64,000 nucleotides of DNA from the NCBI GenBank assembly GCA_023664045.1, contig JAMPGH010000001.1:1667804-1731803 (forward strand), read 5' to 3'. Each line of letters opens with the position of its first letter. Position 1 is the stretch's first letter. Below the pieces are notes generated by a model. That model made no database searches. It saw nothing but the letters and a program-made list of their open reading frames with translations, and had not been told where the DNA came from. The position numbers and the translations under genes are program-made. The stretch is from Alistipes senegalensis. GTDB lineage: Bacteria > Bacteroidota > Bacteroidia > Bacteroidales > Rikenellaceae. Positions 1 through 64,000 of the stretch are shown here, piece by piece.

Positions 1-431
1 ACTACGGTGTTCACCATGTCGCATACCACCTCCACGGTCGTCGTCTTGCCTTCGGCGATGCGGAACTCTTTTTCACCCCGGTAGGAGGGTCTGAAACCCG
101 TTTCGGCGAAGTCGCCCGCCTCCACGGCGATCGAGTAGTCGCCTTCCAGCAGCCACAGCGACGAGGGCATCTCCGTCCGCGAGTTGTAGCGGCGGATGAG
201 TTCTTTGCCGACTTCGCCCTCTTGCTCCGTAAGTTTGTAGATGCGGATGACGCAGTGCGTCCACGGATATTGCGTGTCGTCGTATTCGGCGCGGCTCTGC
301 GGTACGGCGATGGCGAACGATACGGCGCCTTCGCCCGCTTGTTCCGGGTTCTCCGCCGCCTCTTTCGTGCAGGCACCGCCGGCCAGCAGCATCCCCAGCA
401 GCCATACGATATGGATCGCGAATTTCTTCAT
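1..431 (-). CDS. DUF4493-like lipoprotein, C-terminus cut by window edge
   Basis: Reading on the minus strand from the ATG at 431, the frame stays open to the window edge, so only about 143 N-terminal residues are present. It starts MKKFAIHIVWLLGMLLAGGAC, a lipoprotein signal peptide with the cysteine followed by TKE. The mature part has the DUF4493 pattern: an RIYK strand, RRYNSRTEMPSSLWLLEGDY, an AVEAGD segment, then a PSYRGEKEFRIAEGKTTTVEV stretch leading to CDMVNT. The family is known as small exported Bacteroidetes lipoproteins of unknown function, often beside fimbrillins. It starts 19 bases after the stop of the next DUF4493 gene, so it is very likely the last visible gene of that operon. 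The downstream part is unseen. Confidence 0.8.
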   Translation of the reverse strand, partial: MKKFAIHIVWLLGMLLAGGACTKEAAENPEQAGEGAVSFAIAVPQSRAEYDDTQYPWTHCVIRIYKLTEQEGEVGKELIRRYNSRTEMPSSLWLLEGDYSIAVEAGDFAETGFRPSYRGEKEFRIAEGKTTTVEVVCDMVNTV

Positions 432-450
432 GCCTCGGAATGTCGGTTCG

Positions 451-2181
451 TTAAAGTACGCGGATCATGACTTTTTCGGTGATCGTTTCGCCCTCGGTGT
501 CGATCACCGTCAGCGTGAAATCCGTGTCGCCCTTGAATGTCTCCATCAGGGGGATGAATGCCGAGATGTCGAAGGAGATCGAGGTCTGTCCCTCTACTTC
601 GTCGCCTACGGGGAATCCGAATCCTTCCAGCGTGGCGCTCAGTCCCGGCATGGCGGTTTCGGGATCGGCCAGATCGAACGATGCCGGCAGCATGCCGTCC
701 AGATCGAGGGCTCCGCTGATTTCCACCAGCAGCGAGCGCACGCCCAGCGGCGCCGTGATCCGGATATTGACTTCCAGTCCTTCGACCGCGTCGTAGCGTT
801 GTCCGATGTCTTTGCCCTCCCATACGATGCGCGGGGCGGTTCCCGTGGCGAGCTGCACGGCGATCGTCAGCGCGTAGGTGCTCTTGCGGCCCTCCTCGTC
901 GGCGATCGTCATCGTGAACGTGTGGGTGCCTTCGTAGTCGAAGAGCAGCTTCATCAGGTCCTTCAGCGGGAAGGTCCGCTCCGTTACGTTGAGGTTGACG
1001 GCCGGAAATCCCCATGCGCGCAGGGTCGTGCGGGCTATGCCTTGTACGGTGAAAAGATCGACGGCTTCGGTCAGCCGGTTGATCTTCAGATATTGTTCGA
1101 ATTCGGCGTTGTCGGTCGCTACGTTTACCGTGAACGAGACCATCGGGGCCGCCGTCGAAATCGTGAAATCGCAGGGTTCGTTGAAGTAGCCGTTGTCGTC
1201 GAACTTGTCGGCATCGAGCGTGAAGGGTTCGTCGAACGAGTGCCCGGGCCAAAGAAGTTTCGGGGCGTCGGGATCGTTTTCGTCGGGAATCCGTTCTTCG
1301 CAGAATGCGGCGATCGTGCGCGTGTCGATCACCACTTCTTCGTTCGAGATCCAAGTCTCGATATCGGCGTTGATGATGAGCGTGCCGTCTTCGGCGTTCT
1401 GCAGACCTACGGTGATCTTGCGCCATTCGCCGGCTTTGGCGTCGGACGTTACGGTGAGCGGCTGGCGGTCGATCCGCTTGCCGTTGAATGTCGTGGTCAG
1501 ATAGAGGACCAGCGGATTTTTCCGGTCGGCTTCGGGTTTGAGATAGCCGGCCAGCGCGGGTTCCTTGCCTTCGAACGTGAGCGAGTTGTTGTCGCCGAGA
1601 ACCAGTTCGGCCTGCGTATTTTCGCTCATCGTGGCGATCAGCGTGTCTTTGTAGGCTACCGAAACCTTCACCGAAAGCAGATGGCAGGTCATCTCCTGCA
1701 GCAGGGTGGTTTCGCCTTTGACGATCGTGAAGCGCTGGGTGGCGCCGTAGGTCGGCGTGCCTTCTTCGCCTTCCCATGCCGTGGGGGGCGTCTCTCCCGA
1801 AAAAACGGAGAGCATGTAGAGGCCCACCGGCAGTTCGATCTGCTCGGGGCGGTCGCCGTATCGGAACTGCGTGCACGGCGTGCCGTTCTTGTCGAGAAGC
1901 TCTACCAGTTCGCCGTCGGCATCCATGATCACTACGTTGTAGCTCTCCAGATCGGTATTGCCGGCGCGGGTCGCGGCGTATGCTTCCGGGGTCTGTCCTA
2001 CGTTCTCGGTGCGGTCTTCGACCGTTACGATCAGATCGGAGAACGACAGGTAGCCCGAGTTCCGGGTACCGCCGCCGCCTTCTTCGCCTTCGAATCGGGA
2101 GGTCTCCTTCACGCAGGATGCGGCCAGCAGCGCGCAGGCCGTCAGTGCCGTCAGCGTATATTTTCGAATGTTCGTCTTCAT
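451..2181 (-). CDS. DUF4493 domain lipoprotein
   Basis: A 576-residue exported lipoprotein. The frame is open upstream to 2259, but the start at 2181 (MKTNIRKYTLTALTACALLAASC) gives a clean signal peptide and lipobox LAASC, while the upstream residues are proline/histidine-rich and not signal-like. After a Gly/Glu linker, residues ~60-170 carry the DUF4493 pattern: LESYNVVIMDADGELVELL, ELPVGLYMLSVFSGE, PTYGATQRFTIVKGETT. The rest is a chain of beta-rich segments with alternating polar and hydrophobic residues, which suggests Ig-like or jelly-roll repeats. It is the largest of three DUF4493-type proteins here and lies between two of them. A surface structural or ligand-binding role is likely from context, but no function is established. 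Confidence 0.8.
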   Translation of the reverse strand: MKTNIRKYTLTALTACALLAASCVKETSRFEGEEGGGGTRNSGYLSFSDLIVTVEDRTENVGQTPEAYAATRAGNTDLESYNVVIMDADGELVELLDKNGTPCTQFRYGDRPEQIELPVGLYMLSVFSGETPPTAWEGEEGTPTYGATQRFTIVKGETTLLQEMTCHLLSVKVSVAYKDTLIATMSENTQAELVLGDNNSLTFEGKEPALAGYLKPEADRKNPLVLYLTTTFNGKRIDRQPLTVTSDAKAGEWRKITVGLQNAEDGTLIINADIETWISNEEVVIDTRTIAAFCEERIPDENDPDAPKLLWPGHSFDEPFTLDADKFDDNGYFNEPCDFTISTAAPMVSFTVNVATDNAEFEQYLKINRLTEAVDLFTVQGIARTTLRAWGFPAVNLNVTERTFPLKDLMKLLFDYEGTHTFTMTIADEEGRKSTYALTIAVQLATGTAPRIVWEGKDIGQRYDAVEGLEVNIRITAPLGVRSLLVEISGALDLDGMLPASFDLADPETAMPGLSATLEGFGFPVGDEVEGQTSISFDISAFIPLMETFKGDTDFTLTVIDTEGETITEKVMIRVL

Positions 2182-2297
2182 GGTCGGTATCGAATGATAA
2201 TGAAAAACCGGGAGTCGGAAATGACCTGTCGGCCACTCGTTTTTCGGTCGGGAGGCCACGATCCTCGATTTCCCGTTCTTTGTTTACTCGTGCATTT

Positions 2298-3134
2298 TCA
2301 CTCCGGAATCGCGTCGTCGTTGAGTTCTTCGTCGATCGTCTCGGTGCGGATGGGCGTATCGTTGAGCGTAAGGATCACTTCGCCCGTGTCGCCGATTCCC
2401 GAGACGTCGAACGTGTAGGTGTAGAGGGTCCCGGGGACTGCCTTTTCGTTGACCGTATCGGCGAATTTCACGGTCTGCGCCGGCTGCGTCGCCGAGGGCT
2501 TTTGTTTGGTCGCTTCGCCCGAAATCGTGAAGCCGCCGCCCGGACGGATATAATAGTAATTTCCCGTCGTCGTGTAGTCGATGTCGAATTCGCTGCCTGC
2601 GGCCGTCGTCAGCCTGAAGTCGGCTCCGCTTCCGAAGTAGCCTTTGAAGCGGTCGGTGAAGTCGATCCGCACGATCGTGTTGGCCAGCCGCGCCGTGATG
2701 TCGACCCGCGTAGATTCGAGCCCCACCGACACGGTCGCTTTCGTTCGGCCTTCGAAGTAGGGGCATCCGACTCCTTCGGGCGATGCCTCCGCTCCCGGAT
2801 GTTCTGCGTCCGTACCCGTGAAGAGCGTGATTTCGTAGTCGGTCGACCACAGATAGTCGCTCTGCGAATCGTAGTCGGCTACCGAATCCCAGCGTCGCGC
2901 GAAGTCGTATTCGGGATCGGCGCTTTCGATCCGAAGTGCCAGATCGGGCGCTGCAGGAATCGCTTCGGCCGGCAGTTCGATACGTCCCGCCGCCCGGGTC
3001 CGGGCGGCGATCGCCGGCGAGCACTCCACGGCCAGATGCAGCGTGCCGTAGCCCGTCGCCGCCGTTTCGGGCGCCTCTTTCGCGCATCCGGCCAGCAGCG
3101 CCGCCGCCAGCAGTATGGTCGTCTGTCGTTTCAT
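2298..3134 (-). CDS. DUF4493-like lipoprotein
   Basis: A 278-residue lipoprotein starting MKRQTTILLAAALLAGC, a textbook signal peptide with lipobox LAGC. The body has the family features: a DLALRIESADPEY strand, a STDYEITLFTGTDAEHPG segment, a PYFEGRTKATVSVGLESTRV stretch and a following beta domain with ANTIVRIDFTDRFKGYF. It starts one base before the stop codon of the fimbrillin-like gene upstream (3136), so the two are translationally close. A gap of 116 bases separates it from the next gene. The acidic tail (EELNDDAIPE) is short. I assign the family by pattern only. The function is unknown. Confidence 0.75.
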   Translation of the reverse strand: MKRQTTILLAAALLAGCAKEAPETAATGYGTLHLAVECSPAIAARTRAAGRIELPAEAIPAAPDLALRIESADPEYDFARRWDSVADYDSQSDYLWSTDYEITLFTGTDAEHPGAEASPEGVGCPYFEGRTKATVSVGLESTRVDITARLANTIVRIDFTDRFKGYFGSGADFRLTTAAGSEFDIDYTTTGNYYYIRPGGGFTISGEATKQKPSATQPAQTVKFADTVNEKAVPGTLYTYTFDVSGIGDTGEVILTLNDTPIRTETIDEELNDDAIPE

Positions 3135-3135
3135 C

Positions 3136-4896
3136 TTATCGTACGATCGTTACGCGGATGTTGTCGATGTAGTAGTAGAACGTTTTGCCGGTTATCGTTA
3201 CCAGCCAGCCGTCCTTTTTCTTGTAATATCCGAACCAGGTCAGCCGCGTGGCGTTCGAGCATTCGTCCGCTTCGTGTTCTTTCGCCGTGGGCATGTTCGT
3301 CGGCGAGCCGTTCGGATCCAGCGTGTATTCGTCGATTTTTCGCTCCGGATAGTTGGTCGCTCCATGTCCTCCCGCCACCGCTCCGGCTTGCTCCGATACT
3401 CCGAATATGCAGTCGGGAATGCCTTTGTCCGCATTGGTCGTGGCTCCTATGTCGTAATGAATGCGGACCTTGACTTTCCGACCTGCCTTGATGCCGGCCA
3501 AAGCGGGCGAGTCCACTCGACCGCTTTTGAAGTCCAGCTTGGAGGTCGAGGTTCCGACATATGTCCTGACTTCCAGCGATTGCTGATCCACCTTCCATCG
3601 CGAGCCCGTCCAGCCCGGCAGTCCGGCTTCGGTCAGCTCGTAGGCGGTTCCTCCGTCTTCGTCCGCGTAGGCGTCGTAGCTCGCGGTCTCCGAGAAATCC
3701 TCGAAGAAAAGATAGGGCGCCTCGACCGTGCATCCGTCGGCGGAAATGCCGTTCATCCGGCATCTCTTGCCGTAGACGCCTTCGGTATTTTCCGAGCCGA
3801 CGCTCAATCCGACTTCGATGCCGTCGACGAACGCATCTCCTTGATCGTCGAAAATGCGGGTCGAGAAGAGGTTGTCGTCGATCTTCTCGAAGGTGCGGGT
3901 CGTATGTTCCCGGGCGAGTGCCGGGAACTCGTATCCCTCCGGCATCACCAGCGAATCGATCTGCAGTACGTTTTCGCCCAAGCGGGCCGGGTCGACCGTC
4001 AGACGGAACTCCCGCTGGGGGCGCAGTTCGTTGATCGTCAGCTTCACCGGCGTGATCCGGCCCGCTGCGCAGTCGCGGAACTCCCGTGTCGACAGGGGCC
4101 ACGAAATCTCCGTGCCGTCGGTCGCCGTGAACCACACTTCTCCGCCCGTCGGATCGGTCGGCGCAAGGAATACCCAGAAACTCTCTCCGGCATCGACCGG
4201 TTCTGCGAAATCGATCGTGATGGCGTTGCTCGTGGCCGCCATTTCGGGCGCTGCATCGGGGTGGGTCAGGTCCCACGTCATCCGGCCGGCGACGGGCTGC
4301 GGAAATTCGATGCGGAGTTTTTCGACCGGTCGTCCCAGCAGGTTGCGTCCTTCGGGGATCGTGATTTTCAGTGCGTGTACCTTGTGGCGGAAATGAAGCG
4401 TTACGTCGTTGAGGATCTCTTCGCGCAGCTCCGCGCCTTGCGTTGCGGCCAGCATGATGTCCAGATCGGGGTTCCATGCGCCGTTCTGCACGGCCGGAAT
4501 CGTGTAGCTCACTTTCGTGCCGTCCGAGGTTTCGGGGAGAGGATAGGAGGCGTAATAGTCGTAGGTCCCGGCGGTCATGGCGTCGATCATGCCGGTGAAA
4601 AGTCCTTCGTCGGGCGATTCCCGCGGATACCAGAGCGTGAAAGGTACGTTTTCGAACGCGGCGGTGCCGTTTCCGTAGGCCCACAGCGCCATGCGGTCGC
4701 CCTTGACCCAGCGGGTCGCCAGCGTATTTTCGTCCAGTGCCGTGCGGGTGTCGTGCGGCGTGGCGATGCGGACTTCGATCCGGCGGGATTGCCCCTTCTG
4801 CGGGGCCGGCCATTCGTCGTCCTTATGGCACGAAACGGCCGCCGCCGCAAGCGCTGCGACCGTCGATAGAATGGCTAACTGTTTGATAATCCCCAT
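3136..4896 (-). CDS. Fimbrillin-like (Mfa1/FimA-type) lipoprotein with C-terminal jelly-roll
   Basis: A 586-residue exported protein. The frame is open to 5058, but the ATG at 4896 gives MGIIKQLAILSTVAALAAAAVSC, a lipoprotein signal, and sits 25 bases after a TACTTTTG promoter element, so it is the preferred start. Residues ~35-80 carry the fimbrillin signature (DTRTALDENTLATRWVKGD followed by RMALWAYGNG), as in fimbrillin-family and Mfa-like proteins. The central part is beta-rich. The last ~190 residues begin YLFFEDFSE and end YYYIDNIRVTIVR, which resembles a carbohydrate-binding or jelly-roll domain. It is the first gene of a cluster with three DUF4493 lipoproteins, so this may be a surface-fibre locus. 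Whether it polymerises like FimA is inference. Confidence 0.75.
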   Translation of the reverse strand: MGIIKQLAILSTVAALAAAAVSCHKDDEWPAPQKGQSRRIEVRIATPHDTRTALDENTLATRWVKGDRMALWAYGNGTAAFENVPFTLWYPRESPDEGLFTGMIDAMTAGTYDYYASYPLPETSDGTKVSYTIPAVQNGAWNPDLDIMLAATQGAELREEILNDVTLHFRHKVHALKITIPEGRNLLGRPVEKLRIEFPQPVAGRMTWDLTHPDAAPEMAATSNAITIDFAEPVDAGESFWVFLAPTDPTGGEVWFTATDGTEISWPLSTREFRDCAAGRITPVKLTINELRPQREFRLTVDPARLGENVLQIDSLVMPEGYEFPALAREHTTRTFEKIDDNLFSTRIFDDQGDAFVDGIEVGLSVGSENTEGVYGKRCRMNGISADGCTVEAPYLFFEDFSETASYDAYADEDGGTAYELTEAGLPGWTGSRWKVDQQSLEVRTYVGTSTSKLDFKSGRVDSPALAGIKAGRKVKVRIHYDIGATTNADKGIPDCIFGVSEQAGAVAGGHGATNYPERKIDEYTLDPNGSPTNMPTAKEHEADECSNATRLTWFGYYKKKDGWLVTITGKTFYYYIDNIRVTIVR

Positions 4897-4920
4897 GTAG
4901 AATCCTTTTCTGATCCGTTG

Positions 4921-4928
4921 CAAAAGTA
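4921..4928 (-). promoter_or_regulatory. -7 element upstream of the fimbrillin-like gene
   Basis: On the minus strand the sequence reads TACTTTTG, a match to the Bacteroidetes -7 consensus TAnnTTTG, 25 bases before the ATG at 4896. A TTTC (one mismatch to TTTG) lies 19 bases further upstream. It would drive the fimbrillin/DUF4493 operon. Confidence 0.6.
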
Positions 4929-5077
4929 GACAACAAATTCCCCCGAAAGAAATATTTTCAACGAACGGAGGTTTTTTCATCACGAAAAGTCGGATTTTTC
5001 GGAAAATCGGAATCCGGAAAAGGAGTGAAACGGTCGGATTTCCGGGCCGTTCCATCATGCCGGTTCCGGTTTATGGA

Positions 5078-5106
5078 AAAAGAAAACGCCGGTCGAAACC
5101 GGCGTT
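5078..5106 (-). terminator. Intrinsic terminator of the S9 peptidase gene
   Basis: A 9-bp perfect stem AACGCCGGT / ACCGGCGTT (5085-5093 with 5098-5106) around a CGAA tetraloop. On the minus strand it is followed by a T-rich run. It lies 11 bases after the peptidase stop codon. Confidence 0.8.
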
Positions 5107-5116
5107 CCTGCTCTCT

Positions 5117-7279
5117 TTACTCTTGCTTGACGTATCGGTCCAGCCAGCCGAAGAATTCGCGGTTCCAGACCAGCGAGTTCTGCGGTTTGAATACTTGGTG
5201 CGCTTCGTTTTCGAACTCCACCAGCCGGGCCGGGATGCCGCGTACCCGCGCCGCCGTGAATGCTTCGAGCGACTGCGTGTAGGGGATGCGGAAGTCTTTT
5301 TCGCCCGTGAAGATCAGAATCGGCGTGTCCCACTTCTCCGCATATTTGTGCGGCGAGTGGGCGTAGGAGCGCTGCGCCACGGCGTTGTGCTTCTCCCAGT
5401 AGGGGCCTCCGTAGTCGTTGTTCACGAACCACAGCTCTTCGGTCTGGCCGTACATCGAGTCGAAGTCGAAGATGCCGCAGTGGGCCACGAAGGCCTTGAA
5501 GCGCTTTTCGTGGCAGCCCGCCAGAAAGTAGACCGAGTAGCCGCCGTACGAGGCGCCCGCGCAGCCCATGCGTTTCTCGTCGGCCCACGGTTCGCGGGCC
5601 ACGTCGTCCACGGCCGAAAGATAGTCGCGGATGTTCTGTCCCGAGTAGTCGCCCGAGATCTGATCCAGCCACTCCTGTCCGAACGAGGGGAGACCGCGGC
5701 GGTTGGGCGCTACCACTACGTAGCCTTGCGCCGCCATGAGCTGGAAGTTCCAGCGGTAGCTCCAGAATTGCGAAACCACGCTTTGCGGACCGCCCTGACA
5801 GTAGAGCAGCACCGGGTATTTCTTCGCCGGGTCGAAGTCGGGCGGCAGAATCACCCACGTGAGCATCTGCTTGCCGTCGGTCGTGCGGACCCAGCGTTTC
5901 CGCACTTCGCCCATCTTCACGGCGTCGTAGATCGGGGCGTTGATCTCCGAAATTTGCGCCATCGCGCCGTCGGCAGGGTTCACGTCGAAAAATTCGGTCG
6001 CCATCGAGATCGTGCACACTTCCGCGACGATCCGTCCGCCGGCCATCGTGAAGGCGTCGATGTCGTGGTCGCCCGCAGTGAGCACTTCTACTTCGCCATC
6101 GGTCAGCGCCACGCGGCAGATCTGGTGGGTCGCTTCGATCGGCGCGATGAAGTAGAGCTCCTCGTTGCCGTCCCATACGACGTTCATCGCATTGTAGTCG
6201 AAGTCGGCCGTCAGGTCTTGCATCTCGGCCGTCGTGCAGTCATAGACGAAGAGACGTTCCTTGTCCGACTCGTTGCCGGCGCGGCGCATCGAGCGGAAAG
6301 CGATCTTCTTATCGTCGGGCGACCAGACGGGGTATTTGTCGTAGCCCGGCATCTCGGCCACGCATTCCACGACTTCGCCGGCGCATTCGGCCTTGCGGCC
6401 CGTCAGGGGTTTGCAGATGTTCCGCGTCTCCCCCGTCGCCAGATCGTAGACGAAGATGTCCGAGTCGGTCGATACGGCGTATTGCGTTCCCGTTAGGGGT
6501 TTGCAGGTGTAGGCCAGCCGGGTTCCGGCGTGGTTCCACGCGATTTCGGCCATGTCGAAATAGGGGGCCAGCGGTGCGTCCCACGCCGCTTCGGCGCCGA
6601 GGATGTCCTTGCCGCCCGTTACGGGCCCGTCGCCCAGCTCGGCTACGAAGATGTGGCGGTAGTCGCCCTCGTCCCAGTAGTCCCAGTGGCGGGCCATCAG
6701 ATCGTCGTAGATGCGGGCTTGCGACCGGGGCATGTCGGGATGCACGTCCGACGACTTGCGGGCGCTTACGTGTACCGGCTGCACCCACCAGATATGCCCT
6801 CCGTCGGGGCTCACGCCGAATCCCTCGACGTCGGGAATTCCTTCGCCTTCGCCGCTGCCGGTCAGCTGTGCGGCATCCGTTCCGTCGGCTTTCATGCTCC
6901 ATACCTGCGACGAGCCGCTGCGGTCCGAAAGAAAGTAGATCGTCTCTCCGTCGGCCGACCATTGGGGCGCGGCGTTGTTCGAGGCATAGTCGGTCAGCCG
7001 GCGGCAGGTGCCGTCGGCGATCTCCTCGATCCAGAGGGTCGTGATGCCGCGGTTTTCGGCCATGTCGTATTCCGTTACGGCGTAGAGGAGCCGTGTGCCG
7101 TCGGGCGAGAGCGACGAGGAACCTGCACGGCGCATCTTCCACATCACGTCGGGGGTCAGCCGCCCGGCGGCGATTTCTTCGGCCGTCAGCGCGTTGTCGA
7201 TCTTCAGGGGCGCGGGGCGCTGGTCGCATCCGCCGATCCCCGCAGCTGCAATAGCCATAAGGAGAATGATTTTTTTCAT
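5117..7279 (-). CDS. S9 family prolyl oligopeptidase (dipeptidyl/acylaminoacyl peptidase type)
   Basis: A 720-residue lipoprotein starting MKKIILLMAIAAAGIGGC. Residues ~45-450 contain repeated WSADGETIYFLSD- and SPDG-type motifs typical of the S9 beta-propeller. The alpha/beta-hydrolase domain follows, with nucleophile Ser577 in GASYGGY, Asp662 in GEKDFRIPY and His694 in ENEAHQVF, so all three catalytic residues are present. Family knowledge: these exported enzymes release dipeptides or acyl-amino acids from short peptides. Asaccharolytic Bacteroidales use many of them for peptide catabolism. It is a single-gene unit with its own terminator. The exact subclass (DPP-IV, DPP5 or acylaminoacyl) cannot be told from the sequence alone. 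Confidence 0.92.
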   Translation of the reverse strand: MKKIILLMAIAAAGIGGCDQRPAPLKIDNALTAEEIAAGRLTPDVMWKMRRAGSSSLSPDGTRLLYAVTEYDMAENRGITTLWIEEIADGTCRRLTDYASNNAAPQWSADGETIYFLSDRSGSSQVWSMKADGTDAAQLTGSGEGEGIPDVEGFGVSPDGGHIWWVQPVHVSARKSSDVHPDMPRSQARIYDDLMARHWDYWDEGDYRHIFVAELGDGPVTGGKDILGAEAAWDAPLAPYFDMAEIAWNHAGTRLAYTCKPLTGTQYAVSTDSDIFVYDLATGETRNICKPLTGRKAECAGEVVECVAEMPGYDKYPVWSPDDKKIAFRSMRRAGNESDKERLFVYDCTTAEMQDLTADFDYNAMNVVWDGNEELYFIAPIEATHQICRVALTDGEVEVLTAGDHDIDAFTMAGGRIVAEVCTISMATEFFDVNPADGAMAQISEINAPIYDAVKMGEVRKRWVRTTDGKQMLTWVILPPDFDPAKKYPVLLYCQGGPQSVVSQFWSYRWNFQLMAAQGYVVVAPNRRGLPSFGQEWLDQISGDYSGQNIRDYLSAVDDVAREPWADEKRMGCAGASYGGYSVYFLAGCHEKRFKAFVAHCGIFDFDSMYGQTEELWFVNNDYGGPYWEKHNAVAQRSYAHSPHKYAEKWDTPILIFTGEKDFRIPYTQSLEAFTAARVRGIPARLVEFENEAHQVFKPQNSLVWNREFFGWLDRYVKQE

Positions 7280-7302
7280 GTTCGGTCGAGGTTTCTCTCT
7301 AA

Positions 7303-7463
7303 TTTCGTATCTTTGATTTCGCCTCAGATACTCCGTCTCGGCATAACCGAGCTATCGCTTGTTTCTGCGCTCGAATTTTCGTATCTTTGATTTCGTCGAA
7401 GATACTCCGTCTCGGCATAACCAAGCTATCGCTTGTTTCTGCGCTCGAATTTTCGTATCTTCG
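7303..7463 (+). repeat. 74-bp tandem repeat carrying promoter elements
   Basis: Two complete 74-base copies (7303-7376, 7377-7450) and the start of a third (7451-7463). Each begins TTTCGTATCTTTG or nearly so and contains GATACTCCGTCTCGGCATAA. The copies differ at only a few positions. Each repeat start contains a -7 element: TATCTTTG at 7308-7315 and 7382-7389, and TATCTTCG at 7456-7463. The last ends 19 bases before the Nudix ATG. The AGATAC / GTATCT ends of each unit are inverted. This is a stacked array of three candidate promoters reading into the Nudix gene. Confidence 0.85.
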
Positions 7464-7482
7464 TCCTGCAAAAACGTTCGTT

Positions 7483-8139
7483 ATGGAACATACCGTCTAC
7501 TTCGCCGACAAGTCGGTTTCTTTCGTTTCGGAGCCTTTCCGCGGGGGCGCTTCGGTCTTCGTGCCCGACGGAATCGGGGCGATAAGTCGCGACAAGATAA
7601 TGAAATTTCTCGAAACGGACAATTCCGTCGCCGTCGTCGCGGCCGATCCCGATGCGGCGTTCGCCCGTTTCGCCGAGGATTTCACAAGGGTCGAGGCGGC
7701 CGGCGGGGTGGTGGCGAACAGCCGGGGCGAGCGGCTGATGATCCGCCGCAACGGCCGCTGGGATCTGCCCAAAGGACATCTCGAGCCGGGCGAGTCGATC
7801 GAACAGTGCGCCGCGCGCGAGATCGCGGAGGAGACGGGCGTCCGGGCCGAGGTCGCGGCTCCCTTGTGCACTACGTGGCATGCCTACTGGTTCCCGAAGA
7901 CGGAGCGCTGGGAGCTCAAGCGCACCCGTTGGTTCCTGCTCCGGGCTCTCGGCGACGATCCCCTCGCACCGCAGACCGAGGAGGGTATCGACGAGGTCGT
8001 CTGGTGCTCGCCCGTGGATTTCACGGCCCATCTCCAAGAGGCTTTCCCCACGGTGCAACGGGTCGGGGAAGCGTTGCTTTGCAATGAAGAATCAAGGCGG
8101 TCTCTGCCCTCGCTTAATCGTAAAATTCTTAATTCTTAA
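7483..8139 (+). CDS. Nudix hydrolase
   Basis: 218 residues from the ATG at 7483 (MEHTVYFADKSVSFVSE). An upstream in-frame start at 7387 falls inside the promoter repeats and is rejected. The Nudix box spans residues 98-120, with Gly98, Glu104, Arg112-Glu113, Glu116-Glu117 and Gly119, matching GX5EX7REUXEEXGU completely. Such enzymes hydrolyse nucleoside diphosphates linked to another moiety, and the substrate cannot be predicted here. The ~70-residue N-terminal extension before the Nudix fold has no motif I recognise. The last ~15 codons (RRSLPSLNRKILNS) are encoded by an intergenic repeat that also occurs at 13.2, 46.5 and 59.4 kb, so the native C-terminus was probably replaced or extended. 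Convergent with the SRPBCC gene 10 bases downstream. Confidence 0.9.
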   Translation: MEHTVYFADKSVSFVSEPFRGGASVFVPDGIGAISRDKIMKFLETDNSVAVVAADPDAAFARFAEDFTRVEAAGGVVANSRGERLMIRRNGRWDLPKGHLEPGESIEQCAAREIAEETGVRAEVAAPLCTTWHAYWFPKTERWELKRTRWFLLRALGDDPLAPQTEEGIDEVVWCSPVDFTAHLQEAFPTVQRVGEALLCNEESRRSLPSLNRKILNS

Positions 8140-8160
8140 TTTTTCATTCTTAATTTTGGA
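8108..8160 (+). repeat. Dispersed repeat read into the Nudix 3' end
   Basis: CCTCGCTTAATCGTAAAATT followed by CTTAATTCTTAATTTTTCA. Relatives of this sequence occur near 13191-13222, 46454-46485 (minus) and 59431-59460. The first part is inside the Nudix reading frame and the rest is intergenic. Confidence 0.7.
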
Positions 8161-8566
8161 AGTGTCCGTTCATCGCTTGGGCGATGCCTTCGGCGATGCG
8201 GTCCACGGCTTCCTGCAGCTTGCCGCCGATCATCATCTTCATCATCATGTTCAGCTCGGCGTGCAGCACGATGCGCAGACGCGTATCGGCATCCGAGACC
8301 TTGTGCAGCTGAATCCAGAATGCGAAATCGACGGGTACGCCGCCTTCGTCGCCCACGATCTTCACGTGCTTGGCTTCTACACGCTCCTCCATGCGGAGCT
8401 TCACGGTGAATCCTTTGGCCTTGAACGAGCAGCGTTCCTCGTCGGCCCGCCACTCTTCGACGCGGTCCGCCAGCGCGGGCGTCAGGTTGTCGAAGCGGCT
8501 GATGGCCGCATAGATCTCTTCTGCGGGGCGCAGTACCTGTTGTTGTTTGGAGATGTATTCTTGCAT
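8150..8566 (-). CDS. SRPBCC (START-like) family protein
   Basis: 138 residues from the ATG at 8566 (MQEYISKQQQVLRPAEEIYA). The frame continues upstream but there it is antisense-like, low-quality sequence overlapping tsaE. The opening (a strand, then PAEEIYAAISRFDNL) and the closing long helix (GKLQEAVDRIAEGIAQAMNG) are the usual start and end of the SRPBCC/polyketide-cyclase helix-grip fold. Such proteins bind hydrophobic ligands, and the ligand is unknown. It begins 11 bases after the tsaE stop on the same strand, so porX, tsaE and this gene are likely one transcript. The same neighbourhood is common in Bacteroidales. Confidence 0.8.
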   Translation of the reverse strand: MQEYISKQQQVLRPAEEIYAAISRFDNLTPALADRVEEWRADEERCSFKAKGFTVKLRMEERVEAKHVKIVGDEGGVPVDFAFWIQLHKVSDADTRLRIVLHAELNMMMKMMIGGKLQEAVDRIAEGIAQAMNGHFQN

Positions 8567-8576
8567 AAGTGCCGGT

Positions 8577-8993
8577 TTATTCGATTTCGAACGTGCGGGC
8601 CGTGGGGCCGTCGACGGTGATGCGCACCTCGATCCGCTCGTCGGGCAGCAGGGGCTCGATCTTCTCGGGCCACTCCACCAGACAGACGTCGCCCGAATAG
8701 AAATACTCTTCGTAGCCGAAGTCGTAGGCTTCGCGCAGGTCCTCGATGCGGTAGAAGTCGAAGTGGCAGATGCGGCGGCCTCCGTCGCCCTCGTATTGGT
8801 TGACAATGGCGAACGTCGGGCTCGTTACCGTGTCCGCAGCGCCCAACTGCGCTGCGATTTCGCGGATCAGCGTGGTCTTGCCCGCGCCCATTTCGCCGCG
8901 CAGCGCCACGACGGTGCGCGGGCCCAGCAGCTCGACGATCGCTGCGGCCGCCTGCGGCAGTTCGTCCTGCGAGTTGATGCGGATGCTCTTCAT
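8577..8993 (-). CDS. tsaE: tRNA threonylcarbamoyladenosine biosynthesis ATPase TsaE
   Basis: 138 residues, the normal size. The P-loop GEMGAGKT lies at residues 33-40, followed by the family motifs TSPTFAIVNQY, CHFDFYRIED and a VEWPEKI segment. TsaE is the ATPase of the TsaB-TsaD-TsaE complex that installs N6-threonylcarbamoyl on A37 of ANN-decoding tRNAs in the cytoplasm. Its ATG overlaps the porX stop by four bases (ATGA), which implies translational coupling. TsaE-PorX adjacency is a recurrent Bacteroidetes arrangement. Confidence 0.95.
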   Translation of the reverse strand: MKSIRINSQDELPQAAAAIVELLGPRTVVALRGEMGAGKTTLIREIAAQLGAADTVTSPTFAIVNQYEGDGGRRICHFDFYRIEDLREAYDFGYEEYFYSGDVCLVEWPEKIEPLLPDERIEVRITVDGPTARTFEIE

Positions 8994-10540
8994 CGTTTGG
9001 GTTTCAATACTAAGTAGGGTACGATCATCTCCTCCATCGAGATTCCGCCGTGCTGGAACGTGTTGCGGTAGTAGCGGATGTGGCGGTTGGCGTCGTTGTT
9101 GTAGACCAGAAAGTCGGTGTTGTAGGCGAAGATGTAGCTCGACGTCAGGTTGCTCGACGGCAGCTGGATGTCTTCGGGCCGCTGCACCTCGTAGACTTCG
9201 CGCGAGTTGTAGGCCAGGTTGCGGCCCGTCTTGTAGCGCAGGTTGGCCGAGGTCTCGCGGTCGCCCGTTACCTTCACCGGGTTGTCCACGCGGATGGTGC
9301 CGTGGTCGGAGGTGATGATGACGGTGTGTCCCCGCTCCGAGAGAAGCCGGAGGATCGTGTAGAGATCCGAGTGCTCGAACCACGAGCGCGTCAGCGAGCG
9401 GAACGCCGCCTCGTCTTCGGTCAGCTCGCGGATGATGTCGGTCTCGGTGCGGGCGTGGGAGAGAATGTCCAGAAAGTTGTAGACGATCACCGAGAAGTCG
9501 GCATCGTATACCTTTTGTATATTGTCCACCAGCCGGCGCCCCTGCTCGGGCCGCACCAGTTTGTCGAACGAGAACTTCCACGACTTGCCGTTCTGGGCCA
9601 TCAGGCGGCGCAGGAAATCTTCTTCGTACTGGTTCTTGCCGCCCTCTTCGTTGTCGTTGAGCCACTTGTCGGGCATCAGCCGGTCGATGGCCAGCGGCAT
9701 CAGTCCCGCGAATATGGCGTTGCGGGCGTATTGCGTGGCCGTGGGCAGAATGGCGCAGTAGAAATCTTCGGCCGCCACGTCGTAGTAGCCCCTCAGCAGC
9801 GACGAGATCGCGCGCCATTGGTCGTAGCGGAAGTTGTCGATCAGCAGCAGCGTGGTCTTCGGATTCTCGTCGGCTACGGGGAAGATGCGCGAGCGCATGA
9901 GCGTGTGCGACATCACGGGAGTGTCTTCTCCCCGTTTGTTGATCCAGTCGTAGTAGTTGCGGCGCACGAACTTCGAGAACTCTTGGTCGGCCTCCGTCTT
10001 CTGGTAGGTCAGCACCTCCTTGATGCTGCGGTCGGTCGAATCTTCCAGTTCGATCTCCCACGAGGTCAGACGCCGGTAGAGCGAGCACCAGTCCTGAAAG
10101 GTGTCGGCCATCTGCAGCGACTGCGAGATGCGTCCGAATTCCGAGCGGTAGTCGGCCGTGGTCTGCTCCGTTACCAGCTGCTGCGAGTGTACGATCTTCT
10201 TGATCGACAGCAGCACCTGATTGGGATTCACCGGTTTGATCAGGTAGTCGGCGATCTTCGACCCCACGGCCTTGTCCATGATGTTCTCCTCCTCGCTCTT
10301 GGTTACCATGATTACGGGCGTGGTGGGGCGCACCTCCTTGATCTTGGGGAGGGTTTCGAGTCCCGTCATGCCGGGCATCATCTCGTCCAGAATGATGAGG
10401 TCGTAAGCCCCCTCCGCCGCCATGTCGATGGCGTCGTAGCCGTTGTTGCAGGTCTCTACCTCGTAGCCTTTCCCGCGGAGGAAAAGCACGTGGGGCTTGA
10501 GCAGTTCGACTTCATCGTCGACCCAGAGTATTTTGACCAT
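8990..10540 (-). CDS. porX: Response regulator PorX with PglZ domain
   Basis: 516 residues. Residues 1-120 are a receiver domain (WVDDE acidic pocket, phospho-acceptor Asp52 in ILDEMMPG, Lys in LIKPVN). A helical linker follows, then a PglZ/alkaline-phosphatase-fold domain with TLLLIDNFRYDQW, a metal-site IITSDHGT segment and a terminal GGISMEEMIVPY. This architecture is that of PorX, which with the kinase PorY and sigma factor SigP controls type IX secretion genes. The PglZ part of PorX is known as a phosphodiesterase. The gene implies that the organism has or had a T9SS, although no other T9SS gene is in this window. A well-formed promoter lies upstream. Confidence 0.95.
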   Translation of the reverse strand: MVKILWVDDEVELLKPHVLFLRGKGYEVETCNNGYDAIDMAAEGAYDLIILDEMMPGMTGLETLPKIKEVRPTTPVIMVTKSEEENIMDKAVGSKIADYLIKPVNPNQVLLSIKKIVHSQQLVTEQTTADYRSEFGRISQSLQMADTFQDWCSLYRRLTSWEIELEDSTDRSIKEVLTYQKTEADQEFSKFVRRNYYDWINKRGEDTPVMSHTLMRSRIFPVADENPKTTLLLIDNFRYDQWRAISSLLRGYYDVAAEDFYCAILPTATQYARNAIFAGLMPLAIDRLMPDKWLNDNEEGGKNQYEEDFLRRLMAQNGKSWKFSFDKLVRPEQGRRLVDNIQKVYDADFSVIVYNFLDILSHARTETDIIRELTEDEAAFRSLTRSWFEHSDLYTILRLLSERGHTVIITSDHGTIRVDNPVKVTGDRETSANLRYKTGRNLAYNSREVYEVQRPEDIQLPSSNLTSSYIFAYNTDFLVYNNDANRHIRYYRNTFQHGGISMEEMIVPYLVLKPKR

Positions 10541-10559
10541 AGTCTTCGCTTTCTTGTCG

Positions 10560-10590
10560 CAAAATTAGTGTTTTTACTCCCAAACGCAAA
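10560..10590 (-). promoter_or_regulatory. porX promoter
   Basis: On the minus strand TTTG (10590-10587), 19 bases, then TAATTTTG (10567-10560): both Bacteroidetes promoter elements at standard spacing, 19 bases before the porX ATG. Confidence 0.75.
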
Positions 10591-10608
10591 AAACGGAGAA
10601 TTATTGGG

Positions 10609-10730
10609 ATAATTCACAATGCACAATTCATAATTCACATTTTTTCCGAATTTATTCCTTTCGTCGAGCGGATGTCGACAGCGGGCGTGCCGAAAGAAAA
10701 TTATGAATTGTGAATTATGAATTGTGAATC
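10609..10730. repeat. AT-rich inverted repeat (MITE-like)
   Basis: Perfect 17-bp arms CACAATTCATAATTCAC at 10622-10638 and GTGAATTATGAATTGTG at 10710-10726, with near-repeats of the same motif beside both. The ~70-base centre contains no gene. It lies between the divergent porX and HU promoters. No other feature was seen in 10541-10813. Confidence 0.7.
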
Positions 10731-10813
10731 GGTTTTCGACTTTTGCCCGATATTTGTTTATCGGCTTGTGTCAGTGCGGGGTAGACCGCTCCGGGCAAAA
10801 ACGCGAAAAAATT

Positions 10814-10844
10814 TTTGCGGATAATTAAATAAAGCGTATATTTG
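10814..10844 (+). promoter_or_regulatory. HU gene promoter
   Basis: TTTG (10814-10817), 19 bases, TATATTTG (10837-10844): an exact match in sequence and spacing to the Bacteroidetes housekeeping promoter, 47 bases before the start codon. Confidence 0.8.
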
Positions 10845-10891
10845 CAAACTCGATTTTTGTAAAAAGACTTAATTCTTAATATCATATAGCT

Positions 10892-11164
10892 ATGACAAAA
10901 GCAGACATCGTAAGCGAAATCGCCAAAAGCACCGGTGCCGAAAAAGTGCAGGTGCAGGCTATCGTAGAGGCTTTCATGGAGAGCATCAAGACGTCGTTGA
11001 CCAACAATAACAACGTCTACCTCCGCGGTTTCGGCAGTTTCATCGTGAAGAAGCGTGCCAAGAAGGTGGCCCGCAACATCTCGAAGAATACGACCATCAC
11101 CATTCCCGAGCACAATATTCCCGCTTTCAAGCCTGCCAAGAGCTTTGCTGCGAAAGTAAAATAG
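10892..11164 (+). CDS. HU family DNA-binding protein
   Basis: 90 residues, exactly the HU/IHF length. It opens MTKADIVSEIAKSTGAEK, has the YLRGFGSFIVKKRA turn before the DNA-binding arm, and the arm RNISKNTTITIPEHNIPAFKP with the conserved Pro-Ala-Phe-Lys-Pro. As a nucleoid protein it bends and compacts DNA. The strong promoter and solo position fit an abundant protein. The short basic-protein gene follows 39 bases downstream, probably on the same transcript. Confidence 0.95.
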   Translation: MTKADIVSEIAKSTGAEKVQVQAIVEAFMESIKTSLTNNNNVYLRGFGSFIVKKRAKKVARNISKNTTITIPEHNIPAFKPAKSFAAKVK

Positions 11165-11203
11165 TTTCCAGATAAATCAAGAACCTCTTAAAATCACAGA
11201 ACT

Positions 11204-11293
11204 ATGCCGAACGGAAAGAAGCATAAGCGCCACAAGATGGCTACCCACAAGCGTAAAAAACGTCTGCGCAAGAATCGCCACAAGAAAAAGTAG
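11204..11293 (+). CDS. Small basic protein, AURKAIP1/COX24-like (29 residues)
   Basis: A 29-residue reading frame, ATG 11204 to TAG 11291-11293, with more than half Lys/Arg/His. It starts MPNGKKHKRHKMATHKRKKR and ends KNRHKKK. The core HKMATHKRKKRLRK is the one shared by tiny Bacteroidetes proteins annotated as AURKAIP1/COX24-domain, related to mitochondrial ribosomal protein mS38. A ribosome-associated role is therefore likely, but that is inference from the family. It sits between HU and a strong terminator and is easily missed by gene callers because of its size. Confidence 0.85.
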   Translation: MPNGKKHKRHKMATHKRKKRLRKNRHKKK

Positions 11294-11315
11294 GGTAGCG
11301 ACGTCTATGAACGGT

Positions 11316-11350
11316 TAAAGCTAAAGGGGCCTGCGGCTCTTTTAGCTTTA
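11316..11350 (+). terminator. Hairpin after the HU/basic-protein unit
   Basis: TAAAGCTAAA (11316-11325) pairs perfectly with TTTAGCTTTA (11341-11350), and the stem extends inward with GGGGCC/GGCTCT pairing. It ends the HU transcript 23 bases after the small gene. Confidence 0.75.
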
Positions 11351-11516
11351 CCTATTTAAATCGACGGTGTCCGCACCGTCTCCGGAGGCGGTCCGCAGAG
11401 CCCTGCCGACGCCCGTTTTCCGGAAGATCTTGAAGTTCTCCGCCACTTCATCCCAACAGGCGGTCCGATACTAATTTCAGCATACCGCGCTCCGCAGCGG
11501 GGCGCGCAGAGAATAA

Positions 11517-13067
11517 ATGAACAAGGAGTTAATCGTAAACGTCAGCCCGACCGAAATCACCATCGCCATGTGCGAGGACAAGGTGTTGGTCGAGTTGTCC
11601 AAAGAGCAGTGCCAGACGGGCTTCGCCGTCGGAGATATCTATCTGGGCAAAGTTCGCAAAATCATGCCGGGGCTCAACGCGGCATTCGTCAACATAGGCC
11701 ACGAAAAGGACGCTTTCATCCACTACCTCGATCTGGGAACCCATTTTCCGTCGTTGCAGAAGCTCGCTTCGTCGTACGTTCCCGGCAAACGGGGCCTGCG
11801 CATCGAGAGCATGAAGATGGAGAATCCCGTCGAGAAGGGCGGCAAGATCGGCGACTACCTGCAGGTCGGACAGCAGATCATGGTGCAGATCGCCAAAGAG
11901 GCCATCTCCACCAAAGGTCCGCGCCTGACGGCCGACATCTCGTTGGCCGGGCGCAACGTCGTCCTCGTGCCCTTTTCTTCGAAGGTCTTCCTTTCGCAGA
12001 AGATCCGTTCCGGCGAGGAGAAGAAGCGTCTCAAGCGCATCGCCGCCGCCGTCTTGCCCAAGAATTTCGGCGTCATCATCCGCACCGCCGCCGCCGAGGC
12101 GAAGGACGAGGATATCGAGCAGGACATCCGCACGCAGATCGACCGCTGGCGCAAAACCGTCTCGGCCATCCGCAAGCATGCGGCTCCCGCGCAGATCATG
12201 AGCGAGATGAACCGCGCCAATACGATCATCCGCGATTCGCTCAACGGCGACTTCTCGCAGATCGCCGTCGACGACGAGGCGATGTACAACGAGATCCGCA
12301 GCTACATCCGGCAGATCCAGCCCGAGAAGGAGAAGATCGTGAAGCTCTACCGCGGCAGCGTGCCCATCTTCGACAACTTCGACATCTCCAAGCAGATCAA
12401 GTCGCTCTTCGCCAAGTACGTGTCGCTCAAGCGCGGCGCCTACCTCATCATCGAGCGCACGGAGGCCATGAACGTCATCGACGTCAACTCGGGCAACCGC
12501 ACCAAAGCCGAGGACAATCAGGAGCAGACGGCGATGGACGTCAACCTCGCCGCCGCGAAGGAGATCGCCCGGCAGCTGCGGCTGCGCGATCTGGGGGGTA
12601 TCGTCATCATCGACTTCATCGACCTGCACAAGGCGCAGAACCGGCAGGCGCTCTTCGACGAGATGGTCAAACTCATGTCTACCGACAAGGCCCGGCATAC
12701 CGTCTTGCCGCTCACCAAGTTCGGACTGATGCAGATCACCCGGCAGCGCGTGCGGCCCGTCGCCGTCGAGAGCGTTTCGGACGTCTGCCCCACCTGCAAC
12801 GGCTCGGGCAAGATCGAACCTACGGTGGTTCTGGACCGGAAGATCGAGAACCAGATCTCGCTGCTCACCGAGGATCGCGGCCACAAGTTCATCCGGCTGG
12901 TCGTCAGCCCCTACGTCGCGGCATTCCTTAAGAAGGGCTTCTGGTCGTTGCGCCGGCGGTGGGAGTGGAAGTACAAGGTGCGCCTCGAAATCGTCGAGGA
13001 CCAGAGCGTCGGCATCGTCGAGATCCACTACCACGATAGGAAGGATAACGACCTGATCAAAAAATAA
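11517..13067 (+). CDS. rng: Ribonuclease E/G family endoribonuclease
   Basis: 516 residues, RNase G-sized, without the long C-terminal scaffold of RNase E. Residues ~38-120 form the S1 domain (GDIYLGKVRKIMPGLNAAFV). The catalytic core has both metal-binding aspartates, in NVIDVNSGN and GIVIIDFIDL. The zinc-link CPTCNGSGKI follows at about residue 422. It cleaves single-stranded AU-rich RNA and processes rRNA and mRNA ends in the cytoplasm. The 166-base leader after the HU terminator has no clear TAnnTTTG element. A weak terminator follows before mfd. Confidence 0.95.
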   Translation: MNKELIVNVSPTEITIAMCEDKVLVELSKEQCQTGFAVGDIYLGKVRKIMPGLNAAFVNIGHEKDAFIHYLDLGTHFPSLQKLASSYVPGKRGLRIESMKMENPVEKGGKIGDYLQVGQQIMVQIAKEAISTKGPRLTADISLAGRNVVLVPFSSKVFLSQKIRSGEEKKRLKRIAAAVLPKNFGVIIRTAAAEAKDEDIEQDIRTQIDRWRKTVSAIRKHAAPAQIMSEMNRANTIIRDSLNGDFSQIAVDDEAMYNEIRSYIRQIQPEKEKIVKLYRGSVPIFDNFDISKQIKSLFAKYVSLKRGAYLIIERTEAMNVIDVNSGNRTKAEDNQEQTAMDVNLAAAKEIARQLRLRDLGGIVIIDFIDLHKAQNRQALFDEMVKLMSTDKARHTVLPLTKFGLMQITRQRVRPVAVESVSDVCPTCNGSGKIEPTVVLDRKIENQISLLTEDRGHKFIRLVVSPYVAAFLKKGFWSLRRRWEWKYKVRLEIVEDQSVGIVEIHYHDRKDNDLIKK

Positions 13068-13147
13068 ATTCTTCGAATCGAGAATACGGAAGGGGCGATC
13101 GGAGGGGCGGCCGGAGGGTTTGTCGAGCCGGTATTTCCGAGCGTCGG

Positions 13148-13172
13148 GCGTGGAGCTCGATTCCACGCTTTC
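13148..13172 (+). terminator. Possible terminator after rng
   Basis: GCGTGGA (13148-13154) pairs with TCCACGC (13162-13168), followed by TTTCTTC. A moderate intrinsic terminator between rng and mfd. Confidence 0.5.
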
Positions 13173-13245
13173 TTCGGCATGATCCGCCTCCGGAGGCTCC
13201 AGCTCCCGTTTAATCGTAAATTCTTCATTTTTACTTTTACTTGCC

Positions 13246-16200
13246 GTGTCTCCCCATGAACAGTTGGCGCAGCTGGCCGCCGGGTCGGAGCGCCTCGGAG
13301 AGCTGTGCCGGGCATATGCCGCCAGGCAAGCGACCGTCCACCTCGAAGAGTTGGTCGGCGGGGCGCTTTCGTTCTATGCCGCCGCGGCGATCGCCCGCAT
13401 GGGAGGCGTGCACCTCTTCGTCGCCGAGGACCGCGATGCCGCGGCCTATCTGTTGAACGACTTCTATAACTTGTTGGACGAACGGCAGGTCTGCTTTTTC
13501 CCCTCTTCTTGGAAGCGCTCCGCCGCCTACGGCGCCGAGGATGCGCAGGGCGTGGTGCAGCGTACCGCCACCTTGAACGCTCTGCGGAACTTCGGCGGTA
13601 CGGGTTATCTGGTCGTCTGCACCTATCCCGAGGCGTTGGCCGAGCGGGTCGCCGATGCCGAGGCGTTGCGGCAGGGATCGATTCAGGTGCGGGTCGGCGA
13701 CCGGATCTCGATCGATGTGCTCGTGCAGGCGTTGACCGACGCCTCTTTCACGCGCGTCGACTTCGTCTACGAGCCCGGGCAGTACTCCGTGAGGGGCGGC
13801 ATCGTCGACGTCTTCTCTTTCTCCGAAAGCAAGCCCTACCGCATCGACTTGTTCGGCGACGAGGTCGATTCGATCCGACGGTTCGAGATTTCGAGCCAGC
13901 TCTCGTCCGAAAAACTCTCCGAGATCGCCGTCATTCCCGACATGAACGCCGCTGCTTCCGCGTCGCGCGTCTCGTTGGCGCAGTTCGCCGGCGCGGAGGC
14001 CGCATGCTGGTTCTACGATCCCGACTTCGTGCTGCGCAAGATCAACGACGTGAGACGCAGGACCCTCGGCGATCTGGAGCGGCCCGAGACGATCGATGCG
14101 TTGATGACCAGCCGCAACGGCTTGCTCGCCGATCTGGCCCCGAACCGCATCTTCACGCTCCGCGACAACCTGCCCGAGCGTCCCGCCACGGCGGCTGTCC
14201 GCTTCGCGACCGCTCCGCAGCCCAAGTTCAACAAGAACTTCGAGATGCTGGCCGACGACATGATCCGCAATGCGTTGCGGGGTTACGAAACGTTCATTCT
14301 CTCCGAAAACAAGGTGCAGGTCGAGCGCCTCGAAAACATCTTCCATCGGATCGGCCGCGGGCAGGCCGTCGTCCGGGCGCTCGGGGTTACGTTGCACGAG
14401 GGTTTCGTCGACCATGACCTGAAAATATGCCTCTATACCGACCACCAGATCTTCGACCGCTACCAGCGCTACCGCATCAACGGCGAGATCCGGCGCGACG
14501 AGCAGATGACCGTCGCCGAATTGAACCAGCTGCGGCCGGGCGACTACGTCGTGCATATCGACCACGGCGTCGGGCGCTTCGACGGTTTGGTGAAGATCTC
14601 CGAGAACGGCAAGTCGCACGAGGCGATCAAGCTCGTCTACAAGGACGGCGACGTACTCTTCGTCAACGTCCATTCGCTCCACCGCATTTCGCGTTACAAG
14701 GCCGGCGACGGCGAGCCGCCCAAGATCTACAAGCTCGGCAACGGGGCTTGGCAGAAGCTCAAGAACGCCACCAAAAAGGCCGTCAAGGACATCTCGCGCG
14801 AGCTCATCGCCCTCTACGCCCGGCGCAAGGCTTCGAAGGGCTTCGCCTTTTCGCCCGACAGCTACCTGCAGCACGAGTTAGAGGCTTCGTTCCGCTGGGA
14901 GGATACGCCCGACCAGCAGGCGGCCGTCGCCGCCGTCAAGAAGGATATGGAGTCCGACCAGCCGATGGACCGGCTCGTCTGCGGCGACGTAGGTTTCGGT
15001 AAGACCGAGGTCGCCATCCGCGCCGCATTCAAGGCTGCGACCGACGGCAAGCAGGTCGCCGTGCTGGTGCCCACCACGATTCTGGCTCTGCAGCACTACC
15101 GCTCTTTCTCCGAGCGCCTGCGCGGCTTTCCGGTGAAGATCGAGTATCTGAACCGCACCAAGTCGGCCCGCGAGGTGGCGCAGATCCGCGAGGAGCTGGC
15201 GTCGGGCAAGATCGACATCCTTATCGGCACGCACAAGATGCTGGGCAAGCAGATCCTCTTCCGCGATCTGGGACTGCTGATTATCGACGAGGAGCAGAAG
15301 TTCGGTGTCGCCGCCAAAGAGAAACTTACTCAGATGAGCGTGTCGGTCGATACGCTCACCCTCACCGCTACGCCCATTCCGCGGACGCTGCAGTTTTCGC
15401 TCATGGGGTCGCGCGACTTGTCGGTCATCTCTACGCCGCCGCCCAACCGGCAGCCCATCCTCACCGAGTCGCACACCTTCTCGGAGGAGATCGTCCGCGA
15501 TGCCGTCGAGGCCGAGCTCGCCCGCGGCGGTCAGGTCTATTTCGTCCACAACCGCGTCGAGGACCTGCTTTCGATTGAGGGCATGATCGCCCGCCTCTGC
15601 CCGAAGGCCCGCGTCGGCGTCGGACACGGCAAGATGCCCCCCGAGCAGCTCGAAAAGCTCGTCATGGACTTCATCTACGGGGAGTTCGACGTGTTGCTCT
15701 CGACCACCATCGTCGAGAACGGCATCGACATCCCCAACGCCAATACGATCATCATCGACAACGCCCAGAATTTCGGTCTGAGCGATCTGCACCAGTTGCG
15801 CGGCCGCGTGGGGCGCTCCGACCGCAAGGCCTATTGCTACCTCCTCTCGCCGCCCGACGAGCTCTTGTCGTCCGATGCGCGGCGGCGCCTGCGGGCCATC
15901 GAGGAGTTCTCCGACCTCGGCTCGGGCTTCAACATCGCCATGCAGGACCTCGACATCCGCGGCGCCGGCAATCTGTTGGGCGCCGAGCAGAGCGGCTTCA
16001 TCGCCGACATCGGATTCGAAACCTACCAGAAGATCATGCAGGAGGCCATCGCCGAGTTGCGGGCCGAGGGACTGCAGGTCGCCGGGCTCTCGGAGGCCGA
16101 ATCCGACGTCGTGGAGCGGATGCGCTTCATCGACGATGCACATATCGACATCGAAGTCGAGGCTTCTCTGCCCGACTCTTACGTCTCGCAGCAGGCCGAG

Positions 16201-16575
16201 CGCCTGAAGCTCTACCGCGAACTCGATTCCACGAAGGACGAGGAGGCTCTGGCGGCTTTCGGCCGGCGTCTCGAAGACCGCTTCGGGCCCTTGCCGCGGG
16301 CGGTGTGCGAGCTCCTGAACGTCGTGCGGCTGCGGTGGGAGGCGATCCGGCTGGGCATGGAGCGCGTCAAGGTCAAGAACGGACTGATGATCGTCCACTT
16401 CGTCGGCGAGGAGAATTCGCCTTATTACAAGAGCGACACCTTCATGGAGCTTCTGAAGCGCGTTACGCAGCATCCCGAGCGTTTCGTCCTCAAGCAGCAC
16501 AATAATCGGCTGGCCATGACCGTTAGAAATATCAAGGACGTGGAGGCGGCCTACAAAACGTTGCGGGAGTTATGA
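13246..16575 (+). CDS. mfd: Transcription-repair coupling factor Mfd
   Basis: 1109 residues. The frame starts at GTG 13246, since no ATG or TTG in frame precedes the first conserved block. Order: UvrB-like N-terminal module (~1-330), the RNA-polymerase-interacting CarD-like domain (LRPGDYVVHIDHGVGRFDGL) near 430-500, the helicase core with Walker A GDVGFGKTE, DEEQ box in IIDEEQKFGV and the helicase motif TATPIPRTLQFS, then the TRCF C-terminal domain from ~990. Mfd removes stalled RNA polymerase and recruits UvrA for transcription-coupled repair. Its TGA overlaps the coaX ATG. Confidence 0.95.
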   Translation: MSPHEQLAQLAAGSERLGELCRAYAARQATVHLEELVGGALSFYAAAAIARMGGVHLFVAEDRDAAAYLLNDFYNLLDERQVCFFPSSWKRSAAYGAEDAQGVVQRTATLNALRNFGGTGYLVVCTYPEALAERVADAEALRQGSIQVRVGDRISIDVLVQALTDASFTRVDFVYEPGQYSVRGGIVDVFSFSESKPYRIDLFGDEVDSIRRFEISSQLSSEKLSEIAVIPDMNAAASASRVSLAQFAGAEAACWFYDPDFVLRKINDVRRRTLGDLERPETIDALMTSRNGLLADLAPNRIFTLRDNLPERPATAAVRFATAPQPKFNKNFEMLADDMIRNALRGYETFILSENKVQVERLENIFHRIGRGQAVVRALGVTLHEGFVDHDLKICLYTDHQIFDRYQRYRINGEIRRDEQMTVAELNQLRPGDYVVHIDHGVGRFDGLVKISENGKSHEAIKLVYKDGDVLFVNVHSLHRISRYKAGDGEPPKIYKLGNGAWQKLKNATKKAVKDISRELIALYARRKASKGFAFSPDSYLQHELEASFRWEDTPDQQAAVAAVKKDMESDQPMDRLVCGDVGFGKTEVAIRAAFKAATDGKQVAVLVPTTILALQHYRSFSERLRGFPVKIEYLNRTKSAREVAQIREELASGKIDILIGTHKMLGKQILFRDLGLLIIDEEQKFGVAAKEKLTQMSVSVDTLTLTATPIPRTLQFSLMGSRDLSVISTPPPNRQPILTESHTFSEEIVRDAVEAELARGGQVYFVHNRVEDLLSIEGMIARLCPKARVGVGHGKMPPEQLEKLVMDFIYGEFDVLLSTTIVENGIDIPNANTIIIDNAQNFGLSDLHQLRGRVGRSDRKAYCYLLSPPDELLSSDARRRLRAIEEFSDLGSGFNIAMQDLDIRGAGNLLGAEQSGFIADIGFETYQKIMQEAIAELRAEGLQVAGLSEAESDVVERMRFIDDAHIDIEVEASLPDSYVSQQAERLKLYRELDSTKDEEALAAFGRRLEDRFGPLPRAVCELLNVVRLRWEAIRLGMERVKVKNGLMIVHFVGEENSPYYKSDTFMELLKRVTQHPERFVLKQHNNRLAMTVRNIKDVEAAYKTLREL

Positions 16576-17312
16576 ATCTCATCGTCGACATCGGCAATAC
16601 GTCGATCAAGTTGGCCGTCATGGATCGCGGCGCCTGCGTCGCCGAGCGGAGGACCGAGCGGCTTTTGCCCGCCATGCTCGACGAGTTGTTCGCTGCCCAT
16701 GCCGTCGACAAGGCCATCGTCTGCTCCTCGCGGGGCGATGCCTCGGAGATCGTCGCCATGATCCGGCCGCGCGTGGAGCGGTTGGTGGAGTTCGCCGCTT
16801 CGACTCCCGTGCCCGTCGCCAGCGACTACCTCACGCCCGAAACGTTGGGCCGCGACCGGTTGGCCGCGGCCGTCGGCGCCGCAACGCTCTATCCCGGGCG
16901 GGAGGTGCTGGTGGTCGACTGCGGCACGGCCGTAACGTTCGATCGGGTCTCGGCCGATGGGCGGTTTCGCGGCGGCTGCATCTCGCCGGGGCTGCGCATG
17001 CGGCTGCGGGCGCTGCACGACTATACGGCGTCGCTGCCCCTGTGCGATATCACCGAGGACGAGGAGCTCGTGGGGCTCACCACGCGGCAGGCGATCGAGC
17101 GGGGCGTCATGAATTCGCTCGTCTTCGAAATCGAGGGTTACGTGTCGCGCATGCAGGGAAAAATCGACGGTTTATGCGTAATTTTTACCGGCGGGGATGC
17201 GAAATGCTTGGCGAAAAGAATTAAAAATACGATATTTGCAGATCGTAATCTGGTCTTTTGCGGATTGGATCGAATTTTAGAGTTCAATGCAAGTGAAGAA
17301 CACCTTGAATAG
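16572..17312 (+). CDS. coaX: Type III pantothenate kinase CoaX
   Basis: 246 residues. It has the ASKHA phosphate motif VDIGNTSIKL at the N-terminus, the second motif VVDCGTAVTFD near residue 118 and the GGCISPGLRMRLRAL segment characteristic of type III enzymes. It phosphorylates pantothenate, the first step of CoA synthesis, and needs a monovalent cation. It is ATGA-coupled to mfd and its last 26 bases overlap the next gene. Confidence 0.93.
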   Translation: MNLIVDIGNTSIKLAVMDRGACVAERRTERLLPAMLDELFAAHAVDKAIVCSSRGDASEIVAMIRPRVERLVEFAASTPVPVASDYLTPETLGRDRLAAAVGAATLYPGREVLVVDCGTAVTFDRVSADGRFRGGCISPGLRMRLRALHDYTASLPLCDITEDEELVGLTTRQAIERGVMNSLVFEIEGYVSRMQGKIDGLCVIFTGGDAKCLAKRIKNTIFADRNLVFCGLDRILEFNASEEHLE

Positions 17313-18660
17313 ACTGCTCGTCGCGGCGTGGTTGTCGCTCGTTCCGGCAGTCGTGTCGGCGCAGACGAGCAGCATCAACGCTTTCTCGCCCTACACGATG
17401 TACGGCATCGGCGAACTGACGACCCCCGGATCGCTGGCCATGCGTTCGATGGGCGGCGTGGGGGTGGCCGTGCGCAATCCCGGTGCGGTCAACATGCTCA
17501 ATCCCGCGGCTTTCAGCGCCGTTCCGCAGAAGAGTTTCCTGTTCGGCTTCGGACTGGAGGGACAGAATTACTATAATTCCCAGAGCGACGGCGGCGTTAC
17601 GAAGAAGTCGGCCTACAACACCTTCAACTTCCACGACATCGCCTTCCAGCTTCCCATCCACAAGCGCATCGGTCTGGGCTTCAGCCTCACTCCCTACAGT
17701 TCGGTGGGTTACCGCACCAAGTTCTACGGCGCCTACTCTCCCGACGATCCCGTATGGGGCAGCGTGGGCCCCGTGCTCTACTCCTACGAGGGCGAGGGCG
17801 ACGTTACGGAGGTCAAGGCCGGCATCGGCTGGGAGGTCGCCAAGAACTTCTCCATCGGCATCGCGGCCCAGTATTACTGGGGCAAGATCGAGCGGTCGTA
17901 CGTCGCGACGCCTACGTCGATCGTCGGCGACGGCACGTTCAATCCCATCGTCGGCGAGGGCGATTACACCATCTCGCGCTTCAAGGGACAGATCGGCGTG
18001 CAGTGGAACGCCGTGCTCAACTCCCGGCGGGCCCTGACATTCGGCGCCACCTACGATCTGGGCGGCGATCTGCGGCCCCGCAGCGAGGAGCGCATCTATA
18101 CCTCCGATCTCTCCGGCACCGCGGTCAAGGGCGACTCCGTCGATCTGAAGCTCGTGCTGCCCGCACAGGTGGCTGCCGGCGTCTACTACCAGACCGCCCG
18201 GTGGGCCGTGGGCTTCGACTACGTCTACCAGAACTGGGGCGGCCGCAACAAGGGCATCGCCCGTACGGCGGCCGGCACTTCGGGCGGAAGCCTCGACGTC
18301 GCCTATACCGATACCCATACCGTCAAGTTCGGCGTGGAGTTTACTCCCAGCCGTTACGACGCCCGCAGCTTCCTCAAGCGTTGGTCCTACCGCGCCGGCG
18401 TCCGCTACGGCTCCTACAACCAGACTTTCGGCGGCCACGAATTGCAGCAGTACGCCGTTACGCTCGGTTTCGGCATCCCCGTGCACTTCTTCGGTTCTTC
18501 GTCGATCGACGTGGGCGTCGAGTACGGATGCCGCGGCTTCAACGTCGCCGAGCGCATCGGACTGGTGCGGCAGCGCTACTTCAAGTTCGCGGTGGGCTTC
18601 GCCCTCTTCGCGGGCAGCGAGAACGGCGAGTACTGGTTCGTCCGTCCCAAGTACGATTAA
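17287..18660 (+). CDS. Outer-membrane beta-barrel protein, unknown function
   Basis: 457 residues with a Sec signal peptide ending VVSAQ. The mature protein is rich in alternating beta-strands with aromatic girdles (SFLFGFGLEGQNYYN, GLGFSLTPYSSVGYRTKF, YRAGVRYGSYNQTFG) and ends near FVRPKYD, which fits a 14-ish-stranded barrel similar to FadL/porin-like Bacteroidetes proteins. The start at 17287 (MQVKNTLNRLL) lies inside coaX, and the next in-frame Met would remove the signal peptide. It belongs to an envelope operon with TPR, LptC and PpiD-like proteins. A role in envelope biogenesis is possible, and the substrate is unknown. Confidence 0.8.
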   Translation: MQVKNTLNRLLVAAWLSLVPAVVSAQTSSINAFSPYTMYGIGELTTPGSLAMRSMGGVGVAVRNPGAVNMLNPAAFSAVPQKSFLFGFGLEGQNYYNSQSDGGVTKKSAYNTFNFHDIAFQLPIHKRIGLGFSLTPYSSVGYRTKFYGAYSPDDPVWGSVGPVLYSYEGEGDVTEVKAGIGWEVAKNFSIGIAAQYYWGKIERSYVATPTSIVGDGTFNPIVGEGDYTISRFKGQIGVQWNAVLNSRRALTFGATYDLGGDLRPRSEERIYTSDLSGTAVKGDSVDLKLVLPAQVAAGVYYQTARWAVGFDYVYQNWGGRNKGIARTAAGTSGGSLDVAYTDTHTVKFGVEFTPSRYDARSFLKRWSYRAGVRYGSYNQTFGGHELQQYAVTLGFGIPVHFFGSSSIDVGVEYGCRGFNVAERIGLVRQRYFKFAVGFALFAGSENGEYWFVRPKYD

Positions 18661-18687
18661 AACTACAAAACATAAACGATCTGCATC

Positions 18688-20025
18688 ATGAAAAAGATTC
18701 AATCTCTGCTCGTTGCGGCCTGCTCGCTCTGCGCGGTCGCAGCGATGGCCCAGCAGGACTTCAGCGGGCCGCAGTATGCCAAGTGGGGCGATACGCCTGA
18801 GGAGCGCGAGAAAAATATTCTCAACAGCAACTTCCTCAAGGAGTCGTACGAGAACAAGGACTTCAATGCCGCTGCGCATTATCTGCAGGAGCTCATCAAC
18901 AGCTGTCCCGGTGCTTCTGTGGCGATCTACCAGCGCGGCGCCAACGTCTACAAGAACAAGATCAACCGCGCCAAGAGCATGGCCGAGAAGAACATGTACA
19001 TCGATTCGCTCATGCTCATCTACGACCTGCGTCTGCAGTATTTCGGCGACAGCCCCCGGCAGGGCGCAGCTTTCATCCTCGACCAGAAAGCCCGCGAGTA
19101 CCTGACCTATCGCGCCGGCGACCGGGCCGGAATCCGCAAGGCGTTCCGTGCCGCCATCGAGGCGGGCGGTGCCGCCACCAACCCCGAAACGCTGGTCGCT
19201 TACTATAGCAACCTCTGCGACGACTTCAAGAATACCGACGAGGTAACGCCTGACGAGGTGATCGCCGAGTACGACCGCCTGCTGCCTTATTTCGGCGAGG
19301 ATGCCGCCGAGTACAAGGGTCAGTTCGACACCGTCTTCGGCAAGTCGGGCGCCGCAAGCTGCGAGGCGCTGGAGAATATCTTCCGCGTCAAGTTGGAGGC
19401 CGATCCCGATAACGAGGAGCTGCTCGCGCAGGCCGTGAGCCTCATGTCGCGGCCCTCGCTCAAGTGCAACAGCGATTTCTACCTCGCTATCGCCGAAAAA
19501 TATTACGAGGTGAGCCCCTCTGCCGGCTCCGCCATGTCGCTGGCTCAGGCTTTTCAGGAGCGCCGCGACTACACGAAGGCCACGCATTATCTCAACGAGG
19601 CGCTGGCCGTCGAGCAGAATCCCGAGAACCGTCAGGCGCTCTACGTCCAGATCGCTCTGGTCGAGTTGCTCGCCAACCACCTCCAGAGTGCCGCCGCCGC
19701 CGCCCGTGCGGCCCGCGACCTGAATCCCGAGGACGGCCAGCCTTACTTCATTCTGGCGCAGTGCTACGCTTTCTCGGCCGCTCAGTGCGAGGGTTTCGCC
19801 GGTCAGGCCATCTTTTGGGTAGCTTACGACACGATGACGAGAGCCCTTTCGTTGCTTCCCGCCGATTCGGACTACATCGCTCCCGCGCGCAGCTCGCTCG
19901 CCTCCTATCGCAATCACTTCCCCACTTCGGAGGAGTGCTTCTTCAACGAGGCGAAGGAGGGTTCTTCCTATACGGTTTCTTGCGGTCTGGCTGCCGGTCA
20001 GTCCACCACGGTCCGTTTCCGTTAA
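18688..20025 (+). CDS. Exported TPR-repeat protein
   Basis: 445 residues with a signal peptide (MKKIQSLLVAACSLCAVAAMAQ). The body is helical with TPR-like pairs, for example AAHYLQELINSCPGASVAIYQ, SLAQAFQERRDYTKATHYLNEA and PENRQALYVQIALVELLANHLQ. TPR proteins act as periplasmic scaffolds. The same gene precedes lptC in many Bacteroidales, so an envelope-assembly function is inferred. It starts 27 bases after the upstream barrel gene and 22 bases before lptC. Confidence 0.8.
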   Translation: MKKIQSLLVAACSLCAVAAMAQQDFSGPQYAKWGDTPEEREKNILNSNFLKESYENKDFNAAAHYLQELINSCPGASVAIYQRGANVYKNKINRAKSMAEKNMYIDSLMLIYDLRLQYFGDSPRQGAAFILDQKAREYLTYRAGDRAGIRKAFRAAIEAGGAATNPETLVAYYSNLCDDFKNTDEVTPDEVIAEYDRLLPYFGEDAAEYKGQFDTVFGKSGAASCEALENIFRVKLEADPDNEELLAQAVSLMSRPSLKCNSDFYLAIAEKYYEVSPSAGSAMSLAQAFQERRDYTKATHYLNEALAVEQNPENRQALYVQIALVELLANHLQSAAAAARAARDLNPEDGQPYFILAQCYAFSAAQCEGFAGQAIFWVAYDTMTRALSLLPADSDYIAPARSSLASYRNHFPTSEECFFNEAKEGSSYTVSCGLAAGQSTTVRFR

Positions 20026-20047
20026 TCGATCCTCCGGTCCGGTGGGC

Positions 20048-20908
20048 ATGCCCGAACATCTGACGAAATACCTTTCGGTAGCACTTCCCGTTTTGGGAAG
20101 TGCTATCTTGCTATTCTCCTGCGAGCGGCCGGCTTCGGCCGATGCCGCCGCCGAGGAGCTGCGCATGACCGAGTACAGCGAGAACCTCTCGATCGTCAAC
20201 TCCCAGAACGGGCGGCGTTCCTACCACTTCGTTACACCGCTGATGGAGGGTTATTCGCAGGCCCGCGAGCCTTATCGCGAGTTCCGCAAGGGGGTGAAGA
20301 TCACCACCTACAAGGACGACTCCCTCTCTTCGGTCGATGCCGTGCTCACGGCCAACTATGCCATTTATTACGAGAAGCGCGAGCTGTGGGAGGCCAAAGG
20401 CGACGTCGTGGTCGAGAAGTCCGACGGCAAGACGCTCTATACCCAGCAGCTTTTCTGGAACGCTCGCACCAAGAAGATCTATTCCAACGTCGATTCCAAG
20501 ATCGTGCAGAGCGGCGGCACCGACGTCTTCATCGGCGAGGGTTTCGAGTCCGACGAGGAGTTCCACGACTGGCGCTTCCGCCGCATGAAAGGGCGCATGG
20601 AGGTCGACGTGGCTCCCGCCGATGCCGATTCCACGGCCGCCGCGCGACCGACGGCGCCCCGGTCTTCCGGGCAAAACGGCGGCTTCGATTCGTCCCGGTC
20701 GGCTGCCGCCTCCTCCGCCGGCGTTAACGGCGGTTCCGAAAGGAGAGGCATACCCGAAAATTCCGGTACCGTCGAAAAGAAACCGCAGCCTGCCGATTCC
20801 CGGCGAACTTCCGATCGTTCCCGTACGCCGCTTCCGGCCGACGCACCTCGTCCCGACCGGGTCGAGCCGCTGCAGGTCGGCCCCGCATCGTTAGACCCCG
20901 CTCCGTAA
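20048..20908 (+). CDS. lptC: LPS export protein LptC with long disordered tail
   Basis: 286 residues from ATG 20048 (a GTG two codons earlier is possible). The N-terminus is a lipoprotein/anchor signal with LLFSC. Residues ~40-185 are the LptC/OstA-like beta-jellyroll (TEYSENLSIVNSQNGRRSYHF, ANYAIYYEKRELWEAKGDVVV, GEGFESDEEFHDWRFRRMKG). LptC passes LPS from LptBFG to LptA in the periplasm. Unusually, residues ~189-286 form a Pro/Ser/Ala/Arg-rich, low-complexity tail with no fold. LptC proteins normally end soon after the jellyroll. The final codon overlaps the start of the CNNM gene. Confidence 0.85.
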   Translation: MPEHLTKYLSVALPVLGSAILLFSCERPASADAAAEELRMTEYSENLSIVNSQNGRRSYHFVTPLMEGYSQAREPYREFRKGVKITTYKDDSLSSVDAVLTANYAIYYEKRELWEAKGDVVVEKSDGKTLYTQQLFWNARTKKIYSNVDSKIVQSGGTDVFIGEGFESDEEFHDWRFRRMKGRMEVDVAPADADSTAAARPTAPRSSGQNGGFDSSRSAAASSAGVNGGSERRGIPENSGTVEKKPQPADSRRTSDRSRTPLPADAPRPDRVEPLQVGPASLDPAP

Positions 20909-22173
20909 TGTTCACTTCCGTCATATTGATTCTCGTGATGCTGTTGTTGTCGGCATTCTTCTCGGGGATGGAGATCGCTTTCACCAGCAAGAATCGCCTC
21001 AAGCTGGAGATCGACCGCAAGCAGAGCCGCCTGTTCGACTACATCGCCGAGATATTCGCCCGCCACCCCGGACAGTATATCACCACGATCCTCGTGGGCA
21101 ACAACATCGCGCTGGTCGTCTATTCGCTCTACATGTCGGTCCTGCTGCGCTCCGTGTTCTACGCATTGGGGTGGGAGCGCGTGGCGCACGAGGGTTCGGT
21201 AGCCGTCGAGACGGCCGTTTCGACGCTCATCATCATCTTCGTCGCGGAGTTCCTGCCCAAATCGGTCTTCCGCAACAACCCCAACTTCTATTACCGCGCG
21301 CTGGCGCCGGCGATCTTCTTCTTCTACCTCCTGCTCTATCCCGTCGCCCGACTCACAGCGCTCGTCTCCCACGGCATTCTCCGTCTGTTCGGCCGGCGGA
21401 TCGTCGAGCAGGATGCGCCGGCGATCTTCAACCGCGACGATCTGGCCGCCTTGCTCGATGCCAACGGCGCCGAGCCGGGCCCCGATCCCGACCACGATCT
21501 GAAACTTTTCCAGAATGCGCTGGATTTCGCCGACTTGCGCGTCCGCGACTGCATGATCCCGCGCGTCGACATCGAGGCGGTCGATGCCGACGACACCACC
21601 GTCGAGCAGCTCACGGCCCGCTTCGTCGATACGATGTATTCGCGCATCTTCGTCTGGCGCGGCAACATCGACCACATCGTCGGCTACGTCAATTCCAAGA
21701 GCCTCTTCACGCGGCCCGAGACCGTCGCCGAGGTCATCATGCAGGTGAGCTTCGTGCCCGAGACCATGCCCTTGCAGCTCGTTCTGCAGAACTTCATCAA
21801 GCATCGTTCGAACGTCGCCGTGGTGATCGACGAGTTCGGCGGCACGGCCGGCATCATCTCGCTGGAGGACGTGCTGGAGCAGATCTTCGGCGAGATCGAG
21901 GACGAGCACGACGTGCCCGATCTGACCGAGAAACAGGTCGGTCCCGGCGAATACGTCTTCTCCTGCCGGCTCGAGGTGAAGTATCTCAATGAGAAATACG
22001 GTCTCGGCATCGAGGAGAGCCGCGAGTACGATACGCTGGCCGGCTTCGTCATCTTCCACTACGAGGGAATTCCCACGGCCGGCGAGACCGTCGTCGTCGG
22101 CGATCTGCAGCTGCGCATGTTGCGTACGACGCGTTCGCGCATCGAGCTGGCGCGGGTGAAAAAATTGTCTTGA
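20908..22173 (+). CDS. CNNM/CorC-type transporter-like protein with CBS pair
   Basis: 421 residues: DUF21/CNNM transmembrane domain in the first ~190 residues (FTSVILILVMLLLSAFFSGM with EIAFTSKNR, then AEFLPKSVFRNNP), a CBS pair (~205-330; DCMIPRVDIEAVD, FIKHRSNVAVVIDEFGGTAG) and the CorC_HlyC domain to the end. The family is annotated as hemolysin-like but is linked to magnesium or other cation homeostasis. It is the fifth gene of the mfd-coaX-barrel-TPR-lptC run. Confidence 0.9.
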   Translation: MFTSVILILVMLLLSAFFSGMEIAFTSKNRLKLEIDRKQSRLFDYIAEIFARHPGQYITTILVGNNIALVVYSLYMSVLLRSVFYALGWERVAHEGSVAVETAVSTLIIIFVAEFLPKSVFRNNPNFYYRALAPAIFFFYLLLYPVARLTALVSHGILRLFGRRIVEQDAPAIFNRDDLAALLDANGAEPGPDPDHDLKLFQNALDFADLRVRDCMIPRVDIEAVDADDTTVEQLTARFVDTMYSRIFVWRGNIDHIVGYVNSKSLFTRPETVAEVIMQVSFVPETMPLQLVLQNFIKHRSNVAVVIDEFGGTAGIISLEDVLEQIFGEIEDEHDVPDLTEKQVGPGEYVFSCRLEVKYLNEKYGLGIEESREYDTLAGFVIFHYEGIPTAGETVVVGDLQLRMLRTTRSRIELARVKKLS

Positions 22174-22200
22174 AGCAGGGGCTTTTCAGAATAAAATCAT

Positions 22201-22208
22201 TATCTTTG
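22201..22208 (+). promoter_or_regulatory. -7 element upstream of the ppiD-like gene
   Basis: TATCTTTG, an exact TAnnTTTG match 40 bases before the ATG. No convincing TTTG was seen at -33. Confidence 0.55.
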
Positions 22209-22248
22209 GCTGTTATTTTCCGCAAACAACGATAATTTACATTTCAAT

Positions 22249-24282
22249 ATGGCAAGTTTAAACACCTTACGTACCAAGTTCGGCATCGTGCTTTCGATCA
22301 TCATCGCACTGGCCCTTCTGGCATTCATCCTTTCGTTGAAGACCGAGATGGGTTTTTCGGGCAACGATCCGAAGATCGGCGAGATCGACGGCACGAAGAT
22401 CCGTTATTCGGAGTACTACGAGCTTTACGAGCAGGTCAAGGCCCAGAGCGGCGCTCAGGAGAGCGACGAGCAGCAGGCCGCCTTGCTCGCCAATACGACG
22501 TGGCAGGCCCTCGTGGCGCAGCACGTGCTGACACCCGGTTTCGAGAAGGCCGGTCTGCGCGTCTCCGAGCAGGAGCGTCAGGCCATGATCGCCGGCCGGC
22601 AGTATTCGCCGGTTTTCTATCAGGCGTTCGCCGATCCCCGCACCGGTTTCTATAACGTGGAGGTCGTCGGGCGTTTCCTCTCCGAGGCCGAGACGAATCC
22701 GCAGGCGATGACTACATGGAAGCAGCTCAACGAGCAGGCCCGTCTCGAGCGCGCCAGCCAGAAGTTCGGCGCGCTGGTTCGCGGCGGCGCCTATGTCAAT
22801 TCGCTCGAAATCGCGCAGGGCGTCGATGCCGCCAACGACCGCTTCTCCGGCAAGTGGGTCGGCAAGCGTTATTCGTCGGTGCCCGATTCGCTCGTCGCCG
22901 TCTCGAACAGCGACATCAAGGCTTATTACAAGCAGCATAAGAGCGCATTCCGGCAGACTCCTTCGCGGTCGTTGTCGTACGTCGTCTTCGAGGTCGAGCC
23001 TACGGACGACGACTTGCTGGCTCTGGAGCACAGCGTGCAGGAGGTCGGCGCGAAGTTCGTCGCCGCCGAGGATGCGAAAGCGTTCGTGCGGGCCGATCGT
23101 CGCGGACATATCGCCGAGAACTACGTCTCGGCGGCTCAGCTCTCCGACGAGGAGGCCGCCGCGCTGATGGCCGGCAAAACCTACGGCCCCGTCCTGAAGA
23201 ACAACGAGTGGACGATGGCCCGGGTTCTCGATTCGAAAACCGCAGCCGATTCGCTCGGCATCCGTCATATCGTGTTGCCTTATACCGAGGAGAAGCTGGC
23301 CGACAGCTTGTTGACCGTGATCCGTCGCGGTGCCGACTTCGGCGAGCTGGCCGCCCGCTATTCGGTTTACGACCAGACGGCCGCCAACGGCGGCGAGGTC
23401 GGCGTCCTGCCGTTCTCGGCGTTCACCGGCGAGTTCGTCGACGCATTGGCCGGTGCCAAGCAGGGCGACGTGGTGAAGGTCGCTTCGGGCGATGCCATCC
23501 AGTTGCTGCAGATCTATCGCGCCGGTCGTCCGACCCGCCACGTGCGGCTCGCTTCGATCACCTATCCCGTCGAGGCTTCGTCGGCTACGATCCGCGAGGC
23601 GCATAATCAGGCCCTTTCGTTTACGGTTAACGCCAAAGGTTCGATCGAGAACTTCAACGAGGCCGCTTCGGCTGCTGCGCTCACTCCGCGTGTCGCCGTG
23701 CTCGGTCAGGGCGAGCGGACGATCCGCGGGCTGGAGGATTCGCGCGACGTGGCCCGCTGGGCCTACGGCGCTGAGAAGGGCGACCTCTCGGAGATCTTCA
23801 AGGTCGGCAAGGATTACGTCGTCGCCGTTTTGACGGGCATCGACAACTCGGAGTTCACGCCCGTCGAGAAAGTTTCCGCACAGATTCGGGCACAGTTGCT
23901 CCGCGACAAGAAGTACGACTACATCCTCGGCGAGCTTTCGGGTTCGACGCTCGACGAGCAGGCCGCCAGCCTCGGTTCGCAGCCCGCCGAGTTCGAGAAC
24001 GTCGTCTACAATTCCTATTACCTCGACGGCGCAGGCATGGAGCCCCGTCTGATCGGCGCCATCGCTTCGACGACCCAGACCGGTGCCGTTTCGGCTCCCG
24101 TCAAGGGCTTCAGCGGCCTCTACGTCTTCCAGGTCGACGACATCCGGCACGGCGAGGCTCAAACTCCCGAGGCCGAGCAGGCTCGGGCGCAGGCTACGGT
24201 CGAGAGCCGGGTTTCGCAGCTCGTCATGCCCGCCATGCAGGAGCTGGCCAAGATCAAGGATTTGCGCGGCCGTTATTTTTAG
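22249..24282 (+). CDS. PpiD/SurA-like peptidylprolyl isomerase
   Basis: 677 residues. One N-terminal transmembrane helix (residues ~12-30, FGIVLSIIIALALLAFIL) anchors it in the inner membrane. A SurA_N-like helical region follows, then a parvulin domain at about 340-425 (GIRHIVLPYTEEKLADSL, GADFGELAARYSVYDQTAANG, GEVGVLPFSAFTGEF). A second, degenerate parvulin-like region follows. Such proteins assist folding of outer-membrane proteins. It has its own candidate promoter and a strong terminator. Confidence 0.9.
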   Translation: MASLNTLRTKFGIVLSIIIALALLAFILSLKTEMGFSGNDPKIGEIDGTKIRYSEYYELYEQVKAQSGAQESDEQQAALLANTTWQALVAQHVLTPGFEKAGLRVSEQERQAMIAGRQYSPVFYQAFADPRTGFYNVEVVGRFLSEAETNPQAMTTWKQLNEQARLERASQKFGALVRGGAYVNSLEIAQGVDAANDRFSGKWVGKRYSSVPDSLVAVSNSDIKAYYKQHKSAFRQTPSRSLSYVVFEVEPTDDDLLALEHSVQEVGAKFVAAEDAKAFVRADRRGHIAENYVSAAQLSDEEAAALMAGKTYGPVLKNNEWTMARVLDSKTAADSLGIRHIVLPYTEEKLADSLLTVIRRGADFGELAARYSVYDQTAANGGEVGVLPFSAFTGEFVDALAGAKQGDVVKVASGDAIQLLQIYRAGRPTRHVRLASITYPVEASSATIREAHNQALSFTVNAKGSIENFNEAASAAALTPRVAVLGQGERTIRGLEDSRDVARWAYGAEKGDLSEIFKVGKDYVVAVLTGIDNSEFTPVEKVSAQIRAQLLRDKKYDYILGELSGSTLDEQAASLGSQPAEFENVVYNSYYLDGAGMEPRLIGAIASTTQTGAVSAPVKGFSGLYVFQVDDIRHGEAQTPEAEQARAQATVESRVSQLVMPAMQELAKIKDLRGRYF

Positions 24283-24302
24283 TCGCGTCGGTTCGCAGTC
24301 TC

Positions 24303-24335
24303 AAGCGGGGTACGGTGTGCGTGCCCCGCTTTTTT
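24303..24335 (+). terminator. Intrinsic terminator of the ppiD-like gene
   Basis: AAGCGGGG (24303-24310) pairs with CCCCGCTT (24324-24331), followed by a T run to 24335. It lies 21 bases after the stop codon. Confidence 0.85.
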
Positions 24336-24380
24336 GCGGAATCCCGATACTCGGTGCAGATTCTGCAGGTTCCCAAGATA

Positions 24381-24821
24381 AAAAGCAGCTTCGACCCGGA
24401 GTGGCGGCGGCCTGCCGCTTCCGCCAGCGCGGTCCGTAGATTCAGCAATCTCCCGCCTCGCTAAGAGCGGGGTTTTATGGGGAAATGGAACCGGTTCTTT
24501 CTATCGAATCCGATCTCCCCTTATCCCCTCCCGGGCGGGTTTATATCCCAGCCTGCCGGAAAGCGCATTCTTTTCGGTTTTCATTCCAGCGATTGCTGCG
24601 ATTTGTCAGCATCGGGCTTCCGCACCTTCCCGACGGGAGCCCTGACGAATGTCGGCGCACAAGGTCTCTGCTGGTCTTCTTCGGCTTCCGCTGCCGGCAG
24701 TACCACCGCAAGCGACCTGAATTTCAACTCGACGAACGTGAACCCGTCAAACGGCGACAACCGTGCCAACGGCTTCACTGTGCGCTGCGTCCAGCATCTG
24801 CGAGCTGCTTTTTTAAGGTAA
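24381..24821 (+). other. FISUMP/C-type-lectin cassette element, copy A
   Basis: The uninterrupted copy of a three-copy element. It begins with a conserved hairpin (24393-24434; stem TGGCGG...CCGCCA closed by GACC/GGTC), then GTAGATTCAGCAATC, a second hairpin with a TAAGAG loop followed by TTTTA (about 24450-24478), and the conserved block CCCAGCCTGCCGGAAAGC (24547-24564). From CATTCCAGCGATTG (24582-24595) it encodes, in one frame, the C-terminal part of a FISUMP-like domain: SGFRTFPTGALTNVG, CWSSSASAAG, ASDLNFNSTNVNPSNG and NGFTVRCVQHLRAAF, ending at TAA 24819. An open frame runs back to 24477, but the residues before the cassette are not domain-like and no promoter is visible, so I do not call it a gene. 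Compare copies C (50059-50577) and B (59151-59717). Confidence 0.75.
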
Positions 24822-25121
24822 AAGTAAAAACGATTATATACTCTGATGTACCAACCCTCAAGAAAGTGAATAGTTTCGGCTTTCCGACCGAAGTCCCCTC
24901 CGAGGAGGGGATTGCGTTCCGCTTCTGCTGTGGCGGTTCGGCAATCCGAGCAAGCTCGATTGCGCTCACCTGCTGCCGCAGTCTACGGGAGGGTCAGACC
25001 TGAATACGCGGCCTTTGGCCGCGAACTATAACGGTCGGATTTGAAAATAAGGGGCAATAAACACTGGTACATCAAAGTATATAATCGGGAAAGTAACCAT
25101 CCGTCGCCCCGTACTTGCAGA
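24822..25121. other. Intergenic stretch with small hairpins, no gene
   Basis: No plausible coding sequence. It contains a perfect hairpin CCCCTCC-GA-GGAGGGG near 24895 and CGCGGCC-TTT-GGCCGCG at 25007-25023. The T-poor contexts do not look like terminators. It may be decayed repeat material next to cassette A. Confidence 0.5.
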
Positions 25122-25164
25122 CGTAAAAAACAGGCGCCTCCGGATGAACGGAGGCGCCTGTTTG
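25122..25164 (-). terminator. Terminator of the mutAB operon
   Basis: A 12-bp perfect stem CAGGCGCCTCCG / CGGAGGCGCCTG (25131-25142 with 25149-25160). On the minus strand it is followed by a T6 run. It lies about 20 bases after the mutB stop. Confidence 0.9.
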
Positions 25165-25184
25165 ACAATAGGTCGCGGCTTTCG

Positions 25185-27323
25185 CTACTCTTCCAGCAGG
25201 ATCTCGAGGATCTTGATGGCGGCCGTAGCGATCGGCGTGCCGGGTCCGAAGATGGCGGCGGCACCGTCGCGGTAAAGTTCGTCGTAATCTTGCGCCGGGA
25301 TCACACCGCCCACGATGACGATGATGTCTTCGCGGCCCAGCTTCTTCAGCTCGGCGATGATCTGCGGCACCAGCGTCAGATGGCCGGCCGCCAGCGACGA
25401 GACGCCCACTACGTGTACGTCGTTCTCGACGGCCTGCCGTGCAGCCTCTTCCGGCGTCTGGAACAGCGGACCCATGTCGACGTCGAATCCGATGTCGGCA
25501 TAACCCGTGGCTACTACTTTGGCGCCGCGGTCGTGGCCGTCCTGACCCAACTTGGCGATCATCACGCGGGGCTGACGGCCCTCTTTCTTCGCAAACTCGG
25601 CGCACAGTTCCTTCGCGCGCTCGAACGACTGATCTTTCTTCACTTCCGAACTGTAAACTCCCGATATCGAACGAATCACGGCCTTGTATCGGCCTACGAC
25701 CACTTCGCAGGCGTCGGAGATTTCGCCCAGCGAGGCGCGTACTTTCGCCGCTTCGACGGCCAGCTCCAGCAGGTTGCCCTGCTTGGTCTTCACGCACTCG
25801 GTGATCGCCGCCAGCGCTTTCTTCACGGCCGCTTCGTCGCGGTTGGCGCGCAGTTCCTGCAGACGCTTCACCTGACTCTCGCGCACCGCCGTGTTGTCCA
25901 CAGCCAGAATGTCGATCGGCGCCTCCTTTTCGAGTCGGTATTCGTTCACGCCGATGATCTTCTGCTCGCCCGAGTCGATGCGGGCCTGCGTGCGGGCCGA
26001 CGACTCCTCGATGCGCATCTTAGGAATGCCGGTCTCGATGGCTTTGGCCATGCCGCCCAGCTTCTCGATCTCCTGAATGTGTCCCCAGGCCTTGCGGGCG
26101 ATCTCCTCGGTCAGCGTCTCCACGTAGTAGGAGCCTGCCCACGGGTCGACCTCGCGGCATACGGAGGTCTCTTCCTGAATGTAGATCTGCGTGTTGCGGG
26201 CGATGCGGGCCGAGAAGTCGGTCGGCAGGGCGATCGCCTCGTCCAGCGCGTTGGTGTGCAGCGACTGCGTGTGTCCCAGCGCCGCACCCATCGCTTCGAT
26301 CGCCGTGCGGGCTACGTTGTTGAAGGGATCCTGCTCCGTCAGAGACCAGCCCGAGGTCTGCGAGTGGGTGCGCAGGGCCAGCGACTTGGGATTCTTGGGG
26401 TCGAACTGCTTGACGATCTTGGCCCACAGCATGCGGGCGGCGCGCATCTTGGCGATCTCCATGAAGTGGTTCATGCCGATGGCCCAGAAGAACGAGAGGC
26501 GCGGTGCGAAGGCGTCGATCGACATGCCGGCGTTCACGCCCGCACGAAGATACTCCAGACCGTCGGCCAGCGTGTAGGCCAGCTCGATGTCGGCCGTCGC
26601 TCCGGCTTCCTGCATGTGGTAGCCCGAGATCGAGATCGAGTTGAATTTGGGCATGTTCTTCGAGGTGTATTCGAAGATGTCGGCGATGATGCGCATCGAG
26701 AACTCGGGAGGATAAATATAGGTGTTGCGCACCATGAACTCCTTGAGGATGTCGTTCTGGATCGTTCCCGACAGCTGGTCGAGGGTGCAGCCCTGCTCCA
26801 GACCCGTTACGATGTAGAACGCCAGAATCGGCAGCACGGCGCCGTTCATGGTCATCGACACCGACATGCGGTCCAGCGGAATGCCGTTGAAGAGCACCTT
26901 CATGTCTTCCACCGAGCAGATCGATACGCCGGCTTTGCCCACGTCGCCCACCACGCGCGGGTGGTCGGCGTCGTAGCCGCGGTGCGTCGCAAGGTCGAAG
27001 GCCACCGACAGACCTTTCTGTCCGGCGGCCAGATTGCGGCGGTAGAAGGCGTTCGACTCCTCAGCGGTCGAGAATCCGGCGTATTGGCGGATGGTCCACG
27101 GACGCATCACGTACATCGTCGAGTAGGGACCGCGCAGGAACGGGGCGATGCCCGCCGCGTAGCCGAGGTGTTCCATGCCTTCGAGGTCCTGAGCCGTGTA
27201 GGCACCCTTGACCGGAATGCGCTCCGAGGTGAGCCACGGCTCCGCCTCGCCGCATCCTTTCGCGGCGCAGCAGTTCTTCTGTGCGTCCGCGTCGTATTTC
27301 AGTTCCGAAAATTTAGCTCTCAT
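25185..27323 (-). CDS. mutB: Methylmalonyl-CoA mutase large (catalytic) subunit
   Basis: 712 residues. The N-terminal TIM-barrel half includes [20 protein letters not shown] and the substrate-site [10 protein letters not shown]. The C-terminal half is the B12-binding domain with base-off motif DGHDRGAK at 595-602 (His597 the axial ligand) and the GVSSLAAGH segment. With adenosylcobalamin it interconverts succinyl-CoA and methylmalonyl-CoA. In gut Bacteroidales this runs toward propionate. Its ATG follows the mutA stop by two bases. The cobalamin riboswitch at 55 kb shows B12-responsive control elsewhere in the genome, but none is visible upstream of this operon. Confidence 0.97.
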
Positions 27324-27325
27324 AG

Positions 27326-29176
27326 TCAGATTCCCATTTCTTTAAGGTAGAACTTCAGTGTCTCCAGCACGTTGGACTTCACGTTGATGAAGTTCGTGAT
27401 GCCCTGCGCTTCCAGTTCGGGGGCGCAGGCCGGGGCTCCGGCGACCACCAGAATGGCTTTGCCGCCCAAGAGCTCCTTCACTTTGGGCGCTGCTTCGGCG
27501 TAGTCGTCGTCCGAGGCGCAGACCACCACGATTTCGGCTTTCGACTCCAGCGCGGCGGCTACGCCCTCGCCGATCGACTGGAAGAAGGTGTTGTCTTGTA
27601 CGCGGATGCCGGCGCAGGCGAAGAAGTTGCACGAGAACTGCGCGCGGGCCCGGGCCATCGCCAGATTGCCGCACGTGAGCATGAAGGCTTTGGGTTGCTT
27701 GCCCGAGCGGTCGACATGCAGGCGCATCTCCTCGAAGGCCATTGCACCGCGGTAGGGCGTCAGGACGTTGCCTTCGGCCGTCGTGCGGGCTACGGCGTCG
27801 GCCGTGATTTCGGCGGGCGCCACCTCGGTGAAGTTGGGATATTGGTTGGCGCCCAGAAGAATCTGACGGCGCGTCGAGATGTTCTTGTCTTTGGCTGCGG
27901 CCGATGCCTTGACTCGCTCCACGATCGTCCCGGCTTGGTAGGCTGCCGTGTAGCCGCCCTGTTCCTCGATCTCGAGGAAGAGCTTCCACGCCTCTGCGGC
28001 GATCGACTGCGTCAGGTTCTCGATGTAGTACGAGCCGCCTGCGGGGTCCACCACCTGATCGAAGTGCGACTCATGCTTGAGCAGGAGCTCCACGTTGCGG
28101 GCGATGCGCTTCGCGAATTCGGTCGGCGCCTCGAACGCCCGGTCGAAGGGCGTTACTTCCAGCGAGTGCACGCCGCCGATGGCTGCCGACATCGCTTCGG
28201 TCGTGCCGCGCAGCATGTTCACGTAGGGGTCGTAGACGGTCTGATTCCAGCGCGAGGTCTCGGCATGGATCATCATCTTGCACGAGCACTTCTTTTCGGG
28301 GTTGTAACCTTTCACGATGTTGGCCCACAGCATGCGGGCGGCCCGCAGCTTGGCGATTTCGAGGAAGTAGTTGGACGAGACGCTCAGCGAGAAGCGGATT
28401 TTGCGGGCTATGTCGTCGATGCCCAGCCCCGCTTCCGTCAGACGCACCAGATAGTCGTGTCCGGCCGAGAGGGCGAATGCCAGCTCCTCGACGATCGTCG
28501 ATCCCGAGTTGCCGAAGATCTGCCCCGAGACGTTCACGACGCGGATATGTTTGTAGGCCGCGGTCTTGCCGATCAGTCCGGCGATGCGGGCGAAGCACTC
28601 CTTGCCGTCGGGCGAGCAGAAATCGCCTTTCGACGCGAGGCCTTTGACCAGCGGGTCGATGACGAAGGCGATGCGGGCTTCTTCTTTGGCCACGCCTTCT
28701 TTCTCGATCTTGGCCAGCACCAGATCGGCTACATGGCCGATCTTCTCGCCGCAGAATACCAGCTCGACGGCCGGCAGGTGGATGTCGCGCAGCAGTACGT
28801 CGAGGTCCGCGGCCGAGAAGTCGGCGCTGTCGATATGGAAGCCGAGCGAATCCACGCCCGTCCCGAGCAGTTGCAGCGCTTCGGCGTTGGCGGCGGCGGG
28901 ATCCGCGACCGTTACGGTCTGGTGGATGCGCCAGCGGTTGTGGGCATGCGTTCCGCGTACGTAGGGGAACTCGCCTGCCTGCGAGCCCAAGAAGCGGAGT
29001 CCTTCGAGGTTCTCGGCGCGGTAGTAGGGCCGGACGTTGAAACCTTCGCCCGTGCGCCATACCAGTTTGCGCTCGTAGTCGGCACCTTTCAGGTCGGCCG
29101 CGATCACCTCTTCCCATTGCTCGGTCTTGACCGGCGGGAATTCGGCGAACAGCTTTTCATGGTTGGTATTTGCCAT
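27326..29176 (-). CDS. mutA: Methylmalonyl-CoA mutase small subunit
   Basis: 616 residues ([20 protein letters not shown]). It has the mutase barrel fold ([40 protein letters not shown]) paralogous to MutB. In the C-terminal domain ([19 protein letters not shown]) the DxHxxG cobalamin motif is absent, as expected for the non-catalytic subunit. The first gene of a two-gene operon whose promoter lies upstream at 29218-29225. No epimerase or MeaB/ArgK chaperone gene is adjacent. Confidence 0.96.
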
Positions 29177-29217
29177 AATTATTTAGAGATTAGTAAGAGT
29201 TCGCATGAATAAGTAGC

Positions 29218-29225
29218 CAAAGGTA
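29218..29225 (-). promoter_or_regulatory. -7 element of the mutAB operon
   Basis: On the minus strand TACCTTTG, an exact TAnnTTTG match 41 bases before the mutA ATG, with a TTG 19-20 bases further upstream. Confidence 0.65.
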
Positions 29226-29721
29226 TAAAATAAATGGCAATGCGGCAATAAATTGTTACAAAAATAACAGTGTTCCCCTCCGCCTGCCGTTTCTTTCCGT
29301 CCGCTCCTTTCTTTCTCTTCTGCTGTTTTTTCTGCCCGTCGGTCTTCGCCCGCACTCTTTCTTGCCCTCCTGCTCGCTCCTTTGACAGCAGCTTTTTCAG
29401 GCGCCGCGTGCCGTCGCTCCTTGTCCGCCCGCTCCCGCCGATTTTTTCTGCTATCTTTTCCCGGTGGCCCCTCCTCTCCGGCCGCCGGAAAATATGCGCC
29501 TTTCGGTTGAAAATTTTTCTGAAACACCTCAAAATTTCCCAAAATCGAAAAGTCGTAGATTTCGACCCATGTCCGAAAATCCGTGCTGTTTTTCCGGAAA
29601 TAGCCTTAAAAATTCGGGATTATCATGAAAAATAGTCATTATTTTTCGGAAACGTGCAAAAAAAATAGGCGTTTTTCGGAAAAAGTGCGATTTTTGAAAA
29701 ACAGGGAAACCGAAAAATAAT
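29226..29721. other. Long intergenic region before glnN, with repeated TTTTTCSGAAA motif
   Basis: No gene is convincing. The first part (about 29270-29470) is strongly pyrimidine-rich on the plus strand. The part next to the glutamine synthetase promoter carries three copies of a partly palindromic motif: TTTTTCCGGAAA (29589-29600), TTTTTCGGAAA (29642-29652) and TTTTTCGGAAA (29672-29682). Their position 40-130 bases upstream of the -7 element suggests operator sites, which is unproven. Confidence 0.5.
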
Positions 29722-29729
29722 TACCTTTG
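29722..29729 (+). promoter_or_regulatory. -7 element of glnN
   Basis: TACCTTTG, 51 bases before the glnN ATG. A TTTG lies 24 bases upstream, which is longer than the usual 19-21 spacing. Confidence 0.6.
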
Positions 29730-29780
29730 TCCCGAGCGGAAATTCTCTCGAAAACTGCAATCCCAACAAAACAGGAAACT

Positions 29781-31958
29781 ATGTCGCTACTCAGATTCAA
29801 GATGGTCGATGCGGCCATCAACCACACGGCTGTGGAGCCGCCCGTACCCGCCGGCCGGCCCTCGGATTATTTCGGCGCAAAGGTCTTCGGCCGCGATGCC
29901 ATGCGCAAATATCTCAACAAGAATACCTTCGATGCCCTTGTCAATACGATGGAGAACGGCACGCCGCTGCCGCTCGAAATCGCCGACGGCGTAGCGGCCG
30001 GCATGCGGCAGTGGGCGCTGGAGCACGGCGCCGACCACTATACCCACTGGTTCCAGCCCCTTACGGGCGGCACGGCCGAGAAGCACGACGCTTTTGCCGA
30101 TCCCGACGGTCGTGGCGGCGTGCTGGAGGAGTTCTCCGGAAAGCTGCTCGTACAGCAGGAGCCCGACGCCTCGTCGTTTCCCAACGGCGGCATCCGCAAC
30201 ACCTTCGAGGCGCGCGGTTATTCGGCGTGGGACCCCGCGTCGCCCGCTTTCATCGTCGATACGACGCTCTGCATCCCCACGGTCTTCATTGCCTATACGG
30301 GCGAGGCGCTCGACTACAAGGTGCCTCTCTTGCGGTCGCTTTCGGCCGTCGACCGGGCCGCTACGGAAGTGTGCCGCTACTTCGACAAGAACGTGCAGAA
30401 AGTCTACTCCTATTTAGGTTGGGAGCAGGAGTATTTTCTGGTCGACGAAAGTCTGTGGGCCATCCGTCCCGATCTGGTGTTGACCGGCCGCACGCTCATG
30501 GGCCACGAGTCGGCCAAGAACCAGCAGCTGGAGGACCATTATTTCGGCGCCATCCCCACGCGCGTCATGGCTTTCATGAAGGAGCTCGAATACGAGTGCC
30601 TTCTGCTGGGTATCCCCGTCAAAACACGACATAACGAAGTGGCGCCTAATCAGTTCGAGCTGGCTCCCGTCTACGAGGAGGCCAATCTCGCCAACGACCA
30701 CAACCAGCTCCTGATGACTATCATGGACAAGATCGCGCGACGCCACCGCTTCCGCGTCCTGTTGCACGAGAAGCCGTTCAAGGGGATCAACGGCTCGGGC
30801 AAGCACAACAACTGGTCGCTCGGTACCGATACGGGCGTCAACCTGCTGGGCCCCGGCAAAACCGCGTCGGAGAACCTGCAGTTCATCACTTTCCTCGTCA
30901 ATGTCATCTCGGCCGTCTACAAGCACAACGGTCTGCTCAAGGCTTCGATCATGAGCGCCACGAACGCCCACCGACTGGGCGCCAACGAGGCGCCCCCGGC
31001 CATCATCTCCACCTTCCTCGGGTCGCAGGTCTCGGCCGTGCTGGATAAGTTGGCCGCTTCGAAGGGCGACGATGCCATCCGCTTCGACGCCCGCAACGTC
31101 TTCAAGATGAGCGGGATTTCGCATATCCCGACCTTGCTGCTGGATAATACCGACCGCAACCGCACTTCGCCCTTCGCCTTTACGGGCAACCGCTTCGAGT
31201 TCCGTGCCGTGGGGTCTTCCGACAACTGCGCCGAGGCGATGATTACGCTCAATACGGCCGTGGCCGACGAGCTCACGCACTTCAAGCAGGCCGTCGACGC
31301 CAAGATCGAGGCCGGCGCCAAAAAGGAGAAGGCGATCTACGAGGTCCTCAAGAAGATGATCAAGGATTGCCGTCCGATCCGCTTCGACGGCAACGGTTAC
31401 TCCGACGAGTGGAAAGCCGAGGCCGCCCGCCGCGGACTGGACTGCGAGACCTCCACGCCGTTGATCTTCGACCGTTATCTCGATAAGGAGTCCTTGAAGA
31501 TGTTCGGCGACATGGGCGTCTATACGAAGGTCGAGCTCGAGGCCCGCACCGAGGTGAAGTGGGAGACCTATACCAAGAAGATCCAGATCGAGGGCCGGGT
31601 CTTGGGCGATCTGGCCATGAACCACATCGTGCCCATCGCCTCAAGATACGAGGCTCTGTTGTTGGACAAGGTCTACAAGTTGCAGCAGATTCCCGAATTG
31701 AAGTCGTCGGCCGACATCGCCCTCATCAAGAAGATTCAGGACCACACGACGGCGATCCAGAAGCTCACCGAGGAGATGATCGAGGCCCGTAAAACGGCCA
31801 ACCGCATCGAGGACCAGCGCAAGAAGGCGATCGCCTACCACGATTGCGTCGCCGGTTTCTTCGACGAGATCCGCCACCACATCGACAAACTGGAGGAGAT
31901 CGTCGACGACCAGATCTGGCCGCTGCCCAAGTACCGCGAGTTGTTGTTCATCCGGTAA
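29781..31958 (+). CDS. glnN: Type III glutamine synthetase
   Basis: 725 residues, the large GSIII form (GSI is about 450). The ATG at 29781 (MSLLRFKMVDAAINHTAVEP) is chosen because the upstream open frame overlaps the promoter. Motifs: GWEQEYFLVD, VAPNQFELAPVYEEANLAND (metal/glutamate site), GINGSGKHNNWSLGTDTGVN and NRTSPFAFTGNRFEFRAVGS. It makes glutamine from glutamate, ammonia and ATP. GSIII is the main ammonium-assimilating enzyme of many Bacteroidales. It is monocistronic, between a long leader with repeated motifs and a strong terminator, so nitrogen control is likely at the promoter. Confidence 0.96.
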   Translation: MSLLRFKMVDAAINHTAVEPPVPAGRPSDYFGAKVFGRDAMRKYLNKNTFDALVNTMENGTPLPLEIADGVAAGMRQWALEHGADHYTHWFQPLTGGTAEKHDAFADPDGRGGVLEEFSGKLLVQQEPDASSFPNGGIRNTFEARGYSAWDPASPAFIVDTTLCIPTVFIAYTGEALDYKVPLLRSLSAVDRAATEVCRYFDKNVQKVYSYLGWEQEYFLVDESLWAIRPDLVLTGRTLMGHESAKNQQLEDHYFGAIPTRVMAFMKELEYECLLLGIPVKTRHNEVAPNQFELAPVYEEANLANDHNQLLMTIMDKIARRHRFRVLLHEKPFKGINGSGKHNNWSLGTDTGVNLLGPGKTASENLQFITFLVNVISAVYKHNGLLKASIMSATNAHRLGANEAPPAIISTFLGSQVSAVLDKLAASKGDDAIRFDARNVFKMSGISHIPTLLLDNTDRNRTSPFAFTGNRFEFRAVGSSDNCAEAMITLNTAVADELTHFKQAVDAKIEAGAKKEKAIYEVLKKMIKDCRPIRFDGNGYSDEWKAEAARRGLDCETSTPLIFDRYLDKESLKMFGDMGVYTKVELEARTEVKWETYTKKIQIEGRVLGDLAMNHIVPIASRYEALLLDKVYKLQQIPELKSSADIALIKKIQDHTTAIQKLTEEMIEARKTANRIEDQRKKAIAYHDCVAGFFDEIRHHIDKLEEIVDDQIWPLPKYRELLFIR

Positions 31959-31976
31959 GTCTTTCGTATAGGACAG

Positions 31977-32012
31977 AAAAGGCCTGCGATCCGAAGATCG
32001 CAGGCCTTTTTT
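31977..32012. terminator. Bidirectional terminator between glnN and the GH3 gene
   Basis: AAAAGGCCTGCGATC (31977-31991), CGAA loop, GATCGCAGGCCTTTTTT (31996-32012). The stem is perfect and has T runs on both strands, so it can stop glnN and the convergent glycan operon. Confidence 0.92.
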
Positions 32013-32126
32013 CGAGGCAGGCGGGAGGTCGGGGCTCGTCGGATTTCCCGGTTTTTCCGGTCGTTTCAGCGCCACGGCTGCCCCGGCATAGAAGGTTTCC
32101 CGGCCTCTTCCTCGCCCTTTCGGAAC

Positions 32127-34340
32127 TTATTCCACGCGGAACGGATGGCTTTCGCCCGATGCCGAGTCGCCGGCTACCCACAGTAAGAAGTCGCCGGGTT
32201 CTACGACATACTCCATGTCGCGGTTCCAGAACGCCAGCTCTGCCACGGGCAGTTCGAAGCGCAGGTGCTTCGTCTCGCCGGGGGCCAGCGCCACCCGTTC
32301 GAAACGCTTCAGCTCCCGTACCGGACGCACCACCGAGCCTACCAGATCGCGCGTGTAGAGCTGGGCGACTTCCGTTCCCGGGCGCTTGCCCGTGTTGGTC
32401 AGGTCGAACTCCACGACGATCGTGTCCGCCATGCCGAATTTCGGTTCGTTGAGCGTGATGTTGCCGTATTCGAAGGTCGTGTACGAGAGACCGTAGCCGA
32501 ACGGGAAGAGGGGACCGTAGCCCGTATCGAGGTAGTAGGAGGTGCAGCCCAGCGACGTCTGCCCGGCGTGCAGCGGAATATCTTCTATCAGCGTCTCCGT
32601 GCCGTTGCAGGGGCGGCCCGAGTTGTTGTGGTTGTAGTAGAACGGGGCTTGCCCGGCGTCGCGCAGGAAGGTCATGGGGCTCTTGCCCGAGGGGGTCGCC
32701 TTACCGCGGATCAGGTCGGCGATCGCCGCACCGCCCATCGTGCCCGGGTGGAACGAGTAGAGCAGGGCGTCGCAGTTCGCAAGGTCGCGTTCGATGGTCA
32801 GGGGACGACCCGCGATCACCACCGCGACCACCGGTTTGCCGCTCTTGCGTACTTCGGCGATCAGCTCGCTCTGGGCTCCCTGCAGATTCAGACGCGAGAG
32901 CGAGTGGGCTTCGCCCGAGAGGATCGCCTCTTCGCCCACGCAGACCACCACGGCATCGGCCCGTTTGGCCGCCGCCCGTACGCGGGCGAAGTCGCGCGTG
33001 TCGTTGTCGCGGCTGTAGCGCAGGCCCGGTTCGTAGATCACCTTGTAGTGTTCGCGCAGCCCTTGCAGCGGCGTTACGGTGTGTTCGGGTTCGCAGTCGA
33101 ACGACCACGTGCCCAACTGGTCGTAGGGCGCATCGGCCATCGGGCCCGTTACCAGAATCGTCCGGGCTTTCTCCAGCGGCAGGACGTTCTTGTCGTTCTG
33201 CAGCAGAATCGCCGATTCCGCGGCGCTCTGCTTCGCGGCGGCCAAATGCTCGGGCGCATAGACTTTCGTCCGCACGTTCTCGACGTCCACATAGGGATTC
33301 TCGAAGAGTCCCAGCCGGAATTTCAGCCGCAGGATGTTGCGCACGGCGTCGTCGATCGTCTTTTCGGAGATCCTGCCCTCTTCGACCAGTTCTTCGATGA
33401 AGGTGATGAATCCGAACGACATCATGTCCATGTCGACACCGGCGTTCACCGAAAGTTCCGTGGCGTGCTTGAGGTCTTTGGCATAGCCGTGGGCGATCAT
33501 CTCGCCCGACGAGTTCCAGTCGGTTACCACCATGCCGTCGAAACCCCATTCGTCGCGCAGGATGTCGCGCAGCAGGAAGTCGTTGCCCGTCGAGGGGATG
33601 CCGTCGATCTCGTTGAACGAGGTCATCAGGGTCAGCGCTCCGGCGTCGACGCAGGCTTGGAATGCCGGCAGGTAGGTGTTGCGCAGCGAGCGCTCCGAGA
33701 TCATCGTCGAGTTGTAGTCGCGACCTCCTTCGGCTGCTCCGTAGCCTGCAAAGTGCTTCACGCAGGCGGCCATCGAGGTGGGATCGGCATAGTCGTCGCC
33801 CTGATAGCCGCGGACCATCGCCACGCCCATCTGGGCATCCAGATAGGGATCTTCGCCCGAGCCTTCGGCCACGCGGCCCCAGCGGGGATCGCGCGCTACG
33901 TCGAGCATCGGCGAGAAGGTCCAGCGAATGCCCGATGCCGTCGCTTCGACGGCCGCCGCGCGGGCTCCCTGCTCCACCAGCAGGGGATCGAACGTCGCGG
34001 CCAGACCCAGCGGAATCGGGAAGATCGTGCGGAATCCGTGAATCACGTCGCGGCTCACCAGCACGGGGATGTGCAGGCGGCTCTCTTCTACGGCCGCCCG
34101 TTGCACGGCGTTGATCTCTTCGGCGTCCACGCAGTTGAGTATCGAGCCGAGTTCGCCTTTGGCGGCGGCTTCGGTCAGGTTGTAGCCGCCGGACACTTGG
34201 TGCATCTGCCCGATCTTTTCGCGCAGGGTCATCTGCGCGAGCAGGTCGTCGACCTTGCGGTCGATTTCGGTTTTCGGGGCGCAGCCGCAGGCTGCGAGGG
34301 CTACGAGCGCTCCGAGAACTATTTCGCGGAATGGTTTCAT
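32127..34340 (-). CDS. bglX: Glycoside hydrolase family 3 beta-glucosidase (BglX-type)
   Basis: 737 residues with a lipoprotein signal (LAAC, Cys18). The (beta/alpha)8 domain has SPMLDVARDPRWGR, KHFAGYGAAEGGRDYN and the nucleophile Asp274 in VVTDWNSS. The alpha/beta sandwich and the C-terminal fibronectin-III domain (GTEVAQLYTRDL, LKRFERVALAPGETK) follow. It removes terminal glucose from beta-gluco-oligosaccharides, probably in the periplasm. Last gene of the susC-susD-SGBP-GH16-GH3 operon, where it would finish the oligosaccharides made by the GH16 enzyme. Confidence 0.95.
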   Translation of the reverse strand: MKPFREIVLGALVALAACGCAPKTEIDRKVDDLLAQMTLREKIGQMHQVSGGYNLTEAAAKGELGSILNCVDAEEINAVQRAAVEESRLHIPVLVSRDVIHGFRTIFPIPLGLAATFDPLLVEQGARAAAVEATASGIRWTFSPMLDVARDPRWGRVAEGSGEDPYLDAQMGVAMVRGYQGDDYADPTSMAACVKHFAGYGAAEGGRDYNSTMISERSLRNTYLPAFQACVDAGALTLMTSFNEIDGIPSTGNDFLLRDILRDEWGFDGMVVTDWNSSGEMIAHGYAKDLKHATELSVNAGVDMDMMSFGFITFIEELVEEGRISEKTIDDAVRNILRLKFRLGLFENPYVDVENVRTKVYAPEHLAAAKQSAAESAILLQNDKNVLPLEKARTILVTGPMADAPYDQLGTWSFDCEPEHTVTPLQGLREHYKVIYEPGLRYSRDNDTRDFARVRAAAKRADAVVVCVGEEAILSGEAHSLSRLNLQGAQSELIAEVRKSGKPVVAVVIAGRPLTIERDLANCDALLYSFHPGTMGGAAIADLIRGKATPSGKSPMTFLRDAGQAPFYYNHNNSGRPCNGTETLIEDIPLHAGQTSLGCTSYYLDTGYGPLFPFGYGLSYTTFEYGNITLNEPKFGMADTIVVEFDLTNTGKRPGTEVAQLYTRDLVGSVVRPVRELKRFERVALAPGETKHLRFELPVAELAFWNRDMEYVVEPGDFLLWVAGDSASGESHPFRVE

Positions 34341-34358
34341 TCGGAAAGGGTTTTTAGG

Positions 34359-35867
34359 TTATTCGATTTTCTTGAATACGCGTACGTAGTCCACTTCGTA
34401 GGTGGCGGGCAGGCACGATTCGTCGATGCCTTGCGCTCCGCCCCAGTCGCCGCCCCATGCAAGGTTGAGCTTCAGGTAGAACGGATTGTAGAAAGGCCAC
34501 GTGTCGTAGTTGCCTTTTTTGTCGTTGACGAAGCGGAAGTGTTCTTCGCCGTCGAAGTAGAAGATCAGCATCTCTTCGGTCCACTCCACCGCGTAGGTGT
34601 GGAACTCTTCTTGGGCCGTCGGCAGCAGCAGTTCGTGGGTCTTCTGCGTTCCGATCGAGTGGTTGTAGGCGTTGCAGTGGATGCTCGACGAAACGTAGTT
34701 GGGGTTGTATCCCACCTCTTCCATGATGTCGATTTCGCCGTCGCCGGGCCACGTCTTGAAGTTCTTGGGCATCATCCAGAACGCGGGCCACGTGCCTTTT
34801 CCCGAGCAGAGTTTCAGCCGGGCTTCGAAGTAGCCGTAGGTCCAGCCCTCGAGGGTGTTCATGCGTACGGAGCGCACCTTGCCGTCGATCTTCTTGGCGA
34901 TGATCTTCAGCGTGCCGTTCGATACGAGGGCCAGCTTTTCGCCTTGATACTGGCCTCCCGAAACATAGTCTTGCAGTTCATGATTGCCCCAGCCGCCGTC
35001 TCCGGTCTCGTACCACCACCGGTCGACGGAGGGCAGCGATTCGCCCGAGGCGTTGAACTCGTCGGCCCATACCAGCCGATAGCCCGCCGGCGTGGGGATC
35101 TCGGATTCGACGTATTCGGCTTTCTCCGGTTTCGAGAATCCGTCGCCCGCTTGGAAGCCGGTCCAGACATGGATTTTCCGCAGATCGGGATTTCCCGTCG
35201 CATCGAACGTCGTCAGCGACTGTTGGTTGCGGATATCCAGTTCCGTCAGCCGGTTCCCCGAGCAGTCGAGGTATGCGAGCTTCGTAAGTTCGGTCAGGTC
35301 GAGTTCCGTCAGGTCGTTGTCCGAGCAGTCCAAGTAGGTGAGCTGCGGGAATATCGTGTTCAGCTCGGCCATCGAGCGGATGCCCCGGCCCGATGCTTCG
35401 ATGCGGGTTACGGCCGCCGCCTCTTTGGTGCTCAATATGCCGTCGCCGTCGGTGTCGTAGTTCTCAAGTAGATAGGTCAGGAATGCAGGATCGGCGATCT
35501 CGACCGCTTCGACTTGATAGTGTTGCTTCACGGGCAGTATTTTCCGATCGTTGCCGATGCGGAATACCAGATTCGTGGTGCGGGCTTCTCCCGTTTTGTT
35601 TTCGTCGACGGCAACGCGGATCTCCGAGGTGCCGGCCACTCCGCCGCTCGGGGCCACGCGGCACCACGACGTATCTTCCGATACGACGCCCCAGTCGGCC
35701 GTGGCCGTTACCGCGATTGCTTGCGTCGCGGCTTGGTCGGTGAGCGTCAGCGTCTCGGGCGAGAAGGTCAGTTCGCCGCTTCGGGCGGCTGCGGGATCGT
35801 CGGCTCCGGAGCAGGCGCCTGCCAGCAGGACCGTCGCCGCAAGGATGCTCGATAACATGCGTTTCAT
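34359..35867 (-). CDS. GH16 endo-beta-glucanase with BACON, EF-hand-like and LRR segments
   Basis: 502 residues from the ATG at 35867 (lipobox LAGAC). Order: BACON-like domain (~30-115; TADWGVVSEDTSWCRVAPSG), an EF-hand-like loop DTDGDGILSTKE (138-149), two to three leucine-rich repeats (~175-235; LTYLDCSDNDLTELDL), then GH16 from ~260. The catalytic motif EIDIMEE is at 378-384 (nucleophile Glu378, Asp380, acid/base Glu383), with the laminarinase-type flanks WPAFWMMPKNF and SIHCNAYNHS. It would cleave beta-1,3- or mixed-linkage glucan at the cell surface. The N-terminal LRR plus EF-hand insert is unusual in a GH16 enzyme. The upstream in-frame extension to 36095 overlaps the SGBP gene and is not used. 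Confidence 0.92.
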   Translation of the reverse strand: MKRMLSSILAATVLLAGACSGADDPAAARSGELTFSPETLTLTDQAATQAIAVTATADWGVVSEDTSWCRVAPSGGVAGTSEIRVAVDENKTGEARTTNLVFRIGNDRKILPVKQHYQVEAVEIADPAFLTYLLENYDTDGDGILSTKEAAAVTRIEASGRGIRSMAELNTIFPQLTYLDCSDNDLTELDLTELTKLAYLDCSGNRLTELDIRNQQSLTTFDATGNPDLRKIHVWTGFQAGDGFSKPEKAEYVESEIPTPAGYRLVWADEFNASGESLPSVDRWWYETGDGGWGNHELQDYVSGGQYQGEKLALVSNGTLKIIAKKIDGKVRSVRMNTLEGWTYGYFEARLKLCSGKGTWPAFWMMPKNFKTWPGDGEIDIMEEVGYNPNYVSSSIHCNAYNHSIGTQKTHELLLPTAQEEFHTYAVEWTEEMLIFYFDGEEHFRFVNDKKGNYDTWPFYNPFYLKLNLAWGGDWGGAQGIDESCLPATYEVDYVRVFKKIE

Positions 35868-35943
35868 GATTTGAAGCGTAACAGGTTGGTTCGAAAACAG
35901 CAGGGCGAAGCCCCGGTCGGAGCCTCGTCCCGCTGGTTGATGA

Positions 35944-37962
35944 TTATTCCATTTCGGCAACTTGGTGCTCTTGGAAGATGATCTCCTTGATCGTCGCCAC
36001 GGTGCCTGCTTCGCAGCCGCCGAAGTCGAGTACCAGCTGCAGTTTCTCGATATCTTTGCCGGAGAAGTTCGCAGCCTTGTAGACGAACTCTTCATCGGCC
36101 GTTACGGCATGACGGCCGTCGAAGTAGAAAATGCCGTCGTCGGCTGCATCGACCAGTTTGATCGTTACGCCGGGATGATCTTTCGTGCAGGTGATCGAGA
36201 TTCGGAAATCGTAACGTTTGTCGGCGCTCGACGACATGTCGGTGGTGAACTTCACCTGACCCTGCCACTGATCGGAGGTCGCGTCGTTCATCGTGATGAC
36301 GTAGGTGGTGCCCTCCTGCTCGAAGTCGGGATCGCCGATCTGTGCCCAGCCGGCATCGGCGAACCAGAACGTCGGCGACATCGTCGTCTTGGGCCACATG
36401 TTGGCCGCCGATTCGGGATCGAAGAGCGTCGGACCTACCGGCTCGGCCGCCTCGACCGACATGTCGAGCGTGCCGCCGTTGTCCACGAACGTGAAGGTGT
36501 AGAGACCCGCCGTCGCGCCGTCGGTGGCGATGTTGCCGTTGTCTTCGGGAATGTCGAACAGACCGTTTCCGTCGATCGTGCCGTACTTGTCTTTCGTCCA
36601 TTCGACGCCCCAGTTGGCTTGTCCGAAGACCTTGATCGAACCGCCTTCGGCCTTCATGTAGAGGGTGATGCGGTAGGTCTTTTCGTCGATGCGGGCGCAG
36701 GGCAGGGCGTTTTCGGTCGTCCAGCCGATCAGGTTCGACAGCGAGGGCTTGCCGCCGCCGTCGCCGATGATCCAGAGGTCGCCGTTGTTGTCGTAGGTGG
36801 CCGGCTCGCCGTTCTTGAGCGGGAGCACCTTCAGCCACTTGCCGTCCCAGATCACGCGGTATTCGCCGTCTGCAGCCTTGAATTCCAGCGTCGAGGCGTC
36901 CACGTAGTCGAAGAAGTCGGGATCCACCCAGATCGCCGTGAGGTCGATGCCCTTGACCGGGATCTTGTCGCCCTGTGCGAGCCCGGTCTCCACCATGCCG
37001 TTCGCGAAGCCTACGCCGTTGAACGACGTGTCGGCTTCTTCGCCGTTGCTCATCGGCACGAAGTTGTAGTGCCATGCGATCGAGCCGTCGTCGATGCACA
37101 TCTTGATTTCACGGCGCAGCGCCGACGTCGAGGTCTCGAGCAGTTTGTAGCGCGGCGTGTCGAGCGCGGCCTGATTGGGAATGTACGATACGTTGACTCC
37201 CGGGTCGAAGCAAAGGTAGATCTCTTCGATGCCGGCGTCGTTCCAGTTCTGTTCGAACCGGTACTGCGCGTCGAACTTCTCGATGGGGGCCATGTAGTCT
37301 TCGCCCTCTTTCTGGAGGTATTCCGGTTTGTAGCCCGATCCGGCGTTGACGTAAACCATGCCGTCTTCGCCCGGATCGTAGGTGTAGGTGCCGTCGGCGC
37401 TGAAGGTCATCACGTCGTTGTAGAGGCTCCAGTCGGCCTTTTCGTTGGCTGATGCCGACCACCAGTTCAGGCCGTCGCCGCCGCTCTCGCCGCAGCCGAA
37501 GTGGCCCGCCGCGGAGGAGTTCCATACCCACTCCTGCGTGCCGTTGTTCGAAATGGCGTTCTTGTAGGGCGTGTCGTTGAACGGATCGCGATAGGTGTTC
37601 TCGAGCGAGAATTCCACCACCTGCGAGCCTATCGAGATGCCGTTGCCGTTGTAGGCCTTGACTTCGACGCTGTGTTCTCCGGCATCGCGGAAGCGGAGCC
37701 GGAGTCCGTTCTGGGCATAGGCGTACTTTTTGTTGGCTGCTCCGTCGATCTTCTCTTCGCCGAAGATCCACATGGGGATCATGCCCTTGTTCTCCAGATT
37801 GAAGGTTACGTAGTTGGTCTCCTGATCGACTTCTATGCGGATGTCGAAATCGGAGGCTTGGGGCAGTCCGTTGACGTCGGGTTCAGGGTAATCCGTCGTA
37901 CAGGCGGCCGCCAGAAGCGGCAGCGCGAGTGCGGACGCTATGTATTTCCAAAATCTTTTCAT
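35944..37962 (-). CDS. Surface glycan-binding protein (SusE/SusF-position)
   Basis: 672 residues, lipoprotein start MKRFWKYIASALALPLLAAAC. A PKD/Ig-like N-terminal domain (FDIRIEVDQETNYVTFNLEN with an AGEHSVEVKAYN segment) is followed by tryptophan- and tyrosine-rich beta domains and a C-terminal CBM-like sandwich (SSADKRYDFRISITCTKDHP, then KLQLVLDFGGCEAGT). Proteins in this position bind the target polysaccharide outside the cell and feed it to SusCD. I assign the role by position and composition, as the exact Pfam family (DUF5121/5116-like) is uncertain. Confidence 0.85.
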   Translation of the reverse strand: MKRFWKYIASALALPLLAAACTTDYPEPDVNGLPQASDFDIRIEVDQETNYVTFNLENKGMIPMWIFGEEKIDGAANKKYAYAQNGLRLRFRDAGEHSVEVKAYNGNGISIGSQVVEFSLENTYRDPFNDTPYKNAISNNGTQEWVWNSSAAGHFGCGESGGDGLNWWSASANEKADWSLYNDVMTFSADGTYTYDPGEDGMVYVNAGSGYKPEYLQKEGEDYMAPIEKFDAQYRFEQNWNDAGIEEIYLCFDPGVNVSYIPNQAALDTPRYKLLETSTSALRREIKMCIDDGSIAWHYNFVPMSNGEEADTSFNGVGFANGMVETGLAQGDKIPVKGIDLTAIWVDPDFFDYVDASTLEFKAADGEYRVIWDGKWLKVLPLKNGEPATYDNNGDLWIIGDGGGKPSLSNLIGWTTENALPCARIDEKTYRITLYMKAEGGSIKVFGQANWGVEWTKDKYGTIDGNGLFDIPEDNGNIATDGATAGLYTFTFVDNGGTLDMSVEAAEPVGPTLFDPESAANMWPKTTMSPTFWFADAGWAQIGDPDFEQEGTTYVITMNDATSDQWQGQVKFTTDMSSSADKRYDFRISITCTKDHPGVTIKLVDAADDGIFYFDGRHAVTADEEFVYKAANFSGKDIEKLQLVLDFGGCEAGTVATIKEIIFQEHQVAEME

Positions 37963-37992
37963 ATTCGGTAACGTTTTTTTTGACGATGACTG

Positions 37993-39501
37993 TTAGTAGG
38001 CGTTCTGCTGGATGCCGGGATCCTTGTCGACTTCCGACTGCGGAATGGGCCAGTACTTCTTCGACTCGCTCCAGTCGACTTGGCGGTATTCGTGATTGGC
38101 GGCGGTCAGCACCGTCTGCGCCAGCCCGCTGCGCACCAGATCCCAGTAGCGCTTGCCTTCGCCCACGAACTCCTTGTGGCGTTCTTCGATGATGTCGTTG
38201 CGCGTTGCGCCCGTCGCCGTGCTGTGGGCCCGGTCGCGCACCTGCTTCAGGTAGCTCGAGCCGTCCTGACCTAACAGCACCGACAGCTCGGCTGCGTTGA
38301 GCAGCGTCTCGGCATAGCGGTAGATACGTTGGTTGTTGCCTTGATTCATGTTCGCATCGCCCAAGTAGCCGTGGTTGTAGTTCACGCGTCCGGCGTATTT
38401 CAGCAGGAAGTAGCCGGTATCTTGCCAGCGGGCATCGTAGGAGGCTTTGGGGTTGGTTTCGGCCACGTACTTGTCCCAGTTCAGAATGCCTCCGTCGCGG
38501 CGGATGTCGCCCTCGTCGTACATCTCGTAGGCCGATGCGGCTACCGGACCGAATCCCCAGCCGTCGGCGAACGTGTTGTCGTTCTTGATGCCCGGGATTC
38601 CGATCAGAATCGGGTAGATCGTGCCGCCCGTGGCGATGGGAGCGTCCCAGCTGCGTACGCCGCCTTCGGATATGTAGTTCACTTCCCAGATCGATTCGCT
38701 GTTCCACTCGCCGCTCTCCAGCCAGATCGAGGCGAAGTCGGGAACGAGCGAGTACTGGCCGCTCTCGATGATCTCCTTCATGTAGCCGAGCGCTTTCTCG
38801 TAGCGCGTCTCGTCGTTCTGATACATCACCGCTTCGGCGTAGAGCATGTAGGCCATCGCCAGCGAGATGCGGCCTTCTTCGCCGCCTGCGACCTTCATGG
38901 AGAGCGCCTCCATGTCGATGGCTTCCTCGATGCGGGTTACGATGTGTTCGTATACCTCGTCATGACCTAACTGCGCCGCCACGTAGGGGGCCTCCAGATT
39001 GCGGTCGTAGTAGGGGATGTTGCCCCAGAACTTCCAGAGAATCGTGTAATAGTAGGCTTTCAGAATGGTCGCTTCGGCCTTGTAGCGGGCTTTGCGGGCG
39101 TCGCTCATGCCGGGGACGTGGTCTATGTTTTCCAGTACGTGGCACGTGCGGTTGATGCCCGAGTAGGCGATCGTCCAGATCTGGTTGCAGCAGTCGATGG
39201 CCGTGGCCGTGTAGTAGTGGGCTTTCACCAGAATGGGCTGGTCGCCTTCGTTGCTGCCGCCGCAGTAGATGTCGTCGGCCATGATGTCCGAGACCATGCA
39301 GAGGTTGTCGTACTGGTAGAAGTAGTCGAACCACTCCAGCGGATCGTATGCGGCCGTGAGAGCCTGATACATGCGATCTTCGTTGATGAAATATTCGTTG
39401 ATCGGCTCGGAGCCGTTGTGTTTCACGGTGATGAAGTCTTCCGTGCAGGCCGAAAGTCCTACCGCGGCGAGCGTACCGAGCGCTATGATTGTTTTTTTCA
39501 T
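37993..39501 (-). CDS. SusD/RagB family nutrient-binding lipoprotein
   Basis: 502 residues, starting MKKTIIALGTLAAVGLSAC (an alternative ATG lies three codons earlier). The family's TPR-like helices are present (TATAIDCCNQIWTIAYSGIN, SDARKARYKAEATILKAYYY), with the SLAMAYMLYAEAVMYQNDET segment and the C-terminal block NDIIEERHKEFVGEGKRYWD. It forms the hinged lid on the SusC barrel. It is one gene downstream of susC with a 22-base gap. Confidence 0.96.
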   Translation of the reverse strand: MKKTIIALGTLAAVGLSACTEDFITVKHNGSEPINEYFINEDRMYQALTAAYDPLEWFDYFYQYDNLCMVSDIMADDIYCGGSNEGDQPILVKAHYYTATAIDCCNQIWTIAYSGINRTCHVLENIDHVPGMSDARKARYKAEATILKAYYYTILWKFWGNIPYYDRNLEAPYVAAQLGHDEVYEHIVTRIEEAIDMEALSMKVAGGEEGRISLAMAYMLYAEAVMYQNDETRYEKALGYMKEIIESGQYSLVPDFASIWLESGEWNSESIWEVNYISEGGVRSWDAPIATGGTIYPILIGIPGIKNDNTFADGWGFGPVAASAYEMYDEGDIRRDGGILNWDKYVAETNPKASYDARWQDTGYFLLKYAGRVNYNHGYLGDANMNQGNNQRIYRYAETLLNAAELSVLLGQDGSSYLKQVRDRAHSTATGATRNDIIEERHKEFVGEGKRYWDLVRSGLAQTVLTAANHEYRQVDWSESKKYWPIPQSEVDKDPGIQQNAY

Positions 39502-39523
39502 GATCGTCATTCGTTTTTCAGGT

Positions 39524-42500
39524 TTAGAACGTGAGGTTTACGCCGACCGAGAAGGTGCGCGACTGCGGATAGACGCCGCGGTCGATGCCGATCTCGGTTC
39601 CGAAGCTGCCGTTGCCGCCCGTTACTTCGGGATCGCAGCCCGAGTAGTCGGTCAGCGTGAAGAGGTTCTCGGCCTGTACGTATACTCTCAGACGCGAGAT
39701 GCCGGCCTTGCGGGTGATGCGTTGCGGCAGGGTGTAACCCAGCTGTACGTTGCGGGCGCGCAGGAACGAGCCGTCTTCGAGCCACAGATCCGAGCTGCGG
39801 TAGTTCTCGTTGGCCGAGTCGTAGGTGAAGCGCGGGTATTTGTTGGTCGAGCCTTCGCCCGTCCAGCGGTTGAGGATCGTCTTCGGGAGGTTGATGTAGT
39901 AGAGGTCCGTACGGCGCGTAACGTTGAATACTTCGCAGCCGGCCTGACCTTGCAGCAGGATGTTGAGATCCAGACCCTTCCATTCGAATCCCAGATTCAG
40001 GCCGAACGTCCAGTCGGGCATGCCCTTGCCGATCTTCGTGCGGTCGTCGTCGTTGATCGTGCCGTTGCCGTCGACGTCCACGAAACGCACGTCGCCGGGC
40101 TGCGCTTTGGGTTGCAGCAGTTCGCCGTCGGCGTTGACGTAGGAGTTCACTTCATCCATGTTCTGGAAGATGCCGGCGGTTTTCCAGCCGTAGAAGTAGG
40201 GGAACGGCAGACCCACCACGCCGCGCGTCAGCTGGCCGATCTTGTGGCTCGCACCGTAGAGCGCCGGATTTTCGCTGCCCAGATAGGTCAGTTTGTTCTT
40301 GTTGTAGGTCGCGTTGGCCGATACGTGCCATTTGAAGTCGCCGCGGCCGTCGCGGTATCCCAGCTCCAGCTCGACGCCCGAGTTCTTCATGTCGCCGATG
40401 TTGCCGATGGGGGCCGAGTCTCCCGAGTAGGAGGGCACGGGCATGTCGAGGAGCATGCCTCGGGTCTTCTTGTCGTAGTAGTCGATCGAGAAGGTCAGCT
40501 TGTTGTTCAGGAACGCCAGATCGAGACCCACGTCTACCTGACGCGACTCTTCCCACTTCACGTCGGGGTTGGCCAGTCCCGAGGGCTTCGCGCCGATGGC
40601 GATCGATTCGGTGGCCGTGGCGCCCGAGCCGAATACGTAGTTGTTGCCCGAGTTCATGTAGACGGCATAGCGGAAGTCGCCGATGTTGTCGTTGCCGTTG
40701 ATACCCCACGAGGCGCGGAGCTTCATGGCCGAGAGCCAGTCGACATCGCGCAGGAAGGCTTCGTTCTTGATGTTCCAGCCGGCCGATACCGAGGGGAAGT
40801 TGCCCCACTTGTTGTTGGCTCCGAAGCGGCTCGAACCGTCGCGGCGGATCGTCGCTTCGATCATGTAGCGTTCGTCGTAGTTGTAGGATACGCGGCCGAA
40901 GTAGGATGCCAGCCGGTAGGGAATCGAGTTCCAGCTGCCCCAGCCGTTGCGGTCGCCGTCGGTCCGCTGACCGAGGGTGTTGTTGACCGAGATCTTCCAC
41001 GTGTCGTAGGGGTACATCAGGCCGTTGGCTTCGGCACCGACGTTCATCGACGACGACGAGAGGGCCGACTGACCCAGCAGGATGGCTACCGAGTGCTTGC
41101 CGAAGGTCTTTTCATAGGAGAGGACGTTCTCCACCTGCCACAGCAGCGAGCGGTTCATGCTCTGCCATGCGCGGGTGGCGTAGTTGGTCTTCTCGACGAC
41201 CGATTCGTTTCCGTCCTTGTCGTAGGTCGTGTTTTCGGTTACCGTGTCGTAGGCGTAGTTCTTCGACGAGAGGAAGTATTGTTGCGCGTAGCCGTAGCTG
41301 CCCCAGAATGCGAGGTCGATGCCCACCGACGAGCGGAACTTCAGTCCGTCGTAGATCTGCAGCTCGGCGGCGAAGTTGCTCACGAACTTGTCCGTGTGGT
41401 ACTTCTCGCCCGGCAGTTCGAGCGATGCCAGCGGGTTGGTCTGTTCGTTGTAGATCGCACCGTCGGCGATGGTGTAGGCGCGGCCGTTCTTGTCGCGGAT
41501 GATATGGTCGTAGCCGTCAGGGTAGAGGGTTTTGTAACTCTCTTCGGTCGCGGCATCCGCGAAGATCGGTTCCAGCGGCGACATGCCGATGGCCGAACCC
41601 AGCGGCGAGCCGTATTCCGAGTTGGTCGACACGCCTTTCGAGAGGATGCGCGCATAGGAGTTCGAGGTCTGGAGCGTCAGCTTGTTGAGCCAGTCGCGCT
41701 CCTTCGTGCGGTCGAAGATCGTTACGCCGATGTTGGCGCGCAGGGTGATGCGTTCGTAGTTCGAGCGGTCGAAGTTGCCGCCGATGATGCCTTCGCGCGA
41801 AAGATATCCGGCCGAGAGGGAGTAGTTCACGTCGTCGGTGGCTCCGCTGATCGTGAGGTCGTGCTTCATCACCGGGGCGTTGTCGTTGAAGATGGCGCCC
41901 ACCCAGTCGGTTCCTTTGCCGAATGCGTAGGGATCTTCATAACGCGGTGCGGTGCCGCTGTTCACGGCGCCTTCGTTCATCATGATGGCGTATTCGGTGG
42001 CATCGAGCACTTTGGGCTTGCGCCACGGGCTCTGCCAGCCGTAGGAGAAGTCGTAGCTCACTTTGGCGCCGCCCTTCTCGCCGCGCTTGGTGGTTACGAG
42101 GATCACGCCGTTGGTCGCACGGGCTCCGTACACGGCGCCCGAAGCCGCATCTTTCAGTACTTCGATGCGTTCGATGTCGTTGGGGTTGAGGTAGTCGATG
42201 CCGCCCGAGATGGCCAGACCGTCTACAATATATAAGGGCTCCGAGTTGTTGATCGAGCCTACGCCGCGGATGCGCACCTGCGAACTGGCGTCGGGCGCAC
42301 CCGAGGTCGTCGTTACGGTAACGCCCGAGGTCATGCCTTGCAGCACGTTGTCGATGCGGGTCTGCGACTGGCTCTTGAGCTTGTCGGCCGTGATGCTCGA
42401 AATCGCAGCCGTTACGACGCTCTTCTTCTGCGTGCCGTAGCCCACTACGACGATCTCGTCGATCGCGGCCGTATCTTCTTCGAGTACGATGTCATAGTCG

Positions 42501-42772
42501 GTTCTTCCCCCCCCCACGGTGATCCGCTGGGGTTCGTAGCCGAGGTACGTTACGATCAGCACGGCATCGTCTGCCGCCGTGATCGCGAACGAGCCGTCGA
42601 TGCCGCTCAGCACGCCGAGCGCGGTCCCTTCGACTGCGACCGCCGCGCCGATGATCGGCACGCCCGTCGAGTCCTTGACGGTACCCGTTACTTGTCGGTT
42701 CTGTGCGAAGGCACTCCCCGACGATGCCATAATCGCGAAGATTAGGGCGATCTTGAAAGTCAAGGTTTTCAT
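39524..42772 (-). CDS. SusC/RagA TonB-linked outer-membrane transporter
   Basis: 1082 residues. Signal peptide to SAFAQ, carboxypeptidase-D-like domain (VTGTVKDSTGVPIIGAAVAV), plug domain (SSQVRIRGVGSINNSEPLYI, ERIEVLKDAASGAVYGARAT) and a ~22-strand barrel ending in FSVGVNLTF. With SusD it imports oligosaccharides by TonB energy. No N-terminal STN domain is seen, so no direct anti-sigma signalling is expected. A run of nine G on the coding strand falls at codons 86-89 (see separate entry). First gene of the five-gene glycan operon. No SusR, HTCS or ECF regulator is in the window. Confidence 0.96.
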   Translation of the reverse strand: MKTLTFKIALIFAIMASSGSAFAQNRQVTGTVKDSTGVPIIGAAVAVEGTALGVLSGIDGSFAITAADDAVLIVTYLGYEPQRITVGGGRTDYDIVLEEDTAAIDEIVVVGYGTQKKSVVTAAISSITADKLKSQSQTRIDNVLQGMTSGVTVTTTSGAPDASSQVRIRGVGSINNSEPLYIVDGLAISGGIDYLNPNDIERIEVLKDAASGAVYGARATNGVILVTTKRGEKGGAKVSYDFSYGWQSPWRKPKVLDATEYAIMMNEGAVNSGTAPRYEDPYAFGKGTDWVGAIFNDNAPVMKHDLTISGATDDVNYSLSAGYLSREGIIGGNFDRSNYERITLRANIGVTIFDRTKERDWLNKLTLQTSNSYARILSKGVSTNSEYGSPLGSAIGMSPLEPIFADAATEESYKTLYPDGYDHIIRDKNGRAYTIADGAIYNEQTNPLASLELPGEKYHTDKFVSNFAAELQIYDGLKFRSSVGIDLAFWGSYGYAQQYFLSSKNYAYDTVTENTTYDKDGNESVVEKTNYATRAWQSMNRSLLWQVENVLSYEKTFGKHSVAILLGQSALSSSSMNVGAEANGLMYPYDTWKISVNNTLGQRTDGDRNGWGSWNSIPYRLASYFGRVSYNYDERYMIEATIRRDGSSRFGANNKWGNFPSVSAGWNIKNEAFLRDVDWLSAMKLRASWGINGNDNIGDFRYAVYMNSGNNYVFGSGATATESIAIGAKPSGLANPDVKWEESRQVDVGLDLAFLNNKLTFSIDYYDKKTRGMLLDMPVPSYSGDSAPIGNIGDMKNSGVELELGYRDGRGDFKWHVSANATYNKNKLTYLGSENPALYGASHKIGQLTRGVVGLPFPYFYGWKTAGIFQNMDEVNSYVNADGELLQPKAQPGDVRFVDVDGNGTINDDDRTKIGKGMPDWTFGLNLGFEWKGLDLNILLQGQAGCEVFNVTRRTDLYYINLPKTILNRWTGEGSTNKYPRFTYDSANENYRSSDLWLEDGSFLRARNVQLGYTLPQRITRKAGISRLRVYVQAENLFTLTDYSGCDPEVTGGNGSFGTEIGIDRGVYPQSRTFSVGVNLTF
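42507..42515 (-). repeat. G9 homopolymer inside susC
   Basis: Nine consecutive C on the plus strand (G on the coding strand), encoding part of Val86-Gly87-Gly88-Gly89 at the start of the linker before the plug. The displayed length keeps the frame. Loss or gain of one base would truncate SusC near residue 90. Such tracts are prone to slipped-strand change. Confidence 0.85.
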
Positions 42773-42874
42773 AGGCTTTTGTGATTGGTTTAGGTGAGTA
42801 TGGTGTTTTTTTTATCGCTTCCGACCTGATTTTCCAATTTATTTAAAATATGCGGGCCGTTATTTCGCGTACTT

Positions 42875-42882
42875 CAAAAATA
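42875..42882 (-). promoter_or_regulatory. Candidate -7 element of the susC operon
   Basis: TATTTTTG on the minus strand, about 103 bases before the susC ATG. No TTTG at -33 is obvious, which fits a regulated promoter. Confidence 0.45.
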
Positions 42883-43186
42883 ATCATTTTGCGCCGATCT
42901 GCTCTTCTCGTCGCGGAATAAATCGTCGGAATATAATTGAAAAATCATTTAGTATGCTTGTATTCAATATTTTGTAGCTTTTCTTTGGGGCGAAAAAGTG
43001 GATGTTTCCCGTTCCGCTTCCCGCCTCCGATTTCATAAAGTGGAAATAAATTTTTTTATAATTTCATAATTCGTTGATTTTCAGTAGTTGTTTCGATCAT
43101 CTCACCTTAAAAAAAGTGGATAAAGCTGGAGCTTTTCTCTCCCTTCGGGCTTCTTTTTCGCCCCGAAATCGGACGATCCGATCTTT
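42883..43186. other. AT-rich intergenic region, no gene
   Basis: No coding potential. Contains AT-rich blocks and a small hairpin ATCGGA-CGA-TCCGAT (43168-43182) followed by T5 on the plus strand. It separates susC from the radical SAM gene and probably holds the regulatory region of the glycan operon. Confidence 0.4.
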
Positions 43187-44083
43187 TTACAGATGTTCGA
43201 TTCCGCGACGGTAGAGGAGCAGTTCTTCTTCGCTCAGCCGGTCGAGTGCGGCATCCAGTTCGCGGAGCATGCGGGCCCGGTCTTCGGGCAGTCGGCCCAG
43301 CAGCGGCACGGTGTTCGAGACCGTGTGCCCCATGATCGTGGCCGGGAGGGTCAGTCCGGCAAGGAAAGCGCGCAGTTCTTCGATCCGTTCGCGTTCGGTA
43401 GCTTCTTCGAAGCGCCCGGCCGCCACGTCGACCGCCAGCGGCGCCTCCGGGAAAAGCGTCAGCGAGACGATGCCTATGATGTAGGGATGCAGCCGGTTGA
43501 AGAGCGCTGCCGTGGCTTCGGCCGCACGACGGCCGTTGCCGGCGCCTGCCAGCCCGGTCATGTAGGTCAGGTAGTACTCGATGCCCGCTTCGTCCAGACG
43601 CCGGCATTGCTCCAGCGCATCGCTCGCCGTCCAGCCCTTGTTCATGAACTCCAGCGTGGCCTCGTCGCCCGTTTCGGTGCCTATCGAGAGCCCCGTTACG
43701 CCGCGGGCCCGCAGGTCGCGCAGTTCTTCGTCGCTCTTGGCCGCGATGTCCGTGATGCGGGCGAACATGCCGACGGTCCGTACTTTGGGCAGGTGGTCGC
43801 GGATGCGGTCGACGAGCCGCACAAGGCGTCCGTAGCTCAGCACGAACGGATTGGCTCCCACCAGAAAGACGCGCCGTGCGCGGGGTTGGTGGCGGGCGAT
43901 CAGCCGCAGGTCGGCTTCGATCTCTTCGGCACTCGACAGGCGGAATCGAAGATCGCCGTAGAGCGTGCAGAATTTGCAGGCGCGGTGCGTGCAGCCGACG
44001 GTCGCCTGCAACAGCACGGAGTGGGCTTCGTAGGGCGGTCGCCAGACGGTGCCGGTGAAGTGTTGTTGTTCCAAGTCTGTCAT
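43187..44083 (-). CDS. Radical SAM protein, unknown substrate
   Basis: 298 residues from the ATG at 44083 (MTDLEQQHFTGTVWRPPYEA). The open frame upstream crosses the divergent HxlR leader and is not used. The cluster motif is CTHRACKFC, that is C-x4-C-x2-C, one residue longer than the canonical Cx3Cx2C. This spacing is seen in some radical SAM subfamilies. Further radical SAM features are the VFLVGANPF strand, GLSIGTETGDEATLEFMNKG and YYLTYMTGLAG. The fold places it near coproporphyrinogen-oxidase-like/Elp3-like proteins, but the product is unknown. Divergent from the HxlR regulator 230 bases away. Confidence 0.85.
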   Translation of the reverse strand: MTDLEQQHFTGTVWRPPYEAHSVLLQATVGCTHRACKFCTLYGDLRFRLSSAEEIEADLRLIARHQPRARRVFLVGANPFVLSYGRLVRLVDRIRDHLPKVRTVGMFARITDIAAKSDEELRDLRARGVTGLSIGTETGDEATLEFMNKGWTASDALEQCRRLDEAGIEYYLTYMTGLAGAGNGRRAAEATAALFNRLHPYIIGIVSLTLFPEAPLAVDVAAGRFEEATERERIEELRAFLAGLTLPATIMGHTVSNTVPLLGRLPEDRARMLRELDAALDRLSEEELLLYRRGIEHL

Positions 44084-44194
44084 GATTTTCAGTGTGATTG
44101 ATTTTGTTGCGTATCGCAGGTGCGGGCCGCAGCCTCCCGGCGCGGAGGCCCGCAAGCGTGCCTCGCAGGCTGCGGCAAGAAGATGGAATTTTCG

Positions 44195-44202
44195 TATTTT
44201 TG
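44195..44202 (+). promoter_or_regulatory. -7 element of the HxlR gene
   Basis: TATTTTTG, a TAnnTTTG match, giving a ~105-base leader before the ATG at 44314. Confidence 0.55.
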
Positions 44203-44313
44203 CAGCTGCAAGATAACCCCGATTCCGGGTCCGAACAAGAACGCACACGGCTGTCGGTAACTTACGCCGGCATCAGTTTCGGTGAGCCCGAAGTCGTTGC
44301 AACGACAAAAAAA

Positions 44314-44637
44314 ATGAAGAAAAATTCCGACAGACCGCCTTTGTCGCCGGCATGCGCCATGATCGGGCGCCTCGGCAACCGGTGGGTGTTGCTCGTGCTG
44401 CTGACTTTGCACGAGCGGGGCGTGTTGCGTTTCGGCGAGTTGGGACGTGCCGTTCCCGGCGATGTTTCCGAACGGATGTTGGCCTCTACGCTCCGCGATC
44501 TGGAGCAGGCAGGATTGGTGGCGCGCACCGTTTGGCCCGAGGTGCCGCCGCGCGTGGAGTATGCCCTCACGCCGAAGGGCGAATCGTTGATGCCGGTGTT
44601 GACGCCTTTGTTGAGGTGGGCTGAAAAAAACGCCTGA
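44314..44637 (+). CDS. HxlR family transcriptional regulator
   Basis: 107 residues, the usual HxlR length, from the ATG at 44314 (MKKNSDRPPLSPACAMIGRL). It has the winged-helix signature GNRWVLLVLLTL, the recognition region FGELGRAVPGDVSERMLAST with LRDLEQAGLV, and the wing VPPRVEYALTPKGESL. HxlR proteins sense redox or reactive electrophiles, often through a cysteine in the early CPxxxA motif. Here the equivalent segment is SPACAM, so one cysteine remains. Candidate targets are the divergent radical SAM gene and the convergent SDR gene. Confidence 0.9.
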   Translation: MKKNSDRPPLSPACAMIGRLGNRWVLLVLLTLHERGVLRFGELGRAVPGDVSERMLASTLRDLEQAGLVARTVWPEVPPRVEYALTPKGESLMPVLTPLLRWAEKNA

Positions 44638-44660
44638 ACCGAAAAGTTCAGACGTTATTC
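44629..44660 (-). terminator. Terminator between the HxlR and SDR genes
   Basis: AACGCCTGAAC (44629-44639) and GTTCAGACGTT (44646-44656) form a stem with one mismatch. The minus strand continues with T7, so it mainly serves the SDR gene. It overlaps the last codons of the HxlR gene. Confidence 0.7.
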
Positions 44661-44715
44661 TCGTGAAGAGGTCGGGCGTTGTTGTGTGAGAAAGTAGCCC
44701 TCCCCCTGCGAAAAG

Positions 44716-45447
44716 TCAGGGGTTCTTGCGTACCGGAAGCCGTTCCCACAGCCACTCCGGAATCAGCCGCCACAGAAAGACCAGCAGGGCGTAGCGGCGG
44801 TCGATGACCGCGCGGCGTTCGCCTCGCACGAGTGCCCGGAAGATGCGCCGGGCTACGGGTGCGGGTTGCATGAGTAGCGGATAGTCGTCGCCCGAGAGCA
44901 GGGGTGTGGCTACGAATCCGGGGCGGATGTCCGTGAAGCGGATGCCGAGCCGTTCCATGCGGGAGAGTTGCGCCAGCGCGTCGACGTAGGTGTTTTGCAG
45001 CCGTTTGGTCGCCGAGTAGGCCGGTGCCGACCCGAGCCCGCGCGTGCCCGCTACGGAACTGATTACGGCGATGCGGCCACCGCCGTGCGCACGAAACCAG
45101 CCGAATGCCGCCGTCAGCATGCGTACGAATCCCTCGCCGTTGGTGCGGAGCGTCTCTATCTCGATGTCGGGCCGCAGCTCGGTGTTGCGTTTGCCGATGC
45201 CCGAGGCATGGAAATAGATCTCCATGCCGCCCATGCGGTCGATCAGTTCCCCGAGCCGTTGCGGGGCGTCTTCGCCGGTTACGTCGAGCACCGCAGTCTC
45301 CACCTGTTCCGGGGCCAGCGCCCGGAGCCGTGCCAGTGCTTCTTCGTTGCGGCCCGCCGCTCCCACGCGCCAGCCCGCCGCAAGGCAGAGCCGGGCCGTT
45401 TCGAATCCCAGCCCCGAGGTGGCTCCTACGATGACGATGCGTTTCAT
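44716..45447 (-). CDS. Short-chain dehydrogenase/reductase
   Basis: 243 residues. NAD(P)-binding motif GATSGLG at residues 8-14, an ASG element where NNAG usually stands (YFHASGIGK), catalytic Ser in VISSVAGT, and Tyr/Lys in APAYSATK. All catalytic residues are present. The substrate is unknown. The hydrophobic C-terminal region (YALLVFLWRLIPEWLWERLP) suggests membrane association. It faces the HxlR regulator, which could control it. Confidence 0.9.
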   Translation of the reverse strand: MKRIVIVGATSGLGFETARLCLAAGWRVGAAGRNEEALARLRALAPEQVETAVLDVTGEDAPQRLGELIDRMGGMEIYFHASGIGKRNTELRPDIEIETLRTNGEGFVRMLTAAFGWFRAHGGGRIAVISSVAGTRGLGSAPAYSATKRLQNTYVDALAQLSRMERLGIRFTDIRPGFVATPLLSGDDYPLLMQPAPVARRIFRALVRGERRAVIDRRYALLVFLWRLIPEWLWERLPVRKNP

Positions 45448-45526
45448 ATGCGGTCGGTTTTATCCGGATTCCGAACGCCGGCCCCGGCCGGCCCCGATCG
45501 GCTCCGGCCTCCGGCTCGATTCCCGG

Positions 45527-45970
45527 TTACTCCTCTTCTTCTTTCTGCGCGGCTTCTCGCTTCTTGCTCCGCGGCAGCGCAAGCATGTCGCGCACGGCTT
45601 CTTCCGGTAGTTCGTCCGAGGCGATGCGTAGCAGGAAGTGGGTCTTATTGTGCTTTTCGCCCGAGGTGTAGGCTTGCACGAACTCCCAGCCGCGGCTCGT
45701 CATGTAGTTGAGCGCCTGAATGCCCGAGTTGAACAGGTATGCGCGGCCTTCGGCGTCGTTCAGGATTTCGTAGCGCCAGTATCCTATTTTTTGCCCGACG
45801 TCGAATATCACGCTGTTGCCTCCGGTAACGGGCAGGTGGGAACAGACGATTTCGCAATAAAGATAGTCGGGTATGCGGGCCGGCAGCCGTTCGGGCGACA
45901 GCAGATCGTCCTGCGCTTGCAGCGGGAGAGTCCCGAGCAGTCCGAGCAGCATCGGAATCAGTTTTTTCAT
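45527..45970 (-). CDS. Secreted hypothetical protein
   Basis: 147 residues from the ATG at 45970. Signal peptide MKKLIPMLLGLLGTLPLQAQ. The mature part has PDYLYCEIVCSHLPVTGGNS, a KIGYWRYEILNDAEGRAYLF segment, and MTSRGWEFVQAYTSGEKHNK followed by HFLLRIA. This is the small Bacteroidetes periplasmic protein that recurs with SRGWE-type motifs. It ends with a highly charged KKREAAQKEEEE tail. Function unknown. It starts 11 bases after the dCMP deaminase stop, so the two are cotranscribed. Confidence 0.75.
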   Translation of the reverse strand: MKKLIPMLLGLLGTLPLQAQDDLLSPERLPARIPDYLYCEIVCSHLPVTGGNSVIFDVGQKIGYWRYEILNDAEGRAYLFNSGIQALNYMTSRGWEFVQAYTSGEKHNKTHFLLRIASDELPEEAVRDMLALPRSKKREAAQKEEEE

Positions 45971-45981
45971 CGTCGCTTCTT

Positions 45982-46416
45982 TTATTTTGCGGGTGCGCAC
46001 TGCACGCATTCGATGCCCACCTTGCGCAGAAGATCGAGCCCCTCTTCCGAGCGGTAGTCTTCGTCGTAGACCACACGCCGGATGCCGGCCTGGATGATGA
46101 GCTTCGAGCACTCCAGACACGGTGCCGCCGTGATGTAGAGCGTCGATCCGTCGCAGTTGTTGGCGCTTTTCGCCACTTTGGTGATGGCATTCGCCTCGGC
46201 GTGCAGCACATAAGGCTTCGTGTGCCCGGTTTCGTCTTCGCAGACGTTCTCGAAACCCGAGGGGGTTCCGTTGTAGCCGTCCGAGATGATCATCTTGTCC
46301 TTGACGATCAGGGCGCCCACCTTGCGTCGCACGCAGTAGGAGTTTTCGGCCCAGATGCGGGCCATGCGCAGGTAGCGCATGTCCAGCTGGCGTTGTTTTT
46401 CTTCGTTGTAACCCAA
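45982..46416 (-). CDS. dCMP deaminase family protein
   Basis: 144 residues. Zinc-binding HAEAN (His72, catalytic Glu74) and PCLEC (Cys100, Cys103) of the cytidine/deoxycytidylate deaminase fold, with the ComEB-like features VGALIVKDKMIISDGYNGTP and CEDETGHTKPYVLH. It would convert dCMP to dUMP for thymidylate synthesis. It lies upstream of the secreted protein on the minus strand. Confidence 0.93.
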   Translation of the reverse strand: MGYNEEKQRQLDMRYLRMARIWAENSYCVRRKVGALIVKDKMIISDGYNGTPSGFENVCEDETGHTKPYVLHAEANAITKVAKSANNCDGSTLYITAAPCLECSKLIIQAGIRRVVYDEDYRSEEGLDLLRKVGIECVQCAPAK

Positions 46417-46429
46417 AACGATGGTTCGT

Positions 46430-46647
46430 AATTAAAAATGAAAAATTAAGAATTAAGAATTTTACGATTAAGTGAGAGCAGAAGCTGTCGGAGGTGGGTT
46501 CTGCCGAGCGAGAGTAAAATCAAACCCTCGAAGAGGGATTAATTATAAATCAATGCGTCGGCATCTCCGGGTCTCCGTTTTTCAGAAAAGAGCGACTGCC
46601 CGGACAACTCTACCATTTTTAATTTTTCATTCTTAATTTTTAATTGG
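46430..46647. repeat. AT-rich inverted-repeat element (MITE-like)
   Basis: Arms AATTAAAAATGAAAAATTAA at 46430-46449 and the inverse family sequence (ending TCATTCTTAATTTTTAATT) at 46615-46645, around a ~160-base centre. The centre includes a hairpin AACCCTCGAAGAGGGATT and a segment (minus strand) shared with 59388-59460, GATTTTACTCTCGCTCGGCA. The right arm stops just before the secA stop codon. No gene is in the interval. Confidence 0.65.
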
Positions 46648-46650
46648 CTG

Positions 46651-49600
46651 TCAGAGCCCTTTCCCGTGGCAGTTCTTGTACTTCTTGCCCGAGCCGCAGG
46701 GGCAGGGATCGTTGCGGCCGACTTTCTTTTCGGCTTGAATGGGCATGGGTTTCTGCCGTTCGCCCTGCCCGGCTTGCGCCGCCGCCTGCATGCGCGAGGC
46801 CTGCAGTTTGTTGACGTCTACTTTGGCGCGTTGCTGACGCTCCCGCTGCACCGTCTCGGCATTTTGGTCGCGAACCGGTATGTAGGCTTTGTTCAGTACG
46901 GAGAGTACGTCGCGGTTCACCTTGACCAGCATTTTGGAGAAGAGCCCGAACGACTCGAACTTGTAGATCAGCAGCGGGTCTTTCTGTTCGTAGGTGGCGT
47001 TCTGCACGCTTTGCCGCAGGTCGTCCATCTCGCGCAGGTGTTCGCGCCATGCGTCGTCGATCGTCGTGAACATCACCACTTTCGAGAATACCTTGTAGAT
47101 CTCCGCACCGTCCGAGTCCTTGCATCTTTGCAGGTTCACCGGAACGTTGTATCCCAGATGACCGTCCGTGATGGGGAAGTAGATGTTCGAATCCAGCTGG
47201 TCTTTCTTGTCTTCGTAAATGCGTTGCATCACGGGGCGTACCGTGTCGGCCACGGCTTTGGCCCGGCGGGCGTAGGCGGCCCGAAGATCCGCCACGATCA
47301 GTTCCGTCAGTTCGTCGTCTTTGGCATGGTCGTAGGCCGCTTGGTCGAACGTCGGCTCCACGGCTACTTCGCGGATCAGTTCGAAGCGGAAATCTTCGAA
47401 GTCGATGCCGCGGTGCGTCTCCACGAAGTCGGCCGCGAAGTCGTACATCGTGTTGTTGAGGTCGATCTCGACCCGCTCGCCGTAGAGGGCGTGGCGGCGG
47501 CGCGTGTAGATCACTTCGCGCTGCGAGTTCATCACGTCGTCGTACTCCAACAGACGCTTGCGGATGCCGAAGTTGTTCTCTTCGACCTTCTTCTGGGCCC
47601 GTTCGATGGCTTTGGTCATCATGCCGGCCTGAATCACTTCGCCTTCCTTGAGTCCCATGCGGTCCATCATGGCGGCGATGCGGCCCGAGCCGAACAGACG
47701 CATCAGGTCGTCTTCCAGCGATACGAAGAACTGCGACGATCCCGGGTCTCCCTGACGGCCGGCGCGGCCGCGCAGCTGGCGGTCCACACGGCGGCTTTCG
47801 TGGCGCTCGGTGCCGATGATCGCCAGACCGCCCGCCTCTTTGACTTCGGGCGTCAGCTTGATGTCGGTACCGCGGCCCGCCATGTTGGTGGCGATGGTTA
47901 CCTGCCCCGAGCGGCCCGCTTCGGCCACGACTTGCGCCTCCAGCTGGTGTTGCTTGGCGTTCAGGACGTTGTGCTTGATTCCGCGGAGCTTGAGCATGCG
48001 GCTCAGGAGCTCCGAGATCTCCACCGACGTCGTACCCACCAGCACCGGACGGCCTTCGCCCACCAGCCGCACGATCTCTTCGATCACGGCGTTGTACTTC
48101 TCGCGCTTGGTCTTGTAGATCAGGTCCTGACGGTCGTCGCGGATCACCGGACGGTTGGTCGGGATCACCACCACGTCCAGCTTGTAGATCGACCAGAACT
48201 CCGAGGCTTCGGTCTCGGCCGTACCCGTCATGCCGCCCAGTTTGTGGTACATGCGGAAGTAGTTCTGCAGGGTGATCGTCGCGAAGGTCTGCGTCGCGGC
48301 TTCCACCTTGACATGTTCTTTGGCTTCGATGGCTTGGTGCAGTCCGTCGGAGTAGCGGCGGCCCTCCAGAATGCGGCCCGTCTGTTCGTCCACGATCTTC
48401 ACCTTGTTGTCCATCACCACGTATTCGATGTCTTTCTCGAACATGGCGTAGGCCTTCAGCAACTGGTGTACGGTGTGCACGCGTTCCGACTTGACGGAGT
48501 AGTCGTTGATTACTTCGTCGCGCTTCTGTGCCCGTTCTTCGGCCGTCAGGTCGCTCTTCTCCAGCTCGGCTACTTCCGTGCCGATGTCGGGCAGGACGAA
48601 GAATCCGTCTTCATCGAAGTATTTCGAGAGTGCTTCGTGTCCCTTGTCGGTCAGCTCCACCGAGTTGAGTTTCTCGTCGATCACAAAATAGAGGTCGTCC
48701 GTGATCTCGGGCATGCGGCGGTTGTTGTCTTGCATGTAGACGTTCTCGGTCTTCTGCATCAGCGCCTTGATGCCTTGCTCCGAAAGGTATTTGATCAGGG
48801 GCTTGTATTTCGGCAGTCCCTTGTGCGTGCGGTAGAGCTTCACGCCGCCCTCTTCGGTCTTGCCTTCGGCGATCAGCCGGCGGGCTTCGGCCAGCAGCGC
48901 CGTTACCAGATTCTTCTGCAGGTTGTAGAGGTTCTCGATGGCCGGGCGGTATTGCTCGAACATCTGGTCTTCGCCTTTGGGCACGGGACCCGAGATGATG
49001 AGCGGCGTGCGGGCGTCGTCGATCAATACCGAGTCCACCTCGTCGACGATGGCGAAGTGGTGCTTGCGCTGCACGAGGTCTTTGGGCGACGAGGCCATGT
49101 TGTCGCGCAGGTAGTCGAAGCCGTATTCGTTGTTGGTGCCGAAGGTGATGTCGGCCATGTAGGCTTTGCGGCGGGCGTCGGAGTTGGGCTGCGTGTCGTC
49201 GATGCAGGCTACCGACAGTCCGTGGAATTCGTACATCGGGCCCATCCATTCGCTGTCTCGCTTGGCCAGGTAGTTGTTCACCGTAACGAGGTGCACGCCT
49301 TTTTTGGCCAGTGCGTTGAGGAATACGGGCAGCGTCGCCACCAGCGTCTTGCCTTCGCCCGTGGCCATCTCGGCGATCTTGCCTTTGTGGAGCACCACGC
49401 CGCCGAACAGCTGTACGTCGTAGTGTACCATGTCCCACTTGACGTCGTTTCCGCCGGCCAGCCAGTGGGTGGCGTAGAGGGCCTTGTCGCCTTCGATGCG
49501 GACGAAATCTTTGGTCGCAGCCAGTTCGCGGTCGAAGTCGTTGGCCGTTACTTCGACGGTTTGGTTCTCGGCGAAGCGGCGCGCCGTGTCTTTCATGATG

Positions 49601-49944
49601 GCGAACGCTTCGGGCAGAATCTCGTCCAGCTTCTCTTCGATGCGGTCGTCGATGCGCTTGGTGCGGTCGTCGATCTCTTTCGAAATCTTCTCTTTTTCGT
49701 CGAGCGTCGTCTCGGTTTTTTCGAGCTGCGCGCGCAACTCGACGATGCGGGCTTCGTCTTCGGCTATGTAGTCGGCGATCGCCCGTTTGAGCGCTTCGCT
49801 GCGGGCTCGCAGTTCGTCGTTCGTGAGGGCCGCGATCGTCGGGTAGACGGCCTTGATTTTTTCAAGATAGGGTTCGATCTCCTTGCGGTCTTTGTCGGCT
49901 TTCGAGCCGAAGATCATTTTGATCAGACTGGCAACTATATCCAT
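46651..49944 (-). CDS. secA: Preprotein translocase ATPase SecA
   Basis: 1097 residues, the long Bacteroidetes form (E. coli SecA is 901). Walker A in [27 protein letters not shown], preprotein cross-linking domain, the second nucleotide fold ([35 protein letters not shown]) and the C-terminal zinc-binding SEC-C motif [19 protein letters not shown]. It drives post-translational export through SecYEG. An N-terminal insertion of ~40 residues (coiled-coil-like, [20 protein letters not shown]) accounts for part of the extra length. Well-formed promoter upstream. Confidence 0.98.
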
Positions 49945-49986
49945 GGGTCTTTGTTGTTTGCGAAGTTTCCGCAGCGCGGAATCCTA

Positions 49987-50018
49987 CAAAAGTAGTGTTT
50001 TTCTTTCTAAAACGCAAA
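49987..50018 (-). promoter_or_regulatory. secA promoter
   Basis: On the minus strand TTTG (50018-50015), 20 bases, TACTTTTG (49994-49987), 43 bases before the secA ATG. Standard Bacteroidetes spacing. Confidence 0.75.
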
Positions 50019-50058
50019 AAACGAACCCCGGCAATTTCGTGCCGGCATTCTCCTCAGG

Positions 50059-50577
50059 AAAAAACGGCTTGCAGATGCTGGACGCAGCGCACGGTGCGGG
50101 CGTAGGCGCGGCCGCCTGTGCCCTCGGACTCCACGCTCCCGGCGCTGAAAGCCAGGAAGGTGCCATTCGCGCTGCTCGCCGCAGCCGGAGCGGAGGACCA
50201 AAAACGGGCCTCCGTGCCGACAGCCGTCAGAGCTCCCGTCGCGAAACCGCGGTAGCCCGAAGCAGGCGCATAAGAGCGATCGCTGGAATGAATGCCGCAA
50301 AGAGCGCGGCAATTAAGAATGAAAAATTAAAAATGAAGAATGAAGAATTATTCGAGAGGGCACGAAATATCGGGCATCTATAATTATTCATTATTAATCC
50401 TCCTTCTGAGGCTTGACTTAATTGTCTCAGGCTTTCCGGCAGACTGGAATATACACCGACCTTAGGCTCGGTTTTTCGAAAGTCCCTTTCTTAAAACCGG
50501 CCTCTTAGGCCGGGGATCGCTGAATCTGCAGACCGCGCTGGCGGGAGCTGGGCAAAAGCTCCCCGCCACTCCGGGCC
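50059..50577 (-). other. FISUMP/C-type-lectin cassette element, copy C
   Basis: Minus-strand copy of the element. Hairpin leader at 50577-50531 with an 11-bp stem TGGCGGGGAGC...GCTCCCGCCA, then AGATTCAGCGATC, a CCGGCC-TAAGA-GGCCGG hairpin followed by TTTTA, CCAGTCTGCCGGAAAGC (50447-50431), an AT-rich insertion (about 50300-50430), and the cassette from CATTCCAGCGATCG (50290) to the A6 run at 50059. In one frame it encodes SGYRGFATGALTAVG, FWSSAPAAAS, FLAFSAGSVESEG and YARTVRCVQHLQAVF, then TGA. An in-frame stop upstream and the absence of any ATG mean it cannot be translated on its own. The 664-base interval between secA and the GNAT gene holds only this element and the secA promoter. Confidence 0.75.
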
Positions 50578-50608
50578 GTAGCTGTTGTTTATAAAGATTC
50601 CGGACCGA

Positions 50609-51082
50609 TCACAGATCGAGCCGGTAAAGATAGGATTCCCGGTCCGGGTATACGTAGGCGATCGGCAGTTCGGATTCGTTGATTCGATGGAATCCCGCTC
50701 GTTCATAGAACGCATGGGATTTCGTCGCCACGGCCGGCGTGTCGAGGAGGATGTGCCGCAGGCCCGTTCGGCGGGCATGTTCCAGCAGACGGTCGTAGAG
50801 AGCCAGTCCCACCTTGCAGGAGCGGTATTCGGCGCGGACAAAGAATTTTTTCAGAATGCCCCATTCCGCGTCATGCTTCATCAGCCCCAGCGTCCCGACC
50901 ACGTAGCCGTCGTCTTCGGCAATCCAGAAATCTCCGCCTCCCTGTATGTAGTTTTTTCCGATGTCCAGCAGATCGGGTTGTTCCGCAAGCGAGAGGTCGA
51001 TTTTCGCTTCCCGATTTTGAATGTCGAGTATCAGACCGATCGCCGCATCGCGGTCTTCATCCCTATATCGCCTCACTTCCAT
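50609..51082 (-). CDS. GNAT family N-acetyltransferase
   Basis: 157 residues. GNAT fold: FWIAEDDGYVVGTLGLMKHD, motif A KKFFVRAEYRSCKVGLALYD (the usual R/Q-x-x-G-x-G/A loop reads RSCKVG) and motif B HAFYERAGFHRI. The acceptor is unknown. It starts 75 bases after the ROK kinase stop on the same strand and may be cotranscribed. Confidence 0.88.
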   Translation of the reverse strand: MEVRRYRDEDRDAAIGLILDIQNREAKIDLSLAEQPDLLDIGKNYIQGGGDFWIAEDDGYVVGTLGLMKHDAEWGILKKFFVRAEYRSCKVGLALYDRLLEHARRTGLRHILLDTPAVATKSHAFYERAGFHRINESELPIAYVYPDRESYLYRLDL

Positions 51083-51157
51083 GTCCGGCCGTATCGTCGT
51101 TTCCGAAAGCGAGGGTGGAACCGTCGGAACGATCCCACCCTCGTCGCTTGCCGCAGG

Positions 51158-52168
51158 TTATTTCGCCAGCTCCTGCCAGATCAGGGCCGAGGCTCCGAGT
51201 ATCGCGGCGTTCTTGCTCTGAATGCCGCTGGGCAGCAGCTTGACTTTGTTCTTGAAGGTGAACATCATGTTCTCTTCCATGTACCACTGCGTCGGTTCGA
51301 AGATCAGCTTGCCCGCCTTCGAGAGACCGCCGAACAGGAAGATCGCTTCGGGCGACGTTACCGTTACCACGTCGGCCAGCGCGCGGCCCAGCATCTCGCC
51401 CGTCAGGCGGAACGCTTCTTTGGCAATGGGGTCGTCTTGTTCGGCCGCCACGGAGATCATCGAGGCGTCGAGGTCGCCGAACGCGATGTCGCGCAGCTTG
51501 CTCGGGGCCGTCATCGTGGCCATCAGTTCGAAAGCCGTGCGTTTGATGCCCGTCGCCGATACGTAGGTCTCCAGACAGCCGCGGCGGCCGCAGCCGCACT
51601 GACGTCCGCCCCGTTCCGCGCAGACATGGCCGAACTCGCCCGCGAATCCGTCGTGGCCGTAGATCATCTCGCCGTTGGCCACGAATCCCGAACCCAGTCC
51701 CGTGCCGAGCGTAATCATCACGAAGTCGCGCATGCCTTTGGCGTTGCCGTAGACCATTTCGCCGATCGTCGCGGCATTGGCGTCGTTGGTCATCACCGTG
51801 CGCACACCTTTAAAATAGTTCGATATGTCTTGCGCCAGCGGGAATATGCGTTGACTTTCGTCGCCGCTCTCGCCTTGCGGGAATACCCACAGGTTCACCG
51901 GATGTTCGATCGTGCCGCGGTGGTAGTTGGCGTTGGGAGCTCCGATGCCGATTCCCGAGAGTTCGTATTCGAACGAGAGGCTGTCGGCCAGCGCCCGCAT
52001 CGCGTCGCACAGGTCCCTCACGTAGGCGGGGTAGTCTGCGAAGTGGGGGTATTTTTTCGTCGAGATGACCGATTCGGCGTAGAGATCGCCTTGTTCGTCG
52101 ACCAGACCGAACGCCGTGTTGATGCCGCCGATGTCGATGCCGATAGCGAGTTTTTTCATGGTTTTCAA
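51158..52168 (-). CDS. ROK family sugar kinase (glucokinase-like)
   Basis: 336 residues. ATP site AIGIDIGGINTAFGLVDEQG, substrate site NDANAATIGE, GTGLGSGFV, the ROK ExGH motif FAGEFGHV and zinc-binding CGCGRRGCLETY are all present. There is no N-terminal winged helix, so it is a kinase and not a NagC-type repressor. It probably phosphorylates glucose, which would link it to glucose from the beta-glucan locus at 32-43 kb. That link is inference. A TAACTTTA (-7-like) lies at 52198-52191 on the minus strand. Confidence 0.92.
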   Translation of the reverse strand: MKTMKKLAIGIDIGGINTAFGLVDEQGDLYAESVISTKKYPHFADYPAYVRDLCDAMRALADSLSFEYELSGIGIGAPNANYHRGTIEHPVNLWVFPQGESGDESQRIFPLAQDISNYFKGVRTVMTNDANAATIGEMVYGNAKGMRDFVMITLGTGLGSGFVANGEMIYGHDGFAGEFGHVCAERGGRQCGCGRRGCLETYVSATGIKRTAFELMATMTAPSKLRDIAFGDLDASMISVAAEQDDPIAKEAFRLTGEMLGRALADVVTVTSPEAIFLFGGLSKAGKLIFEPTQWYMEENMMFTFKNKVKLLPSGIQSKNAAILGASALIWQELAK

Positions 52169-52231
52169 GTTGAGCGGTTGTTATTTGTCGTAAAGTTAAG
52201 GTAAAATTCGGCAACTTCAAAAGTTTTTTTC

Positions 52232-52239
52232 TATTTTTG
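52232..52239 (+). promoter_or_regulatory. -7 element of the prenyl synthase gene
   Basis: TATTTTTG, a TAnnTTTG match 19 bases before the ATG at 52259. It lies in a 90-base divergent region shared with the ROK kinase gene. Confidence 0.6.
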
Positions 52240-52258
52240 GCGCGAATCCATAACCTGA

Positions 52259-53236
52259 ATGACCATGAATCCGAACGAACGGTTGCATTCGTTGATCGAA
52301 AACTACCTGGCGCAGGCCGAGTTTCCCGCCGAGCCGGAGTTGCTCTACGCGCCCATCGCCTATTCGCTCGCCGGCGGCGGCAAACGGCTGCGGCCCATGT
52401 TGGTGTTGCTTTCGCATGCCCTTTTCAACGACGACGTGCAGCAGGCCCTGCCTGCCGCGGCGGCCGTCGAGGTGTTCCATAACTTCACCTTGTTGCACGA
52501 CGACATCATGGACAACGCGGCCATCCGTCGCGGCAAACCTTCGGTCCATGCCAAGTGGGGACAGAACGTGGCGATCCTCTCGGGCGACGCCATGCTCATC
52601 TACGCCTACCGCCTGCTGAACGGCCTGCCGGCCGCCCGGCTGCCGCAGGTGCTCGCCACTTTCGATACGATGGCGCTCGAGGTGTGCGAGGGACAGCAGT
52701 ACGACATGGATTTCGAGCGGAAGCAGAAGGTCTCGGTGGTCGAATACATGCACATGATCGAACTGAAGACTTCGGCCTTGCTGGCCGGTTCGGTGCAGAT
52801 CGGGGCTTTGTTGGCCGGGGCTTCGGAGGAGGACTGCCGCAAATTGCGGCGCTTCGCCGTCGAGCTGGGTCTGGCGTTCCAGTTGCAGGACGACTTGCTG
52901 GACAGCTACGGCGACGAGCGGCTGGGCAAGGCCATCGGAGGCGATATTCTGGAGGGTAAGAAGACCTACCTCATGGTTACGGCTATGAGCCGGGCCGACG
53001 AACCTCTGCGCGAGGAGTTGCGTTCCTTGTTGGCCGACGAGCGGATGGAGCCCGCCCGGAAGATCGAGGCCGTGAAGGCTGTCTACGATCGCCTCGACGT
53101 GCCCCACCTGACCGAGCAGCAGATCGAGCTGCGTTTCGAACGGGCCCTCGCTCAGTTGGATACGCTCTCGGTCGATGCGGCCCGCACGGCTCCCTTGCGC
53201 GAGTTCGCCGCCGGACTGATGGGCCGGAAAAAGTAA
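52259..53236 (+). CDS. Polyprenyl (farnesyl/geranylgeranyl) diphosphate synthase
   Basis: 325 residues (a second ATG lies two codons in). First Asp-rich motif DDIMD at 81-85, second DDLLD at 211-215, with GGGKRLRP near 39-46. Phe76, five residues before the first motif, is typical of short-chain (C15-C20) enzymes, since a bulky residue there blocks chain growth. That product call is an inference. It supplies precursors for undecaprenyl phosphate or menaquinone. Confidence 0.92.
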   Translation: MTMNPNERLHSLIENYLAQAEFPAEPELLYAPIAYSLAGGGKRLRPMLVLLSHALFNDDVQQALPAAAAVEVFHNFTLLHDDIMDNAAIRRGKPSVHAKWGQNVAILSGDAMLIYAYRLLNGLPAARLPQVLATFDTMALEVCEGQQYDMDFERKQKVSVVEYMHMIELKTSALLAGSVQIGALLAGASEEDCRKLRRFAVELGLAFQLQDDLLDSYGDERLGKAIGGDILEGKKTYLMVTAMSRADEPLREELRSLLADERMEPARKIEAVKAVYDRLDVPHLTEQQIELRFERALAQLDTLSVDAARTAPLREFAAGLMGRKK

Positions 53237-53332
53237 ATTAAAAATTAAGAATGAAAAATTAAAAATTTCCTGCTCACCGATTGCTACAATATTTGTCGTC
53301 GTATTTTCAATTCTTAATTTTTCATTTTAATT
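53235..53332. repeat. AT-rich inverted repeat
   Basis: Left arm AATTAAGAATGAAAAATTAA (around 53244-53263), right arm with its inverse (TTAATTTTTCATTTTAATT) at 53314-53332, 45-50 bases apart. Same family as 46430-46647. It fills the gap between the prenyl synthase and U32 genes. Confidence 0.65.
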
Positions 53333-53345
53333 GCCTAAGCAAACC

Positions 53346-54590
53346 ATGCGACGCAGCGACATAGAGATCATGGCCCCCGTCGGGTCCTACGAGGCGTTGG
53401 CGGCGGCCATTCAGGCCGGTGCCGACTCGGTTTACTTCGGCATCGGGCGGCTCAACATGCGTTCGGCTTCGGCCGCCAACTTCACGCCCGACGATCTGGC
53501 AAGGATCGTCGCCACGGCCCATGCCGCCGGGCTCCGGGCCTACCTCACGGTCAACACCGTCGTCTACGAGGAGGAGATCGCGGAGGTCCACGAGGTCGTC
53601 GACCGCGCGAAGGCCGAGGGCATCGACGCCATCATCGCCACCGACATGGCCGTCATCCTCTATGCCCGGCGCATCGGCGTCGAGGTCCATATCTCCACGC
53701 AGAGCAACATCTCCAACTCCGAGGCCGTCAAGTTCTTCTCGCAGTGGGCCGATACCGTCGTGCTGGCGCGGGAGCTGACGTTGGAGCAGGTCGCCCGCAT
53801 TCGCCGGCAGATCGTCGAGTGCGACATCCGGGGTCCGCGGGGCGAGTTGGTCGAGATCGAGATGTTCGCCCACGGGGCGCTCTGCATGTCGATTTCGGGC
53901 AAATGCTACCTCTCGCTCTTCGAAACCGGCTGCTCGGCCAACCGCGGGGCCTGCCGGCAGCTGTGCCGGAGAAAATATACCGTCTCCGATACGGAGAGCG
54001 GCGCTGCGCTGGATATCGACGGACAGTATGTCCTTTCGCCCAAAGATCTATGTACCATCGACTTCCTCGACCGGTTCCTCGATGCCGGGGTCCGCGTTCT
54101 GAAGATCGAGGGCCGCGCCCGCGGCGCCGAGTACGTCAAAAGGGTGGTGGAGTGCTACGACGAGGCCTTGCGCGCCATCGAGGCGGGTACCTATACGCCC
54201 GCACTGGCCGCCGCCCTGAAGGAGCGCCTCGGCACGGTCTTCAACCGCGGTTTCTGGGAGGGTTACTACGCCGGGCGTCCCGTCGCCGAGCATAGCCTCC
54301 GTTACGGTTCTTCCGCTACGCGGCGCAAGGTCTACGTGGGTCAGGTTACCAACTTTTTCAAGAGGTTGTCCGTCGCCGAGGTCTCGGTCGAAGCCGCTCC
54401 CTTGCAGCGGGGCGAGGAGATCTTTTTCATGGGCCCGACCACCGGGGTCGCCGAACAGCGGCTCGAAGAGCTGCACGGACCCGACGGATCGCCCGTCGAC
54501 TCCGTCGTTCAGGGACAGCTGTGCGCCATCCTCACGCCGGGGCTCGTCCGTCGCGGCGACCGGCTCTACAAGTTCGAGGAGACGGAGTAG
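53346..54590 (+). CDS. U32 family peptidase-like protein (TrhP-type tRNA hydroxylation)
   Basis: 414 residues from ATG 53346 (an upstream TTG at 53331 is less likely). The N-terminal TIM-barrel half has IMAPVGSYEALAAAIQAGAD, VYFGIGRLNMR and STQSNISNSEAVKFF. The U32 signature follows with cysteines in FETGCSANRGACRQLC. A C-terminal beta domain (YVGQVTNFFKRLSVAEV) closes it. Although named a peptidase family, E. coli members TrhP/RlhA hydroxylate U34 of tRNA or 23S rRNA. The length and C-terminal domain fit TrhP better than RlhA, but I cannot be certain. Confidence 0.88.
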   Translation: MRRSDIEIMAPVGSYEALAAAIQAGADSVYFGIGRLNMRSASAANFTPDDLARIVATAHAAGLRAYLTVNTVVYEEEIAEVHEVVDRAKAEGIDAIIATDMAVILYARRIGVEVHISTQSNISNSEAVKFFSQWADTVVLARELTLEQVARIRRQIVECDIRGPRGELVEIEMFAHGALCMSISGKCYLSLFETGCSANRGACRQLCRRKYTVSDTESGAALDIDGQYVLSPKDLCTIDFLDRFLDAGVRVLKIEGRARGAEYVKRVVECYDEALRAIEAGTYTPALAAALKERLGTVFNRGFWEGYYAGRPVAEHSLRYGSSATRRKVYVGQVTNFFKRLSVAEVSVEAAPLQRGEEIFFMGPTTGVAEQRLEELHGPDGSPVDSVVQGQLCAILTPGLVRRGDRLYKFEETE

Positions 54591-54758
54591 CGCGCGAATT
54601 TCCGGTGCGTGGCCGAAGCGTTCGCGGCGTCGTTCCGGCCGCTCTCGCACGCACGGCAGCCCGGACTGGCTCTCCGCGAGGCGGTCGTTTCGAATCCGTA
54701 GCGGGCGGCGATGCACCGCATCGTTCCGGGCGGAATTCCGTACAGAACGATTCCCGAT

Positions 54759-54832
54759 AAAAAAGGTGCGGCGGCTCACTAATCTCTCGGACTTGTTATG
54801 GCAGTAACGGGTCTCTTGCCGCCGCACCTTTT
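54759..54832. terminator. Long-loop hairpin between the U32 gene and the riboswitch
   Basis: A 15-bp perfect stem, AAAAGGTGCGGCGGC (54761-54775) with GCCGCCGCACCTTTT (54818-54832), around a 42-base loop, with T runs on both strands. It can end the U32 transcript and, on the minus strand, the riboswitch transcript. On the minus strand the stem's 5' arm is codons 2-6 of the micro-ORF. No gene is seen in 54591-54758, which holds only a small palindrome (CGGAATTCCG). Confidence 0.8.
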
Positions 54833-54835
54833 CAT
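54779..54835 (-). CDS. Possible 18-residue micro-ORF downstream of the B12 riboswitch
   Basis: ATG 54835 to TAG 54779, encoding MKRCGGKRPVTAITSPRD. It is the only short frame with an ATG directly before the terminal hairpin of the riboswitch transcript, and its first codons make the 5' arm of that hairpin, so translation would disrupt it. Conservation is unknown to me. It could be a leader peptide, a real small protein, or chance. A low-confidence call. Confidence 0.35.
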   Translation of the reverse strand: MKRCGGKRPVTAITSPRD

Positions 54836-54992
54836 TTCCCGGATCGGGTCGTCCGTCGTTCGTTTCCCGTCGGACGCACTGCGCCCCGACGCATGGAGGA
54901 GAGCTCCGGCTGCTTCCGGCTGCAAATAGGTGGCTGAATAAGTTTCAACGAGTTCGGTCGCCCAATCCGCGGGGACTTCCCGACATCGAATC

Positions 54993-55164
54993 GATCCGGC
55001 AGGTCTTCTGACTTGCTCCGGTTCCGAAGCCTTCCCGGTCCTTGCGCGGACCAGTGGCTGAGATGTTCGGAACTCCGGGGAGCTTCACAGCAGCGGGACT
55101 GTCCGGGATTTTCACCCGATTCCCTTTTCACCCGCTCCCCCGTCGGGGGTGCGGGCACCGGATC
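54993..55164 (-). promoter_or_regulatory. Cobalamin riboswitch
   Basis: Read on the minus strand: P1 arm GATCCGG (55164-55158), GGTGCC, then GGGTGAAAAGGGAATCGGGT, GAAAATCCCGGACAGTCCCG, CTGCTGTGAAG, the GCCACTGG and GGGAAGGC blocks, the closing AGTCAGAAGACCTGCC, and P1 3' arm CCGGATC (54999-54993). All conserved blocks of the adenosylcobalamin riboswitch are present in order. It normally represses B12 uptake or synthesis genes when B12 is bound. Here no B12 gene follows on this strand: the next gene on the minus strand is beyond the terminator and the oppositely oriented U32 gene. Confidence 0.93.
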
Positions 55165-55170
55165 TGAGGA

Positions 55171-55178
55171 CAAAGATA
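55171..55178 (-). promoter_or_regulatory. Promoter of the cobalamin riboswitch transcript
   Basis: TATCTTTG on the minus strand, seven bases before the P1 helix, so transcription should start right at the aptamer. It shows that the riboswitch is likely expressed. Confidence 0.65.
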
Positions 55179-55369
55179 GCGTTTTCTTCCGATTCCGGTG
55201 TTTCGCGGCGCGTGTTTTTTTTCGGACGGCTCCGTTTTTTTTCGCTCCCGGGCATTGCGCAGGGCCCCTCCGGGCGGCCCGAACTTTCCGACGCAGAACG
55301 GTGCCATGTCCGGATCGCCTTTCCGGAGGCCGTGCATTCCCGCTCGTGCCGGAAAATTATGCGGATTTG

Positions 55370-55401
55370 TTTGGCCGGGGAGATAAATTCACGTAAATTT
55401 G
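55370..55401 (+). promoter_or_regulatory. Promoter of the wza-like gene
   Basis: TTTG (55370-55373), 20 bases, TAAATTTG (55394-55401), 56 bases before the ATG. Both elements match the Bacteroidetes consensus. Confidence 0.75.
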
Positions 55402-55457
55402 TCCTTTTAAAGATACCGGTTCCCGAAACCGGACGATTCCGAAATAATATTGGATAT

Positions 55458-58025
55458 ATGAATCATAAGTTTCTGATCCTCTTTTTCGCGATGTGTTTTC
55501 TCGCCGGCGGGGCGCAGGCCCAGATGACCGACGAGCAGATCGTGGAGTACGTGCAGCAGGGCATCACCGCCGGCAAGAACGAGCAGCAGCTCGCCCGGGA
55601 GCTGCTCATCCGCGGCGTTTCGCAGTCGCAGCTCCTGCAGCTCAAAAGCCGTTACGAGGCGGGCGGGCTGGACGGCATGCTCGGCAGTTCCTCGTTGTCC
55701 GGCGCCGCTTCCGCCGGCAGCCGTTCCGCCGCAGGACTGCAGCGGGGCGACGTCTTCCGCAACGTCTCCGACGAGGAGCCCGAAACGGTCATGTCGGCCC
55801 GCATGGGCGGCAACGCGATGCAGGGCATGACCGGGCAGATGCCGGGCATGACGATGAATGCGATGTCCGGTCAGACGGGGCTGGCCGATCCTTCCTTGTC
55901 GGGGGCCTACGGCGTCGATCCCTACGGCGAGTACGGTTATTATCTCAACGCCCGCGATACGGTGGGGCGCCGCCGCGTCTTCGGCCGCAGTTTCTTCAGC
56001 GGCCGGACGCTCACGTTCGAGCCCAACGGCAACATGGCTACGCCGCAGGATTACCGGCTGGGTCCCGGCGACGAGGTCATCATCGACATCTGGGGCGCCA
56101 ACGAGGACAACATTCAGGAATACATCTCGCCCGAGGGCAACATCATGGTCGAGGAGATCGGTCCCGTCTACCTGAGCGGGCTGACCGTCCGCGAGGCCGG
56201 CGACCGCATCCGCAACCTCTTCGCCCGCAAGTATGCCGGCGTCTCGGGCGAGGAGCCCGAGTCTCAGGTCCGCGTCTCGCTGGGGCAGATCCGTACGATC
56301 CTCATCAACGTCATGGGCGAGGTCGAGGTGCCGGGTACCTACCGGCTATCGGCTTTCTCGACGGTTTTCCACGCCTTGTATCGCGCGGGCGGCGTAACCG
56401 ATATCGGTACGTTGCGCAGCGTCGAGGTTCTGCGGGGCGGGCGCCGCATCGCCGAACTGGACCTCTACGACTTCATCTTCTCCGGCAAGTTCGGTCAGGA
56501 GGTGCGGCTGGAGGAGGGCGACATCGTGCTCGTGCGGCCCTACGAAAAGATGGTCGAGGCCAAAGGCAAGTTCCGGCGCCCGATGTTCTACGAGTTGCGG
56601 CAGGGCGAAACCTTGCAGCATCTGTTCGACTATGCCGCCGGATTCGCCGGCGATGCCTATAATAAAGAGGTGCGCGTGGTCCGGCGTTCGGGCCGCGACC
56701 ACGAGCTCTTCTCCGTTCCCGTGGAGCATTTCGCTTCTTTCGAGTTGAAGGACGGCGACCGCATCGAGGCCGATTCCGTCTTGAGCCGCTACGCCAATCG
56801 CGTCGAGGTGCGCGGTTCGGTCTATCGGCCGGGTTTCTACGAGTTGGGCGACGACGTGCATACGGTCGGTCAGCTGATCGCCCGGGCCGAGGGTTTGAAG
56901 GAGGATGCTTTTCTGGCTCGCGCGTTGCTCTACCGGGAGTGCGACGACTTGTTGTTGAGAATGGTCGCCGTCGATCTGGCGGGCATCGTTCGGGGCACGA
57001 CGCCCGACGTCGAGCTCAAGTGCAACGACGTGCTCGTGATCCCGAGCCGGCACGAGCTCACCGAGCTGGGCGGATTCACCATCAGCGGGCAGGTCGCCAA
57101 TCCGGGTACCTATCCCTATGTGGAGGATATGACGTTGGAGGATCTGATCCTGCAGGCGGGCGGTCTGCTCGACGGCGCTTCGACGGTGCGCGTGGAGGTG
57201 GCCCGACGGTTGAAGGACGCCGAAAGCACCGACAATACCAACGATTTGGGCGAGGTCTTCACGTTCTCGCTCAAGAACGGCTTCGTGGTCGACGGGAAGC
57301 CGGGTTTCCGCTTGAAGCCCTTCGACGTGGTCGCCGTGCGCAAAAGTCCCGCCTATCAGGAGCAGCGGTTGGTTACGGTGGACGGCGAAGTGCTCTTTTC
57401 GGGCGAATACGCCTTGTTGCATAAGAACGAGCGGATCTCCGATCTCGTCATCCGCGCCGGCGGCGTAACGAACGACGCCTATATCCGGGGCAGCCGCCTC
57501 ACGCGCCGCATGAACGAGGAGGAGAAAGCCTTGCGCGACGACGTGCTGCGCATGGCCAAACTCGACTCCGGCGCCGATTCGCTGAACGTGGAGAAGCTGC
57601 AGGAGAGCGATACCTATACCGTGGGCATCGAGCTGGAGAAGGCGTTGGAGAATCCGGGTTCGGACTACGACGTCGTCCTGCGCGAGGGCGACCGGCTCTT
57701 CGTTCCCGAATACGTCAGCACGGTGAAGATCATGGGCGAGGTCATGCGCCCCAACACGGTGCTCTACTCCAAGAACATGAAGTACAAGGATTATATCGAT
57801 CAGGCCGGAGGCTATGCGTCGCGCGCCAAGAAGAGCCGGACCTACATCGTCTACATGAACGGCATGATCTCCCGCAAGAAGAACCGCATCGAACCCGGCT
57901 GCGAGATCATCGTGCCCCGCAAGCGCGAACGGGCGGGTCTGGGCGTAACGCAGATCATGGGTCTGGCTACCTCGGCCGCTTCGCTGGGTACGATGGCCGC
58001 CACGATCGCCAATCTCTCAAAATAA
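55458..58025 (+). CDS. Polysaccharide export outer-membrane protein (Wza-like, SLBB)
   Basis: 855 residues from the ATG at 55458 (MNHKFLILFFAMCFLAGGAQ). The long upstream open frame crosses the promoter and is rejected. After the signal peptide comes a helical segment, then a Met/Gly-rich insert at ~112-136 (eight Met in 25 residues), the Poly_export domain (DYRLGPGDEVIIDIWGANED) and several SLBB domains (VMGEVEVPGTYRLSAFSTVF, ISGQVANPGTYPYVEDMTLE, KIMGEVMRPNTVLYS). It forms the outer-membrane channel for capsule or exopolysaccharide. The multi-SLBB length is typical of Bacteroidetes. Wzz follows 9 bases downstream, but no glycosyltransferase does. Confidence 0.93.
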   Translation: MNHKFLILFFAMCFLAGGAQAQMTDEQIVEYVQQGITAGKNEQQLARELLIRGVSQSQLLQLKSRYEAGGLDGMLGSSSLSGAASAGSRSAAGLQRGDVFRNVSDEEPETVMSARMGGNAMQGMTGQMPGMTMNAMSGQTGLADPSLSGAYGVDPYGEYGYYLNARDTVGRRRVFGRSFFSGRTLTFEPNGNMATPQDYRLGPGDEVIIDIWGANEDNIQEYISPEGNIMVEEIGPVYLSGLTVREAGDRIRNLFARKYAGVSGEEPESQVRVSLGQIRTILINVMGEVEVPGTYRLSAFSTVFHALYRAGGVTDIGTLRSVEVLRGGRRIAELDLYDFIFSGKFGQEVRLEEGDIVLVRPYEKMVEAKGKFRRPMFYELRQGETLQHLFDYAAGFAGDAYNKEVRVVRRSGRDHELFSVPVEHFASFELKDGDRIEADSVLSRYANRVEVRGSVYRPGFYELGDDVHTVGQLIARAEGLKEDAFLARALLYRECDDLLLRMVAVDLAGIVRGTTPDVELKCNDVLVIPSRHELTELGGFTISGQVANPGTYPYVEDMTLEDLILQAGGLLDGASTVRVEVARRLKDAESTDNTNDLGEVFTFSLKNGFVVDGKPGFRLKPFDVVAVRKSPAYQEQRLVTVDGEVLFSGEYALLHKNERISDLVIRAGGVTNDAYIRGSRLTRRMNEEEKALRDDVLRMAKLDSGADSLNVEKLQESDTYTVGIELEKALENPGSDYDVVLREGDRLFVPEYVSTVKIMGEVMRPNTVLYSKNMKYKDYIDQAGGYASRAKKSRTYIVYMNGMISRKKNRIEPGCEIIVPRKRERAGLGVTQIMGLATSAASLGTMAATIANLSK

Positions 58026-58034
58026 ACGCGCAGG

Positions 58035-59144
58035 ATGAAAAACGAGATGCAGGAAAATACCGCACGGCGGGCCGACGGGGAGGAGATCGACGTGCTGGAG
58101 CTGGTCCGGAAAGTGTGGGCCGAGCGTAGGTTGGTGATGCGCTGGTGCGGGATCGCCGCGGTCGTCGCGGTGATCGTCGCTTTCAGCATCCCCAAAGAGT
58201 ATACGGCTACGGCGGTGCTGGCGCCCGAAACGTCGTCGAACAAAAATTCGCTCGGCGGATTGGGGGCGTTGGCCAGCATGGCCGGCATCAACATGGGCAA
58301 CATGGCCGATGCCGATGCCGTGAACCCCGATCTCTATCCCGACGTGGTGGAATCCGTGCCTTTCGTCATCGAGCTCTTTCCCGTCGGGGTCGAGACCGTT
58401 CGGGGCGATCTGAAGACCGATCTCTTCGACTACCTGAAGCACCGTACGCGCCGACCGTGGTGGGGCGTCGTCGCTTCGGCTCCTTTCAAGGCGCTGGGCT
58501 GGGGCATGTCGCTCTTCCGCGGGAAGAAACCCGAATCCGACGGCACGAACGTCGATCCTTTCCGGCTCACCGAGGACGAGGACCGCATCGTCGAGGAGCT
58601 CGGGCGTCGGGTCGCGGTTACCGTCGACAAGAAGACTTCGTTGGTAACGCTCTCGGTAACCATGCAGGATCCGCTCATCGCGGCGACGGTGGCCGACACG
58701 GTCATGCGCAACCTGCAGACCTACGTTACCGACTACCGCACCAACAAGGCCCGCAACGACCTGAAGTTCACGCAGCAGCTCTACGACGAGTCGCAGCGCG
58801 ACTACTACTCCGCGCAGCAGCGTTATGCCCGGTACATGGATGCCAACCAGAACATCGTGCGCCGCTCGGTCCGCACCGAGCAGGAGCGGTTGCAGAACGA
58901 GGTGAACCTCACCTACAGCGTCTACAATCAGATGGCCCAGCAGTTGCAGCTGGCTCGCGCCAAAGTGCAGGAGAGCACGCCGGTCTACGCCGTCGTGAAG
59001 CCCGCCACCGTGCCGCTTCGGGCAGCCAAGCCCTCCAAGCCGTTGATTCTCGCAGGATTCGTTTTTCTGGCTTTCGCCGCCGCTGCCGGGTGGATCCTCT
59101 TCGGCCGCGAGTTGCGGGACCGCTTCCGCGAGAAAAAAGAGTAA
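58035..59144 (+). CDS. Chain-length determinant protein (Wzz family)
   Basis: 369 residues. N-terminal transmembrane helix at ~38-54 after the EEIDVLELVRKVWAERR entry, periplasmic helical region with coiled coil (NQNIVRRSVRTEQERLQNEV), the proline-containing VVKPATVPLRAAKPSKPLIL segment and a second helix ~338-355. No C-terminal tyrosine-kinase domain. It controls polysaccharide chain length with Wzy/Wza. It is the second and last gene of this export unit, directly followed by cassette element B. Confidence 0.9.
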   Translation: MKNEMQENTARRADGEEIDVLELVRKVWAERRLVMRWCGIAAVVAVIVAFSIPKEYTATAVLAPETSSNKNSLGGLGALASMAGINMGNMADADAVNPDLYPDVVESVPFVIELFPVGVETVRGDLKTDLFDYLKHRTRRPWWGVVASAPFKALGWGMSLFRGKKPESDGTNVDPFRLTEDEDRIVEELGRRVAVTVDKKTSLVTLSVTMQDPLIAATVADTVMRNLQTYVTDYRTNKARNDLKFTQQLYDESQRDYYSAQQRYARYMDANQNIVRRSVRTEQERLQNEVNLTYSVYNQMAQQLQLARAKVQESTPVYAVVKPATVPLRAAKPSKPLILAGFVFLAFAAAAGWILFGRELRDRFREKKE

Positions 59145-59150
59145 GATCAA

Positions 59151-59717
59151 AGCAGCCTCGGCCCGGAGTGGCGGGGGAGTGATGTGCGGCTCCCGTCAGC
59201 GAGGTCCGTAGATTCAGCAATCCGTTGGCGGCCGTCAGGTCGCCAGCTATTCATCCCAGCCTGCCGGAAAGCAACCTTAATTAATAGTTAATAATGTATA
59301 ATGAATAATTATTGTGGGAGTTCACAAATCCGCTTGATAATTAATTATTCACTATTAACTATTAAACCTCCCTGCGGAGGTTTGACTTTACTCCTGCTCG
59401 GCAGAGTCCGCAAGCGGTCTTTGCTCTCGCTCATTCGTAAAGTTCATTAAGAAAGGTTCCCTTTCTTGCATCCATTCCAGCGATTGTTCCTTGCACGCTG
59501 CTTCGGGTTACCGCCACTTAACGACGGGAGCCCTGGCGGCTGTCGGCACGGACGGCGACTACTGGTCTTCGTCGCCTACGGCTGCAGGCAATGCCAATGC
59601 CGGCAACTTGGGTTTCAATTCGGGAATCGTCAACCCGTTGAACAGCAATAACCGCGCTTTCGGCTTTACCGTGCGCTGCGTCCAGCATCTGCGGGCTGCT
59701 TTTTTTTCAATGAACTT
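59151..59717 (+). other. FISUMP/C-type-lectin cassette element, copy B
   Basis: Begins seven bases after the wzz stop. Hairpin leader 59160-59206 (TGGCGGGGGAG with CTCCCGTCA, the latter using a G-T pair), GTAGATTCAGCAATCC, CCCAGCCTGCCGGAAAGC (59255-59272), an AT-rich inserted element, then the cassette from CATTCCAGCGATTG (59473-59486) to the T8 run near 59707. One frame encodes SGYRHLTTGALAAVG, YWSSSPTAAGNANAG, LGFNSGIVNPLNSN and FGFTVRCVQHLRAAF. The only ATG in this frame, at 59491, would start inside the domain. Together with 59718-60057, where no gene is seen, this fills the gap before tRNA-Arg. Confidence 0.75.
59273..59460. repeat. AT-rich element inserted in cassette element B
   Basis: Inverted arms AATAGTTAATA (59283-59293) / TATTAACTATT (59353-59363) and GAATAATT / AATTATTC, then a hairpin AACCTCC-CTGC-GGAGGTT and a segment TTTACTCCTGCTCGGCAGAG...TCGCTCATTCGTAAAG related to 46454-46525. 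It sits exactly where copy A is uninterrupted. Confidence 0.6.
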
Positions 59718-60057
59718 GGCAAGGAAACAGGGGCAGGTCCGCCTGCAGGTTACGCCGAGCGGGGGCAGAGGAGGTCGCAGGCCGAGGACCATGCCGCGTT
59801 TCTCGTACGATTCTTCGTCATCGCGATTTCCACCATGACAAGATCATTCCCGTCGCTCCCGTTTTCTCTTCCTGCGAGGGGCGCGGTCGACCGGAGAAAT
59901 GCTCGATCGGACTTCTTGCGGTCCGAATATGTTATGAAAAGGCTGAAAAATGCTATTTTTTGTTGTCTGCAAGAAATTTGTTATTATTTTTGTGAGGCAA
60001 AGCGCTGCGAGGGTTCGAGGTGCCGCAAAAAAGAGAGACCGCAAAAAACAGGAACCG

Positions 60058-60091
60058 CAAAAAAAACAGGCACCGCCTGTTGCGATGCCTG
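60058..60091 (-). terminator. Terminator of tRNA-Arg
   Basis: On the minus strand CAGGCATCG...CGGTGCCTG stem followed by T8, starting five bases after the tRNA 3' end. Confidence 0.8.
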
Positions 60092-60095
60092 AGAG

Positions 60096-60167
60096 TAGTC
60101 CCGACGGGAATCGAACCCATATCGTAAGAACCGGAATCTTGTATTCTATCCATTGAACTACGGGACC
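60096..60167 (-). tRNA. tRNA-Arg (anticodon CCG)
   Basis: 72 bases with acceptor GGTCCCG/CGGGACT, D arm (GTTCAATGGATAGAA), anticodon loop TTCCGGT giving CCG, T arm ATGGGTTCGATTCCCGT. It decodes CGG. CCA is not encoded. The first acceptor pair is G-T. Confidence 0.92.
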
Positions 60168-60174
60168 GGATGCG

Positions 60175-60182
60175 CAAAGATA
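60175..60182 (-). promoter_or_regulatory. tRNA-Arg promoter -7 element
   Basis: TATCTTTG on the minus strand, ending seven bases before the tRNA 5' end. It overlaps an alternative ATG (60170) of the divergent S24-like gene and so argues for that gene's later start. Confidence 0.7.
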
Positions 60183-60211
60183 AGAATTTTTATTTTAATA
60201 GTGAAATCGAA

Positions 60212-60841
60212 ATGGGGGAAAAGCTGAATAATTGGCAAAGAATCGAGGCGGTCATCAAGTGGGCGAACATGTCTACCAACTATTTCGCCCGGCATATCGG
60301 GCTGCCGCGGGGCGAGAACCTCTATCAGATCAAACGCGGCAACAACGGCATCTCGCGCAACGTGGCCCAGCGGATCGTCGACAAGTTCCCGCAGATCGAC
60401 AAGTTGTGGCTCCTGACGGGCGACGGGCGGATGTTCGCCGAGCAGCCCTTGCCGGGCGCGCAGGTTCCGTTCTACGACGTGGACGTCGAGCGGGCGATCG
60501 TCGATCTGCAGAGTCTCGAACCCGAGGGGTACGTTACCGTGCCGCGACTGGGCGCCTGCGACTTGGCGATGGTCTATTCGGGACGGGCTATGGGAGCGCT
60601 TCTGCCGCCGGGTACGGTCGTTTTTTTGAAAAATATGGACCGGGACGAAATTATTCCCGGTGAAGAATACGTGATTATCAGCCGAAAAATTGTAACTTTG
60701 CGTATAGTTCGTGCCGCCGACAGCGGCAAGCGGCTCCGTCTGGTCGCCGGAGATCATGAGAGCTACGACGATATCGTTCTCTCGGTCAACGACATCATGG
60801 CGGTTTACAAAGTTTGCGGAAAGCTGATAATAAATACGTAG
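60212..60841 (+). CDS. HTH / S24-like regulator, apparently non-cleaving
   Basis: 209 residues from ATG 60212 (MGEKLNNWQRIEAVIKWANM). An earlier ATG at 60170 lies on the tRNA promoter and adds non-conserved AT-rich codons. The N-terminal helix-turn-helix spans ~5-65 (STNYFARHIGLPRGENLYQI with a NGISRNVAQRIVDKF segment). The C-terminal half has the LexA/CI beta fold (DLAMVYSGRAMGALLPPGTV, EIIPGEEYVIISRKIVTLRI), but the catalytic Ser (usually in GDSM) and Lys appear replaced (GRAM, TLRI), so self-cleavage is unlikely. No phage genes are nearby. Its end lies four bases before the riboflavin synthase ATG. Confidence 0.8.
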   Translation: MGEKLNNWQRIEAVIKWANMSTNYFARHIGLPRGENLYQIKRGNNGISRNVAQRIVDKFPQIDKLWLLTGDGRMFAEQPLPGAQVPFYDVDVERAIVDLQSLEPEGYVTVPRLGACDLAMVYSGRAMGALLPPGTVVFLKNMDRDEIIPGEEYVIISRKIVTLRIVRAADSGKRLRLVAGDHESYDDIVLSVNDIMAVYKVCGKLIINT

Positions 60842-60845
60842 CATT

Positions 60846-61439
60846 ATGTTTTCAGGGATCGTGGAGCAGGTAGCGGAGGTCGTCGGCGTCCGCTCCGACC
60901 GCTGTAACAAGGATTTCACCCTTCGCGCGGCGTTCGCCCCGGAGTTGCGCATCGACCAGAGCATCGCGCACAACGGCGTCTGCCTGACCGTCGTGGAGAT
61001 CCACGGCGACACCTATACCGTTACCGCCATGAAGGAGACGCTCGAGCGCAGCAACCTCGGTTCGCTCGGCGCGGGCGATCTGGTCAACGTCGAGCGGTCG
61101 ATGCGGCCCGATGCGTTGCTCGACGGCCATATCGTGCAGGGGCATGTCGACCAGACGGCCCGCTGTACCGCGAAGGAGGATGCCGACGGCAGTTGGTACT
61201 TCACTTTCGTCTACGAGCCGCAGGGCGGCGGGCTGTGCACCGTCGAAAAGGGTTCGGTCGCCGTCAACGGCGTCAGCCTCACGGTCTGCGATTCGCAGGC
61301 CGACAGCTTCCGCGTGGCCATCATCCCCTATACGATGGAGCATACCAATTTCTGCCGCATCGACGTGGGGTCGGTCGTCAATCTCGAGTTCGACATCGTG
61401 GGCAAGTACATCGCCCGTCTCATGCAGCATTATAAATAG
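60846..61439 (+). CDS. ribE: Riboflavin synthase alpha chain
   Basis: 197 residues with two lumazine-binding repeats: MFSGIVEQVAEV with NGVCLTVVEI and DGHIVQGHVDQ, then the second repeat with VAVNGVSLTVCD and PYTMEHTNF. It dismutates two lumazine molecules to riboflavin. No FMN riboswitch was recognised upstream, and translation is close-coupled to the S24-like gene. Confidence 0.96.
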   Translation: MFSGIVEQVAEVVGVRSDRCNKDFTLRAAFAPELRIDQSIAHNGVCLTVVEIHGDTYTVTAMKETLERSNLGSLGAGDLVNVERSMRPDALLDGHIVQGHVDQTARCTAKEDADGSWYFTFVYEPQGGGLCTVEKGSVAVNGVSLTVCDSQADSFRVAIIPYTMEHTNFCRIDVGSVVNLEFDIVGKYIARLMQHYK

Positions 61440-61442
61440 GGT

Positions 61443-62489
61443 ATGAAGATCAAGACTAAGGAGGGGGCTTCGCTATTGATCGCGTCGCTCGCAGCGGTCA
61501 TCGTGGCCGTCGGTATGTGGTTGTTGCACGCAGTGTGGTGGTGGACGCTCTGCGTGGCGGTCGGGGTCTTCGTCGTCATGGCCCTCGTCGCGCTCTTCAT
61601 CATCCGCAAGTACGTGGCTTATAAGCTCAAGCCCATCTATTCGATCGTCCTTTCGCGCGACGTCCATACGAGCGAGATCTTCTCGCAGCTGCGCGACAAA
61701 CGGGTCGAGAACATCGGCGAGGAGCTCACCGCATGGGCCGACACCAACGACCGGGAGATCGCCCGCCTCAAGGAGGCCGAGCACTTCCGCAAGCAGTATC
61801 TCGGCAACGTGGCCCACGAGTTGAAAACGCCGATTTTCAACATCCAGGGTTATATCTCCACCTTGCTCGACGGCGGACTGGAGGACGAGCTCATCAACCG
61901 CAAGTTCCTCGAACGGGCCGAAAAGAGCATCGACCGGCTCATCAACATCGTCAACGACCTCGACACCATCTCCAAACTCGAAAGCAACATGAACCGCCTC
62001 GACATGGAGAAGTTCGACATCGTGGCCCTTGCGAAGGAGATCGCCGAGCAGGCCGAAATGGAGGCCGACAAGAAGGGCATCAGAATCTCGGTCAAGGGGG
62101 CCGAGAACTTGCCGTCGCCTTTCTGGGTCTCGGCCGACAAACACTTCATCGGACAGGTCTTCGTCAACTTGATAATCAACTCGATCCGTTACGGCCGCGA
62201 GGGCGGTTCTACGCGCATCCGCTTCCGCGACATGCTCGACCGCATCCTCGTCGAGATCGAGGACAATGGGCAGGGCATCGGCAAGGAGGACTTGCCGCGC
62301 ATCTTCGAGCGCTTCTACCGCACCGACAAGGGGCGGTCGCGCGAGCAGGGCGGTACGGGCCTCGGTCTGGCTATCGTCAAGCACATCGTCGAGGCGCACG
62401 GCGAGCGGATCTCGGTGCGCAGCGAGCTCGGTTCGGGCAGTACTTTCTCGTTCACTCTCCGGAAGGTCGCCTTGCAGGAGATCCGTTGA
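61443..62489 (+). CDS. Membrane sensor histidine kinase (PhoR-like)
   Basis: 348 residues. Two N-terminal transmembrane helices (~10-30 and ~34-54) with almost no periplasmic loop, DHp box with His125 in NVAHELKTPIFNIQGYI, and ATPase motifs N (VNLIINSIRYG), G1 (EDNGQGIGKEDL) and G2 (GGTGLGLAIVKH). The short loop suggests sensing of a membrane or internal signal. No response regulator gene is adjacent in the window, so its partner is unknown. It starts three bases after the ribE stop. Confidence 0.93.
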   Translation: MKIKTKEGASLLIASLAAVIVAVGMWLLHAVWWWTLCVAVGVFVVMALVALFIIRKYVAYKLKPIYSIVLSRDVHTSEIFSQLRDKRVENIGEELTAWADTNDREIARLKEAEHFRKQYLGNVAHELKTPIFNIQGYISTLLDGGLEDELINRKFLERAEKSIDRLINIVNDLDTISKLESNMNRLDMEKFDIVALAKEIAEQAEMEADKKGIRISVKGAENLPSPFWVSADKHFIGQVFVNLIINSIRYGREGGSTRIRFRDMLDRILVEIEDNGQGIGKEDLPRIFERFYRTDKGRSREQGGTGLGLAIVKHIVEAHGERISVRSELGSGSTFSFTLRKVALQEIR

Positions 62490-62513
62490 ATCGTTTCCGA
62501 ATCCTTTGAATAA

Positions 62514-63368
62514 ATGATATCGCCTCTCTCTGTCGTCTGGAATTTCGATCCGGTGCTTTTCCGCATCGGCTCGCTCGACATCCGTTACTACGGACTGATG
62601 TGGGTGCTGGCCATTCTGACCGGCGCCAAACTCTTCGATTGTTTTTGCCGGCGCGAGGGGTTGCCGCAGAAGGTCTCCGAATCGATCTTCATCTACGGTA
62701 CGTTGGCCACCATCCTCGGCGCCCGTCTGGGCCATTGCCTCTTCTACGACCCCGTCGAGTACCTGTCCGCTCCGTGGACCATCATCACCGGCTTCCGCGA
62801 CGGCGGTCTCGCCAGCCACGGCGCCGCCATCGGCTTGCTCGTGGGCTTGTGGCTCTTTTCGCGCAAGAATAGACTGCCGTACCTCTGGTCGCTCGACCGC
62901 ATCATGATCGCCGTCGGCATCGGCGGGGCGTTCGTGCGTCTGGGCAACCTCTTCAATTCCGAGATCTTCGGCACCGCCACTTCGTTGCCGTGGGGCTTCG
63001 AGTTCGTCCGCTCGCATAAGTGGCTCTACGAGTTCGCTCCCGCGGCCGTGCATCCCACCCAGATCTACGAGGCGTTGTGCTACCTCGCTACTTTCGCTTT
63101 GTTGTGCTGGCTCTATTTCGGCCGCGATCTGGCTCGCCGGCGTCCCGGCGTGCTCTTCGGCGTCGGACTGGAGGGGATCTTCCTCACGCGCTTCTTCATC
63201 GAGTTCATCAAGACCGAGCAGGAGGCCTTCGAGCAGGGCTGGGCGCTCGATATGGGCCAGTGGCTGAGCATTCCGTTCATCTTGCTCGGCCTCTATATGA
63301 TATGGAGAGGTTTCTCCCGACCCGCCGCAATGCCCGTTCCCACGACTACCAAAAAGAAAAAGCTATGA
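62514..63368 (+). CDS. lgt: Prolipoprotein diacylglyceryl transferase
   Basis: 284 residues, seven hydrophobic segments. Signature segments: IRYYGLMWVLAI, ARLGHCLFYDPVEYL, GGLASHGAAIG and the lgt signature IGGAFVRLGNLFNSEIFG, then AAVHPTQIYEAL. It adds diacylglycerol to the lipobox cysteine, so it matures all the lipoproteins in this window. It overlaps the next gene by four bases (ATGA). Confidence 0.96.
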   Translation: MISPLSVVWNFDPVLFRIGSLDIRYYGLMWVLAILTGAKLFDCFCRREGLPQKVSESIFIYGTLATILGARLGHCLFYDPVEYLSAPWTIITGFRDGGLASHGAAIGLLVGLWLFSRKNRLPYLWSLDRIMIAVGIGGAFVRLGNLFNSEIFGTATSLPWGFEFVRSHKWLYEFAPAAVHPTQIYEALCYLATFALLCWLYFGRDLARRRPGVLFGVGLEGIFLTRFFIEFIKTEQEAFEQGWALDMGQWLSIPFILLGLYMIWRGFSRPAAMPVPTTTKKKKL

Positions 63369-64000
63369 ATACGAATCCGATGACCGATCAGGTCAACCGT
63401 CTGATCTCCAACCGTCTCGCTGCCGGTTGCGATCTCTTCATGCCCGGTATCGGGTCGTTGTACGTCGAGCAGATCGGCGCGCGCCGCGTGTCGAAGCGGC
63501 TGGTCGAGCCGCCGTGCCGCGTCGTAACGTTCACGCAGCAGGAGCGGGGCGCTTCGTTGGTCGACGAGATCGTCGTCGCCGCGCACTGCGAGCAGGAGAA
63601 GGCGCAGTCGATCTACGACCGGTGGTTGGATAATGTCTTGGGCGACAATACGTTGATTATCGACGGCGTGGGTGCGATCCAATTCGGCAACTTCATTCCC
63701 GAGCCCGAGTTCGAGCGATTGCTCAATCCGCAGGGACGTACGCCCGTGAAGGTCGGCCGGAGCAGCTCCGGTTGGGTGATGTGGGCCGCTATCGCCGTTG
63801 TGTTGGCTGTGTTGGGCATCGTTTACTTCATCTATTGCGAGTATATGGCCGAGAAGGCGGCTGTCGAGGATATGTTGATCGAGATCGTCGCCGAGACGGA
63901 GGCCCCCGCTGCCACCGAATCGCACATCGCCGCCTCTGCCGGCGTCGTTCCGGAGCGGCCGGCTGTTGCCGTCGCGGAAACCCCCGCCGCTACGGCACCC
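63365..64000 (+). CDS. HU-CCDC81-like membrane protein, 3' end cut by window
   Basis: At least 212 residues, open to the window edge. Residues ~1-125 resemble two degenerate HU-like modules (NRLISNRLAAGCDLFMPGIG, NTLIIDGVGAIQFGNFIPEP) as in Bacteroidetes HU-CCDC81 proteins. A transmembrane helix follows (~138-158, WVMWAAIAVVLAVLGIVYFI), then an Ala/Pro/Glu-rich linker. Such proteins usually end in a SPOR domain that binds septal peptidoglycan, which would lie beyond the window. A cell-division role is inferred from the family. Confidence 0.8.
   Translation, partial: MNTNPMTDQVNRLISNRLAAGCDLFMPGIGSLYVEQIGARRVSKRLVEPPCRVVTFTQQERGASLVDEIVVAAHCEQEKAQSIYDRWLDNVLGDNTLIIDGVGAIQFGNFIPEPEFERLLNPQGRTPVKVGRSSSGWVMWAAIAVVLAVLGIVYFIYCEYMAEKAAVEDMLIEIVAETEAPAATESHIAASAGVVPERPAVAVAETPAATAP

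Follow-up and report, generated by a model that had tools for sequence, protein, structure and literature searches.

Diversity-generating retroelements (DGRs) are usually described as having one template repeat (TR) by the reverse transcriptase (RT) and one or several targets, and the residues SQ are a hallmark of the DGR-type RT. A silent-cassette system of antigenic variation is pilS. Bacteroides DGRs and pilus tips are reportedly the subject of 2024 work by Macadangdang. Among DGRs with several variable repeats (VRs), 216 of 271 have one TR, so that 55 have more than one, and examples with 2 and 6 TRs are given in Yan 2019 (PMC6642488); for Treponema denticola, several TR variants across samples are described in PMC4891356. 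The Alistipes system analysed here is like known DGRs (BPP-1 type, Bacteroidales targets) in its RT, its Avd, an apparently non-coding TR, A-specific TR-to-VR differences, a VR at the 3' end of the target gene, and 3' flanks that differ between TR and VR (IMH* and IMH). Unlike known DGRs, it has tens of templates per genome, most of them far from the RT, and one VR. It also resembles vlsE of Borrelia in its many silent donors, in having a single surface protein that is expressed, and in segmental transfer; it differs from vlsE and pilS in its adenine-specific differences and in having an RT with Avd, for which reason reverse transcription, and not plain gene conversion, was taken to be the agent. 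The literature searched contained no library of dispersed templates serving one target, and as far as this literature goes such an arrangement is new.

The window, i.e. the whole stretch of 64,000 nt that was analysed, corresponds to C1:1667804-1731803 of an Alistipes genome (G000; 1.97 Mb, 5 contigs, 86% complete). Three cassettes (A, B and C) had been described there in a first-pass annotation; all three were found again at (nearly) the same coordinates, each with the layout of leader, CCAGYCTGCCGGAAAGC block, in-frame FISUMP-like core, GTGCGCTGCGTCCAGCATCT edge and T run. Judged from sequence, A, B and C are very probably TRs in a dispersed library of ~48 template RNAs serving one DGR. The template-RNA unit of cassette A (24380..24814, + strand) was delimited by sequence and by leader, tail and basal-stem pairing, and extends from the 5' arm of the basal stem to the T run (cognate duplex -16.8 kcal/mol). 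Its leader carries GTAGATT (24436..24442, +), the putative 5' arm of a long-range helix closing around the template, assigned from the way it covaries, across 92 leaders, with the base that follows CATCT. The template core of ~188 nt (24607..24794, +) with the open frame ...GFRTFPTGALTNVG...VRCVQ was placed by alignment and frame, its 188-nt length being set by analogy with relatives, and the tail (24795..24814, +) was assigned by sequence and pairing as CATCTGC (3' arm of the long-range helix), the 3' arm of the basal stem and the T run. The unit of cassette B, likewise from sequence and pairing, spans 59149..59707 (+; cognate duplex -17.2 kcal/mol) with its template core, open frame ...GYRHLTTGALAAVG...VRCVQ, at 59498..59685 (+). 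For cassette C the unit spans 50059..50590 (-; sequence, pairing), with a weak basal stem of -8.4 kcal/mol, and the template core, open frame ...GYRGFATGALTAVG...VRCVQ, lies at 50078..50265 (-); the cores of B and C were both placed by alignment and frame. Cassette C is located upstream of a gene which, from its recognised protein, we take to be secA. Upon reading of the frames, the cores of A, B and C were stop-free through VRCVQHL. The cassettes had been said to lack a start of their own, which agrees with a sequence 5' of the core that differs in length and frame; coding genes with hidden starts were ruled out on the same ground. When the window was searched, no Rfam family was obtained for the leader.

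The description as a three-copy element holds for the window and fails for the genome. A search of G000 with the 21-base 3' edge, as the first-pass annotation had suggested, gave 52 matches at <=2 mismatches, 44 of them exact, which is far above chance, the reversed edge having given 0 matches as a control. FISUMP-like core cassettes accounted for 48 of the 52, one of these being cut by an N gap with its core apparent; the remaining 4 had another body and only the 3' edge in common. Across 151 Alistipes genomes, more than 2 edge matches were present in just 7, with 19 to 53 in each of G000, G060, G012, G009, G115 (taken to be A. muris DSM 112343) and G007 and 3 in G106, and these are the same 7 of the 151 that have an RT at least 82% identical. 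Library size was ~48 cassettes in G000 and ranged from 17 to 88 among three relatives for which it was counted, although copy numbers may be off; L099, L101 and L102 are MAGs. The exact motif GYARATTCAGYAAYCC was present in 12 of the 151 genomes: each of the seven focal genomes had 10-57 copies, G085 had 7, G100 had 3, and G002, G076 and G143 had 1 each. Its reversed control gave one match. With regard to a phage origin, 0 exact edge matches were obtained in IMG/VR.

A single RVT_1 match (E 1.3e-15) was obtained in G000 when a DGR RT was searched for, at C1:482632-483360; IGNLTSQ and YVDD are present in its sequence. This RT adjoins the densest cassette cluster and lies ~1.2 Mb from the window in contig coordinates. 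The order of the locus in G000 is a protein with a very weak MutS_I match (E 0.076), Avd, an array of 11 cassettes, and the RT. Avd was matched by NF033474 (E 1.4e-13; 51 bits, curated cut-off 80) and bAvd (E 1.2e-8; 35.8 bits, curated cut-off 40), in both cases significantly yet under the cut-off.

Leaders were surveyed at 136 edges in four genomes (44 of ~88 edges in G060). A leader was recognised at 103 of these, and 92 leaders were kept after shared ones had been merged and those >600 nt away had been dropped. RNAalifold gave a leader hairpin and a helix of leader G[C/T]AGAT with ATCT[G/A]C directly 3' of the template, and the paired fraction over the whole alignment was 0.917 vs <=0.876 in 300 shuffles. 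The varying pair of the helix was C-G in 50, T-A in 19, T-G in 11 and C-A in 0 of 92 leaders, the other 12 being without the motif (Fisher 4.7e-11). Sequence kinship makes these values optimistic, and they partly reflect the difference between array and dispersed cassettes; taken alone, the array gave p 0.005 and the dispersed cassettes p 0.016. In all four genomes, cognate cassette ends paired better than non-cognate ones (p 1.3e-5 to 2.5e-9). The motif TAnnTTTG was located <=60 nt upstream in 9 of the 92 leaders, the background being 1 in 368 bins. We propose that each unit is transcribed as a structured RNA comprising the leader hairpin, the GYAGAT/ATCTR helix, the basal stem and the T run, in which the leader would pair with the bases just 3' of the template and the basal stem would join the two ends of the unit ahead of the T run. 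The library would then give a large covariation data set on template-RNA structure.

Occupancy of the three window sites was compared in six genomes: sites A and B were occupied by a cassette in two of them, G000 and G009, and were empty in G007, G115, G060 and G012; site C was occupied in G000, G009 and also G060. Such varying occupancy, together with dispersed intergenic copies and inverted terminal sequences, would be expected of a non-autonomous mobile element merely carrying a piece of a FISUMP gene, and from the mobile 3'-end module of the first-pass annotation the dispersal of the copies can be retained. An element of this kind is nonetheless very unlikely to be the explanation, since the inverted ends differ among copies yet pair within each copy, as RNA stems do, and since the cores show protein-level selection and an A-only match to the target gene (both below). 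With time, cores seem to move from place to place. When G000 and G009 are compared site by site, their cores are not the same, and only the G009 core of site A has a reciprocal partner, located elsewhere in G000; likewise, two cassettes of G000 (526121 and 997145) share an identical core and differ in their leaders.

One gene end with the same 3' edge was found. Before Avd, array and RT lies an open stretch of 775 (L100, matched to G115:C3), 768 (L101, matched to G007:C40) or 792 codons (G060, L139) with this edge at its end, and its last ~60 codons constitute the VR; in L102, runs of N interrupt the target gene. Pfam searches with three target proteins returned DUF4906 for 3 of 3, P_gingi_FimA for 2 of 3 and FISUMP (PF09603) for 1 of 3, the last weakly and under cut-off (E 3e-4). 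In G115, 3 of 4 upstream genes tested were fimbrillin-like (Mfa_like). From DUF4906, P_gingi_FimA and the Mfa_like neighbours, the target was considered pilus-like, and it may sit at the pilus tip. A search of PDB sequences for solved relatives of the target domain gave no match.

Ends were classified with a 14-base edge at <=1 mismatch in the stretches of seven genomes examined (G012, G106 and L102 at one locus each, G007 at selected stretches). The edge matches split in two, 200 continuing with CATCT or a near form (a number that includes an edge-only element of G000 and a template-less end of G007) and 7 with AGTGAGCGAGC immediately after the end of the gene. In G000, the match at C1:28555 in a FISUMP gene and the other one-mismatch matches are located beyond the stretches covered by these counts. 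The VR-type AGTGAGCGAGC end was present once per genome in the seven genomes, and ends with both flanks or with neither numbered 0 each. The FISUMP gene at C1:28553 in G000 was rejected as a target: it is without the target flank, and its longest A-only stretch against 48 cassettes was 17 nt, below the values for C or T.

For the comparison of VR and dispersed cassettes, the longest ungapped stretch shared by the two in the same genome was determined, mismatches being allowed solely at cassette adenines. This stretch was 188 nt in G007 with 22 mismatches, all at the 39 template adenines (donor contig C25, RT contig C40), 144 nt in G115 with 12 mismatches, all at 26 template adenines (donor C5, RT C3), and 188 nt in G060 with 7 mismatches, all at 35 template adenines (donor C7, RT C1). 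The numbers of cassettes compared were 18, 23 and 87, respectively, and the runner-up cassettes reached 30, 56 and 34 nt. When C, G or T was tolerated instead, the stretches were 43, 43 and 92 nt, without mismatch. In a further control, each cassette served in turn as a mock target (48 in G000, 21 in G115, 18 in G007, 87 in G060), and with >=4 A mismatches the maximum was 48 nt in G000, 56 nt in G115, 54 nt in G007 and 37 nt in G060. Evidential weight was placed on these controls and not on p-values, which are circular because the stretch is chosen free of other mismatches. In the VR of G115, the 5' ~45 nt fit no single template.

The target of G000 is cut by an N gap, and the A-only test was therefore carried out on the three relatives. 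The G000 target and the 342669 cassette have the same first 55 nt after their respective gaps, which is probably an assembly effect (k-mer overlap of the assembly graph). G012 was tried as a fourth genome, and its identical 200-nt match was discarded as a misassembly with 2.9 kb identity; G106 stayed outside the test with its target at a contig end, and for L102 the donor was not found among 5 local cassettes. Assembly error would not readily give an A-only pattern between sequences on different contigs. Between cassettes, no A-only pairs (>=60 nt with >=4 mismatches) were present inside the cores of four genomes; with edge and tail counted, one exception was given by neighbouring cassettes of the G060 array (64 nt, 6 A-only mismatches), and transfer between cassettes is possible.

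Silent donors and one target end would also be expected of gene conversion from silent cassettes without reverse transcription (vls/pilS-like), combined with an A-specific hypermutation from elsewhere, and the identical cores of 526121 and 997145 indicate that exchange without adenine change occurs. This explanation is nevertheless highly improbable. In three genomes, the stretch with A-only mismatches takes up the whole template or most of it, and within the matched stretches every mismatch is at a template adenine. Moreover, Avd and RT adjoin the array, and a similar leader accompanies other DGR templates.

The view of the cassettes as donors, one of three readings offered in the first-pass annotation, which also suspected a DGR, gains support from the copy number, the RT and Avd by the array, the shared edge at the gene end and the A-only mismatches. 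In such a DGR, the RT with Avd would copy the template to cDNA, making errors opposite adenines, and this cDNA would replace the 3' end of one fimbrillin-type (type V pilus-like) gene with a C-terminal FISUMP-like domain. A target flank of AATAA..AGTGAGCGAGC instead of CATCT could keep the flow mainly one-way. Variation would arise in two layers, by the choice of template and then by random change at its adenines, and A, B and C may themselves be used in this manner. The ratio of the usual DGR would be reversed, with tens of separately folded, scattered template RNAs converging on one surface gene. Cassette switching and targeted hypermutation would be united in one machine, and template RNA would naturally act at a distance.

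Open frames were found in 171 of 172 cores (G000 47/47, G115 21/21, G007 17/17, G060 86/87, in the latter 79 by motif and 7 of the other 8 by reading), in a count to which G000 did not contribute an N-bearing and an edge-only element, G115 two cassettes at contig ends, G007 one without template and G060 one (L144:1202-). For G000 vs G009, pooled values of pS 0.286, pN 0.080 and dN/dS 0.24 were obtained from 8 reciprocal pairs, i.e. from the 8 of 14 G009 cassettes compared that had a reciprocal best partner at >75% identity (G009 has ~37 edge matches). These values indicate protein-level selection on the apparently untranslated cores. Relic variable repeats, which had been offered as one interpretation of the window copies, are disfavoured by the open frames and by the dN/dS value.

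A related proposal, that an array expanded and left most of the dispersed cassettes as relics, the live templates being the array and a few copies, would account for mutable AAY codons being fewer in dispersed than in array cassettes (means 4.6 vs 9.1 in G000; 6.2/12.0, 7.1/10.9 and 3.6/7.9 in the other three genomes). The deficit had p 2e-5 in G000, 6e-4 in G115, 2e-5 in G060 and 0.08 in G007. A recognisable promoter in few dispersed cassettes and leader recognition at 103 of 136 edges point the same way. We regard this proposal as unlikely, as the matching donor was dispersed and not in the array in all three testable genomes, the cores are open with one exception, and the long-range pair covaries, weakly, in the dispersed copies alone (p 0.016). 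As a tentative and somewhat doubtful extension, the dispersed cassettes could form an archive, in which once-working variants of the pilus gene would have been copied back to template form and scattered; with fewer adenines, they could be replayed almost unchanged, with the A-rich array next to the RT exploring. Replaced AAY codons keep a pyrimidine third base more than other changed codons do in 3 of 4 genomes (G060 p 0.20). The AAY pattern fits former mutated targets as templates; relaxed selection would lower the adenine content too. No case of a VR copied back into a cassette was seen. An archive of this kind would combine a heritable repertoire and hypermutation within one retroelement.

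The other Alistipes DGRs (RT 36-54% identical) are similar to this system in their related RT, in ~190-nt templates in several of them and in a similar leader, 6 of 18 loci having the motif GTAAATTCAGTAACCC or a near form 5' of the TR. They differ in that 14 of the 18 loci have an A-only pair near the RT, with one template place in the detected pair; the control letters gave 4 matches in the 18 loci, all for G and in three loci. When the same near-RT scan was applied to the four focal loci, two were without a match, G115 gave one 56-nt match of an array cassette and the VR, and G060 gave the 64-nt array pair noted above and an 86-nt tandem repeat unrelated to the cassettes. For the origin of the library, the genus may provide a graded series of one template, groups of 3 and 5, and ~17 to 88 cassettes. 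The intermediate groups are those of G085, where TR-like units stand in tandem groups of 3 and 5 and the VR matches one unit in each DGR, over 187 nt with 19 and over 188 nt with 9 A-only mismatches.

Two cassettes of the genome carrying the window, at L037:2642 (−) and L042:5146 (+) and 471 kb apart, were found to have identical 190-nt template cores joined to different leaders, which suggests a recent exchange or duplication of the core in which the adenines were left unchanged. Within the array beside the reverse transcriptase (RT) of G060, a focal genome, two adjacent cassettes (L139:6591-7075) were distinguished over 64 nt, the 3' edge counted in, by 6 mismatches, all at template adenines; this pair is a possible case of transfer from template to template.

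In window copies C and B, and also in many other cassettes, the leader block was separated from the template by AT-rich repeats (TTAATAATGAATAATT, TTCATTTTTAATTTTTCATTC and similar), located at window positions 50300-50450 (−) in C and 59280-59460 (+) in B.

Four further elements of the genome carrying the window (contig C1, 336920 (−), 366646 (−), 1260175 (+) and 1539877 (+); stretches L033, L034, L045 and L050) shared only the cassette edge. The body of each was GC-rich and closed with a hairpin-like AAAAAGCGGC stretch, after which the 3' edge occurred a second time. Each had a cassette approximately 245-415 nt upstream of it and closely repeated the terminator letters of that cassette, an arrangement that looks like insertion with duplication of the 3' edge. 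A full-length FISUMP lipoprotein gene of this genome (C1:28544-29989, stretch L061), whose 3' end is GTGCGCTGCGTCC, had neither the target flank nor any matching template.

Among the other Alistipes genomes, G085 contained two DGRs (L197 and L210) with tandem TR-like units in groups of 3 and 5, and each variable 3' end (VR) fitted one such unit with changes solely at adenines (19 over 187 nt and 9 over 188 nt). In G100, the RT of which was 48% identical, stretch L075 (C22:182023-182884) combined an orphan leader of the focal type, a cassette edge and an edge-only match. A single, isolated leader motif was detected in G143 (C28:54598), where no RT match was obtained at E 1e-20.

In the genome carrying the window, assembly gaps of approximately 100 N were present by the target gene (C1, 490.5 kb; L032) and by one cassette (342.67 kb; L033), and the sequence after both restarted with an identical 55 nt, likely a k=55 graph overlap, so that systems of this dispersed-cassette type may go unseen in metagenome assemblies. 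In focal genome G012 (C85, L191), the 2.9 kb before the target end were identical to the cassette array, probably owing to misassembly.

A cobalamin riboswitch (Rfam RF00174, 111 bits) was additionally recorded at window positions 54981-55177 (−).
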